A stretch of 41,521 bases of DNA from a virus. The stretch's first letter is position 1, and each line of letters starts with the position of its first letter. The stretch is taken from the IMG/VR virus record IMGVR_UViG_3300032326_001363, positions 1 through 41,521 of that record; one strand, written 5' to 3'. The position numbers and the translations under genes were made by a program. Shown piece by piece: positions 1-41,521 of the stretch. A model generated the notes under the pieces. That model was not told the DNA's origin and ran no database searches. It saw only the letters and a program-made list of their open reading frames with translations.

Positions 1-138
1 CCAAGCCTCACGGCAGATTAAAATTGATTTGCAATTATCGCAACATGTTGCACCATTAGGATTAAAATTTACATCATATGCATCTACATAGAAAGTATTC
101 TTTCCGCAGATAGATTTTAGTGGATAAATAGCGTTCAT
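1..138 (-). CDS. Small Cys-containing protein, 3' end outside window
   Basis: An ATG at 138 opens a frame that stays open for 46 codons to the left edge, so the C-terminus is missing. The start overlaps the stop of the upstream minus-strand gene as TAATG, and a GGAGG ribosome site lies inside the end of that gene, which supports coupled translation. The visible product begins MNAIYPLKSICGKNTFYVDA and contains a Cys-Cys-x2-Asn-Cys cluster that could bind a metal. I do not recognise the family. Together with the 69-aa gene before it, it forms the leftward operon driven from the control island. Confidence 0.7.
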   Translation of the reverse strand, partial: MNAIYPLKSICGKNTFYVDAYDVNFNPNGATCCDNCKSILICREAW

Positions 139-347
139 TACTTTACCTCCAAAGGCTCAAAAACATTAACGGAAGTTTCAAGGATTATCCAACCCTCAGA
201 AACTTTTTGATCTAAGTAGTCGTTCATAGACTTTTCATCTTCGAACAATCCACCTAAATTAGATGAAGTGTAATTGCTAGAAGTCTGCAATCCAGACCAA
301 CGCAATTCATATTGTTTAGTAGTTACATTTACATTTAGTGAAGTCAT
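138..347 (-). CDS. Hypothetical protein, 69 aa
   Basis: The start ATG at 347 follows an AAAGGAAG ribosome site and lies about 50 nt downstream of a leftward extended -10 promoter (402-410). The product is small and acidic to neutral. It has a segment FEDEKSMNDYLDQKVSEGW and a hydrophobic C-terminal strand, without Cys, signal peptide or membrane segment. Family not recognised. It is the first gene of the leftward transcription unit and is coupled by TAATG to the next one. The size and position resemble small early phage genes, but no function can be stated. Confidence 0.75.
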   Translation of the reverse strand: MTSLNVNVTTKQYELRWSGLQTSSNYTSSNLGGLFEDEKSMNDYLDQKVSEGWIILETSVNVFEPLEVK

Positions 348-401
348 TTGGACTTCCTTTCTTTAGGGGGTTTACTTCTTTTTCAACCTTCTATACCTAG
401 A

Positions 402-410
402 AGTATAGCA
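402..410 (-). promoter_or_regulatory. Leftward extended -10 promoter
   Basis: On the minus strand the sequence reads TGC-TATACT. No good -35 box is seen and the spacer carries a run of six C. The predicted start is near 395, giving a leader of about 48 nt before the 69-aa gene. Confidence 0.6.
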
Positions 411-463
411 GGGGGGTCTGACATCTACTGACCAGTAATCATACCAAAACGGACATTTTGAAA

Positions 464-479
464 TGTGATGTAGGTCATG
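464..479 (+). promoter_or_regulatory. CRP/GlxR-like site 1
   Basis: TGTGA-N6-TCATG, close to the TGTGA-N6-TCACA dyad of CRP-family regulators. Its centre lies about 76 bp upstream of the predicted leftward transcription start. It belongs to a direct repeat with site 2, 41 bp apart. Confidence 0.5.
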
Positions 480-486
480 TGGATAA
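478..486 (-). promoter_or_regulatory. DnaA box 1
   Basis: TGTGGATAA on the plus strand, i.e. TTATCCACA on the minus strand, a perfect match to the bacterial DnaA box. It overlaps the end of CRP-like site 1 and has the same spacing to it as box 2 has to site 2. Confidence 0.5.
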
Positions 487-504
487 CTCACGCTCAATTC
501 TGGA

Positions 505-520
505 TGTGATGTACATCATG
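505..520 (+). promoter_or_regulatory. CRP/GlxR-like site 2
   Basis: TGTGA-TGTACA-TCATG; its core TGATGTACATCA (507-518) is a perfect 12-bp palindrome. It sits 41 bp from site 1 and 62 bp from site 3, roughly whole helical turns. Confidence 0.5.
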
Positions 521-527
521 TGGATAA
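519..527 (-). promoter_or_regulatory. DnaA box 2
   Basis: Second exact TTATCCACA (minus strand), 41 bp from the first and in the same orientation. Part of the repeat at 463-491 and 504-532. Confidence 0.5.
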
Positions 528-566
528 CCCACAACGAGGTCGGGCGTGTCGGGGCCCGCGGTCAAA

Positions 567-582
567 TGTGGTACAGATCACA
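567..582 (+). promoter_or_regulatory. CRP/GlxR-like site 3
   Basis: TGTGG-TACAGA-TCACA, one base off the CRP dyad consensus. Its centre is about 75 bp upstream of the predicted start of the rightward promoter, mirroring the distance of site 1 from the leftward promoter. Confidence 0.5.
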
Positions 583-613
583 CAAAAAATGTCCGATTTG
601 TCCGTGTCTAAAC

Positions 614-642
614 TTGACTTTTTGAGATTTCTATGCTAGTAT
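614..642 (+). promoter_or_regulatory. Strong rightward sigma70-type promoter
   Basis: TTGACT (614-619), a 17-bp spacer and TAGTAT (637-642) preceded by TGC, so both a -35 and an extended -10 are present. The predicted start near 649 gives a leader of about 150 nt ahead of the 64-aa gene. Confidence 0.75.
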
Positions 643-754
643 TACTACTATAAAATTAAATAAGAAATCCTAGTGAGCCTCTGAGCCTACCAAATAAATC
701 TAGAAATAGAGTGAGCGTAGCAAATAAGAGCAAATAACCTAGGTCAAGGAAAGC

Positions 755-773
755 GATAAACACAAGGTTTATC
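755..773 (+). promoter_or_regulatory. Leader hairpin
   Basis: GATAAAC (755-761) and GTTTATC (767-773) form a perfect 7-bp stem with a 5-nt loop, just upstream of the GAAAGG ribosome site of the gene at 799. It may stabilise the leader or affect translation. Confidence 0.4.
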
Positions 774-798
774 ACATTAAAAGAAAGGTAGTTACTAA

Positions 799-993
799 AT
801 GACTACATTATCACTATACGACAATATCGAAATTGGAGATATTATCACAATGCCTCTATCCTTTGCCTTAGTTAAATCAGGCAAGATCGTTAAGATCAAA
901 AAGTCTAATCAACACGCTAAGAGTGTGTTACTAGAATCAGGTGAGTGGTTTCACCTCTCACGCTACAAATTAGATTATTTTTTAGGAGAATAA
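799..993 (+). CDS. Hypothetical protein, 64 aa
   Basis: First gene of the rightward operon under the strong promoter at 614-642. A GAAAGG ribosome site lies about 10 nt before the ATG. The product is small and has a beta-rich pattern with Lys-rich turns (GKIVKIKKSNQHAK) and an aromatic C-terminus (WFHLSRYKLDYF), consistent with a small SH3-like or RNA/DNA-binding barrel. That is only an impression and no family is recognised. It is followed after 5 nt by the next small gene, so the set 799-1304 reads as an operon of three small genes ending at a terminator. Confidence 0.75.
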   Translation: MTTLSLYDNIEIGDIITMPLSFALVKSGKIVKIKKSNQHAKSVLLESGEWFHLSRYKLDYFLGE

Positions 994-998
994 CCAAT

Positions 999-1127
999 AT
1001 GGGAAACATTATGGATTTATTTGATCATGTCTACATCTGCGATAGTTGCGACACTCTCGCTACGGTTATCCAAAAGGGTAACACAATTACAATTAACCCA
1101 TGTCTATGCACTACTAAAGGAAACTAA
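999..1127 (+). CDS. Small zinc-ribbon-like protein, 42 aa
   Basis: Start chosen at the ATG at 999 because it has a well-spaced ribosome site (TTAGGAGA, 982-989). An upstream in-frame GTG at 945 would overlap the previous gene and has no such site. The product has Cys-x2-Cys near residue 14 (YICDSC) and a Cys-x-Cys near the end (PCLC), arranged like a minimal zinc ribbon. Family not recognised. It lies 5 nt after the previous gene and directly abuts the next. Confidence 0.7.
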   Translation: MGNIMDLFDHVYICDSCDTLATVIQKGNTITINPCLCTTKGN

Positions 1128-1304
1128 ATGAAAGTAACACTAACAACAATGTCAGGTAACACAAGAGATATAAATCTCATGACTAAGCAAGAGGTCTACG
1201 ATTTTATCGAGGTATTTAAATCAACACTACTACCTAACCAGCGTGTAAAAATTACATGTGATCTATTATGTATTGACGGCTATGTGCAGGGAAATACATT
1301 ATAG
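1128..1304 (+). CDS. Hypothetical protein, 58 aa
   Basis: The ATG follows the TAA of the previous gene without any gap and has an AAAGGAAA ribosome site inside that gene's end. The product begins MKVTLTTMSGNTRDINLM and contains an amphipathic stretch (KQEVYDFIEVFKSTLLP) and two Cys residues. No family recognised. It is the last gene before the terminator at 1363-1400, so it closes the small operon started at 799. Confidence 0.7.
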   Translation: MKVTLTTMSGNTRDINLMTKQEVYDFIEVFKSTLLPNQRVKITCDLLCIDGYVQGNTL

Positions 1305-1362
1305 AGGTGGCACCCCTCAAAATAAAACATGGGTGCATAGTCTAAAATAAAAGGCCATGCAT

Positions 1363-1400
1363 AGTGGGCATATCTCTACGGTGTGCTCACTAATTTTTTT
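1363..1400 (+). terminator. Rho-independent terminator
   Basis: AGTGGGCA (1363-1370) pairs with TGCTCACT (1384-1391) through seven Watson-Crick pairs and one G-U pair, with a 13-nt loop, followed by AATTTTTTT. It ends the 799-1304 operon. Confidence 0.7.
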
Positions 1401-1484
1401 ATTTGTTTTTTTTAAATTCATGTATCATACATCTTTACAAAATATTCAGATTTTCTCAAAACCAAAATTTTTCAGATTTTCGGG

Positions 1485-1490
1485 TATAAT
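1485..1490 (+). promoter_or_regulatory. Leaderless -10 promoter
   Basis: Perfect TATAAT only 6 nt before the ATG at 1497, without a Shine-Dalgarno. The 18-bp string GGTATAATAAATACATGG is repeated exactly at 4328-4345 in front of another leaderless gene. Confidence 0.7.
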
Positions 1491-1496
1491 AAATAC

Positions 1497-1748
1497 ATGG
1501 GTATATTAGATAATTTCGAAAATGCCTGGGACATAGATTTCCAGGAAGAACCAAAGGCTCCTGAGTTCGAATCAAGCCATGTTCCTAGAACAGACAATAT
1601 GGGTAGAGAAACATGGGTAGAGATTAACAAGACACACACTCCTCCAAACCCTTTATGGCTAGAAGATAAATGGACAACTCAATTATTCAAAGAAGAGGTT
1701 TGTGATAATTGCGGGTGTAAAGATGAATCAAATATCAAAGATCTATAA
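1497..1748 (+). CDS. Hypothetical protein with C-terminal Cys cluster, 83 aa
   Basis: The start codon lies 6 nt behind a perfect -10 box, so the mRNA probably starts at or next to the ATG. The product is acidic, rich in Trp and Pro in the middle (THTPPNPLWLEDKW), and ends with a CDNCGCKDE motif that could bind zinc. No family recognised. It runs head-on into the minus-strand gene that ends at 1749, with no terminator in between. Confidence 0.75.
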   Translation: MGILDNFENAWDIDFQEEPKAPEFESSHVPRTDNMGRETWVEINKTHTPPNPLWLEDKWTTQLFKEEVCDNCGCKDESNIKDL

Positions 1749-1940
1749 TTACCATTTACCTAATGGACACTTAGCCTGTTCAAGGGTAGTCTTAAGTTTC
1801 ATAAAACATCCACACTTTTTACATGTTTGAGTTTTTGGTCTAAACCAATCACACGATTGACAGATTTCTAGGCGGGCAGCAGCAAGACCTTCTGGTGTTC
1901 TTGGCGCATTTGGATTTAATAAATCCCAAGGCCCTACCAT
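1749..1940 (-). CDS. Cys-rich zinc-binding miniprotein (DUF6171-like)
   Basis: The product carries CQSCDWF, then TCKKCGCFMKLKTTLEQ, then a final CPLGKW: six cysteines in paired knuckles. This arrangement is familiar from small phage and bacterial proteins of unknown function resembling DUF6171; the name is from memory and needs a profile search. The start overlaps the stop of the upstream DHH-like gene by 7 nt (ATGGTAG), so the two are translationally coupled. It probably binds zinc. A role with the upstream protein is suggested only by the coupling. Confidence 0.75.
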   Translation of the reverse strand: MVGPWDLLNPNAPRTPEGLAAARLEICQSCDWFRPKTQTCKKCGCFMKLKTTLEQAKCPLGKW

Positions 1941-2710
1941 TCTACTTCATCCTTATAAGTCACGCTATACTCTCCTCCATATACTTCTGCGTATGAGATT
2001 ATATCCTTATTATATCTTATACAGGTTGTTTTGTCTACTAGTCCTGTTTGGTATTTGTATCCCCTGGTTAATTTATTAGGAAATGCAAATGACCATGCGC
2101 CTTGATTATCTAATGCCTGGTTCATTTGATCAATATACTTTTCCTTGCCTAATCGTCTTGAAACAAAACCCTGCTTACCTTCCATATAACCCATATGGTT
2201 TTCCACAGATGTGTGGACATCATTGTTCATAACAAATTGAACTTCTGGACAATCCATCAACATTGACCAATGCTGCATGTTAGGTGCATAGTTGACTTTA
2301 TTCTTGTAAGTCGAATCTGCATATGCCATGCATAGGTTGTCAGATAGGGATGTTTCAGTCTCTATTCCAAACGCGAGAAGGAAACACGTTGCGAATGGAA
2401 ACTTTTGATTGTATTGCTTGACTTTGTAATGCGTATTTGGATTAAACGATTCGACCGAAATATTGTCTTCCATAAGTCGCATATGGTTTCCAATTGATAC
2501 ATAGTCTGGAGAGTTCATATCGCAGTCAACGAATAGACAGTCTTTTGGATCAATGCCATCCGCGAGAACTAAAAGATTTTTATCGTATGTACCTACCACT
2601 GACGAACCATTATATTTTGATAACAACATTGCCGACATGAGTCCATCGATATCTGGCGAGACTATCAACTTTTTGGAGTACGCAATGGTATCCAGAATTT
2701 GTTTTTTCAA
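1934..2710 (-). CDS. DHH-like phosphoesterase-fold protein
   Basis: Starts at TTG (2710), chosen because AGGAG lies 7 nt upstream on the minus strand and no earlier ATG fits. Near residue 19 it has SPDIDGLMSAMLL, matching the first DHH/RecJ-type motif (DxDGxxSA). FVDCDMNS follows near residue 60 as a likely second metal-binding motif. The later signature DHH is not intact: the corresponding place reads IGNHM, so activity is uncertain. At 258 aa it is shorter than RecJ and lacks a visible DHHA1 domain. Known members cleave phosphodiester bonds in oligonucleotides or cyclic dinucleotides, so nucleic-acid processing or signalling defence is possible. Coupled to the Cys-rich miniprotein. Confidence 0.6.
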   Translation of the reverse strand: MKKQILDTIAYSKKLIVSPDIDGLMSAMLLSKYNGSSVVGTYDKNLLVLADGIDPKDCLFVDCDMNSPDYVSIGNHMRLMEDNISVESFNPNTHYKVKQYNQKFPFATCFLLAFGIETETSLSDNLCMAYADSTYKNKVNYAPNMQHWSMLMDCPEVQFVMNNDVHTSVENHMGYMEGKQGFVSRRLGKEKYIDQMNQALDNQGAWSFAFPNKLTRGYKYQTGLVDKTTCIRYNKDIISYAEVYGGEYSVTYKDEVEW

Positions 2711-2729
2711 AACACTCCTAAAAATGTGA

Positions 2730-2735
2730 TAGAAT
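2730..2735 (+). promoter_or_regulatory. Extended -10 promoter for holin-like gene
   Basis: TGA-TAGAAT, 10 nt before the ATG at 2746 and without a Shine-Dalgarno. It overlaps the divergent signals of the minus-strand DHH-like gene. Confidence 0.5.
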
Positions 2736-2742
2736 TAATTTT

Positions 2743-2751
2743 ATTATGACA
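2743..2751 (-). promoter_or_regulatory. Possible leftward promoter for DHH-like gene
   Basis: The minus strand reads TGT-CATAAT, an extended -10-like box, about 33 nt upstream of the TTG start. It overlaps the first codons of the divergent gene at 2746. Confidence 0.35.
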
Positions 2752-2961
2752 GTGCAAGATTGGGCTTCCCTTTTAGTAGCCATCTTAACAATTGTATCAT
2801 CAATCGCCTTTGCAATCAAGTGGCTTGTAAAACATTATCTTTCTGAACTCCGCCCAAATGGTGGATCTAGTGTAAAAGACCAGGTCAATAGGCTTGAAAT
2901 AAAAGTCGACAAACTGTATGACATTTTAATTGAAAATCGAGTTTCAGATTCTAATAAATAA
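2746..2961 (+). CDS. Holin-like membrane protein with coiled coil, 71 aa
   Basis: Residues about 7-28 (ASLLVAILTIVSSIAFAIKWL) form one transmembrane helix. The sequence LRPNGGSSVKDQVNRLE and a C-terminal amphipathic helix with heptad spacing follow. The PNGGSS-then-coiled-coil arrangement is common in small membrane proteins and putative holins of actinobacterial phages (established knowledge, recalled). It would insert in the host membrane and allow endolysin release. However, the endolysin gene lies about 9 kb away, on the other strand, and has its own signal peptide, so this could instead be another small phage membrane protein. Confidence 0.6.
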   Translation: MTVQDWASLLVAILTIVSSIAFAIKWLVKHYLSELRPNGGSSVKDQVNRLEIKVDKLYDILIENRVSDSNK

Positions 2962-3119
2962 GATATACTCTATATACTATATATAAGATATCTTCTATAT
3001 ATTTAACTTAAAGATAGATCTTTTTTCTTATATATTTTAAGTATACACGAACTTTCTAAGTTTGTCAAGTTTCCTTTTCCTGGCTAGAAAAAATTGATTA
3101 TTGTGTTATAATTTTACGT
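2962..3119 (+). promoter_or_regulatory. AT-rich intergenic region, weak terminator and promoter
   Basis: No gene is seen here. It holds an AT-rich dyad around AAGATATCTT (2977-3000), then AAAGA-TAGA-TCTTT followed by a T run (3010-3027), which may be a weak terminator. It ends with the extended -10 TGT-TATAAT (3104-3112), 7 nt before the next ATG. Confidence 0.5.
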
Positions 3120-3506
3120 ATGAGTACAATATCTTCTATTGAACAGGTAGGCGCAGAGCCAATCAATATTAAATGGAAAGTAGTTCGTGGTGATACCGCA
3201 ACTCTAAGGGTAGACTTTTTAGAAGATGATGAAACAACAGAAATAGATATTGATGATTGGACAGTTTCAGCAACGTCATACGATTCTTCTGGGGACTTGT
3301 TAGACGAACTCACTGTTACTAAATATGATGGATATGTTATTGTTACAGCCCCTTCAGACTTAACAACGTTCTGGGGAAATGGTTATAAAAATGTTGTAGC
3401 AAACCTACCTTTTGATGTTCAGATCATTACAGACGATGATGTTGTTTGGACTCCAATTATTGGAACAATTAGTGTATACAGTGATATAACTCCAGGTGGA
3501 CTATGA
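3120..3506 (+). CDS. RGDT-type beta-sandwich virion protein, copy 1
   Basis: Leaderless start, 7 nt behind TGT-TATAAT. The N-terminal part reads IKWKVVRGDTATLRVDFLEDD and then alternating beta strands up to VVWTPIIGTISVYSDI. The same plan (a Lys/Arg-Gly-Asp-Thr strand followed by a beta sandwich of about 120-130 aa, ending in a strand before a short tail) is found in the genes at 4342 and 12023. Such proteins accompany phage baseplate or fibre genes and look like BppU-N-type adaptor domains (inference). It probably forms part of the tail tip or connects fibres. The ATG of a 29-aa gene overlaps its stop codon. Confidence 0.65.
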   Translation: MSTISSIEQVGAEPINIKWKVVRGDTATLRVDFLEDDETTEIDIDDWTVSATSYDSSGDLLDELTVTKYDGYVIVTAPSDLTTFWGNGYKNVVANLPFDVQIITDDDVVWTPIIGTISVYSDITPGGL

Positions 3507-3592
3507 TAATTAAAATTACTTCCCCTGCAGTAACGCCAGCAAAAGTTATAAAAGTCGATGACAAAACATTTATAATTAAAACTGGTGAATGA
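3503..3592 (+). CDS. Tiny coupled ORF, 29 aa
   Basis: Its ATG overlaps the stop of the upstream gene as ATGA, and its own TGA overlaps the ATG of the collagen-like gene, so three genes are chained. The product begins MIIKITSPAVTPAKVIKVDD and ends FIIKTGE, two short beta strands without Cys or membrane segment. The place corresponds to the small coupled genes after the other RGDT proteins (4731 and 12424), so it may be a shortened relative or a coupling peptide. Function unknown. Confidence 0.5.
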   Translation: MIIKITSPAVTPAKVIKVDDKTFIIKTGE

Positions 3593-4326
3593 TGAGTATT
3601 AGTCGTAAAGCAGAAATTCCAGGTAATCAAAAAAATAAACCTTCTTATGGCAAAGTTGTTGAAGAAGAAAAAACGGCTCCAGAGCCCGATATAGACTATA
3701 GAATACTTGTAGGGCCACAAGGACCTCAAGGACCAACTGGAAAGGCTGGAGAGGCTGGTCCAAAAGGCGATAAAGGGGATCCTGGAGAAAGGGGACCAAA
3801 GGGTGAAAGAGGACCTGCTGGAGAAACTTTATATATAAATAAAGAAGGTGTTGAAACACAACCAACAAAATCTGGTTGGGCATATTATGAAAATTTAAAC
3901 CAAGAGCAAATATTTTTAGGATTAGATAAAGGTGACGAGGGCTGGGTAGACCTATTAAATGATTCTAAAGGACAAACAATAGAAAAACATTTGCCAATAG
4001 GAAAAGTAAGTTTGTGGAATACAGAAACACAGAAGTTAAATTTTAAACAATTAGACATTGGCACAAGGGTAGAGATGGTTTATAATTTTGAAATAGAAAC
4101 ATTTGATAATAATGTTGAGGTTTGGCTAAGGACCTACTCTGTTCCCGCTGTAAATGTTTCACAGTTTGTTGCTAATCTAAAATATAAGTACACTTATGAC
4201 TTTTCAATTTCTCAAACACTGTATATTTTAAATGAAAAAATGAAACGAGCAAATGTTGTTCCACAAATAAGAACTGACCTAGATTCTGCCGTAAAGGTCA
4301 AATCCTTTACAGTCCATATTTCTTAG
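3589..4326 (+). CDS. Collagen-like tail fibre protein
   Basis: Residues about 42-80 form uninterrupted Gly-X-Y triplets (GPQGPQGPTGKAG through GPKGERGPAGE), with Pro often in X and Lys in Y, as in bacterial and phage collagen-like proteins that make trimeric triple helices. The remaining C-terminal 165 residues are a globular, aromatic domain of unknown fold that probably gives trimer registration or receptor binding. Two ATG codons (3589, 3592) compete; the first overlaps the stop of the 29-aa gene. The triplets contain sites that collagen prolyl and lysyl hydroxylases act on, notable because such oxygenases are encoded nearby. Confidence 0.8.
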   Translation: MMSISRKAEIPGNQKNKPSYGKVVEEEKTAPEPDIDYRILVGPQGPQGPTGKAGEAGPKGDKGDPGERGPKGERGPAGETLYINKEGVETQPTKSGWAYYENLNQEQIFLGLDKGDEGWVDLLNDSKGQTIEKHLPIGKVSLWNTETQKLNFKQLDIGTRVEMVYNFEIETFDNNVEVWLRTYSVPAVNVSQFVANLKYKYTYDFSISQTLYILNEKMKRANVVPQIRTDLDSAVKVKSFTVHIS

Positions 4327-4329
4327 TGG

Positions 4330-4335
4330 TATAAT
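4330..4335 (+). promoter_or_regulatory. Leaderless extended -10 promoter
   Basis: TGG-TATAAT, 6 nt before the ATG at 4342, no Shine-Dalgarno. Sequence identical to the promoter at 1483-1500 over 18 bp. Confidence 0.7.
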
Positions 4336-4341
4336 AAATAC

Positions 4342-4731
4342 ATGGCATTTCCAGGCACTTATAATTTTGACTATTATCGTGGTGATACATTTAGGTTTGT
4401 TGTATCCCCAAAAGATTCTACAGGAGCAGCATTTGCTCTTTCTGCTTATAAATCAGCAAGTCCAGCAAGAGATGCAATTTTTACAATAGCAGACGCTAGA
4501 GGCAGTACCAGAGAATTAGTCCTAACATCTAACGGATCTTCAGATTTAGGTGCATCTATCAACACTTCAGACAATACAATAACATGTACGATTACTCCTG
4601 ATGGAGGAAGAGATCTAGAGGGTGGCTCAACTTATTATTATGATCTTGAAATTTATAATGGTGCAGCACTTAGATATACTTTGTTAACTGGCACAATTAC
4701 AGTTCAAGATGATGTTACTGGGGCAGTTTAA
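4342..4731 (+). CDS. RGDT-type beta-sandwich virion protein, copy 2
   Basis: A leaderless gene of 129 codons. It begins MAFPGTYNFDYYRGDTFRFV, with the same RGDT strand as the proteins at 3120 and 12023, and ends in the strand RYTLLTGTITVQDD. The middle alternates strands and Ser/Thr/Gly-rich turns, typical of virion beta domains. It is likely an adaptor at the tail tip or fibre base; the exact role is inferred from repeated association with fibre genes. The stop overlaps the ATG of the next gene as TAATG. Confidence 0.65.
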   Translation: MAFPGTYNFDYYRGDTFRFVVSPKDSTGAAFALSAYKSASPARDAIFTIADARGSTRELVLTSNGSSDLGASINTSDNTITCTITPDGGRDLEGGSTYYYDLEIYNGAALRYTLLTGTITVQDDVTGAV

Positions 4732-5279
4732 TGCCAGAGGTAGTTGTCCTTGATCCCGAACTTTCTGTTTATGGCCCAGTAGAAGAAATTACTGTATCAG
4801 TTGACATTGGACAAACTGGCACAAGAGGAAGCAAACAATTTGTTGGAACTGGGTTGCCAAGTGGTTTAACAATTGCAGAAACTCCACTAGCAAACGATAT
4901 GTATTTAGATGTTTCTACTTCAGAACTTTATCAGTATATTGATAACGTCTGGACTATTGTTGGTAAGTTTGCTCCACTAACATATAACGTTAATGAAACT
5001 GTCACTTTTATTTCTGGAAGCGCAGATTTTACATATGACATTAATGATATGTTTGGAATAACAGAAACAACTGGAAGTTTTGTTGTACACCACAACATTA
5101 TTGGAACAGCAAATGTTATAGCCTCTGTGATAACCCAGCCAACACTAACTGCTACTGATCTAGACTTTACAATTAAGGCTAAGTCTTTGAGCGGATCAAC
5201 CTGGTCAAATTTATCAGGGGATTATGATGTAATGATTTCAATTAGCATAGGGGAAGACAACACATCTTCTGCTTCTTAG
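4731..5279 (+). CDS. Putative tail fibre or tip protein, 182 aa
   Basis: Coupled to the upstream RGDT gene by TAATG. It begins MPEVVVLDPELSVYGPVEEI and contains QTGTRGSKQFVGTGLPSG, then LANDMYLDVSTSELYQYIDNVW. That second stretch is a pattern seen in many phage fibres, where a short strand-turn unit reports on the chain exit (GDMYLDxxTGxLYxYxxxxW type). The C-terminal 110 residues are beta rich with Thr and Ser. It is likely a structural fibre subunit. No catalytic motif is visible. Confidence 0.55.
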   Translation: MPEVVVLDPELSVYGPVEEITVSVDIGQTGTRGSKQFVGTGLPSGLTIAETPLANDMYLDVSTSELYQYIDNVWTIVGKFAPLTYNVNETVTFISGSADFTYDINDMFGITETTGSFVVHHNIIGTANVIASVITQPTLTATDLDFTIKAKSLSGSTWSNLSGDYDVMISISIGEDNTSSAS

Positions 5280-5290
5280 AATAACTATGC

Positions 5291-5296
5291 TATAAT
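5291..5296 (+). promoter_or_regulatory. Extended -10 promoter, near leaderless
   Basis: TGC-TATAAT, 9 nt before the ATG at 5306, no Shine-Dalgarno. Confidence 0.65.
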
Positions 5297-5305
5297 ATTT
5301 AGACT

Positions 5306-6109
5306 ATGGCAGCCACAAATATAGGAAGTTCTAAGTATCCCCTAGCAAAAATTCCAGCAATGGCAGATCCAGCCGATATACAGGTTGCGCTTAAATACTA
5401 TCATTGGGGTCAAGAAACAGAGCCAGAAACAACTCCTGCGTCTGCTGGAATTTCAAGGTATTTAGATGAACTTGACGGAAGAATAGATACACTTGAAACA
5501 GACATTGATAATGTTGTTTTAACATCTGTGGTTGATGCTAGAGGTGATTTGATTGTAGGCACCGCAGATAATGCTGTTGATAATTTGACACGTGGTAGCG
5601 ATGGACATATTTTAACTGCAGACTCAACACAAGGCACATTTGGTCTTAAATGGGCTGCACCTACAGCAGCATCAACTTCAACACCTGGAGTTGTTCAATT
5701 GTCAGATTCAACATCAGAGACTTCATCAGTTAAAGCAGCAACACCAACTGCAGTCAAAGCAGTTCAAGATACTAAATCTGCGTTAGATTTTACTATTTTA
5801 GAAAAAACAGCAAATCACGCATTGGTTTTGTCAGATGCATATAAAATTATTGAAATGAATTTAACATCAACTGCAAATACAGTTACAATTCCACTTAATG
5901 CAACTCAAGCATTTGCAATTGGTTCACAAATTACAATTATTCAAACTGGAACTGGAGCAACAACAGTAGTAGTAACTGCAGGAGTTACACTAAATTGCAC
6001 ACCTCAAGTTTCTTCAAATGCAGCAAAATTAAGAACACAGTATTCATCTTGTACATTAATTAAACGAGCAACCAATACTTGGATTGCAATTGGCGATCTG
6101 AGTGCATAA
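5306..6109 (+). CDS. Tail fibre protein
   Basis: The N-terminal region has PADIQVALKYYHWGQ and a short coiled coil (YLDELDGRIDTLETDIDNV). The phage-fibre repeat STPGVVQLSDSTSETSS then leads into a Lys/Ala helix (residues about 128-155). The C-terminal 110 residues (from LEKTANHALVL to WIAIGDLSA) form a beta domain closely resembling the C-terminus of the large fibre at 15558, including the RxQ(W/Y)SSxTLxKRAxNxW signature. Shared C-termini suggest a trimerisation or receptor-tip domain used by both fibres. Followed by the Hint-like protein through a TAATG overlap. Confidence 0.75.
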   Translation: MAATNIGSSKYPLAKIPAMADPADIQVALKYYHWGQETEPETTPASAGISRYLDELDGRIDTLETDIDNVVLTSVVDARGDLIVGTADNAVDNLTRGSDGHILTADSTQGTFGLKWAAPTAASTSTPGVVQLSDSTSETSSVKAATPTAVKAVQDTKSALDFTILEKTANHALVLSDAYKIIEMNLTSTANTVTIPLNATQAFAIGSQITIIQTGTGATTVVVTAGVTLNCTPQVSSNAAKLRTQYSSCTLIKRATNTWIAIGDLSA

Positions 6110-7011
6110 TGCCATTACCACCAATATCTTCAGGTAGTGGAGGAATACAACCAGGAACTCCAACAATTGGAACTGCAACACAAGGTGATGGAACAGCAAC
6201 AGTTCCATTTACAGCACCAGCCTATTTAGGCAAACCAATTGGAACAACTTATACTGCAACTTCAACTCCATCAGATATAACAGGAACATCTTCAACTTCT
6301 CCAATAACTGTTAGTGGTTTGTCAAATGGAACAGCCTATACATTTAAAGTAAAACTAGGAAATGGTGTTGCTACATCTTTAGAATCTGCAGCAAGTAATT
6401 CTGTTACTCCAACAGCCCCAGCACCACCACCGTTCCCACCACCATTCCCACCACCATTCCCACCACCATTCGCCGTTGCCCCACCACCATTCCCACCACC
6501 ATTCGCACCACCATTTTTCCCAGGGTTCGTGGACTACTCAGAATATTCCATTGCAAGCAGTACTGGAGTTATAACCATTAATGGAAGAAAAGACGCTAAA
6601 GATATTGTAGTGGGAGACGTTTTGGTTGCTATGGATTTAGATACCAACAATGTTTCTGATTGGACAACTTGGAGTAGAGAAGATTTATTGTTAAATGAAA
6701 CTAACTTAAGAGAAACAGAGGTTGTTTCTATTACCTCAAGGCCTATCAGTACACTTTATATAATTAACGGAGATGCATATTCGGGAACGCATTATATTTT
6801 AACTAAAAAAGATGATGTTGTTAAATTTATACAAACATCAGAAATTGATGATTCATATTTTGTATACTCTTTCTCTGAGTTACAGTTTGTTCCAATAGAA
6901 GCGTTCGACATTATAGAATATGAAGATACGGTTTATTCAATCAATTGCGAACCATATGATAATTTCTTTACAGAAAATATGTTGGTTTTTGATGTTAGGG
7001 ATAATATTTAA
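6109..7011 (+). CDS. Fn3-polyPro-Hint-like virion protein, copy 1
   Basis: Start at 6109 (TAATG with the fibre gene). Residues about 14-100 are a fibronectin type III domain. Residues 106-140 carry six PPPF units with an AVA break, ending PPFFPGF. Residues 147-300 resemble a Hint (hedgehog/intein) domain: SIASSTGVIT followed by GRKDAKDIVVGD as block A, GTHYILTKKDD with His228 as block B, and VYSINCEPYDNFFTENMLVFD as blocks F/G. The usual first Cys is Ser147, the YHNFF His is Asp284, and the terminal His-Asn is Phe-Asp, so self-processing may be altered or lost. A paralogue lies at 17533. Probably a surface fibre or tip component; Hint assignment is by eye. Confidence 0.7.
   Translation: MPLPPISSGSGGIQPGTPTIGTATQGDGTATVPFTAPAYLGKPIGTTYTATSTPSDITGTSSTSPITVSGLSNGTAYTFKVKLGNGVATSLESAASNSVTPTAPAPPPFPPPFPPPFPPPFAVAPPPFPPPFAPPFFPGFVDYSEYSIASSTGVITINGRKDAKDIVVGDVLVAMDLDTNNVSDWTTWSREDLLLNETNLRETEVVSITSRPISTLYIINGDAYSGTHYILTKKDDVVKFIQTSEIDDSYFVYSFSELQFVPIEAFDIIEYEDTVYSINCEPYDNFFTENMLVFDVRDNI
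6421..6528 (+). repeat. PPPF-coding minisatellite
   Basis: Tandem 12-base units of the form CCACCACCATTC encode Pro-Pro-Pro-Phe. The units differ by single bases and are interrupted once by GCCGTTGCC. Repeats like this can change copy number by slippage. Confidence 0.8.
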
Positions 7012-7592
7012 TTAAAGTTTTTTACACGCCAAAATGCTGGCGATGTATATCTGTTGTTATTTAATACTTTTGTTACCCCATGAGTATAATGTATATCTCC
7101 AGGAAAAAATATTGCAGAACCAGCCTTGGGCTTTATGGTTATATCCTGGTTAGTAAAGTATATTTCTCCACCATCATAATTGTCGTTTATATACATTAGG
7201 GATGCCACATCATTTTCAGGATAAGAATTTGGATTACCATCCTGCTCCTGTTTGTCTGCATGAGGAGGCTGATCATCCCCAGGTCTCCAAAGAACTATTG
7301 ATGGTGAATTTTCTTGTAAAACAAAGTTAAATCTTTTTTCTATTTCTATTTTTAATTTTTTTTGATATTCTAAAAGTTTAAGAAATAATGTCTTATTACT
7401 ATTTTTAAATAACTCTGAACTATGAACCCTATTGTCCCAGTTGTCATCAGGTATGGATAAAAAATTTTCTATTGATTTAGAGTAAAGGTAAAATTTATCT
7501 AAGTCATCTGGACTTATAAAATTTTCTAAAACAATGATATTATCAACAGAGTCCCCAAAATAGCCAGGTTGTACCTTATACATATTTTCCAT
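7008..7592 (-). CDS. 2OG-Fe(II) oxygenase (prolyl 4-hydroxylase type), Arg class
   Basis: Shows the jelly-roll signature of the family: His111-x-Asp113 (PPHADKQ), the strand LMYINDNYDGGEIYF, distal His171 (HYTHGV) and Arg181 (RYTSPAFW) ten residues later for 2-oxoglutarate. All three Fe ligands are present, so it should be active. The enzyme would use O2 and 2-oxoglutarate to hydroxylate a protein or small-molecule side chain in the host cytoplasm. It is the only oxygenase on the minus strand, ends within the Hint-like gene's stop, and starts leaderless 6 nt from a TATACT box. Closest in the window to the 196-aa enzyme at 9697. Substrate unknown. Confidence 0.85.
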   Translation of the reverse strand: MENMYKVQPGYFGDSVDNIIVLENFISPDDLDKFYLYSKSIENFLSIPDDNWDNRVHSSELFKNSNKTLFLKLLEYQKKLKIEIEKRFNFVLQENSPSIVLWRPGDDQPPHADKQEQDGNPNSYPENDVASLMYINDNYDGGEIYFTNQDITIKPKAGSAIFFPGDIHYTHGVTKVLNNNRYTSPAFWRVKNFN

Positions 7593-7598
7593 ATATGT

Positions 7599-7606
7599 AG
7601 TATACT
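7599..7606. promoter_or_regulatory. Shared divergent -10 palindrome
   Basis: AGTATACT is its own reverse complement and gives a TATACT box to both strands. Leftward, the ATG at 7592 follows after 6 nt (leaderless). Rightward, the start is near 7613 and the mRNA carries an AAAGGAG ribosome site before 7633. Confidence 0.55.
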
Positions 7607-7632
7607 ATATATTGACCAAAAAAGGAGATTAA

Positions 7633-8295
7633 ATGTTATCTAACTTTATAGAAACAGCCACTATAGAAAATCCTGCGCCTGCTGTATTCGTTTATAAAAA
7701 TGCGCTTAATAAAGACTTAAATCTTGTTCAGCGACTTGAAGATGTTATTGAAAAACATGGCGATAATTTTTTTAAATGGAGCGAAGCACAGGTTGGTGAT
7801 TATGAAACAAGAAAAGATTATAGAGATTGCGTAGACTTTAAGGTAAGAAAAAATGATTTTGTAAATAATCCAAGAGCAACTATGTCAGATTTAAGAAAAA
7901 TATACTTTGACATAGATGAACGACTACAGGAATGTGTAAAACATTATTCTTCACTTTTTAATTTAAATTTAGAGTATCAAGAAGCAGTTAATTTTGTTAG
8001 ATATGGAAAAGATCAACACTTTCAGGTTCATTCAGATCATGGTTTTAGTTATGTATGTACTGTTTCTACAGTCATGTATTTAAATGACAACTATACTGGA
8101 GGAGAATTGTTTTTCCCATACATAAACTATACTTATACTCCAGAAGAGGGAGATATTGTTTTGTTCCCATCAAACTTTTTATATTCTCATGCTGCTTTGC
8201 CTGTAAAAGAAGGAATAAAATATTCTGCAGTAACAATGTTTGACTATAATGATAGGGTACACGGAGCAAACTCTCCACTAAGGCAAAAACAATAA
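7633..8295 (+). CDS. 2OG-Fe(II) oxygenase, Lys class, copy A
   Basis: An oxygenase of 220 aa with His133-x-Asp135 (HFQVHSDHG), the core strand MYLNDNYTGGELFFP, distal His186 (YSHAALPV) and Lys196 in place of Arg for 2-oxoglutarate binding, as in collagen prolyl 4-hydroxylases. The upstream motif RDCVDFK (residues 64-70) is shared with the enzymes at 18887 (as RNCSDFK) and 19618, and marks a subfamily restricted to the Lys-class members here. A strong AAAGGAG site precedes the ATG. Directly followed, with no gap, by the DUF6065-like gene, as copy B at 19618 is, so the pair is a conserved unit. Substrate unknown; nearby collagen-like and poly-Pro proteins are candidates. Confidence 0.85.
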   Translation: MLSNFIETATIENPAPAVFVYKNALNKDLNLVQRLEDVIEKHGDNFFKWSEAQVGDYETRKDYRDCVDFKVRKNDFVNNPRATMSDLRKIYFDIDERLQECVKHYSSLFNLNLEYQEAVNFVRYGKDQHFQVHSDHGFSYVCTVSTVMYLNDNYTGGELFFPYINYTYTPEEGDIVLFPSNFLYSHAALPVKEGIKYSAVTMFDYNDRVHGANSPLRQKQ

Positions 8296-9015
8296 ATGTA
8301 TGAAATCAATGCATATGAAATAAATCCAGGTTCAGGTGCAAGAATAGAACAACTTTCTTTAAAAAGAGACTGGATGGATAAAACATTTGATCAACATGCA
8401 TACAGGTGTTTTCCTTTATCGTTAACAAATCAAATGGGATGGGGATTTTCATTTCCCAAAGATATTTCTGTTGTTTGGGATGGAAACGACTCTTCTGAAG
8501 GAAATCACATAACGGTTTTAAAAGGTAAAGAATTTGTTGACACTAACAGAGGAACTGCAACACTAATTTTTAATATAGGTTGGTTTTTTGAAACAAATCC
8601 AGAAACTAGTTTATTGTTTTTTGGTCCACCAAATTTAGACATTGATGGCGCAGTTCCGTTAACAAACTTAATTAGTTCTAGTTTTTGGCAAAAACCTATA
8701 CCAGTATCTTGGAAAATTACAAGGCCAAATACTGTTATTACGTTTAAAGCAAACTCTCCAATTATTTCTGTTTTGCCAATATCTTTAACAAATTTGCAAA
8801 ATTCTACAATTACTTTAAATAATAATCCATATAATATTAATGAATACCATAAAAAAGCAACAGACTATGGAAATGTAATATTAGAAAATAATAAAATTCC
8901 AAAGTTTTCTGATTTTTATCGAAGCGCTACTGATCAATTTGGCAATTCTGTTGGATCACACGAAGTAAAAAAAATAAAGTTGCATACTAAAGACATAAGG
9001 AAAAAAAATGAATAA
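8296..9015 (+). CDS. DUF6065-like protein, copy A
   Basis: The ATG touches the stop of the oxygenase. The protein (239 aa) shares most of its length with the one at 20291: LKRDWMD near residue 22, CFPLSLTNQMGWG, ISVVWDG, FGPPNLDIDGAVPL and FYRSATDQ near the end. The pattern recalls the DUF6065 family (recalled name, unverified), a beta-rich possibly cupin-like protein of unknown function. It shares its central PPNL/VPNL stretch with the more distant 243-aa protein at 21006. Constant adjacency to a Lys-class oxygenase suggests a joint pathway, perhaps as substrate-binding or partner protein. No catalytic residues can be assigned. Confidence 0.7.
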   Translation: MYEINAYEINPGSGARIEQLSLKRDWMDKTFDQHAYRCFPLSLTNQMGWGFSFPKDISVVWDGNDSSEGNHITVLKGKEFVDTNRGTATLIFNIGWFFETNPETSLLFFGPPNLDIDGAVPLTNLISSSFWQKPIPVSWKITRPNTVITFKANSPIISVLPISLTNLQNSTITLNNNPYNINEYHKKATDYGNVILENNKIPKFSDFYRSATDQFGNSVGSHEVKKIKLHTKDIRKKNE

Positions 9016-9529
9016 AAACGGAATAGAGTTTTACTATAATGTTTTGAATAATTCAGACTTATTAATTAAAGAAATTAATAAGTATGAGTGGACAAGGCCA
9101 CTAAATGTAAAAACAGAAGATAGATCTAATTCAGTCATATACTTTCAAGATAAAGAGTTGCAAAAAGAAATTTTTAAAATTATAGATGAGGCGCTGAATA
9201 GTTCTTTAAGTTCGTATCGTGATTTATATTTTCTTCCAGAACTAACATATTTTACAATAGAGGCATTGAAATACGAGCCTGGAGAAAAGTATGTAATGCA
9301 CTATGATGATGGCTCAAAGCATGTTTCTAATAGAGTTACTAGTTGCGTTATATACTTGAATGATGATTATGAGGGTGGTGAGATAGAATTTTGTAACTTT
9401 GACATTAAAGTTAAGCCAGTAAAAAATTCTATGGTATTATTTCCATCAAACTACCCATATATGCACATAGCCCATCAGGTTCATTCTGGAACAAGATATG
9501 CAATTAATATATTTTTGGAGTATAAGTAA
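9008..9529 (+). CDS. 2OG-Fe(II) oxygenase, Arg class, short
   Basis: The shortest of the six at 173 aa, but the catalytic set is complete: His98-x-Asp100 (YVMHYDDG), the strand VIYLNDDYEGGEIEF, distal His153 and Arg163 (GTRYAINIF). Its start overlaps the previous stop by 8 nt with an AAGG ribosome site. Lacking most of the N-terminal helical region of the longer paralogues, it may accept a different substrate or act as a minimal hydroxylase. Coupled by TAATG to a 52-aa gene, then a further oxygenase. Confidence 0.85.
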   Translation: MNKNGIEFYYNVLNNSDLLIKEINKYEWTRPLNVKTEDRSNSVIYFQDKELQKEIFKIIDEALNSSLSSYRDLYFLPELTYFTIEALKYEPGEKYVMHYDDGSKHVSNRVTSCVIYLNDDYEGGEIEFCNFDIKVKPVKNSMVLFPSNYPYMHIAHQVHSGTRYAINIFLEYK

Positions 9530-9687
9530 TGGAAATTATAGAAGATATTGCTAAAATTATGCAGTCAAAGGGGTATTGCGAAAAGTCATCTTATCAATGG
9601 ATATGCTATGTTTTATCTTCAATGGTTGATGCATCAAACTTTGACAAAGTAAAAGAAATAGCAGAGCAATCAGAGTTACCTAATTAA
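9529..9687 (+). CDS. Hypothetical protein, 52 aa
   Basis: The ATG overlaps the oxygenase stop as TAATG. The product (MEIIEDIAKIMQSKGYCEKS onward) looks all-helical, with WICYVLSSMVDA as a hydrophobic helix core and an acidic C-terminal helix. No family recognised. Placed between two oxygenase genes in one operon, it could be an accessory factor, but nothing in the sequence shows this. The next gene has its own TAAGGAG site 10 nt downstream. Confidence 0.65.
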   Translation: MEIIEDIAKIMQSKGYCEKSSYQWICYVLSSMVDASNFDKVKEIAEQSELPN

Positions 9688-9696
9688 GGAGAAAAA

Positions 9697-10287
9697 ATGA
9701 AAATAGGATCTACAAAAAATATTGTTATAAAAGAAAATTTTGTTTCAAAGGAAGATTTAGACATTGTATTATCATCAATAGACGATACAATTTCTTGGGG
9801 TTCTAATTCAATGGCTGGAATACCAGACAAAGTAACAAGCAATCTTGCTTTTGAAAAGCCAGAGGCCCATGCCATACTAAAAAAAGCAATTGATAGAGTA
9901 CAGCAAGAGATAGAACTTTATTTTGGAAGACCTCTTGAAACCAATTCTGCTGGAATAAGAAGATGGGACGCAGGAGAGTTTCAACCACTACATGCAGATG
10001 GAGAAGATCCAGAAGGACATCCAAATGAAGCGTTTATAGTTGACTATGGGGCTGTTATCTATTTAAACGATGACTACGAAGGTGGAGAGATCTACTTCCC
10101 AGATCATAACTTAGACTTTAAACCTAGTGCTGGCACATTGGTATTTTTCCCATCAAACACAATGTATATACACGGTGTTCGTGAGATAAAAAAGGGCACA
10201 AGATATACCACACCATCTTTTTGGATTCCAACTAAATACAAAATATTTGAAAATGAAATTAAAAATAAATATGTTAATAAAAATTAA
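9697..10287 (+). CDS. 2OG-Fe(II) oxygenase, Arg class
   Basis: 196 aa with His99-x-Asp101 (QPLHADGED), VIYLNDDYEGGEIYFP, distal His159 (YIHGVREIKKG) and Arg169 (GTRYTTPSFW). All Fe and 2-oxoglutarate ligands are intact. It resembles the minus-strand enzyme at 7008 in length, in the HAD ligand context and in the RYT(T/S)P(S/A)FW ending, so these two are probably duplicates. An excellent TAAGGAG ribosome site precedes the ATG. Reaction by family: 2-oxoglutarate-dependent hydroxylation; substrate unknown. Confidence 0.87.
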   Translation: MKIGSTKNIVIKENFVSKEDLDIVLSSIDDTISWGSNSMAGIPDKVTSNLAFEKPEAHAILKKAIDRVQQEIELYFGRPLETNSAGIRRWDAGEFQPLHADGEDPEGHPNEAFIVDYGAVIYLNDDYEGGEIYFPDHNLDFKPSAGTLVFFPSNTMYIHGVREIKKGTRYTTPSFWIPTKYKIFENEIKNKYVNKN

Positions 10288-10337
10288 ATATTATTTTTAT
10301 AAATTTAAAAAAATATTTAAAAAAGGGGATAAAAAAT

Positions 10338-11342
10338 ATGAAAAATACATATACTAACTCTATAAAAGAAACTATAAATAACTTAGGTTTAATTGGAAAT
10401 GATGTAGTTGATCATGAAAATGTTAAACATTTATTTTTAAATGATTGGATTATTACAAATAAAAGAAAACCAGGCTTGTATCCAAATGGTTTGCCATGGA
10501 CAGGACATTATAAACAAACAGAATTTTTATTGGACCAGTCTAATTCATATATTATAAATAATGTAGGCTTTAGAGGAAAAGATTTTAATGAAAACAATGA
10601 ACTTGTTTTTGCTGGCTGTTCTTTTACATTTGGGTTAGGGTTGCCAGAAAAAGAAATATGGGGCAGTCAAGTGGCAAGGGCCTTAAATGTAAAGTATTCA
10701 AATATAAGTCAACCAGGAGACTCTGTTGTTGCAATTATAAATAATATATATAAATATTTTGAAGAATATGGTCATCCAAAAATTCTTTTATGTTTGTTTC
10801 CAGATTTTTATAGATTTATGGTTCCAGTAAATACTGAAACATTAATAACAAAAAATACTTATTTTCCAGTACATCCAGAGAGTATGTTGTCTTCAACTCA
10901 CGTAATTTATCAAGAATCAGAAAAATATTCTAAAAAACCACATTATTCTGAGGATGTTTTTTCTCCAGATTTACCATATTTTTACTCATATCAATATATT
11001 AAAATGTTAGAGCAGTATTGTAAACAAGCAAAAATTTTATTTTTATGGTCAACGTGGAGTGGTTTTTTGTATGACTTAATAACACAACAAGAAAATGTAT
11101 CAAATAATTTTGTTTATTTAAAGTCTAATAGATGGTACAAAAGTGATGATGGACTTGATGTATATTTAGACGAATGTAATAAACACGAACATTTAAGACA
11201 TTTGTATCCAAAAAATTTTGATACATCAACAGACATAGAAGATGAAAAGTATTATTCAAAAAAGGCAAGGCATAGTGGAGTTCATAGACATATGCATTGG
11301 GCAGAAGGATTTTTAGAGATAATACAAGATATTAAAAATTAA
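10338..11342 (+). CDS. SGNH/GDSL-type hydrolase
   Basis: Residues 91-99 (VFAGCSFTFG) carry the block I motif with Ser95 as likely nucleophile. A Gly-containing segment (ISQPGDSVVAII, about 125-136) fits block II, and near the C-terminus the His cluster HSGVHRHMHW (312-321) provides candidates for the catalytic His of block V. SGNH enzymes remove acyl groups from sugars, peptidoglycan or proteins. No signal peptide, so it would act in the cytoplasm or on the virion. An AAGGGGA site precedes the ATG. It closes the module A oxygenase operon and converges, with overlapping stops, on the endolysin. A role in tailoring a glycan or fibre is inferred from context. Confidence 0.7.
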   Translation: MKNTYTNSIKETINNLGLIGNDVVDHENVKHLFLNDWIITNKRKPGLYPNGLPWTGHYKQTEFLLDQSNSYIINNVGFRGKDFNENNELVFAGCSFTFGLGLPEKEIWGSQVARALNVKYSNISQPGDSVVAIINNIYKYFEEYGHPKILLCLFPDFYRFMVPVNTETLITKNTYFPVHPESMLSSTHVIYQESEKYSKKPHYSEDVFSPDLPYFYSYQYIKMLEQYCKQAKILFLWSTWSGFLYDLITQQENVSNNFVYLKSNRWYKSDDGLDVYLDECNKHEHLRHLYPKNFDTSTDIEDEKYYSKKARHSGVHRHMHWAEGFLEIIQDIKN

Positions 11343-11905
11343 TATCTTTCCATCCACTCTTTAGTTTTCCAGGTAATGCCTTTCCAGGCAGACCAATCTT
11401 CACCACCATTACTCATATGATAAGCGATTTCTGCATTTCTAACTGGATCAAACAGATCTTCGTTAGACTTTAGATTAAACTTGCTTCTTCTTTCTTCGCC
11501 CAGTCCTCCAAGCATATTGATTTGAAATAGGCCATAAGAATTATCTCCAGTCTGTCTATTAGGATTCCAAGAGTTAGGAGTGCCCATAGATTCTTTCATT
11601 ACCGTTGCCCAAGCAACCTTTAGTGAATATCCTTCAAAGCCTACTTGCTTTAATATTTTAATTAGTTCGTTTTTTTCAAGGGGTGTTCCATATTTGTATT
11701 TTTTGTTAATTTTATTATTTTCTTCTTTAGAAACCAAAAAAACCTCTTTCGAGGCGTTTTCCTGCTCCTGAGCCTGTTCTATACTCAAATTATTTTTGTC
11801 ACTTATTCGTGTTTCAGCATTAGCAACGTTTGACAATGTCGTTACTAAAGTCAGTATGCCGAGTATACTAATGACCTCTTTGTTTCTTTCGATAAATTTA
11901 ATCAT
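11339..11905 (-). CDS. Secreted lysozyme/transglycosylase-like endolysin
   Basis: Start placed at 11905 because AAGGAGG lies just upstream on the minus strand; an in-frame TTG farther out lacks such a site. Residues 1-30 form a signal peptide with a hydrophobic core (ISILGILTLVTTLS) and likely cleavage after ANA. After a charged linker comes a lysozyme-fold domain: WATVMKES with Glu105 as catalytic acid, NSYGLFQINM (122-131) and DPVRNAEIAYHM, the SLT/goose-type pattern that cuts the MurNAc-GlcNAc bond. A signal-bearing endolysin can reach the wall through the host Sec system, with a holin only timing lysis. It faces its neighbour on the plus strand with overlapping stops. Confidence 0.85.
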   Translation of the reverse strand: MIKFIERNKEVISILGILTLVTTLSNVANAETRISDKNNLSIEQAQEQENASKEVFLVSKEENNKINKKYKYGTPLEKNELIKILKQVGFEGYSLKVAWATVMKESMGTPNSWNPNRQTGDNSYGLFQINMLGGLGEERRSKFNLKSNEDLFDPVRNAEIAYHMSNGGEDWSAWKGITWKTKEWMERY

Positions 11906-11926
11906 AGTTTCCTCCTTAGAAAACAA

Positions 11927-11947
11927 AACACCATTTTTTATGGTGTT
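11927..11947 (-). promoter_or_regulatory. 5' hairpin of endolysin mRNA
   Basis: AACACCAT and ATGGTGTT form an 8-bp stem with a 5-nt loop exactly at the predicted transcript start (about 11948), followed on the minus strand by TTTTGTTTT. It may stabilise the mRNA or act as an attenuator before the ribosome site. Confidence 0.5.
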
Positions 11948-11954
11948 ACTTACC

Positions 11955-11984
11955 AGTATAACATGAAGTTTTGTTTTTTGTCAA
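11955..11984 (-). promoter_or_regulatory. Strong promoter of endolysin gene
   Basis: On the minus strand TTGACA (11984-11979), 18-bp spacer, then TGT-TATACT (-10 at 11960-11955). This is one of two promoters in the window with a clear -35, the other being 614-642. Confidence 0.75.
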
Positions 11985-12010
11985 CTTTTTACATATTTTT
12001 GTAATTATGT

Positions 12011-12016
12011 TATAAT
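12011..12016 (+). promoter_or_regulatory. Leaderless extended -10 promoter
   Basis: TGT-TATAAT, 6 nt before the ATG at 12023, with no ribosome site. Confidence 0.7.
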
Positions 12017-12022
12017 TCTTAT

Positions 12023-12424
12023 ATGGCTAATTATAGAGGTGCTGGACAATCTGTTTATGATATTGGTGATGCCCCGCCATTAGTAAAATGGACAATTGTA
12101 AAAGGCGATACCGTTGCATTTAGGATATATGTTACAGATGATGCTAAAAATCCACTTGTAATAGCCAACTGGACAATTGCTGCAAGATTTAGACGACCAG
12201 ATGTAGAAAATAATTTTGATCAGGATTCTGCTGGTACAGTATTTACATTAACTCCTGCCCCAGACGGGGGAGATGGAAATGGAGAATTTACAGTTAAATT
12301 AACATCTGTACAGTCAGCACAATTAAAAACTGGAGATGTTTTTGATGTTCAACTATCTGATGCAACACGAGTTTGGACAGTTGCTAGAGGTCAAATGGTT
12401 GTTCTAGAAGACGTAACAAGTTAA
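12023..12424 (+). CDS. RGDT-type beta-sandwich virion protein, copy 3
   Basis: Opens adhesin module B with a leaderless start. Contains VKWTIVKGDTVAFRIYVTDD, equivalent to IKWKVVRGDTATLRVDF in the gene at 3120, and ends VWTVARGQMVVLEDVTS, matching the last strand of that protein. 133 aa, all-beta look, no signal peptide. Probably an adaptor or tip component for fibres encoded just downstream. Coupled to the next small gene by TAATG, as in the other two copies. Confidence 0.65.
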   Translation: MANYRGAGQSVYDIGDAPPLVKWTIVKGDTVAFRIYVTDDAKNPLVIANWTIAARFRRPDVENNFDQDSAGTVFTLTPAPDGGDGNGEFTVKLTSVQSAQLKTGDVFDVQLSDATRVWTVARGQMVVLEDVTS

Positions 12425-12651
12425 TGGCTTCTGTTGCAATATTTGATAAACAAACAACAATATTAAAATCAATTGATCAACACACATTTCCTAAAGTTTC
12501 TATTGAAGAAAAGATTGACAGAGGGATAACAATAAATGAATTTTTACCATTTAGAGTAAGAATAACTGATATAGATATTATAGCCTTTGACGCTAATAAT
12601 GCACCGCCAATTCCACTACAAATAATTGGTTTAAGCAACTATATTTTATAA
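12424..12651 (+). CDS. Small coupled virion-associated protein, 75 aa
   Basis: TAATG overlap with the RGDT gene. The product begins MASVAIFDKQTTILKSID and ends with FRVRITDIDIIAFDANNAPP and then IIGLSNYIL; the LSNYIL ending is reminiscent of small conserved phage proteins of unknown role (recalled). The first strands (VAIFDKQTTI) resemble the start of the gene at 4731 (VVVLDPELSVY), supporting the view that each RGDT protein is followed by a related partner. Function unknown. Confidence 0.6.
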   Translation: MASVAIFDKQTTILKSIDQHTFPKVSIEEKIDRGITINEFLPFRVRITDIDIIAFDANNAPPIPLQIIGLSNYIL

Positions 12652-12679
12652 AATTATAAAATTGTTAAAATAATTATGT

Positions 12680-12685
12680 TATAAT
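12680..12685 (+). promoter_or_regulatory. Leaderless extended -10 promoter
   Basis: TGT-TATAAT, 6 nt before the ATG at 12692. Together with that at 12011 it shares the upstream element AATTATG. Confidence 0.7.
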
Positions 12686-12691
12686 CTAGTT

Positions 12692-13138
12692 ATGGCAAAA
12701 ATATCATTAGCATCAGTCAAAGCCTTGTTTCAAACAGGAGATCGTCCTACTCAACAAGATTATGAAGATTTAATTGACTCAACATCAGCCCAAGCCACAG
12801 ACTTAGGAACTACTGGTAATAATGAATCAACAATCAACGGCATTGAAAGTGCTACAGTAATTGATAATTTTGACGCAACAGTATGGAGAATGGTTAAATA
12901 CCTAGTCTCTATTAAAAAGACTTCTGGAGGCGATAATAAATATTACGCCACAGAGATTACCATATTAATTGACGGTACAAATGTTAACGTTAGTGAATAT
13001 GGAACTATAGACAACGATGGGAATATTGGCACCATAAGCGTCTCCCGCGCTGGAAATACAGTATCCTTAACGGTTACTCCAGTAGTCGGTACAACGCCTA
13101 TAACCGTACGTTATGCACGTATAGGATTAAAGGCATAA
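12692..13138 (+). CDS. Small tail fibre protein, 148 aa
   Basis: The N-terminus KALFQTGDRPTQQDYEDLIDS is typical of phage fibre adaptor regions. The remaining 100 residues are a beta domain with TVIDNFDATVWRMVKYLVSIKK near residue 54. The same domain, with DTFSATTYSAAKYVIQMKK, ends the large fibre at 13152, so the two share a C-terminal module (receptor tip or trimerisation, inferred). Followed after 13 nt by the next fibre gene with an AAAGGAG site. Confidence 0.7.
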   Translation: MAKISLASVKALFQTGDRPTQQDYEDLIDSTSAQATDLGTTGNNESTINGIESATVIDNFDATVWRMVKYLVSIKKTSGGDNKYYATEITILIDGTNVNVSEYGTIDNDGNIGTISVSRAGNTVSLTVTPVVGTTPITVRYARIGLKA

Positions 13139-13151
13139 AAGGAGATAAAAA

Positions 13152-15038
13152 ATGGCAACAGTAAATAAAGATTTTAAGGTAAAAAATGGTTTAATTGTTG
13201 AAGGATCAACAGCAACCGTTAATGGTAAGAATGTTCTTACAGAAGCCCTTGTAGACGCAAAAGGTGATTTGTTAGTAGCCTCTGGTGCAGATGCAGTAAC
13301 CCGCCTTGCAGCAGGAACTAATGGATATATCCTTACAGCAAACTCAGGAGCAACTAATGGTGTTGAGTGGGCAGCAGCCCCAGCCGTTGGAACATTCCAA
13401 TCAAGCATTGTTTTTGAAGGTGCAACAGCAGATGAATACGAAACAACACTTGAAGTAGTAGATCCAACAGCAGATCGTACAATTACACTTCCAAACGCTA
13501 CAGGTACTGTAACACTTAATGATGCAACACAAACACTAAGCAACAAAACAATTTCTTATACAAACAACACAGTTACAGTTCAAGTAGCAAATGTTTCGGA
13601 TTTGACTGCAAGTGCTTCTGAACTTAACTTAGTAGATGGATCATCAGCAGGGACTGTTGCAAATGGTAAGGCAGTTATTTATGGAGCAGCAGGAGAAGTA
13701 AATGCTACAACTCTACAAATTGCTGGTACATCACTTACTGCAACCGCTACAGAACTTAACTACGTAGATGGCGTAACTTCAGCAATCCAGACTCAGTTGG
13801 ATGCTAAGGCTACTTCCTCAGATCTTACAACTCATGGCAACCTTACAGAAGCACACGGTGCAACTGGTGCGGTAGTTGGAACAACAAACACACAGACACT
13901 TACAAATAAGACACTTACAAGCCCAGTAGTTTCAGGACTTGCACTTTCAGATTCAAGCGTAGTATTTGAAGGCTCATCTGCAGATAATAATGAGACAACT
14001 CTTACAGTAACAAACCCTACAGCAGATCGCACTATTACTTTGCCAGATGCTACAGGTACTGTTGCTCTTACAAATAACAAGTTGGATGCTTTTGCAGCAA
14101 CTACTTCAGCAGAATTGGCAGGAGTTATTTCTGACGAGACTGGTACTGGAGCACTTGTTTTTGCTAATACACCAACACTCGTAACACCAAATATTGGTGC
14201 TGCAACTGGTACATCTTTGGTTCTTTCAGGGGACCTAACAGTTAATGGTACAACAACTACAATTAACTCAACAGAAATCACAATTGATGATAAGAACCTA
14301 ACACTTGGTTCAGTAGCATCTCCAACAGATGCAGGTGCTGATGGTGGTGGTATTACTCTTAAGGGTGCTACAGACAAGACTTTCTCATGGGTAGATGCAA
14401 CTGATGCATGGACCTCATCTGAACACATTAACCTTGCTTCTGGTAAAGCATTTTACCTAAACGGTACACTAGAAACAGCAGCAGCACAAACTCTTACAAA
14501 CAAGACAATTGATGGTGCAAGCAACACACTTACAGTAAGAATTGCAAATGATGTTTCTGGTTTGGGAACAGGTGTTGCAACATTTTTGGGAACCCCTTCT
14601 TCAGCAAACCTTGCTTCAGCAGTAACTGATGAAACAGGAACTGGTGCACTGGTATTTGCTAATACACCAACTCTTGTAACTCCAGAACTTGGAGCAGCAA
14701 CAGGTACTAGCCTTGCTCTACCAGATGCTCTTGTTGGATCTGCAACAGCAACTGCTGGCACTTCAGCAACAACAATTGATACATTCTCAGCAACAACATA
14801 TTCTGCTGCTAAGTATGTTATTCAAATGAAAAAGTCTGGCAACATTGAAGTAATTGAAATGCTTGTTGCTATAGATGGTGACAATAATGTTTATGTAACA
14901 GAGTATGCTAATGTTGTAAGCAATACAGAACTAGGAACAACAAATGCTGTTTATAGCGGTGGAAATGTTCTTCTTCAAGTTACTGCAGCAGCAGCAGATA
15001 CTTCTGTTAAGGTTTCAAAGACATACATAGAGGCATAA
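13152..15038 (+). CDS. Large repetitive tail fibre protein, 628 aa
   Basis: N-terminus MATVNKDFKVKNGLIVEG is shared with the next gene and probably attaches to the tail. The shaft has many repeats: QTLTNKT blocks, NPTADRTITLPDATGTV blocks, ELNYVDGVTSAIQTQLDAK helices and VFANTPTLVTP units, all common in trimeric phage fibres. The C-terminal 95 residues match the small fibre at 12692. Ribosome site AAAGGAG. Codons end in C more often than in the oxygenase genes, suggesting high expression. Likely a long host-recognition fibre. Confidence 0.85.
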   Translation: MATVNKDFKVKNGLIVEGSTATVNGKNVLTEALVDAKGDLLVASGADAVTRLAAGTNGYILTANSGATNGVEWAAAPAVGTFQSSIVFEGATADEYETTLEVVDPTADRTITLPNATGTVTLNDATQTLSNKTISYTNNTVTVQVANVSDLTASASELNLVDGSSAGTVANGKAVIYGAAGEVNATTLQIAGTSLTATATELNYVDGVTSAIQTQLDAKATSSDLTTHGNLTEAHGATGAVVGTTNTQTLTNKTLTSPVVSGLALSDSSVVFEGSSADNNETTLTVTNPTADRTITLPDATGTVALTNNKLDAFAATTSAELAGVISDETGTGALVFANTPTLVTPNIGAATGTSLVLSGDLTVNGTTTTINSTEITIDDKNLTLGSVASPTDAGADGGGITLKGATDKTFSWVDATDAWTSSEHINLASGKAFYLNGTLETAAAQTLTNKTIDGASNTLTVRIANDVSGLGTGVATFLGTPSSANLASAVTDETGTGALVFANTPTLVTPELGAATGTSLALPDALVGSATATAGTSATTIDTFSATTYSAAKYVIQMKKSGNIEVIEMLVAIDGDNNVYVTEYANVVSNTELGTTNAVYSGGNVLLQVTAAAADTSVKVSKTYIEA

Positions 15039-15050
15039 AAAGGAGATTAA

Positions 15051-15509
15051 ATGGCAACTGTAAACAGAGATTTTAAGGTAAAACATGGCTTAGTCGTAGC
15101 CGATGGCGGTACTTTCGGATCAACGGTTACAGTTGCCACTCCAACTCAAAATACTCACGCAGCAACAAAATTATATGTTGATACTATTGCGGGTAGCGCA
15201 GGAGTAACTGTTAGCGGAACAGCACCAACGTCTCCATCAAATGGAAATCTTTGGTTTGACACATTAACAGAAAGAATTCATGTTTATTATGGATCTCAAT
15301 GGGTAGCAATTGCAACTCTTGAAGATGCAGAAATGCTACAAGACCACATTCACGATACCGCAATTGATGGATCTGGTCTTATTGTAAGTACATTTGTTTC
15401 TGGAGGTGCTTATAATGAACCAGGTGTTCTAGTAAGCGCAGGAGACTATAGCACTTCATCATGGGAAAATACCTATGATGGAGGAGTTGCAACAGATAAC
15501 TTTAATTAA
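15051..15509 (+). CDS. Fibre-associated protein sharing N-terminus, 152 aa
   Basis: Begins MATVNRDFKVKHGLVVADGG, nearly the same as the large fibre before it, then ATKLYVDTIAG and SGTAPTSPSNGNLWFDTLTE followed by HVYYGSQWVAI, a strand-turn-Trp unit common near phage fibre ends. The shared N-terminus suggests that it competes with or caps the same attachment site, giving short and long fibres. AAAGGAG ribosome site. A 9-bp inverted repeat overlaps its stop codon. Confidence 0.7.
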   Translation: MATVNRDFKVKHGLVVADGGTFGSTVTVATPTQNTHAATKLYVDTIAGSAGVTVSGTAPTSPSNGNLWFDTLTERIHVYYGSQWVAIATLEDAEMLQDHIHDTAIDGSGLIVSTFVSGGAYNEPGVLVSAGDYSTSSWENTYDGGVATDNFN

Positions 15510-15523
15510 TTATCTGTTATAAT
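15491..15523 (+). promoter_or_regulatory. Inverted repeat abutting extended -10
   Basis: AACAGATAA (15491-15499) and TTATCTGTT (15510-15518) form a perfect 9-bp stem spanning the stop codon. The right arm runs into TGT-TATAAT (-10 15518-15523), the promoter for the fibre at 15558, which has an AGGAGG site. Confidence 0.6.
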
Positions 15524-15557
15524 AAAAATAAGAAATTTTCTGTAGGAGGAAAATAAT

Positions 15558-17501
15558 ATGGCAACAAGAATGCAGCAACGCAGAGGTACTGCAGCACAAT
15601 GGACATCAGCAAACCCAATACTAAATGCTGGTGAAATGGGATGGGAGTCAGACACTAATAAGTTTAAGATCGGTGATGGCACTAACCACTGGGCAGATAT
15701 TGACTACTTTATTGACCAATCCTCTACAGTAAACCCATCATTTGGTTCAAGCATTACATTTGAAGGTGCTACCGCCAATAATTTTGAAACAACTCTTGCC
15801 GTAACAGATCCTACAGCAGACCGTACAATTACATTTCCAGATGCAACAGGCACAGTTGTTTTGTCCGATGGTAGTGGAAACGTTACCGTTTCAGGAGATT
15901 TAACAGTAAGTGGTACAACCACTACTATTAACAGCACAACAATTAATGCTACAACAGGAATTGTTTTTGAAGGTACTACAGCAAACGATTATGAAACCAC
16001 TTTAACAGTAACAGATCCTACAGCCGATAGAACTATTACATTTCCAAACGTAAGCGGAACTGTTGTTACAACAGGAAACCTTAGTGCAACTGGTGCAACA
16101 TCAACAGAATTAGGATATCTTGCTGGTGTTACTTCAGCAATTCAAACACAATTAGACAATAAGCAAGCAGTTGTTGCAGATGTATCAAATACTGAAATTA
16201 GTTATCTTAATGGTGTAACCTCAGCAATTCAAACTCAGTTAGATGCTAAAGCAGCACTAGCAGGTCCTACATTTACTGGAACAGTAACTCTTCCAAGTAC
16301 CACATCAATTGGAGATCTATCTTCAACAGAAATAGGGTACCTAGAGGGAGTGTCTGCTGGAATTCAAGGACAGATTGATGGAAAAGCAGGAACAGGTCAT
16401 ACACATACTCTTTCAACAGGTGCAACAGATGTCACCGCAACAGCATCAGAAGTTAATTTAATAGATGGATCTATTGCTGGAACAATTGTAGATAGCAAGG
16501 CAGTAATTTATGGTCCAGCAGGCCAAGTAAATGCTACAACTTTACAAATTGCTGGCACTTCTATTACTTCTACAGCAGCAGAACTCAACTTAGTAGATGG
16601 ATCATCAGCAGGAACTATTGCAAATAGCAAAGCAGTTATTTATGGCTCTGCAGGCGAAGTAAACGCCACAACTTTGCAGATTGCTGGCACTTCTATTACT
16701 TCTACAGCAGCAGAACTTAACATTCTTGATGGTGTAACCACATCAACTACAGAACTTAACTACGTTGATGGGGTAACTTCAGCCATTCAAACACAGTTAG
16801 ACGCTAAGGCTTCTCTTTCAGGAGCAACATTTACAGGCGCAGTATCTGGAACAGACTTAACGCTTTCTGGAAACTTAACAATTAATGGAACTACAACAAA
16901 CCTTAACTCAACTAACCTTGTTATTGAAGACAAAAACATTGTTCTTGGAGATACAGGAACTCCTACTGATACAACTGCAGATGGCGGAGGTATTACACTT
17001 AAAGGCGCAACAGACAAAACCTTTAACTGGGTAGATTCTACAGATTCTTGGACATCTTCCGAGCATATCAACCTTGCTTCAGGAAAAGATCTTAAAGTAA
17101 ACGGAACCGCAGTTATTAGTTCTACTGCTGGTGGATTTATTTTTACTGACGGGACACAAACCAAAGAAGGTGTTCCATCACGGACATCAATTATTCAGAA
17201 GACAGCAGAATACACTCTTTCATCACTAACAGAGAGAGACTCATTAATTGAAGTTTCACATACAGGTGGAACTGCAGTTAAGGTTTTAATCCCAACAGAT
17301 GCTACACTTAACTATCCAATCGGAACATCTATTGACGTTCTTCGAACAAATACTGGAGAAGTGACAATTGAAGCAGTAACGCCAGGAACAACAACAGTAA
17401 ATGCAACTCCTGGATTAAAACTTCGTGCACAATGGTCATCAGTAACATTATTTAAGAGAGCAGCAAACCTTTGGGTTTTAATGGGAGATTTAAAAGCATA
17501 A
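15558..17501 (+). CDS. Large repetitive tail fibre with Mtd-like N-terminus, 647 aa
   Basis: Residues 1-50 read QQRRGTAAQWTSANPILNAG and then TNKFKIGDGTNHW, the short N-terminal domain found on many phage receptor-binding fibres (major tropism determinant N-terminal type). The shaft contains ADRTITFPDATGTV and TELNYVDGVTSAIQTQLDAK repeats related to those in the fibre at 13152, plus a tandem 44-residue duplication. The C-terminal domain (residues about 545-647, from QKTAEYTLSSL to VLMGDLKA) is shared with the fibre at 5306. Its own promoter and AGGAGG site point to strong expression. Confidence 0.85.
   Translation: MATRMQQRRGTAAQWTSANPILNAGEMGWESDTNKFKIGDGTNHWADIDYFIDQSSTVNPSFGSSITFEGATANNFETTLAVTDPTADRTITFPDATGTVVLSDGSGNVTVSGDLTVSGTTTTINSTTINATTGIVFEGTTANDYETTLTVTDPTADRTITFPNVSGTVVTTGNLSATGATSTELGYLAGVTSAIQTQLDNKQAVVADVSNTEISYLNGVTSAIQTQLDAKAALAGPTFTGTVTLPSTTSIGDLSSTEIGYLEGVSAGIQGQIDGKAGTGHTHTLSTGATDVTATASEVNLIDGSIAGTIVDSKAVIYGPAGQVNATTLQIAGTSITSTAAELNLVDGSSAGTIANSKAVIYGSAGEVNATTLQIAGTSITSTAAELNILDGVTTSTTELNYVDGVTSAIQTQLDAKASLSGATFTGAVSGTDLTLSGNLTINGTTTNLNSTNLVIEDKNIVLGDTGTPTDTTADGGGITLKGATDKTFNWVDSTDSWTSSEHINLASGKDLKVNGTAVISSTAGGFIFTDGTQTKEGVPSRTSIIQKTAEYTLSSLTERDSLIEVSHTGGTAVKVLIPTDATLNYPIGTSIDVLRTNTGEVTIEAVTPGTTTVNATPGLKLRAQWSSVTLFKRAANLWVLMGDLKA
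16548..16717 (+). repeat. 132-bp tandem duplication inside fibre gene
   Basis: An exact string of about 37 bp beginning ATTGCTGGCACTTC occurs at 16548 and again at 16680, 132 bp (44 codons) apart. The stretches in between (GTIxxSKAVIYGxAGxVNATTLQ) also match. A related single unit occurs in the other fibre gene near 13640-13760. Confidence 0.7.
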
Positions 17502-17509
17502 TAGTTTGA

Positions 17510-17515
17510 TATAAT
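17510..17515 (+). promoter_or_regulatory. Extended -10 promoter
   Basis: TGA-TATAAT; predicted start near 17522, short leader with a GAGGAG ribosome site before the ATG at 17533. Confidence 0.65.
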
Positions 17516-17532
17516 AGAAAAGAGGAGTAAAA

Positions 17533-18828
17533 ATGGCAGTTAGTAAAAAAAGAGGTATCAAGTCTTCAGCACAAGACAACTTTTTGCAACCAGATAATGT
17601 TACTTCCTTAAGTGGTACAGATGTAGGAACATCTCGTCCTTATCTTGCTACTGCTAATACTACTTCAGCAGCATCTGCTTCAGGAACTGGTGGAGCAGTA
17701 AGCCTTACTTGGACATTGCCAGCGGGATCTCCAGCAGCAACTGCTTATATCATTACAACAACCCCCTCAACTTACGAAGTAAATACTGGCTCTTCCACTC
17801 CTTCTTATACTTTTCAGGGATTAGCATCAAATACTTCATACACATTTACAGTAAAAGGAACAAACGCTGCAGGAACTGCAAGCGGAACAACTTCTTCTTC
17901 AGTAACTGCAACAACAGTTCCACAAGCGCCTCAAGGTGCGGTCGCCAGTGCTGGTGTTAACCAAAACACAATCAGTTGGACAATTGGTGCCACTGGTGGA
18001 AAGGCTTTATCTAAGCATAACGTTACTGGTTCTGACGGAACTTCTTCTGGAGATTTAGCATCATCAGCAACATCAGCAACTATTGCTGATACAGCAGGAA
18101 CTTCACAGACTTACACTGTTACTGCAACAAATGCTAATGGAGCATCATTAGGAGCAACAACTTCTAGCGTTACTACACTTTCACCATTCTTCCCATTCTT
18201 CCCATTTTTCCCATTCTTCCCATTTTTCCCATTCTTCCCAGGTTTTGCACCACCACCGTTTCCACCTCCATTCCCACCACCGTTTCCACCTCCATTCCCA
18301 CCACCATTCGCACCACCATTTTTCCCAGGGTTTGGATTCTCAGAGTACTCTATTGCCAGCAATACAGGCATCATGACTACCAATGGCAGAAAAGAAGCCA
18401 AAGACATAGTTGTAGGAGATGTTTTAATTGCAATGGAACTTCCAGAACAAGCCTCAGCACATAACACTGACTGGTTAAACTGGACAGCAGAAGACTTAAT
18501 CCTAAATGAAACTAATTTAAGAGAAACTACAGTTTATGCAGTATCATCAAGACAAGTAGATACAATATATCTTCTTAACGGCGATGCATATTCTAAAACA
18601 CATTATGTTTTAACTAAAAAAGATAATGTTTCAAAATTCTTAAGAATTGATTTAATTGATGAGACATATATGGTATATTCATATGAAGAGTTAGGGTTTG
18701 TCAATATTGATTCATTAGATGTTCTAAATTATGAAGAAACAGTATATTCGATTAACTGTGAGCCATACGACAACTTCTTTACAGAAAATATGTTAGTATA
18801 TGACACAAGAGATCAAAGTATTGAATAA
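17533..18828 (+). CDS. Fn3-polyPro/Phe-Hint-like virion protein, copy 2
   Basis: Two fibronectin type III domains (residues about 40-125 and 130-215) are followed by six Pro-Phe-Phe units (218-238) and five PPPF units (240-259), ending PPFFPGF. The Hint-like domain is residues 273-431: SIASNTGIMT/GRKEAKDIVVGD (block A), KTHYVLTKKDN with His357 (block B) and VYSINCEPYDNFFTENMLVYD (blocks F/G). As in copy 1, Ser replaces the usual Cys and Tyr-Asp replaces the final His-Asn. The Hint part is about as conserved between the copies as the fibre linkers, while the Fn3 number differs. Likely surface exposed; processing unproven. Confidence 0.7.
   Translation: MAVSKKRGIKSSAQDNFLQPDNVTSLSGTDVGTSRPYLATANTTSAASASGTGGAVSLTWTLPAGSPAATAYIITTTPSTYEVNTGSSTPSYTFQGLASNTSYTFTVKGTNAAGTASGTTSSSVTATTVPQAPQGAVASAGVNQNTISWTIGATGGKALSKHNVTGSDGTSSGDLASSATSATIADTAGTSQTYTVTATNANGASLGATTSSVTTLSPFFPFFPFFPFFPFFPFFPGFAPPPFPPPFPPPFPPPFPPPFAPPFFPGFGFSEYSIASNTGIMTTNGRKEAKDIVVGDVLIAMELPEQASAHNTDWLNWTAEDLILNETNLRETTVYAVSSRQVDTIYLLNGDAYSKTHYVLTKKDNVSKFLRIDLIDETYMVYSYEELGFVNIDSLDVLNYEETVYSINCEPYDNFFTENMLVYDTRDQSIE
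18183..18328 (+). repeat. FFP and PPPF coding minisatellites
   Basis: Six 9-base units (CCATTCTTC type) encode Pro-Phe-Phe, followed by five 12-base units encoding Pro-Pro-Pro-Phe. Synonymous changes (CCG TTT, CCT CCA) recur in alternation, suggesting duplication of a 24-base double unit. Confidence 0.8.
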
Positions 18829-18835
18829 AAAGCGC

Positions 18836-18881
18836 AGTCTCCTTTAAATAATTCTTATGCTATAATTAAATAAAGGAGACT
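18836..18881 (+). promoter_or_regulatory. Promoter inside an RBS-sequestering inverted repeat
   Basis: AGTCTCCTTTA (18836-18846) is an exact 11-bp complement of TAAAGGAGACT (18871-18881), which contains the ribosome site of the next gene. Between them lies TGC-TATAAT (18858-18866). Transcripts from this promoter (start about 18873) lack the left arm; read-through RNA has both arms and should hide the ribosome site. Confidence 0.7.
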
Positions 18882-18886
18882 CGCTA

Positions 18887-19621
18887 ATGATTGAAATAAA
18901 TGAATCACAAAATCCTTGGTTTACAAAAGATAGGTCAGAATCTGCATCTTTTAGAATGCCAGACAAAACTTTCAATAATATTAAAGTAAGCAATCCAGGA
19001 TTAGGTTTAAATATATACAATAATGCAATTTCAAAAGAAAATTGTGAAAAATATTTAAGTATATTAGAAAATAATTTAAATGGACAAACAAGGTATAAGT
19101 GGAATGAAGCAAAAGTTACAAACTCAGATCAACCAATAAAATATGCTAGAAACTGCTCTGATTTTAAATATAATCTTTATTCTCTGGGAGCAAGAGATGA
19201 GCAAAATGCTGAATTAATTGATATGTATGAAGAAATTTACAATACTTTAAAATTATGTGTTGATGACTATGCTCGCTATTGGGGAATTAATGTGGTCTAT
19301 TATGAAGCATTTAATTTTGTAAAATATGAAGGTGTAGGACAGCAATTTAGAATTCATGCAGATCACGGTCCAGCATATAATACAACAGTTTCTGTTGTAA
19401 TTTATTTAAATGATGATTATGAAGGCGGAGAATTATTTTTTCCAAGGCTAGACAATTTAGTTTATAAACCAAAGTTTGGTGATATAGCAATTTTTCCATC
19501 TAATTATATTTATGAGCATGCGTCAATGGACATGGTTAATGGAACAAAATATTGTATTGTTATTATGACAGATATTAATGAATTGGGACATAAGTATACT
19601 TACACAGAAAGGCAACAATGA
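18887..19621 (+). CDS. 2OG-Fe(II) oxygenase, Lys class, copy B1
   Basis: At 244 aa the longest of the set. Ligands His157-x-Asp159 (RIHADHG), core VIYLNDDYEGGELFFP, distal His211 (YEHASMDM) and Lys221 (GTKYCIVIM). The subfamily motif appears as RNCSDFK (88-94). The N-terminus has an extra 35 residues absent from the enzyme at 7633. Expression should depend on the promoter at 18861 because of the sequestering repeat. Its stop overlaps the next oxygenase start (ATGA). Hydroxylase chemistry by family; substrate unknown. Confidence 0.86.
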   Translation: MIEINESQNPWFTKDRSESASFRMPDKTFNNIKVSNPGLGLNIYNNAISKENCEKYLSILENNLNGQTRYKWNEAKVTNSDQPIKYARNCSDFKYNLYSLGARDEQNAELIDMYEEIYNTLKLCVDDYARYWGINVVYYEAFNFVKYEGVGQQFRIHADHGPAYNTTVSVVIYLNDDYEGGELFFPRLDNLVYKPKFGDIAIFPSNYIYEHASMDMVNGTKYCIVIMTDINELGHKYTYTERQQ

Positions 19622-20298
19622 TTAATTTTGAACCAAATGTTGTTGAAAATCCAACTTGGGATAGTAAAGAATTACTTGCAGATGGAATAGCAGTTTATAG
19701 AAATGTATTTAAAAAAGACATGAAAATAATTAGTAGACTAGAAAATAGTCTAACAGGCAAAAATCCAAATTATTTTTGGAGAGAGGCTTTAGTTGGATAT
19801 GCCCAAAAAATTCCAGAATATAGAGACTGTGTTGATTTTAAATATAGAAAAGAAAATTTACTGAATGATAAAAGCGTTCAATCAGTTTTGCTGCAAGAAG
19901 TCTGGCAGGATTGTTATGACTTACAACTTCCAGCAGTTAAAGACTACTCTCATTTTTTTCGTGTTGGAGAACTAAGATACTGGGAATCATTTAATTTTAT
20001 AAAATATGGTCCAGGACAACATTTTCAAGAGCATCATGATCAGGGTTCTACATATAACTGTGTAGTTTCTTTAGTAGGATATTTAAATGATGATTACGAA
20101 GGTGGAGAGTTAGATTTTAGACTACAAGGAATAAAAGTTAAACCACAGGCAGGTGATTTATATATTTTTCCATCAAACTATATGTATCCTCATACAGCAA
20201 TGCCAGTGATATCTGGAACAAAATATTCGTTAGTAACAATGCTTGATTATAGCGCAAAATATCATAGGCCAGACCTTCATGAAGAAACAAATGACTAA
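19618..20298 (+). CDS. 2OG-Fe(II) oxygenase, Lys class, copy B2
   Basis: 226 aa with His139-His140-Asp141 (QEHHDQG), GYLNDDYEGGELDF, distal His192 (YPHTAMPV) and Lys202 (GTKYSLVTM). RDCVDFK at 69-75 and the surrounding residues make it the closest relative of the enzyme at 7633, and both are followed directly by a DUF6065-like gene. Started by ATGA coupling to B1. The whole Fe/2-oxoglutarate set is intact. Confidence 0.86.
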   Translation: MINFEPNVVENPTWDSKELLADGIAVYRNVFKKDMKIISRLENSLTGKNPNYFWREALVGYAQKIPEYRDCVDFKYRKENLLNDKSVQSVLLQEVWQDCYDLQLPAVKDYSHFFRVGELRYWESFNFIKYGPGQHFQEHHDQGSTYNCVVSLVGYLNDDYEGGELDFRLQGIKVKPQAGDLYIFPSNYMYPHTAMPVISGTKYSLVTMLDYSAKYHRPDLHEETND

Positions 20299-21016
20299 TA
20301 AAGTTTTTAATGCATACATGATGCCAAATTCTGGTGTAAACATCTCTCAAATTTCTGCTAAAAGAGATTGGATGGACAATGTGTCAAATGCACACGCATA
20401 TCATTGTTTTCCGTTATCAATTTCAAATACATTAGGTTGGGGAATTAGTTTTGATGAAGATATTAGTTTTATTTGGGACGGAATTGATACAGATAGAGAG
20501 GACGGTCATATAACCATAATATCTGGTAACAAATATGTCAATGAAAATAGAAGAAGTGCAACGCTAAGTTTTGATACATTTACTAAATTTATTACTGATG
20601 AAAATACAACTTTGTTAACAATGCCAGTTCCAAATCTATTTATTGATGGAATTCATTTATACACAACACTTATTTCTACTTCTTTTTTTAGATATCCATT
20701 GCCACTAGCAGCCAAAATTACAAAACCAAATGTTGTTATAACAATTCCAGCAAAAACTCCTATTGCTGCTATTGTTCCAATATCTTTACAAGACATAAAC
20801 CAATATGAATTAGATATTAATGATTATGTTTTTTCTAAAGAAGATGAAATTAAAAATAAAAAATATGGAGAGGTGTCTCAATTAAAAAATAGAGTTGGTG
20901 AGTGGACACATTTTTATAGAAATGCTACAGACGAATCAAATATTCCTGTAGGAAAACATGAATTAAAAACAATTAGATTAAAAACAAATGATAAAAGAAA
21001 AAATAATGGACGTTAA
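20291..21016 (+). CDS. DUF6065-like protein, copy B
   Basis: Start set at 20291 (MTNKVFNAYMMPN), overlapping the oxygenase stop by 8 nt, because it lines up with the N-terminus of copy A at 8296; upstream ATGs would run into the oxygenase. Shared segments: AKRDWMD, AYHCFPLSISNTLGWGISF, ISFIWDG, MPVPNLFIDG, ITKPNVVITIPAKTP and FYRNATD near the end. 241 aa, beta rich, no signal peptide. Function unknown; association with a Lys-class oxygenase is conserved between modules. Confidence 0.7.
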   Translation: MTNKVFNAYMMPNSGVNISQISAKRDWMDNVSNAHAYHCFPLSISNTLGWGISFDEDISFIWDGIDTDREDGHITIISGNKYVNENRRSATLSFDTFTKFITDENTTLLTMPVPNLFIDGIHLYTTLISTSFFRYPLPLAAKITKPNVVITIPAKTPIAAIVPISLQDINQYELDINDYVFSKEDEIKNKKYGEVSQLKNRVGEWTHFYRNATDESNIPVGKHELKTIRLKTNDKRKNNGR

Positions 21017-21737
21017 AAAAATAATTTTTACTAATAATAGACCATGGTTAAACCAAGACAGTCTATTTAAGCCAACATCTATACTTAAAACTATTCCAGA
21101 GTGGTATCGAAAAATGGATAGATTTATTAAAAATCCACAAAATAATGATTTTTATATTGGGCAAGATGGTGGCAAAATGCCAACTTGGAAGGCCTGTCCA
21201 GCAGTTTTTGACGTAATGGGATCTGGATACACATATTTAACACCGTGTGATATTAATTTTATACAAAGTGAAAATGGATTAAGTGTTGAAATAGAGGACT
21301 TAAAATATAAAGATTTTTGTACACCAAGAAGCAAAATGGATGGTTTTGTTACACCACATGGATATAGAGATGATCATTTTGCTTGGTTTGCAGATTGGGG
21401 AATTCAAGTTCCAGAGGGTTATAGCGTATTGTATACACATCCTTTAAATAGGTTTGAGTTGCCCTTTTATACAGTTTCTGGAATTGTAGATAATGATAAG
21501 GTCTTGTTGCCAGGAAGCATGCCGTTTTTTATAAATAAAGAATTTTCTGGAATATTACCAAAAGGAACTCCAATAGTTCAGATGATTCCATTTAAAAGGG
21601 ATAATTGGGAAAGTGAATTTAATATAATTAATTCAAATGTTATAGTTCATAAAAATATTGCAAATAGTAAAATATACAGAAAACCAAATGGTGGAGTATA
21701 TAAAAATAAAATTTGGGAACAAAGAACATATAAGTAG
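21006..21737 (+). CDS. Distant DUF6065-like protein, 243 aa
   Basis: Start at ATG 21006, overlapping the previous stop by 11 nt. The middle reads VLYTHPLNRFELPFYTVSGI and then GTPIVQMIPFKRDNW, where PLNRFELPF-SGI lines up with the VPNLFIDG-LIST region of the copies at 8296 and 20291 and the KGTPI-MIPF strand with AKTPIAAIVPIS. It therefore seems a divergent member of the same fold. N-terminus has RPWLNQDSLFKPTSILKTIPEWYRK, a Trp-rich stretch not in the others. Function unknown; last gene of module B. Confidence 0.6.
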   Translation: MDVKKIIFTNNRPWLNQDSLFKPTSILKTIPEWYRKMDRFIKNPQNNDFYIGQDGGKMPTWKACPAVFDVMGSGYTYLTPCDINFIQSENGLSVEIEDLKYKDFCTPRSKMDGFVTPHGYRDDHFAWFADWGIQVPEGYSVLYTHPLNRFELPFYTVSGIVDNDKVLLPGSMPFFINKEFSGILPKGTPIVQMIPFKRDNWESEFNIINSNVIVHKNIANSKIYRKPNGGVYKNKIWEQRTYK

Positions 21738-21754
21738 TAGTTTTTATATATTAA

Positions 21755-21811
21755 AAACTCTACCTAATCTAAAGATGTAGAGTTTGTAGAAAATAAAAAC
21801 TCTGCTACAAT
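21755..21811 (+). promoter_or_regulatory. Alternative hairpins and promoter before reductase
   Basis: AAACTCTAC (21755-21763) pairs with GTAGAGTTT (21777-21785). A second partner, AAACTCTGCTAC, lies just downstream (21797-21808) and would compete for the same strand. The second partner overlaps the extended -10 TGC-TACAAT (21803-21811). The mRNA for the reductase then has a TAGGAGA site. Confidence 0.5.
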
Positions 21812-21853
21812 TAGTTATTATTCAAATTCAATTTAATTAGGAGATTTATACTT

Positions 21854-23887
21854 ATGTCAGATGTTTTTTCTTTTCGCCTTTCCGATGATTTTGTTACAAA
21901 ATATGCAGAAATAGAGCCTCCTTTTGGCTTTAAGGATGCTGGTCTTAACTCATTAGGAGAGATTACTTTTATCCGTACTTATTCCCGTGTAAAAGAGGAT
22001 GGAACTAAGGAAAGATGGCATGAGGTTTGTAAAAGAGTGATCGAAGGTATGTATTCAGTACAAAAGAATCATGCAAAAGAAAACAGACTACCTTGGAACG
22101 ACTATAAGGCACAAAAATCAGCACAAGAAGCCTATGACCGTATGTTTACTTTGAAGTGGACTCCACCAGGAAGAGGTCTATGGGCTTTTGGTACTCCAAT
22201 GACAATGGAAAAGAAAAACTCTGCTTCTCTTCAGAACTGTGCGATGGTTTCAACCAGAGATATTGATCGTAATGATCCTGGATCTTTATTTGCCTGGGTT
22301 ATGGATGCTTTAATGCTTGGAATCGGAGTTGGATTTGACACGGTAGGTCAAGAAAAAGATCTATCTATTTATGCACCAACAGAACCAGCATCTGTATATG
22401 ATATTCCAGATACTCGTGAAGGTTGGGTAGAATCTGTTAGGCTTTTGCTTAATTCATTCTTAAGAACAAATCAACCAATTCAAGAATTTAACTATGATCT
22501 GATCCGTCCTCTAGGAGCACCAATTAAAGGCTTTGGTGGGGTTGCAAGCGGTCCAAAACCATTGATTGATCTACATACAAGGATACGCAATGTTATTGGC
22601 TCTAGAGCAGGAGAGAAGTTAGATTCTAGAGCAATCGTAGATATTGTAAATCTTATTGGAACATGTGTTGTTTCTGGAAACGTTCGAAGATCTGCAACTC
22701 TTGCTCTTGGAAATCCAAATGATGAAGACTTTATTAATCTTAAAAACTCAGAAGTATTTCCTGATCGTAACTCATTTGATTCAGAAAATCCAGGATGGGC
22801 ATGGATGAGTAATAACTCAATCTCTGCTGAAGTTGGAACTCATTATGAAGACTATGTAGATTTAATTGCAGATAACGGAGAGCCTGGTTTTATTTGGCTT
22901 GATGTTGCAAGAAATTATGGAAGATTAGCAGATCCAGCAGATGGAAAAGATTATCGTGTTATGGGTTTTAATCCTTGTGCGGAACAACCACTAGAGTCTT
23001 ATGAACTTTGCACACTTGTTGAAGTTCATTTAAATCGTCACACAGATAAAGAAGATTTTATGCGTACACTAAAATTTGCATATCTTTATGGAAAAACTGT
23101 AACATTGCTTCCAACACATTGGCAAATTACAAACGGTATTATGCAAAGAAACCGCAGAATTGGAACATCTTTAACTGGAATTGCATCTTTCACTGATATC
23201 AATGGAATGCCAACAACCAGAGAGTGGATGGACGAAGGATATAAAAAGATTCGCCATTACGATAAGCAATATTCAGAATGGCTATGTGTTCGTGAGTCAA
23301 TTCGTGTAACTACTGTAAAACCTTCAGGATCTGTCTCATTACTTTCTGGAGCATCTCCAGGAGTTCATTGGTCTGTTGGTGGAGAATATTTCTTACGTGC
23401 AATTCGTTTTGGAAATACAGATCCAATGTTGCATTTATTTAAAGCAGCAGGGTATAAAATTGAAGATGATTTAGTATCAGCAAATACTAGTGTAGTATAC
23501 TTCCCAGTGTCTTCAGGACATCCAAGATCAGAGAAGGATGTAAGTCTTTTTGAAAAGATTGGTCTTGCTGCAACTACACAAAAATATTGGTCAGATAATG
23601 GAGTCTCTGTAACTTTATCTTTTGACAAAGAAACAGAAACAAAACATATTGCTCCAGCACTTCACATGTATGAAGGTCAATTAAAAGCAGTTTCATTCCT
23701 CCCAATGGGAAATCATACTTATCCACAACAGCCATACACACAAATTACTAAAGAAGAGTATGATGTTTATGTTGGAAAGATTGCTCATATTAACTTTGAT
23801 GCAATTTATGATGGTGTTGAAAATCTTGATTCTATTGGAGAAATGTACTGTACTACAGACTATTGTGAAATTAAAACTGTTTCCTGA
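21854..23887 (+). CDS. nrdJ: Class II (B12-dependent) ribonucleotide reductase, monomeric
   Basis: Makes deoxyribonucleotides for phage DNA synthesis using an adenosylcobalamin-generated thiyl radical. PPGRGLW (104-110) and LQNCAMVST with Cys129 form one half of the redox pair. GFNPCAEQPLESYELC holds Cys375 (thiyl), Glu377 and Cys386 (second redox Cys). The C-terminal tail ends with Cys666-x4-Cys671, as in the Lactobacillus-type monomeric enzyme that is re-reduced by thioredoxin. 677 residues, somewhat shorter than bacterial RTPR (about 740). No activity subunit is encoded. It sits alone between adhesin module B and the virion block, with its own promoter, and needs host cobalamin. Confidence 0.92.
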   Translation: MSDVFSFRLSDDFVTKYAEIEPPFGFKDAGLNSLGEITFIRTYSRVKEDGTKERWHEVCKRVIEGMYSVQKNHAKENRLPWNDYKAQKSAQEAYDRMFTLKWTPPGRGLWAFGTPMTMEKKNSASLQNCAMVSTRDIDRNDPGSLFAWVMDALMLGIGVGFDTVGQEKDLSIYAPTEPASVYDIPDTREGWVESVRLLLNSFLRTNQPIQEFNYDLIRPLGAPIKGFGGVASGPKPLIDLHTRIRNVIGSRAGEKLDSRAIVDIVNLIGTCVVSGNVRRSATLALGNPNDEDFINLKNSEVFPDRNSFDSENPGWAWMSNNSISAEVGTHYEDYVDLIADNGEPGFIWLDVARNYGRLADPADGKDYRVMGFNPCAEQPLESYELCTLVEVHLNRHTDKEDFMRTLKFAYLYGKTVTLLPTHWQITNGIMQRNRRIGTSLTGIASFTDINGMPTTREWMDEGYKKIRHYDKQYSEWLCVRESIRVTTVKPSGSVSLLSGASPGVHWSVGGEYFLRAIRFGNTDPMLHLFKAAGYKIEDDLVSANTSVVYFPVSSGHPRSEKDVSLFEKIGLAATTQKYWSDNGVSVTLSFDKETETKHIAPALHMYEGQLKAVSFLPMGNHTYPQQPYTQITKEEYDVYVGKIAHINFDAIYDGVENLDSIGEMYCTTDYCEIKTVS

Positions 23888-23893
23888 TATAAT
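23888..23893 (+). promoter_or_regulatory. Extended -10 promoter, near leaderless
   Basis: TGA-TATAAT, 9 nt before the ATG at 23903; it begins at the reductase stop codon. Confidence 0.65.
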
Positions 23894-23902
23894 TAGGCTA
23901 CT

Positions 23903-26900
23903 ATGACAGTTTTATCAAATCTGTATGCTGAAAAACTATATGCAGAGCATCCTATTGCCATCTGGCATTTAGACGATAGTGCTGATTATATTAGTTTGAT
24001 TAGTGATGCAGTTAGAGCAGATTTATTTACTGGGTACGAAGATTGGACTGTTACAAATGCAGTAACAACGTATTCTCCAGCATCTGCAGTAATTAAATCA
24101 ATGTCTCCGTACCCATTTCCTGAAGAAGATATTCTTTCTGTTGAAATTATAAATGAAAATAGTCCAATAGTATTAGAAACTCCAGGCTTTATAGGTTTTG
24201 ATGATCTTGACATTAATCTTCAAACTTTTTGTATTGGTGCCTGGGTTTATTCAGAAAGCAGACATCTAACTAAACTTTCTATTGGCTATAAGTATTCTGG
24301 TGGATCAACAGTATATAAAGATTTAAATTTTTCTAATACACAAGAAAAAACAGGATGGTTTTTTGTCTCTGGTACTTTCGACATACCTGCTGGAGTAACA
24401 AATGAGGCAATTGATATTCTTGTTAAAATAACAACAAGCACAGCAGGCTCATCATCATCAGATTATCGGTTTAGTTGGCATGGGCTAACAATGGGACAAT
24501 TATGTGAAGAATACCATGCGGAATCATTAGGTAAACAAAAAATAAATTTACCATCTTCTATAAATTTAAATTTAGATGGTGTAGTAGTCGCAGATGCATA
24601 TGGTCTTTCAGATCGCAATGGATACTATGTTGTAGCAAATAATAATCTTGTTGCTAGGGATGGATCAATTCCACTTGTTTTTGGATCTAGTGGTTCTATA
24701 GAATTAATACCACATGAAGAATTGCTTACTACTCAGTCATGGGATCAAACTGCAGAAGAAGATTGGGCATATTGGGAAGAAAACGAAACATGGCAAAGTT
24801 TAAGAGATCTTGATCAAAGTGAATTTATTATTAGTGCAAAACCATCAATTATTTTTCCAGGTTGTGGATTTTTAAATGAGGCTGGTAGAAATCAAGATTA
24901 CACAGTAGAATGTTGGCTTAACATAGATTCTAATGCAACTACACCAAAAAGAATATTTGGTCCAATTACTTCTACAGATGGTTTATATGTAGAAAATGCA
25001 TTTTTAACTCTAGTAGTTGGAAATAATTTTGTTTCTCATTACGTTGGCGAATGGTTTAGGCCAATGCTAGTTCATATTAGACTTATTAAAGATTCTGCTA
25101 CTTTATTGGTAAATGGAGAAGAAGTTGGACAATTATCTTTTACTACAAAAGATTTAACTTTGCCAGAAGAATTTACATTAAATGATAAAAGCAATGACTG
25201 GATTGGATTTTATGCATATAAAGATAATGTTGTAGATCCAATTATTTTGGGATCATTTTCTATATTTCCATATTCTATGTCAACACTAGTTGCTAAATCG
25301 CATTATGTTTATGGACAAGGCATTCCATTGTCTTCTGAAGTTATTGATAGTTATTATGGAGGTACATCAGTAGAAATTGATTACTCTGTTTCTAAGTATA
25401 ATAATAATAAAACATACCCATTAAATCTATCGTGGCAACAAGCAGACATCGATAATTTAAATGCAACAGATACATCACTAAAAACTCCAGAATATAGTTT
25501 GCCAACATTTAATTTAGGAACAAAAACTTTATCAGAGTTAGAAGAGGATAGTTTTGCAATACAAGATGATGGCGAAGCATTTTTCTCTCTTAATCCTAAT
25601 TCAACATGGAATACAATAAATTCTTCTATTTATTTTAATGATCTAAGTTTTATTCAATCACCAATTAATGCTATATATGGTATTTTTGAGTTTACAAGTT
25701 CTTCAACAGATCAAACATTGATTTGTTTATTTCAAGATAGCAACAATTATTTAAAAGTTAGAAGACTTGCAAGTAGTGGAAGTATTAACTATGTATTTTG
25801 TTATAACGGAACAATTTCTACAATTGCATCTGGTGTAATTCCATTACACGAGTTTGTTGCTGGTTTTGAATTTAATAAACTTTTAAGCAATAATATATTG
25901 GGGCTATCTCAATTTTTATCTAATTCATTATCTTTAAAAATGTATGTTGGCAATGATTTTGATGATAACAAGTTTACTGGTAGAATTTATACTTTTGGAA
26001 TATCAACTATTAAAAATTCTTTAGAAATAGATCATCATTTTGCTTCTAATGGTACTGCAACAATAAATGCCTATTCTTCTTTGCTACCACATATTGCAAG
26101 TTATACACTCTCTCCATTTAAAGAATACGGTAAATTCTTTTTAGATATTTCAGTGGCGGGATACTGGAGAGATTATCTGCCAGTATCCTCATTAATGTCT
26201 CAAGTAGCAAACTCAGAAAATAATATAGTTAGTGATTTAGATTATGTTCAGTTTAACATTGATTATCCGTCTCCATCAGATATCCCAGCAGCAGGACAAA
26301 ACTATTGGACTAATTCTTCTGTATCAAATACATATTCTACATCAGACGCATCTGTCAGATCTTACATAGCATTTGACTATACATCGAATGGATATTCAAA
26401 ACCAGATGAAGATTATACAGATGTTTCTGCAAACCAGTCAAGAGTTTTAGATTTAAATACAACATCATGGACAGATAAAAAGTTTGAGTTAGTGGATGGC
26501 TATTTAATATATCCAGATAAAAATGTTAATTTAGAAAATATGTCATTAATATATTTTGTTAACTTTAAAGTAAAAAGTATTTTAAAGAAAAAAGTTTTTT
26601 TGAGAAAACTAGAGTTTGCTGCAAGAACGCTAAACTATACATCTAGTACACCAATTGGAACAAAATATGGAATAGATCTTTATCCATTTAAAAAAGTTGG
26701 ATTTTATACTGGCCATAAAGGAAAAAATCCATTAATTATTGATAAAGACAATACTCCATATTTATATTTAACAAGAAAGAGTGGTCTAGAATTACGAAAT
26801 GGTATCAATGATATTGAAAGAGGAGTTTCAATACCAGTTTCATCAACCCTTATAGATAAATATTCTTTAAGTGCTATACAAATGTTTACACGATGTGACC

Positions 26901-27502
26901 TTTATGCATTTCCAGAAAATCCAGTTAAGATATTTGAAGTTAATTATAAAGGGGATTCTTTAGATTTCTACATCCAGTCAAACTCATCAACTGGAAAGCG
27001 AGGAGTTATATTTAGCAAGTTAAGGTCATCTGGTACTATTTTTACAGATTTGTCATATTATTTAAATGGTAAATTAGTTGGTCAACCAGTTATTGATATT
27101 CAGCAATGGTATTCTTTTGGTATATCATTTAACTCATCTTTAAATTTTGATAATTATTCTGGAAGTATTGTTTTGAAATATTTGATGATGTTTAACAATA
27201 TTTCTTTTTATCAGGGAACAGCCTTGCAGGTAGTACAACGCCTTGTTTTAAGAACTTGGCAGGAAGTTGAAGATGAAGAGGCTAGTTGGCAGGGATGGGA
27301 AAACGAAGGAGATTGGAACAATATGCTAATTAGGTCTAGAGATTCTAGATATATTGTTAATCCTTCAGAAGTTTATAAGACATATACTGGAAATAGAACA
27401 ACTGTCGTAGATGACTTTAATAATGATTTTAGAATAGTGTCAAATAGCGTTGCTGCATATCAGGACACATCCTGGCAAGAATATATTGTCACCCCAGCAT
27501 AA
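23903..27502 (+). CDS. Very large minor tail protein with LamG-like domains, 1199 aa
   Basis: Begins SNLYAEKLYAEHPIAIWHLD, a start known from large phage tail proteins. Residues about 115-200 look like a carbohydrate-binding beta jelly roll (GAWVYSESRHLTKLSIGYKY). Residues about 330-460 resemble a laminin-G/concanavalin fold (NQDYTVECWLNI, LVNGEEVGQLSF). A Trp/Glu-rich motif occurs twice (about 277-300 and 1117-1140). No enzymatic motif. It probably forms the tail tip or a side structure that binds surface glycans. Unusually it precedes the portal gene rather than following the tape measure. Confidence 0.75.
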   Translation: MTVLSNLYAEKLYAEHPIAIWHLDDSADYISLISDAVRADLFTGYEDWTVTNAVTTYSPASAVIKSMSPYPFPEEDILSVEIINENSPIVLETPGFIGFDDLDINLQTFCIGAWVYSESRHLTKLSIGYKYSGGSTVYKDLNFSNTQEKTGWFFVSGTFDIPAGVTNEAIDILVKITTSTAGSSSSDYRFSWHGLTMGQLCEEYHAESLGKQKINLPSSINLNLDGVVVADAYGLSDRNGYYVVANNNLVARDGSIPLVFGSSGSIELIPHEELLTTQSWDQTAEEDWAYWEENETWQSLRDLDQSEFIISAKPSIIFPGCGFLNEAGRNQDYTVECWLNIDSNATTPKRIFGPITSTDGLYVENAFLTLVVGNNFVSHYVGEWFRPMLVHIRLIKDSATLLVNGEEVGQLSFTTKDLTLPEEFTLNDKSNDWIGFYAYKDNVVDPIILGSFSIFPYSMSTLVAKSHYVYGQGIPLSSEVIDSYYGGTSVEIDYSVSKYNNNKTYPLNLSWQQADIDNLNATDTSLKTPEYSLPTFNLGTKTLSELEEDSFAIQDDGEAFFSLNPNSTWNTINSSIYFNDLSFIQSPINAIYGIFEFTSSSTDQTLICLFQDSNNYLKVRRLASSGSINYVFCYNGTISTIASGVIPLHEFVAGFEFNKLLSNNILGLSQFLSNSLSLKMYVGNDFDDNKFTGRIYTFGISTIKNSLEIDHHFASNGTATINAYSSLLPHIASYTLSPFKEYGKFFLDISVAGYWRDYLPVSSLMSQVANSENNIVSDLDYVQFNIDYPSPSDIPAAGQNYWTNSSVSNTYSTSDASVRSYIAFDYTSNGYSKPDEDYTDVSANQSRVLDLNTTSWTDKKFELVDGYLIYPDKNVNLENMSLIYFVNFKVKSILKKKVFLRKLEFAARTLNYTSSTPIGTKYGIDLYPFKKVGFYTGHKGKNPLIIDKDNTPYLYLTRKSGLELRNGINDIERGVSIPVSSTLIDKYSLSAIQMFTRCDLYAFPENPVKIFEVNYKGDSLDFYIQSNSSTGKRGVIFSKLRSSGTIFTDLSYYLNGKLVGQPVIDIQQWYSFGISFNSSLNFDNYSGSIVLKYLMMFNNISFYQGTALQVVQRLVLRTWQEVEDEEASWQGWENEGDWNNMLIRSRDSRYIVNPSEVYKTYTGNRTTVVDDFNNDFRIVSNSVAAYQDTSWQEYIVTPA

Positions 27503-27507
27503 TATGG

Positions 27508-27513
27508 TATACT
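27508..27513 (+). promoter_or_regulatory. Leaderless extended -10 promoter
   Basis: TGG-TATACT, 7 nt before the ATG at 27521. Confidence 0.6.
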
Positions 27514-27520
27514 TGTGGTT

Positions 27521-27886
27521 ATGAATAATTCAAAACCAGAAAAAGTTGGTAAAACTAAACTCAAAGTAATTGAAAAAGGTTACGACTGGGGCATTTATAT
27601 TTGGATGAAGCCTAATGGAAAAGCGTTTGGAGATGGTCATGGAAACCTTCTTAACATACCATCAATGCGTGGCGATATACAAAAAATGGCTGAGTTAAGA
27701 AGATCAGCGGAATATTATGGCTGTGAAGGTGGTCATGCAGAATTTCATGCAGGAATTAAAAGAGTAAGTGAGATGGAATATACAGAGCAACTATCAAGAA
27801 TGCGTGAAGGTCTTATTCCAAATATGAACGATCTTGGTGCAGTTTATGATGCACAGCAAACATTAAAGGAACATGGTGAAGAATAA
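27521..27886 (+). CDS. Hypothetical protein before portal, 121 aa
   Basis: Start at ATG 27521 rather than GTG 27515, because the -10 box at 27508-27513 places the transcript start at the ATG. Contains YDWGIYIWMKPNGKAFGDGH and NIPSMRGDIQKMAELRRSAE then YYGCEGGHAEFHAGI, giving a small beta N-terminus and a helical C-terminus. No family name is recalled. The stop overlaps the portal ATG as TAATG, so it is co-translated with the portal and may be a head-assembly or packaging accessory. Confidence 0.7.
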   Translation: MNNSKPEKVGKTKLKVIEKGYDWGIYIWMKPNGKAFGDGHGNLLNIPSMRGDIQKMAELRRSAEYYGCEGGHAEFHAGIKRVSEMEYTEQLSRMREGLIPNMNDLGAVYDAQQTLKEHGEE

Positions 27887-29487
27887 TGAATGAAGATTAC
27901 ATTATTGGCGCTTCAATTAGCGATCCAGTAGAAAAAGATGACACCTTTAAGAAAAGCGATATTTTTGGAAAGTCTTGGGATGATTTAAAGGGTTTAGCAA
28001 ATTTAGATCAAAACTTTAAAAGACGTACATCAAGAAATTTAGGCAAGGCAGATACAGCAGCAACTGCATATCTTAATAGTGCAAACTCAAGTCCAGCAGG
28101 TGTTGAAGATGCACGATCAAAGGCTATTAATCCTGGTGCAGTAATTAGAAATGGCTACGGATTATTTGATGTTATTACACCACCATATAATCTTTATGAA
28201 TTAGCAAATTATTATGACACTTCTTTTGCAAATCATGCAGCGATTGATGCAAAAGTAGAAAATGTTGTTGGTCTTGGATATGACTTTGTCGTTGGTTCAC
28301 GTACAATGCTTAAACTTGAAAATGTTGAAGATGAGACATCCTTGGGTAGAGCAAGAAAGCGTATTGAACGTGCAAAGATTGAAATGAAAGATTGGCTAGA
28401 GGGCCTTAATGATGATGATAGTTTTACGAAAACAATGGAAAAAATCTATGTAGATATGCAAGCAACTGGCAATGCATACCTGGAAATTGGTCGTACTGTT
28501 GCTGGAGAGATTGGGTATATTGGACACATTCCAGCCACAACTATTCGTGTTCGCAGACTAAGAGATGGTTATGTTCAAATTATTGGTCCATCTGTAATTT
28601 ACTTTAGAAATTTTGGGGCAAAGAATCCAAACCCAATTACAACAGATCGTAGACCAAATGAAATTATTCACTTTAAACAATACTCACCATTAAACACATA
28701 TTATGGTGTACCAGATATTATTGCTGCATTGCCAGCACTTGTTGGAGATCAACTAGCAACACAATATAACATTGATTATTTTGAAAATAAGGCAGTTCCT
28801 AGATACATAATTACTCTTAAGGGTGCAAAATTAAGCGCAGACGCAGAAGATAAGATGTTTAGGTTCTTGCAAACTGGATTAAAATCACAATCACATAGAA
28901 CGCTTTATATCCCACTTCCTGGAGATAGTGAAAATAATAAGGTTGAGTTTAAAATGGATCCAATTGAAAATGGAATTCAAGAGGCTTCATTTAATGAATA
29001 TAGAATTAGAAATCGTGATGACATTTTGATTGCTCATCAAGTGCCTATTTCTAAACTGGGTGGGTCAGATGGTGGATCAATTGCTGCTGCTTTATCACAA
29101 GATAGAACATTTAAAGAGCAGGTTGCTAGACCAGCACAACAAGAATTAGAAAAACTTATCAACAAGGTAGTTCGTGAAAAAACAGATATTCTTGAACTTA
29201 AGTTTAACGAACTTACATTAACTGATGAAATTGCACAGTCTCAGATTCTAGAAAGATATGTAAAGACTCAGGTTATGATGCCAAACGAGGCTAGAGAGGC
29301 TATTGGCTTGCCACAAAGACCAGATGGAGATGCACCATTTGAGATGTCTGCAAGACAAGCAACAGATGCTAGAGCAAATCTTTCTGGAAATAGAGAAAGA
29401 GACTCTCAAAGAACAAATAACAATTCAGACTCTTCATCCACAATTTCTGGACGTAATCCACAAGGAGAGGGAAGGTCTTCCACATAA
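27886..29487 (+). CDS. Portal protein
   Basis: The 533-aa protein has the HK97/PBSX-type portal pattern: GYGLFDVITPPYNLYELANY near residue 88, ATGNAYLEIGR near 197, PNEIIHFKQYSPLNTYYGVP near 257, and IAHQVPISKLGGSDGGSIAA near 382 followed by a long helix (QVARPAQQELEKLINKVV). Portals form the dodecameric ring through which DNA enters. The C-terminal 50 residues are polar and probably disordered. Coupled by TAATG to the upstream 121-aa gene. The expected upstream terminase is not in the window. Confidence 0.92.
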   Translation: MNEDYIIGASISDPVEKDDTFKKSDIFGKSWDDLKGLANLDQNFKRRTSRNLGKADTAATAYLNSANSSPAGVEDARSKAINPGAVIRNGYGLFDVITPPYNLYELANYYDTSFANHAAIDAKVENVVGLGYDFVVGSRTMLKLENVEDETSLGRARKRIERAKIEMKDWLEGLNDDDSFTKTMEKIYVDMQATGNAYLEIGRTVAGEIGYIGHIPATTIRVRRLRDGYVQIIGPSVIYFRNFGAKNPNPITTDRRPNEIIHFKQYSPLNTYYGVPDIIAALPALVGDQLATQYNIDYFENKAVPRYIITLKGAKLSADAEDKMFRFLQTGLKSQSHRTLYIPLPGDSENNKVEFKMDPIENGIQEASFNEYRIRNRDDILIAHQVPISKLGGSDGGSIAAALSQDRTFKEQVARPAQQELEKLINKVVREKTDILELKFNELTLTDEIAQSQILERYVKTQVMMPNEAREAIGLPQRPDGDAPFEMSARQATDARANLSGNRERDSQRTNNNSDSSSTISGRNPQGEGRSST

Positions 29488-29519
29488 TATCAACAAACTG
29501 ATAAAATAGTTGATATAAT
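29488..29519 (+). promoter_or_regulatory. Inverted repeat with extended -10 promoter
   Basis: ATATCAAC (29488-29495) and GTTGATAT (29509-29516) form an 8-bp stem. The right arm contains the start of TGA-TATAAT (29511-29519), 9 nt before the protease ATG. Confidence 0.6.
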
Positions 29520-29528
29520 GGATGTGAT

Positions 29529-30821
29529 ATGAGTATCATAAATAAAGCCCACTGGTCAACACAAGGAGACAACGTAAGGTTGTCAATGCCTTTTGCTAAA
29601 GTTGATAAGGAACGTAGAATTGTATCAGGTTTTGCAACACTTGACAATCTTGATGTACAAAACGATATTGTAACAAATGACGCTAGTTTAAAGGCTTTTT
29701 CTCAGTTTAGAGGGAACATCCGTGAAATGCATCAGCCATCTGCAGTAGGCAAAATGGTGGCATTTAAAGAAGATAAATATTTTGATCCAGAGTCAAAGAA
29801 ATTTTATTCTGGTGTTTTTGTTTCTGCATATGTATCAAAAGGCGCACAAAATGCGTGGGAGAAAGTATTGGATGGAACATATACAGGTTTTTCAATTGGC
29901 GGAAGAATGAATAAGTGGGATGATGGCTATGATGAGAAAATGGATAAGCCAATTAGAATTATTAAAGACTATGATCTTATAGAACTTTCACTTGTTGATA
30001 ACCCAGCAAATCAATTTGCAAGCATTATTTCTATTGAAAAAGTAGATGGGATAAATGTTTTTAAGGGTTCTGCAGCAGATATTGTTGTAGAAAACGTATT
30101 TTGGGACAAAGAGTCTGGCCTTGTTATGGTTTCAGAAAATGAAACAGAAGTTAGCCCCACTTCTGGACAAGCAATGAAAAATATAGGTTTTGTTGAGAAA
30201 AATGATGATGAAAAAACAAACATGATAAAGTTCTTGGTTGATAGTGCCAAAGGTATTAGTCCAACTGAGATTCAAAAGGAGGTAAGTCCTATGACAAATG
30301 AAACAACAGAAGTTGTTGAAAATGTTGAGGTCGCTCCAAAGGCAACAGATGTTGAAACTGTTACCAAGAGTGTTGAAGTTGAAGAAGCAATTGTTGCTGA
30401 AACAACTGAGGCAGCCGAAGCAGTTGTTGAGACTGAACTTGCTAAGTCAGATGAAGTTGCAAAAGCAACTGAAGAGATTGTAAAATCTGACGAGGTGGTA
30501 GTCAATGCAGTTGCCGAAATTAAAGAAACTCTTGCGAGTGCCTTTGGCGATCTAGCAGCAACTATTAAGTCCTTGAATGAAGAGACCATGAAAATGGTCC
30601 AGACTCAAGTTGCTGAATTAAGCAAGTCCATTACAGACGTATCTAAAGAGGTTAAGAACGTCAAAGAAAGTAATGCTGAGTTTGGAAAGAGAGTCGATGC
30701 TGTAGAGCAAGACACTGCTTTCCGCAAATCTGGCGATCTAGGCGAAATCGTACAGGAACCAGAAATGGTTCAGAAATCCTTATGGGGCGGTCGTTTCCTC
30801 GCAACCGACCTATTTAAGTAA
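29529..30821 (+). CDS. HK97-type prohead protease with C-terminal scaffold
   Basis: Residues 15-165 are the serine prohead protease: VRLSMPFAKVDKERRIVSGF, IREMHQPSAVGK with His68, GTYTGFSIGGR with Ser122 and LIELSLVDNPAN at 150-161. It trims capsid and scaffold proteins during maturation. The C-terminal half (from about 255) is acidic, Val/Glu/Ala-rich and then coiled coil (ATIKSLNEETMKMVQTQVAE), i.e. a scaffold. An internal in-frame ATG at 30291 with a perfect AAGGAGGT site indicates that the scaffold is also made alone. Placed between portal and capsid as usual. Confidence 0.9.
   Translation: MSIINKAHWSTQGDNVRLSMPFAKVDKERRIVSGFATLDNLDVQNDIVTNDASLKAFSQFRGNIREMHQPSAVGKMVAFKEDKYFDPESKKFYSGVFVSAYVSKGAQNAWEKVLDGTYTGFSIGGRMNKWDDGYDEKMDKPIRIIKDYDLIELSLVDNPANQFASIISIEKVDGINVFKGSAADIVVENVFWDKESGLVMVSENETEVSPTSGQAMKNIGFVEKNDDEKTNMIKFLVDSAKGISPTEIQKEVSPMTNETTEVVENVEVAPKATDVETVTKSVEVEEAIVAETTEAAEAVVETELAKSDEVAKATEEIVKSDEVVVNAVAEIKETLASAFGDLAATIKSLNEETMKMVQTQVAELSKSITDVSKEVKNVKESNAEFGKRVDAVEQDTAFRKSGDLGEIVQEPEMVQKSLWGGRFLATDLFK
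30291..30821 (+). CDS. Internal in-frame scaffold protein, 176 aa
   Basis: ATG 30291 is codon 255 of the protease gene, in the same frame, with AAGGAGGT at 30275-30282 and 8-nt spacing. A ribosome site this good inside a coding region is unlikely by chance. The product is acidic, helical and coiled-coil rich, and would direct capsid assembly before being cleaved. This is the nested arrangement known from lambda C/Nu3. Confidence 0.75.
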   Translation: MTNETTEVVENVEVAPKATDVETVTKSVEVEEAIVAETTEAAEAVVETELAKSDEVAKATEEIVKSDEVVVNAVAEIKETLASAFGDLAATIKSLNEETMKMVQTQVAELSKSITDVSKEVKNVKESNAEFGKRVDAVEQDTAFRKSGDLGEIVQEPEMVQKSLWGGRFLATDLFK

Positions 30822-30846
30822 GGAAATTCACTAGGAGGTGAACAAT

Positions 30847-31968
30847 ATGTCAGAAGAAATTATTAAGAATCAACCAGGTAGCGCAGGCGCATCAGACTCG
30901 GGTTTATATAACGCGGATGGTGGCTTTGCTTCTGGTGGAATCGGTGGTGTTTCTACTCCAGGTGCAAGCACCTTGGGTAACATCCCAACCGCACAATTCG
31001 GTGTAACAACTGGTGCAAACGCTGTAAATCCTTCGGGATCTGCTGCTAGTGGAATTCTGAGACCAGAACAGGCACGTCAATTTATTGATTATGTCTGGGA
31101 TGCTACAGTTCTCGCTAAGGATGGCCGTAGAGTTACTATGCGAGCCAACACAATGGAACTTGAAAAAGTTAACGTTGGTGAGCGTGTTCTTCGCGCTGCT
31201 GCTCAAGGAGATGGTGCTTTTGCTAACACAGGTGCAACATTTACTAAGGTAGAATTAACAACCAAGAAGATTCGTCTTGATTGGGAAGTTACTACAGAAG
31301 CACTTGAAGATAACGTTGAAGGTGCAGCACTTGAAGATCATCTTGTTCGTTTGATGACCAATGCATTCGGTAATGATATCGAAGATTTGGCTATTAACGG
31401 AGATGGTTCAACAGGAAACTTCTTGTCAATTATGGAAGGTTTCCACCACTTGATTACAACTAATGGAGATGCACACGACTCTGTGCTTCCAGCAGTTACA
31501 TCCGATAACTGGACAACTCCAGTTATGCAGGGTATTATCAATGCAATGCCACGTAAGTATCGTGCACTTAAGAATAATCTTAAGTTCTATGCAGGTACAG
31601 ATGTGTTCCAGAGCATTGTTCGCAACAACGGAACACTTGCTGATGCTATTTCTGAGGCTTTCTCAAGCCGTACAGGTAGCACACAAGCAAATCGTCAAGC
31701 ATACCTTGATGGTCAAGGACAAGTTATTGGCAACGCCCGTACCACTCGTGTACTCGGCATTGACGTAATGGAAGTTCCTTACTATCCAGCAGATTATGTC
31801 GATTTGACATTCCCAGCAAACCGTATCTGGGGCTTCCAACGCGATATCACTGTAAACCGTCAGTATCAACCAAAGAAAGATACTATCGAATACACAGTGT
31901 TTGTCCGTTTCGGTATCCAGATTGAAGAAGAAGATGCAATTGCCTATAAGGACATTGCTGCTTCCTAA
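30847..31968 (+). CDS. Major capsid protein (HK97 fold)
   Basis: Start at ATG 30847 with AGGAGGTG six nt upstream (a GTG at 30838 lies inside that site). 373 aa. The Gly/Ser-rich first 50 residues are probably flexible or removed. Then RPEQARQFIDYVWDATVLAK (N-arm/spine region), LTTKKIRLDWEVTTEALEDN, DLAINGDG, YAGTDVFQSIVR and VLGIDVMEVPYYP, familiar HK97-fold capsid segments. Codon choice is less AT-biased than in neighbouring genes, as expected for the most abundant virion protein. Ended by a strong terminator. Confidence 0.92.
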   Translation: MSEEIIKNQPGSAGASDSGLYNADGGFASGGIGGVSTPGASTLGNIPTAQFGVTTGANAVNPSGSAASGILRPEQARQFIDYVWDATVLAKDGRRVTMRANTMELEKVNVGERVLRAAAQGDGAFANTGATFTKVELTTKKIRLDWEVTTEALEDNVEGAALEDHLVRLMTNAFGNDIEDLAINGDGSTGNFLSIMEGFHHLITTNGDAHDSVLPAVTSDNWTTPVMQGIINAMPRKYRALKNNLKFYAGTDVFQSIVRNNGTLADAISEAFSSRTGSTQANRQAYLDGQGQVIGNARTTRVLGIDVMEVPYYPADYVDLTFPANRIWGFQRDITVNRQYQPKKDTIEYTVFVRFGIQIEEEDAIAYKDIAAS

Positions 31969-31987
31969 TCACTAAAAAAATTAATTA

Positions 31988-32016
31988 GGGCAGAGGATTC
32001 GTCCTCTGCCCTTTTT
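31988..32016 (+). terminator. Strong terminator after capsid gene
   Basis: GGGCAGAGGA pairs perfectly with TCCTCTGCCC over 10 bp, with a TTCG tetraloop and TTTTT tail. Confidence 0.95.
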
Positions 32017-32026
32017 AACAATCTGC

Positions 32027-32032
32027 TATAAT
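32027..32032 (+). promoter_or_regulatory. Extended -10 promoter
   Basis: TGC-TATAAT right behind the capsid terminator; about 20 nt leader with AAGGAG before the ATG at 32059. Confidence 0.7.
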
Positions 32033-32058
32033 TAAGGTACTATTAAGGAGCGTAACAC

Positions 32059-32274
32059 ATGGCAACTACAAACAAGAAAATAACATCAAAGGCTGATGTT
32101 AACGATCAAACAGTTATTTATTCTGAAAAGAATTTATATTTTGAAGGATATGGACATGTTGATCAAGGATTTTCTATTATTAATAAAGAAAATTTAGAGG
32201 TATTTTTACAATCTAAGTCTGTACGAGAGGTTAGCGCTGTTGAATTAGCAAAATACTACGGCAAAAATAAATGA
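32059..32274 (+). CDS. Small head protein, 71 aa, unknown
   Basis: AAGGAG precedes the ATG. Contains SEKNLYFEGYGHVDQGFSII and KSVREVSAVELAKYYGKNK, a beta N-terminus and helical C-terminus. Placement after the capsid and before the connector genes fits a head-associated or head-completion small protein, but no family is recognised. The next gene overlaps it by four bases (ATGA). Confidence 0.65.
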   Translation: MATTNKKITSKADVNDQTVIYSEKNLYFEGYGHVDQGFSIINKENLEVFLQSKSVREVSAVELAKYYGKNK

Positions 32275-33185
32275 AAATACTTCGTCTTCCACCTTACCCG
32301 CTAAGCATTTCCTATGATGTACCAGCAGCATCTACAGCATATGATTTGATTATTGAAGACGAAGATAGAGATATAGTTATTTTAGAAGAAACAATAACAT
32401 CAACAACAGGCAAAAAAATAAACTATACGTTTGAAACAGATCAGTGGCATTTATATGATAAAGTTTATGCGTTAAGAATTCAAGAGGCTGATGAAGATAT
32501 TGTTGTAGAAGATATGCTTGAAATTACAAGGCCGTATGTTGATCCAGCAAGCCTTGGCACAACAGCAACAGAAATAGCGGAAATCACTCAAAGAGAATTA
32601 ACAGCAAGATTAATTATTGATACCATTACTGGTGGATTTTATTATAAAACTGAAACAATAGAACATACTGGGCTTAACACAGACTATGCTCCAATAAAGC
32701 ATAGAGCACGTAAAGTATTAAAGGTATATCAAAACAACGAACTTTGGTATGACTCTTCCTTGGCAGAGCCAGCAATTTTTGGAGTTACTTATAAATTAAG
32801 TGACAACAAAACTGCTATTATTCAAGAAATTACAGGTGCTTACAATAGAGCAGATCAAGCACCGCTTATGCTGCCTACCGCACAATCAGACTGGCTTGGT
32901 CCAATTGGCTGGGGCAATACATTTTCTAAGGGTTCAGACTATACGTTTGTGGTAGAAGCAGGATATAAGGTTGTTCCTACAGATATAAAAGAAGCAACAT
33001 TAATGTTAATGGATGACATTAAGTGTGGAAAGTTAGATTATTTTAAGAGGTATGCCTCTGCATATAATACAGATCAATTTAGAATTCAGTTTGATAAGAC
33101 CCTGTTTACTGGTACTGGAAATCTTATTGTTGATAAGATTCTTGAGAGATATGCGAGTAACATTATTGTTCCTGGGGTATTGTAA
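32271..33185 (+). CDS. Head-tail connector (adaptor-like) fused to N-terminal beta domain
   Basis: The 304-aa product has a beta-rich first 90 residues (PLSISYDVPAASTAYDLI). The C-terminal helical segment, VPTDIKEATLMLMDDIKCGK and then YFKRYASAY through DKILERYAS, resembles phage adaptor proteins that bind below the portal. Position after the capsid supports this role. The N-terminal part looks like a decoration or Ig-like module (inference). Chained to both neighbours by ATGA and TAATG overlaps. Confidence 0.65.
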   Translation: MKILRLPPYPLSISYDVPAASTAYDLIIEDEDRDIVILEETITSTTGKKINYTFETDQWHLYDKVYALRIQEADEDIVVEDMLEITRPYVDPASLGTTATEIAEITQRELTARLIIDTITGGFYYKTETIEHTGLNTDYAPIKHRARKVLKVYQNNELWYDSSLAEPAIFGVTYKLSDNKTAIIQEITGAYNRADQAPLMLPTAQSDWLGPIGWGNTFSKGSDYTFVVEAGYKVVPTDIKEATLMLMDDIKCGKLDYFKRYASAYNTDQFRIQFDKTLFTGTGNLIVDKILERYASNIIVPGVL

Positions 33186-33631
33186 TGTCATGCAACGAAA
33201 TAGACTTTATGTACCCAATGATTGCAGATGTATATCATCCAATTGTTGAACAAGATGTTTATGGTCAAATAAAAAAAGACTGGGGATTTGACAGAACTAT
33301 CGTAATTAGTTTAAATCCAGTAGGCTCAGCATTTGAAGAAGAGGTAAAACCAAAAATATTTGTACAGTATGAAAACATGCTTCTTGGCAGAGTTAAAAAT
33401 GATATTCGTATAGGAAAAGATGGAACAAATAATTCAATTACAAATATTTTAATTACTAATGTTCGCAACTGTTCTGGAGAACTTATTTATAAAGAAACAT
33501 CTGGTGCTAGAGAAGATCGTGGAACAATATATGAAATTGCAACTCTTGAGCCATTCACTGGTCCATTTGGAAATATTGAATACTATAAGATACTTGTTAG
33601 ACGAGCAGAAAATCAAGGCGTTGATGATTAA
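33185..33631 (+). CDS. Putative head-closure (stopper) protein
   Basis: 148 aa, TAATG-coupled to the connector. Begins MSCNEIDFMYPMIADVYHP; the pattern VYGQIKKDWGFDRTI, beta strands and YKILVRR ending fit the small beta-barrel head-closure proteins that plug the connector. Assigned mostly by size and position between connector and tail-completion genes. Confidence 0.55.
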   Translation: MSCNEIDFMYPMIADVYHPIVEQDVYGQIKKDWGFDRTIVISLNPVGSAFEEEVKPKIFVQYENMLLGRVKNDIRIGKDGTNNSITNILITNVRNCSGELIYKETSGAREDRGTIYEIATLEPFTGPFGNIEYYKILVRRAENQGVDD

Positions 33632-34311
33632 TGATAACAACAAGATTAAATTCTTTAAAGTTTGAAAAAACTATGCTTAATGTTGTTGATTATTCAATAG
33701 GATTTATTGATGGAACAAAATTAGGTGAGTCAAGATTTATGACAAATTTAGCAAAAGGAACTGTAGACGGTTTAAAAAAATATATTGATGTTAATGCAAG
33801 AATGAGTCCAGGGGCGTTACATCATATTTATGAGTGGGATAAAATTGCAAGCCCATCAGCAAGACTATATGAAATTAAGTATATTGTAAATGATATGGGA
33901 ATTTCTTTTAATTCTACCTTTACTCAATCAAAATCAAGAAAAAGTGGATCCTCTGTTCCGTTTTATGACAAGGCTAGAATAATGGAAAATGGAATTCCAG
34001 TAACCATTAGACCTAAAAATAAAAGTGTTCTTGCATTTGAAGACAATGGAGAACAGGTGTTTACCAAACAACCAGTTACAGTAGAAAATCCTGGAGGAGA
34101 TCAAGTTCAGGGGTCATATGAAAAAGTTTTTGATTCATTCTTTAGATCATATTTTAGTCAGATATTTTTAAGATCTAGTGGCCTTATTGATTATTTAGAA
34201 AATCCAAAAGCCTATAAGAATAATTTTAAAGCAGGGTCTAAACAAGGTAAATCAAAAGGAATACAAACAGGATATAATTGGATATTGAATGCAACAATTG
34301 GGGTAGAATAA
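33631..34311 (+). CDS. Putative tail-completion/neck protein
   Basis: 226 aa, TAATG-coupled. It has MSPGALHHIYEWDKIASPSA, an N-terminal helical region, a central beta region with RIMENGIPVTIRPKNKSVLA, and a Lys-rich C-terminus. HK97 gp10-like neck proteins carry a comparable helix then beta layout. Order among the neck genes supports this. Not certain. Confidence 0.5.
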   Translation: MITTRLNSLKFEKTMLNVVDYSIGFIDGTKLGESRFMTNLAKGTVDGLKKYIDVNARMSPGALHHIYEWDKIASPSARLYEIKYIVNDMGISFNSTFTQSKSRKSGSSVPFYDKARIMENGIPVTIRPKNKSVLAFEDNGEQVFTKQPVTVENPGGDQVQGSYEKVFDSFFRSYFSQIFLRSSGLIDYLENPKAYKNNFKAGSKQGKSKGIQTGYNWILNATIGVE

Positions 34312-34315
34312 GAGT

Positions 34316-34927
34316 ATGAAAGACATAAGAGACCTTCCATTTCCACCTATCTGGATTAATGAATATATTAAAGAAGAACTAAACAAGTATGGCTTTAGTG
34401 TTCTTACAATTCCAAGCAGTCCGAATGCAATAGATGATTTAACAAAAAACAGAGTTGATATTCCACAACAATATGATGAAAATGGAACTGCTCTTTCAGT
34501 GCAATGGGATATTGCTATTCAGTATGATAGGCTCCTAAGATTTAGAAGAGATGCTTTTTATCCTATGAAGTGTGAACAACTCTTATATTATGTCTATTCA
34601 GTCCCAAGCAAGATCATAGATGCTGGAATTATAATTTCACAACTTCTTGATAGATCAGATGCTGCTGCAGAGGACCTAAATAGATGGTGCATGGCTAAGC
34701 AAAACGGGAATAGTCCAATAAGTGATTCAGCCGTACCAATTACACATAACGTATATTTTCATGACATTAAAGTTTATCAATTGGAAGAAGTTAGAGACCT
34801 AACTGAACTTGCTGCTTTAAGAGGCTTGACGCTCAATAAATTCGTTATTGAATATGACTACCATTCCATTAATCAGCAGAAAACCATTAATACTGCCATC
34901 CCAGATCCTGATATTAATTATACCTAA
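34316..34927 (+). CDS. Putative tail terminator protein
   Basis: 203 aa. Begins MKDIRDLPFPPIWINEYIKE and contains VQWDIAIQYDRLLRFRRDAF and KVYQLEEVRDLTELAALRG. It is the last gene before the tail tube, the usual place of the tail terminator that caps the tube and joins it to the head. Family features are too faint for certainty. It lies 4 nt after the neck gene. Confidence 0.5.
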   Translation: MKDIRDLPFPPIWINEYIKEELNKYGFSVLTIPSSPNAIDDLTKNRVDIPQQYDENGTALSVQWDIAIQYDRLLRFRRDAFYPMKCEQLLYYVYSVPSKIIDAGIIISQLLDRSDAAAEDLNRWCMAKQNGNSPISDSAVPITHNVYFHDIKVYQLEEVRDLTELAALRGLTLNKFVIEYDYHSINQQKTINTAIPDPDINYT

Positions 34928-34936
34928 AAACACTGA

Positions 34937-34942
34937 TATACT
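34937..34942 (+). promoter_or_regulatory. Extended -10 promoter of tail tube gene
   Basis: TGA-TATACT, giving a leader of about 65 nt with an AAGAGGTG ribosome site before the ATG at 35016. The long leader is unusual here. Confidence 0.6.
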
Positions 34943-35015
34943 TGGTTTAGAGGAAACATCGCCTTGTTTACCACTACACAACTTAATACAAAACTAAAAA
35001 AGAGGTGAATTAAAT

Positions 35016-35657
35016 ATGCCAGCATATTCTCGTGGTACATCCACTAATATTATCGTAGGTGCAGCAGCCCTTTTCGTTGCTGATGCCAATCTCAATACCA
35101 CTACTAACGCTATTCCATCGTTTGTAAGCACAGAGTCTTACAAGTCTACTCTTTCATCAGATCCAGACTACACAAACGTTGGTTATACAATGAACGGTAT
35201 TGAACTTCAATTCCAACCAGATTTTGGTGAGGTTCAGGTCGACCAGATTCTAGACGTTGCAAAACTCTACAAGCAGGGAATGCAAGTAAATCTTGCTACC
35301 GCTTTTGCAGAGGCAACTCTTGAGAATCTTCTTCTTGCTACCGCAGGCCAGGATTCCGACCTTTCAGGCAACAAGGCTTCATCAGCAGGTCGCACTCTTA
35401 ATCTCTCCGCAGGAGACATTGGAGAATGCCCAGTTGAGCGTGGTATCGTTGCAGTAGGTCCAGGAACTGGTGACTGTGAAGATTCTGGAAACGTTGAGCG
35501 TGTATACGTTGCGTATCGTGCTCTTTCCATTGAAAATGTTACAGTATCTGCTAAGCGTGACGAGGCTTCAATGTTTGAAGTTTCATTCCGTCTTCTTCCA
35601 GATGACTTGACAGCAACATACGGCAAGATCGTTGATCGCACTCACACTGCATCATAA
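35016..35657 (+). CDS. Major tail tube protein
   Basis: Alternating beta strands (GTSTNIIVGAAALFVADANL, GIELQFQPDFGEVQVDQIL, VSAKRDEASMFEVSFRLLPD) and one helix fit the tube-forming beta-barrel proteins of siphophages. Own promoter, own terminator and codon choice richer in C-ending codons point to high expression, as expected for the subunit that builds the tail. Located directly before the tail-assembly chaperones and tape measure. Confidence 0.85.
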   Translation: MPAYSRGTSTNIIVGAAALFVADANLNTTTNAIPSFVSTESYKSTLSSDPDYTNVGYTMNGIELQFQPDFGEVQVDQILDVAKLYKQGMQVNLATAFAEATLENLLLATAGQDSDLSGNKASSAGRTLNLSAGDIGECPVERGIVAVGPGTGDCEDSGNVERVYVAYRALSIENVTVSAKRDEASMFEVSFRLLPDDLTATYGKIVDRTHTAS

Positions 35658-35675
35658 TCTTAACTGATTGATAAG

Positions 35676-35707
35676 GCCCATCTTTTATAGATGGGCTTTG
35701 TCTTTTT
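35676..35707 (+). terminator. Terminator after tail tube gene
   Basis: GCCCATCT (35676-35683) pairs with AGATGGGC (35689-35696) around a 5-nt loop, followed by TTTGTCTTTTT. Confidence 0.9.
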
Positions 35708-35711
35708 GTGC

Positions 35712-35717
35712 TAAAAT
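35712..35717 (+). promoter_or_regulatory. Leaderless extended -10 promoter
   Basis: TGC-TAAAAT, 7 nt before the ATG at 35725, right behind the terminator. Confidence 0.6.
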
Positions 35718-35724
35718 TATGTAA

Positions 35725-36417
35725 ATGGCTACAAAAATATATTCTTCAAAAAATCTTGAATTATTAAATGGCAGGTCCATTGAGATGGTGCCATTAAAAA
35801 TTAAACATTTGCATGATCTTATGGACGAGTTTGAAAATATAAAAGATGTAAAAGATGATATGGATGCAGTTGATGTTTTGGTTAAGTGCGCTGCTATTGC
35901 AATGAGACAATATTATCCCGAGGCTAAATCCCTGGAAGATGTAGAAAATTTAGTAGATTTACATATGGTTTATGAAATATTAGAGTATGCAGCCAATATT
36001 AAAGTAAATAGTAAAGATGATAAAGATGTAAAACAAAAAACTATGGATGGTGAAAAAGCATCTGGATGGTCAGATTTAGATCTTGCAAAACTAGAGTCTG
36101 AAGTATTTTTAATAGGAATTTGGAAAGATTATAGAGAATTAGAACTATCTTTATCAATGCCAGAACTTATGGCAACGCTTGCCTCACGAAGAGAATTAGA
36201 TTATGAAGAAAAAAAGTTTTTAGCAGCAATACAAGGTGTAGATATTGACAAAGGAAAAAATCAACAAAATGAATGGGAAAACCTAAAGGCTAGAGTCTTT
36301 AGCAAAGGAAAAACATCTGATGGTAATGATGTTTTATCATTACAAGGTGCAAATGCACAAATGGCTGGGTTTGGAATAGGAATGGGTTTAGAGTACGAAG
36401 ATCTTACCCAAAAATAG
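35725..36417 (+). CDS. Tail assembly chaperone, long form
   Basis: The first 90 residues (ELLNGRSIEMVPLKIKHLHD, VLVKCAAIAMRQYYPEAKSL, HMVYEILEYAANI) are clearly paralogous to the whole of the next gene. The 130-residue C-terminal extension (WSDLDLAKLESEVFLIGIWK, then MATLASRRELDYEEKKFLA) resembles the C-terminal part of long siphophage chaperones. They bind the tape measure while the tube assembles. Normally long and short forms come from one gene by ribosomal frameshift. Here each has its own gene and promoter. Confidence 0.75.
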   Translation: MATKIYSSKNLELLNGRSIEMVPLKIKHLHDLMDEFENIKDVKDDMDAVDVLVKCAAIAMRQYYPEAKSLEDVENLVDLHMVYEILEYAANIKVNSKDDKDVKQKTMDGEKASGWSDLDLAKLESEVFLIGIWKDYRELELSLSMPELMATLASRRELDYEEKKFLAAIQGVDIDKGKNQQNEWENLKARVFSKGKTSDGNDVLSLQGANAQMAGFGIGMGLEYEDLTQK

Positions 36418-36427
36418 TGTTTTATGC

Positions 36428-36433
36428 TATAAT
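36428..36433 (+). promoter_or_regulatory. Extended -10 promoter
   Basis: TGC-TATAAT; start near 36440, leader with AAAGGAAC before the ATG at 36463. Confidence 0.65.
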
Positions 36434-36462
36434 TGATTTACTATGTTGAAAGGAACAATATA

Positions 36463-36780
36463 ATGGCAGCAACTACTGCAAAAGATGAAAAAACTGTAGT
36501 TCTTATTGATGGAACTAAGATTGCACTAAGACCTCTAAAAATATCATTACTTAAGCCTTTTATGAAAAAGTTTGAGGAGATTGCAACTGTTTCTCAGGAT
36601 AACGAAAAGTCGCTTGTCGTTCTTCTAGAATGTGTAAATATTGCATTGCAGCAATATAAGCCAGAATTAGCAGACGACATGGAAAAGTTAGAAGAAATCT
36701 TGGATCTTCCAACTGTATATAAGATTATTGAAGCAGCATCTGGAGTTAATCTTCAAGAGGCTGACCTTCTAAATATTTAA
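36463..36780 (+). CDS. Tail assembly chaperone, short form
   Basis: Start at ATG 36463 with AAAGGAAC; upstream in-frame codons overlap the promoter. 105 aa: VLIDGTKIALRPLKISLLKP, VVLLECVNIALQQYKPEL and LDLPTVYKIIEAASGVNL align with the N-terminal half of the upstream protein. Size corresponds to the lambda gpG-like short chaperone. Immediately upstream of the tape measure. Confidence 0.75.
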   Translation: MAATTAKDEKTVVLIDGTKIALRPLKISLLKPFMKKFEEIATVSQDNEKSLVVLLECVNIALQQYKPELADDMEKLEEILDLPTVYKIIEAASGVNLQEADLLNI

Positions 36781-36799
36781 AACTAAAGAGGTGCTGTGA

Positions 36800-39700
36800 A
36801 TGGCTGATATTCAGTCCAATATTCAAGTTAATATTGATGCTAGTGAAGCGTTAGCACAATTAAAAGCACTGCAACGACAAATATCAACATTTCACACCTC
36901 TTTAGCAAAAAATAGTGCTCAGGCAGCAAGGGCACAACAAGATTTACAAAGTAACTTAATTAACTCTATCAATGCTACGGGTAAGTTTTCAGCAGGCATT
37001 AGAGAAATAAAAAGTACAACAGAATCATTTACTGATTCTTTAGAAAGAAATAAACTTTCTACCAGAGAATACTTTAGGTTTGCTGCTGGTTCTACAAGAA
37101 CTTTTGGTAAATTATTTAAATCTGAATTTGACACAATTGGCAAGGTTGCTGAAGAGCGTGTCAAAACAATGCAGACCCAGTATATTAAGATGGGTCGTTC
37201 AGCAAACGGAGCGCTACAGTCTATAGCAGTAAGACCGCTTACTCTAGACATGCAAGACTTATCAACAAAAATTGCTCTTGCTGCACAAAAACAACAGTTG
37301 TTCGGACAACTATTAAAACAAGGATCAACAAACCTTTTAAATTTTGGTAAGAATACACAATGGGCTGGTCGCCAACTCATGGTTGGTTTTACAATTCCTC
37401 TTACTATTTTTGGTACTAAAGCATCTCAAGTATTTATGGATTTAGAAAAACAAGCAATTAGATTTAAGCGTGTTTATGGTGAAATATTTACTACAACAGA
37501 AGAGACAAATGCTGCTCTTGAAAATATAAGATTGCTTGCTGATGAGTTTACAAAATACGGTGTTGCAGTTGTAGACACTATGAAACTTGCAGCAGATGCA
37601 GCAGCCAGCGGTAAGATGGGCGCAGACCTTATGGCGCAAGTTACAGAAGCAACACGTCTTGCGGTTCTTGGGTCTGTAGAGCAGTCAGAGGCTTTATCTA
37701 CGACAATTGCATTACAAGATGCATTTGGAACATCAGCAGAAGACCTTGCTAGAAAAATTAACTTTCTTAACGCAGTTGAAAACCAAACTGTTGTCAGCAT
37801 TGAAGATTTAACTATTGCAATTCCAAAGGCTGGTCCAGTTGTTAAACAACTTGGTGGAGACGTAGAAGATCTTGCATTCTTCCTTACAGCAATGAAGGAA
37901 GGTGGAATTAATGCTTCTGAAGGTGCAAACGCATTAAAGTCTGGCCTTGCAGCATTAATTAACCCAACTGAAAAAGCATCAGCAATGCTTATGGAGTTTG
38001 GTGTTAATATTAATCAAATTGTTGAATCTAATCAAGGAAATGTTAAAGGAATTGTTTTAGATTTTGCTGCTGCATTAGATACATTAGACCCACTAACTAG
38101 AGCAAGAGCAATTGAGCAACTTTTTGGTAAATTCCAGTTTTCAAGACTTTCAACGCTATTTCAAAACGTAAGTAAAGATGGAACACAGGCATCACGAGTT
38201 TTAAATTTAGTTTCACAATCAACCGAAGAGTTGGCAATTCTTTCTGAAAGAGAATTAAAAACATTAGAAAATGCAACTGGAACAAAATTTCAAAAGGCAA
38301 TGGAAGGTCTTAAATCAGCAATTGCGCCAGTTGGAGAACAGTTCTTAAAGGCAGTTACACCAATAGCAGAGTTTGTCGGCAAGATACTCGAAAAGTTTAA
38401 TGGTCTTGGAGACGGAACTAAAAAAGCATTAGTTGTAGTTGCAACAATTATAGGAGCAATTGGTCCAGTATTCCTTATGACTTTTGGTTTGATTGCCAAC
38501 GGCGCAGCAAATATTATTAAACTATTTACAACAATGAGAAGTGGATTTCTTGGTCTAGGAAAACAATCTAACCAGTTAGCATTTCAAACTCAATACATGT
38601 CTTCTGAACAAATTGAGGCTGCTACAATTGCTGCATCTTTAAATCAAGCACATTCAAAATTAATTCAAACATTTACTTTAGAATCTAGTGCAGTTGATGG
38701 ATTAACAAATGCATATAGACGTGGTGTTGTTGCAGCAAATAATTTTGCAATAGCAAACCCTGGCATGCTGGGGCCAACTAGAAGAAAGAAATTTGCAGCA
38801 GGAGGATTTGTTCCAGGATCAGGAAGTGGAGACACAGTTCCTGCAATGCTAACTCCTGGAGAGTTTGTTGTAAGAAAAGATGCAGCACAAGAAAATAAAG
38901 GATTTTTACAAAGATTAAATAAGGGTGGTTTTGTATTAAGAAACGGGGGGACTCCTAGAAGATCTCCGTTAACAGGAGAATATGATCCAAGTTTAAACTC
39001 TTTAGAAAAATTACATTTTACAAGTGGAAAAGATTCAAACTTGCATACTATGGGTGCAAAAGCAGGATATAAAATCGATAGTGGTTTTACTATTTTAGGA
39101 AATCACGGTTATAATCAAATAAGCGAAAGACCTAGTCTTGATATTGCAAGACCATATCCTTTAACTTATGAAGATGCAATACGATCAAAAGCAACTATTC
39201 AAAAAGAATTACAAAAGATGGAGTCAAGACCTCCACAACCACCAACTAAGCAAAGTCTTGTGAAATTAGAAAGAGATACTAAGTTTATGAAAATGGCTTT
39301 AGCAGATCTTGATACTAATTTAAAAATACACTCTAATCCTCTTAAATGGAAAAAAGAAATGGCAATGCGATATGCACTTGCTGGTGCAATGTCCGAAGGA
39401 GAAGGAATAGACGGTAAAACTTACCGAAGATTGTATAAACGTTTTATGTCTATTCAATTAAAAAATACAGAAGATATATCAAAAAATATAGTTAAACTTG
39501 CTGCAAAAGATTATAGATTAGGAATGTCTAAAGATAAGGGCATGACATCTAGAGGGAAGATAGACCCTAGTAAAGGCCAACCAAGACTTAAACAAACAGG
39601 AAAAGGTGGTATTCAAGGCCATGTACTTAATGCACTAGGTTCCATACATTCTAAAAAATCAAACTCTACTGCATTTATGGGATTTTTTCCTAGAAGGCAA

Positions 39701-41521
39701 TCTGATTTTGATGCACTACCAGAATCGCATAAAAAAATGTTAAGAGCACCAAATATGATGTTTAATATGTTAAAAATGCGTGGAGTTGGATTTAGTAAAT
39801 TAAATGTTGCCAATAGGAAATATGGAACTCCAAAGAGATTTGCATCTGGTGGCTCTGTTCCAGGGTATGGAGAAAAGGATACAGTTCCAGCATTACTTAC
39901 CCCAGGAGAGTTTGTAGTAAATAAAGATGCTACGCAAGAAAATGGTCCTTTGTTAGAGGCTATGAATTCAGGTTTGATTGTAAAGAGAAAGTTTGGTACA
40001 CCATCAAGATCAGATGATCCACTTGAAGGCATTGGAATAAACCCACAAAGTGCAGAGAATGCTGGTGCAAAATTTAGCAATGTTGTAGAACGTAGTTTAG
40101 CAAAAGTAAGTAGCACATTTGCAAGTACAATATCACGAGCATTGCTTGGAAGTACTAGAGATGCACTTGATAATCAAGCATCAATGCAAAACCCTGTTTC
40201 AACACTACCATCTGGTGAACGTATGAGTGCTGGAGGAATTCTTATTCCAGTAGGTGTTGATTATCCATCTGAAGATAAGGAAAAAGAAAAAACTAAGCAA
40301 ACAACTAAAAGAAGATTTGGTAGGTTTGGTAGAGGTGCGGGTGGAGCAGGAGGACAAGATCTTGAAGCAATGAGAGTAAGAAATCAAATGCTTATGCAGA
40401 GGGCAAACATGGCTGCATTTGGTTTAAGTGCTGTTGCTCAGGGTGCGTCATTGATGGGTGGAGGAATTGCAGATAAGATTGCTCCAATGATGACGGCTGC
40501 TAGTGGAGCAATAATGGCCATGTCCATGATTCAGGGACCAATAAGTGCTGCTGTTGTTGGAATTGGAGCAATTGCTCTTTCAGCAGTATTGGTTAGAAGA
40601 AGTTTTGATAAGGCACAAGATGAAACTCTTGCATTTGCAGAACAAATGGGAGCAAGTTCTAAAAACATAAGAATGTTTGCAGAAGCAGCAGGAAAAGTAT
40701 CTGCTGGTGAAGTTATGGAAAGAAGAAGAAAAGAAAAAACTGGAATCTATCAAATTCAACCAGGTAAAAAAACATTTGGACAAGCATTTGCTGAAGGTGA
40801 GCAGGGTAAGCAAATGGCTAAAGATGTTGGGAAAAACATTAAACAAAGTGGACAAGCAGGTGCTCAAAGTGCACTTGTTTCACAAATGGCAACAGCAGTA
40901 AGTTCTGGAGCAATGAGCGCTGAACAAGCAAGAAGCGTTGTTGCAAATATCGCTCAAGAACTTGGAGATTATTCATTTGGAATGAGCGTTAACGCTAAGT
41001 TAATATCTATCCTTGGCCCCAGTGGTGAAAACTTAATGACAGATCCATTAACTGTTAGAACAAAATTAGTTCAAGATACAAGAGAAAGAATGGGTCAAGC
41101 AGCAGCGGCTACTAATAGGTCAAGCAAAGTGACAGGCATGGATATGGTTAAGGCTCAAGGTTGGCAAGCAGCAGGTGCTGGCGGAGGTGCATTAGCGGGA
41201 GCAATGGTGGGATCAATGATTCTTCCAGTCGTTGGTACAGCCATTGGCGCTGTTGTCGGCTCAATTGGCGGTGCAATTGCTGGTGCAATATATGGTAGAA
41301 AAGATAGAGCAAAAAGAATGGGTGAGAGTTCAGGTGCTCAAGTAGCATTACAAAAAATTGCATTAGAACAACAACAAGAATTGTTAGATTCTATGGATTT
41401 AGAATATCAACGAAAAATAGAACTTCTAAAAGCAGAAGGAAAAATTGTAGAAGCCAGAAAACTTCAACTAGAATATGATACAAATAGGCAAAAACTTGTT
41501 GAAGAAAATCAAAAAACAACA
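36800..41521 (+). CDS. Tape measure protein, 3' end outside window
   Basis: ATG at 36800 with AAAGAGGTG upstream; 1574 codons are open to the right edge. N-terminus is coiled coil. Residues about 190-520 are the conserved tape-measure core (WAGRQLMVGFTIPLTIFGTK, INASEGANALKSGLAALINP). A hydrophobic segment at about 543-570 (VVVATIIGAIGPVFLMTF) and a glycine-zipper stretch near 1465-1500 could insert into the host membrane. The motif GGxVPGxGxxDTVPAxLTPG then EFVV occurs at about 666 and again at about 1014. It sets tail length and may help DNA cross the envelope. Confidence 0.92.
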   Translation, partial: MADIQSNIQVNIDASEALAQLKALQRQISTFHTSLAKNSAQAARAQQDLQSNLINSINATGKFSAGIREIKSTTESFTDSLERNKLSTREYFRFAAGSTRTFGKLFKSEFDTIGKVAEERVKTMQTQYIKMGRSANGALQSIAVRPLTLDMQDLSTKIALAAQKQQLFGQLLKQGSTNLLNFGKNTQWAGRQLMVGFTIPLTIFGTKASQVFMDLEKQAIRFKRVYGEIFTTTEETNAALENIRLLADEFTKYGVAVVDTMKLAADAAASGKMGADLMAQVTEATRLAVLGSVEQSEALSTTIALQDAFGTSAEDLARKINFLNAVENQTVVSIEDLTIAIPKAGPVVKQLGGDVEDLAFFLTAMKEGGINASEGANALKSGLAALINPTEKASAMLMEFGVNINQIVESNQGNVKGIVLDFAAALDTLDPLTRARAIEQLFGKFQFSRLSTLFQNVSKDGTQASRVLNLVSQSTEELAILSERELKTLENATGTKFQKAMEGLKSAIAPVGEQFLKAVTPIAEFVGKILEKFNGLGDGTKKALVVVATIIGAIGPVFLMTFGLIANGAANIIKLFTTMRSGFLGLGKQSNQLAFQTQYMSSEQIEAATIAASLNQAHSKLIQTFTLESSAVDGLTNAYRRGVVAANNFAIANPGMLGPTRRKKFAAGGFVPGSGSGDTVPAMLTPGEFVVRKDAAQENKGFLQRLNKGGFVLRNGGTPRRSPLTGEYDPSLNSLEKLHFTSGKDSNLHTMGAKAGYKIDSGFTILGNHGYNQISERPSLDIARPYPLTYEDAIRSKATIQKELQKMESRPPQPPTKQSLVKLERDTKFMKMALADLDTNLKIHSNPLKWKKEMAMRYALAGAMSEGEGIDGKTYRRLYKRFMSIQLKNTEDISKNIVKLAAKDYRLGMSKDKGMTSRGKIDPSKGQPRLKQTGKGGIQGHVLNALGSIHSKKSNSTAFMGFFPRRQSDFDALPESHKKMLRAPNMMFNMLKMRGVGFSKLNVANRKYGTPKRFASGGSVPGYGEKDTVPALLTPGEFVVNKDATQENGPLLEAMNSGLIVKRKFGTPSRSDDPLEGIGINPQSAENAGAKFSNVVERSLAKVSSTFASTISRALLGSTRDALDNQASMQNPVSTLPSGERMSAGGILIPVGVDYPSEDKEKEKTKQTTKRRFGRFGRGAGGAGGQDLEAMRVRNQMLMQRANMAAFGLSAVAQGASLMGGGIADKIAPMMTAASGAIMAMSMIQGPISAAVVGIGAIALSAVLVRRSFDKAQDETLAFAEQMGASSKNIRMFAEAAGKVSAGEVMERRRKEKTGIYQIQPGKKTFGQAFAEGEQGKQMAKDVGKNIKQSGQAGAQSALVSQMATAVSSGAMSAEQARSVVANIAQELGDYSFGMSVNAKLISILGPSGENLMTDPLTVRTKLVQDTRERMGQAAAATNRSSKVTGMDMVKAQGWQAAGAGGGALAGAMVGSMILPVVGTAIGAVVGSIGGAIAGAIYGRKDRAKRMGESSGAQVALQKIALEQQQELLDSMDLEYQRKIELLKAEGKIVEARKLQLEYDTNRQKLVEENQKTT
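38795..39915 (+). repeat. Repeated tape-measure motif flanking a 1-kb insert
   Basis: Two copies of a 26-residue motif (GGFVPG...PGEFVV and GGSVPG...PGEFVV) at about 38795-38874 and 39841-39915 enclose about 320 residues of Lys-rich, helical sequence that lacks tape-measure character. Confidence 0.65.

Follow-up and report, generated by a model that had tools for sequence, protein, structure and literature searches.

Viral prolyl hydroxylases are already known. The precedent, cited in PMC7019647 and PMC9301287, is the prolyl 4-hydroxylase (P4H) of PBCV-1 (Eriksson et al., 1999), whose role is given as unknown (PMC7019647); the use of a prolyl hydroxylase by a virus has been termed cryptic (PMC9301287). 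Among aquatic phages, 2OG-Fe(II) oxygenases are common, with 24 in one cyanophage, and their role is described as not investigated and is usually guessed to lie in host metabolism (PMC9602691). Our searches of the open-access literature turned up neither phage hydroxylases linked to a stalk nor multi-enzyme phage sets matched to one, although absence there is no proof.

The sequence analyzed here (IMG/VR record IMGVR_UViG_3300032326_001363, 41,521 nucleotides; hereafter the window) is a virus fragment of 41.5 kb with a GC content of 35%. Its portal protein shares 47% identity with the portal of Streptomyces phage Annadreamy, from which we infer that the virus is likely an actinobacteriophage. 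The fibre region, at ~3.1-21.7 kb, encodes a collagen-like protein (3589-4326, plus strand), several fibre proteins and two blocks that pair a putative adhesin with oxygenases. Block 1 consists of an adhesin (6109-7011), ox1 (on the minus strand, convergent), ox2, a DUF6065 protein, ox3 and ox4. Block 2 consists of an adhesin (17533-18828), ox5, ox6, a second DUF6065 protein and a phrog_7084 protein, and from ox5 onward its genes overlap by a few bases. The PHROG labels 'DNA endonuclease V' and 'ferrochelatase' clash with Pfam and fold matches, and we judged them to be mislabels.

A six-frame search of the record found exactly six PF13640 oxygenases, none with an internal stop, at 38.6-62.2 bits against a curated cut-off of 27. 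Four belong to the set found with PPPF repeats: ox1 (7008-7592, minus strand; HAD...H...R; E = 5.8e-10), ox2 (7633-8295, plus; HSD...H...K; E = 6.3e-13), ox3 (9008-9529, plus; HYD...H...R; E = 9.6e-17) and ox4 (9697-10287, plus; HAD...H...R; E = 2.2e-9). The other two form the FFPF set: ox5 (18887-19621, plus; HAD...H...K; E = 3.4e-12) and ox6 (19618-20298, plus; HHD...H...K; E = 2.6e-15). The first-pass annotation had described six intact 2OG-Fe(II) oxygenases, and this is borne out, as all six pass PF13640 and retain the facial triad of HxD and distal His, followed by Arg (genes at 7008, 9008 and 9697) or Lys (7633, 18887 and 19618). All four catalytic residues are kept in 632 of 645 distinct related enzymes, and in ox6 the corresponding H139, D141, H192 and K202 are invariant across 37 sequences. 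The AF2 model of ox6 (pLDDT 92), the one enzyme of the six that was modelled, finds prolyl hydroxylases as its top PDB structure matches (E = 1.6e-11, TM ~0.6-0.67), with P. putida P4H-EF-Tu, PHD2, PBCV-1 P4H and an algal P4H with (Ser-Pro)5 as the nearest solved structures. By sequence, phmmer matches to the PDB are weak and mixed (LH3 and P4H at E = 7e-4 to 3e-3, P3H1 at 1.1e-5); the neighbors are lysyl hydroxylase LH3, P4H, P3H1 and PiuC, and for ox4 they are prolyl 3-hydroxylase 1, a PKHD hydroxylase and P4H. In a 108 kb relative, ox1 is likewise found with a PPPF stalk.

The same annotation had called the two neighboring repeat proteins poly-Pro fibres. The repeats are there, but plain fibres these proteins are not: each combines an fn3 domain, a stalk and a C-terminal Hint/intein-like tip. 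Adhesin 1 (6109-7011, plus strand; PF00041, E = 9e-4) has a PPPF stalk at ~6397-6534, and adhesin 2 (17533-18828, plus strand; PF00041, E = 7e-9) has a stalk of (FFP)n and then (PPPF)n at ~18181-18333. The stalk is about 85% Phe plus Pro. Both tips match PF14890 (E = 6e-3 and 8.9e-5, respectively), below the Pfam cut-off, and a Hint profile search of the PDB with the adhesin tip finds the bacterial intein-like domain 2lwy (E = 6.5e-6), the gp41-1 intein and 6qaz. In an alignment of 23 tips, the window tips have Ser for Cys1 and Phe/Tyr-Asp for the final His-Asn, which makes self-splicing unlikely in these two; Cys and His-Asn are retained in some relatives. Adhesin 2 has hundreds of relatives in IMG/VR, of which we confirmed 322 stretches and retained 79 loci, all from uncultured genomes, as are all others in our comparison. 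These relatives have the N-terminal fn3 part in common, their tip is either a Hint domain or a short tail rich in Cys, and their stalks vary (FFP/PPPF, GAF, GFTPF, PFSPF or FAPF). As fn3 and Hint tip occur in both stalk classes, what sets the classes apart is the stalk.

Oxygenases are linked to stalk type, and this linkage is phylogenetically replicated. Among dereplicated loci whose context covered 13 kb or more, oxygenase density was 3.47 per 10 kb in 35 FFP/PPPF loci versus 0.39 in 18 others (p = 1e-8), and at least three oxygenases were present in 31/35 versus 0/18. We also counted oxygenases only within fully sequenced stretches from the stalk gene to RNR, which guards against zeroes from truncated contigs. 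Here, 22 of 24 dereplicated FFP/PPPF loci carried 2-8 oxygenases each, versus 0 of 46 loci in which that adhesin bears a stalk of the GAF, GFTPF or PFSPF type (Fisher, 3e-16); the two FFP/PPPF exceptions (L220 and L299) carry oxygenases in another part of the locus. On an RNR tree of 63 taxa, stalk class switches at least nine times, and oxygenase presence agrees with stalk class in 7/7 independent pairs (p = 0.016). Samples of fn3 adhesins collected by DNA pattern gave 3.79 oxygenases per 10 kb for PPPF, 3.84 for FFPP and 0.06 for GAF. Of 57 PF13640 matches in eight long records, 48 are no more than 12 kb from a stalk gene, against 17.5 expected. Some phages with non-FFP stalks carry 1-3 oxygenases elsewhere.

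The linkage extends to other scaffolds. PASTA-domain proteins with FFPPYFPP stalks, and one PASTA-PPPF protein, also have oxygenases, often together with DUF6065. None accompany the FFPP proteins whose architecture is different (L414, L416, L469 and L479), and most PPPF pattern matches beyond the adhesin family are short, doubtful ORFs without oxygenases. In bacterial genomes, FFPPFFPP gave 17 matches with 14 in-frame ORFs, most of which look like chance frames; four (L277, L281, L288 and L289) encode an FFP protein of fn3 or PASTA type and appear to be phage contigs that ended up in MAG bins. A tblastn search of 50,697 isolated-phage records gave no match to the stalk adhesin, a PASTA-FFP protein or DUF6065, with the low-complexity filter limiting the two stalk queries, and hence there is no isolate to hand.

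Close relatives of the window phage repeat the pattern at a single locus. Two genomes (G013 and G036) are nearly identical to it in portal (99%), RNR (99%) and MCP (98%), and their homologous adhesin has a PFSPF/PFAPF stalk; ox5, ox6 and DUF6065 are missing from a gap bordered by the fibre gene at 15558, the phrog_7084 protein and RNR. A relative with a 94% identical portal and an FFPFFP stalk (G019) has ox5, ox6 and DUF6065, and one with a 95% identical portal and an FFPPFF stalk (G017) has six oxygenase matches. Two further genomes (G015 and G016; portal 96%) include the 3120-to-RNR cassette, but their stalk is GFTPF and both oxygenase blocks are absent. They do encode one divergent 2OG oxygenase, which falls below PF13640 detection.

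DUF6065 is a previously unrecognised third component of the stalk/oxygenase set, and it is tied to the stalk no less strictly than the oxygenases are. It is present in 33/35 FFP/PPPF loci versus 0/18 loci with other stalks (p = 3e-12), and in the DNA-pattern samples of fn3 adhesins in 10/14 PPPF, 22/35 FFPP and 0/55 GAF cases. The window encodes two copies, at 8296-9015 (plus strand; PF19541, E = 3.6e-36) and 20291-21016 (plus strand; PF19541, E = 1.6e-25), both absent from the first-pass annotation. The AF2 model of the block 1 protein (pLDDT 80.8) has a weak likeness to the beta-clip fold of dUTPases (Foldseek, E = 3.7e-4; TM 0.38 by query length), too weak for us to call it a dUTPase. The DUF6065 profile has no match among PDB sequences, and we found no paper on the family in the open-access literature. 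The adjoining phrog_7084 protein (20988-21737, plus strand; E = 1.2e-34) is present in 32/35 FFP/PPPF loci and 15/18 others, as subtypes that differ between the stalk classes (identity about 45-65% versus 29-34%).

Which oxygenases are present also follows the repeat. FFP stalks place proline in FPP, PPF and FPF contexts, and the other stalks in TPF, APF and SPF. Directly downstream of FFPF-only stalks there are exactly two oxygenases (4/4), whereas PPPF stalks are followed by four and mixed FFPF+FPPF stalks by six to nine; stalks with none downstream are mostly locus-mates of a second stalk that has them. Orthologs of ox5 occur at 46/47 FFPF-stalk loci that have enzymes and at 0/13 loci without FFPF, and the nearest relative of a PPPF-linked enzyme is itself PPPF-linked in 36 of 38 cases. 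Overall, ox5 and ox6 go with FFPF units and ox1-ox4 with PPPF. These observations raise the possibility of a combinatorial code in which every oxygenase has its own proline context or step (F-P-F for ox5 and ox6, P-P for the others), such that the enzyme set could be read from the stalk, and in which a modification complex specific to Phe/Pro stalks might have DUF6065 as its scaffold or substrate clamp. As lineage and gene position may contribute to the subset pattern, we offer this code tentatively, as a hypothesis.

Taken together, our data are consistent with a model, to which we assign a probability of roughly 0.7, in which the oxygenases and DUF6065 form a dedicated prolyl-hydroxylation cassette for the Pro/Phe stalk of a putative tail adhesin in these uncultured aquatic phages, the substrate being deduced from gene linkage and repeat type. 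The first-pass annotation had tied the enzymes to the phage's own adhesins, among them the collagen-like fibre. Its collagen segment is real, though short (PF01391, residues 42-79; E = 4.6e-8), and lies ~3 kb from ox1, and collagen hydroxylases belong to the same superfamily; in this reading hydroxylation would stabilise the fibre's triple helix. Nevertheless, collagen genes occur in 6/35 FFP/PPPF loci versus 4/18 others (p = 0.72), non-FFP loci with collagen contain no PF13640 oxygenases, and collagen is retained, in longer form, in the two relatives without either oxygenase block (G016, for example, has no PF13640 match and just one divergent 2OG oxygenase). We thus rejected the collagen-like fibre as the oxygenases' partner, a reading with very little probability left to it. 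The tie to adhesins stands for the Pro/Phe stalks, on the tree test, the near-isogenic pair and the PASTA scaffold, and the co-occurrence anticipated across metagenomic phages holds for FFP/PPPF stalk genes and fails for collagen.

If the stalk is the substrate, the enzymes might still modify its Phe/Tyr side chains and not Pro, as the 2OG oxygenase superfamily hydroxylates many residue types and the stalk is 47% Phe. GAF stalks are likewise Phe-rich and lack the enzymes, the enzyme sets follow proline context, and the closest folds to the ox6 model are prolyl hydroxylases; we consider modification of Phe/Tyr quite improbable. Alternatively, the linkage could come from whole-module exchange and not from a pairing of enzyme and substrate: stalk and oxygenases would travel as one host-range module, with targets elsewhere, such as a host surface glycan, another virion protein or host metabolism. 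Indeed, near-isogenic phages differ in their cassettes by whole blocks, and the usual view of cyanophage oxygenases is that they alter host metabolism (PMC9602691). Such hitch-hiking seems unlikely, however, given that both classes have the fn3 part and Hint tip in common and differ in the stalk, that the enzyme subset tracks the repeat type, and that the link recurs on PASTA scaffolds.

Under the prolyl-hydroxylation model, the enzymes would act late in infection, using Fe(II), O2 and 2-oxoglutarate on stalk prolines that follow Phe or Pro (FPF, FPP, PPF), with ox5 and ox6 presumably acting on FFPF units and ox1-ox4 on PPPF units. More speculatively, hydroxylation may yield a soluble, rigid stalk of Phe and Pro that displays the tip, and DUF6065 may hold the substrate or the enzymes. 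The linkage thus offers, for one large class of oxygenases, a concrete substrate that can be put to the test, namely the adhesin's own Pro/Phe stalk. If the model is true, a bacteriophage builds a hydroxylated structural polymer by post-translational modification with its own enzyme set, DUF6065 gains a process, and these loci would supply biotechnology with small soluble enzymes whose proline contexts are defined.

Among the closest known systems, the cyanophage 2OG-Fe(II) oxygenases (PHROG 61) belong to the same PHROG and Pfam family, with relatives 25-33% identical, but they sit in other gene contexts and have no known link to a stalk. The adhesin tips fit the Hint profile of BIL/Hint domains (PDB 2lwy, 6qaz), but those of the window lack Cys1 and the final His-Asn. 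Algal and plant P4Hs that act on proline-rich proteins of the cell wall have the prolyl hydroxylase fold in common with ox6 (3gze, with (Ser-Pro)5) and likewise use extended Pro-rich repeats; here the enzymes are from a phage and the probable substrate is FFP/PPPF, and we identified no hydroxyproline glycosyltransferase in the window. Finally, the PBCV-1 P4H is among the nearest solved structures to ox6 (5c5t), but it is the single enzyme of a eukaryotic algal virus, whereas here two to nine enzymes, together with DUF6065, are matched to one phage adhesin stalk.

Both stalk adhesins of the window carry a C-terminal Hint/intein-like domain (6535-7008 and about 18349-18825), in which Ser stands at the Cys1 position and the final His-Asn is replaced. 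In L064, L059 and other relatives, both Cys1 and a His-Asn followed by a single Lys are retained, and some tips may thus be able to self-cleave. Elsewhere (L070, L072, L031, L033 and other related loci), a short Cys-rich, knottin-like tail takes the place of the Hint tip on the same stalk, indicating that the tip is an exchangeable part of the adhesin.

The two DUF6065 proteins (8296-9015 and 20291-21016) are tied to FFP/PPPF stalks as strictly as the oxygenases. Their predicted fold is weakly dUTPase-like, and tblastn found no match to them among isolated phages. In other phages (L455, L470, L477, L330 and L430), FFPPYFPP or PPPF stalks are borne by PASTA-like proteins; oxygenases accompany these stalk proteins also, usually together with DUF6065. 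We also observed FFP stalk genes on phage-looking contigs (L277, L281, L288 and L289) in GTDB species genomes, which are MAGs bearing the labels Verrucomicrobiales, Gammaproteobacteria and Chitinophagaceae, with oxygenases in three of the four; these contigs are probably binning contamination.

In G016, a relative with a GFTPF stalk, the place expected for the first adhesin-oxygenase block is occupied by a divergent 2OG oxygenase (G016:8138-8932, L259; residues HVD...H...R) that PF13640 does not recognise; a protein containing repeats of CYQT and NPYNC lies nearby.

Within the fibre region of the window, a minus-strand, lysozyme-like SLT_3 protein (11339-11926) is present in both stalk classes, and a fibre protein carries the major tropism determinant N-terminal domain, Mtd_N (15558-17501). 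Of the proteins without a Pfam match, one containing GCSFTFG (10338-11342), rare among relatives (11 loci), appears SGNH-hydrolase-like by eye, and another, with an SPDIDG motif (1934-2710, minus strand), looks DHH-phosphatase-like, also by eye.

Adhesins of L118, L074, L023 and L334-L407 combine the same fn3 and Hint parts with GAFGAFGAF stalks, and oxygenases are almost absent there. GAFGAFGAF is a silk-like alternative stalk.
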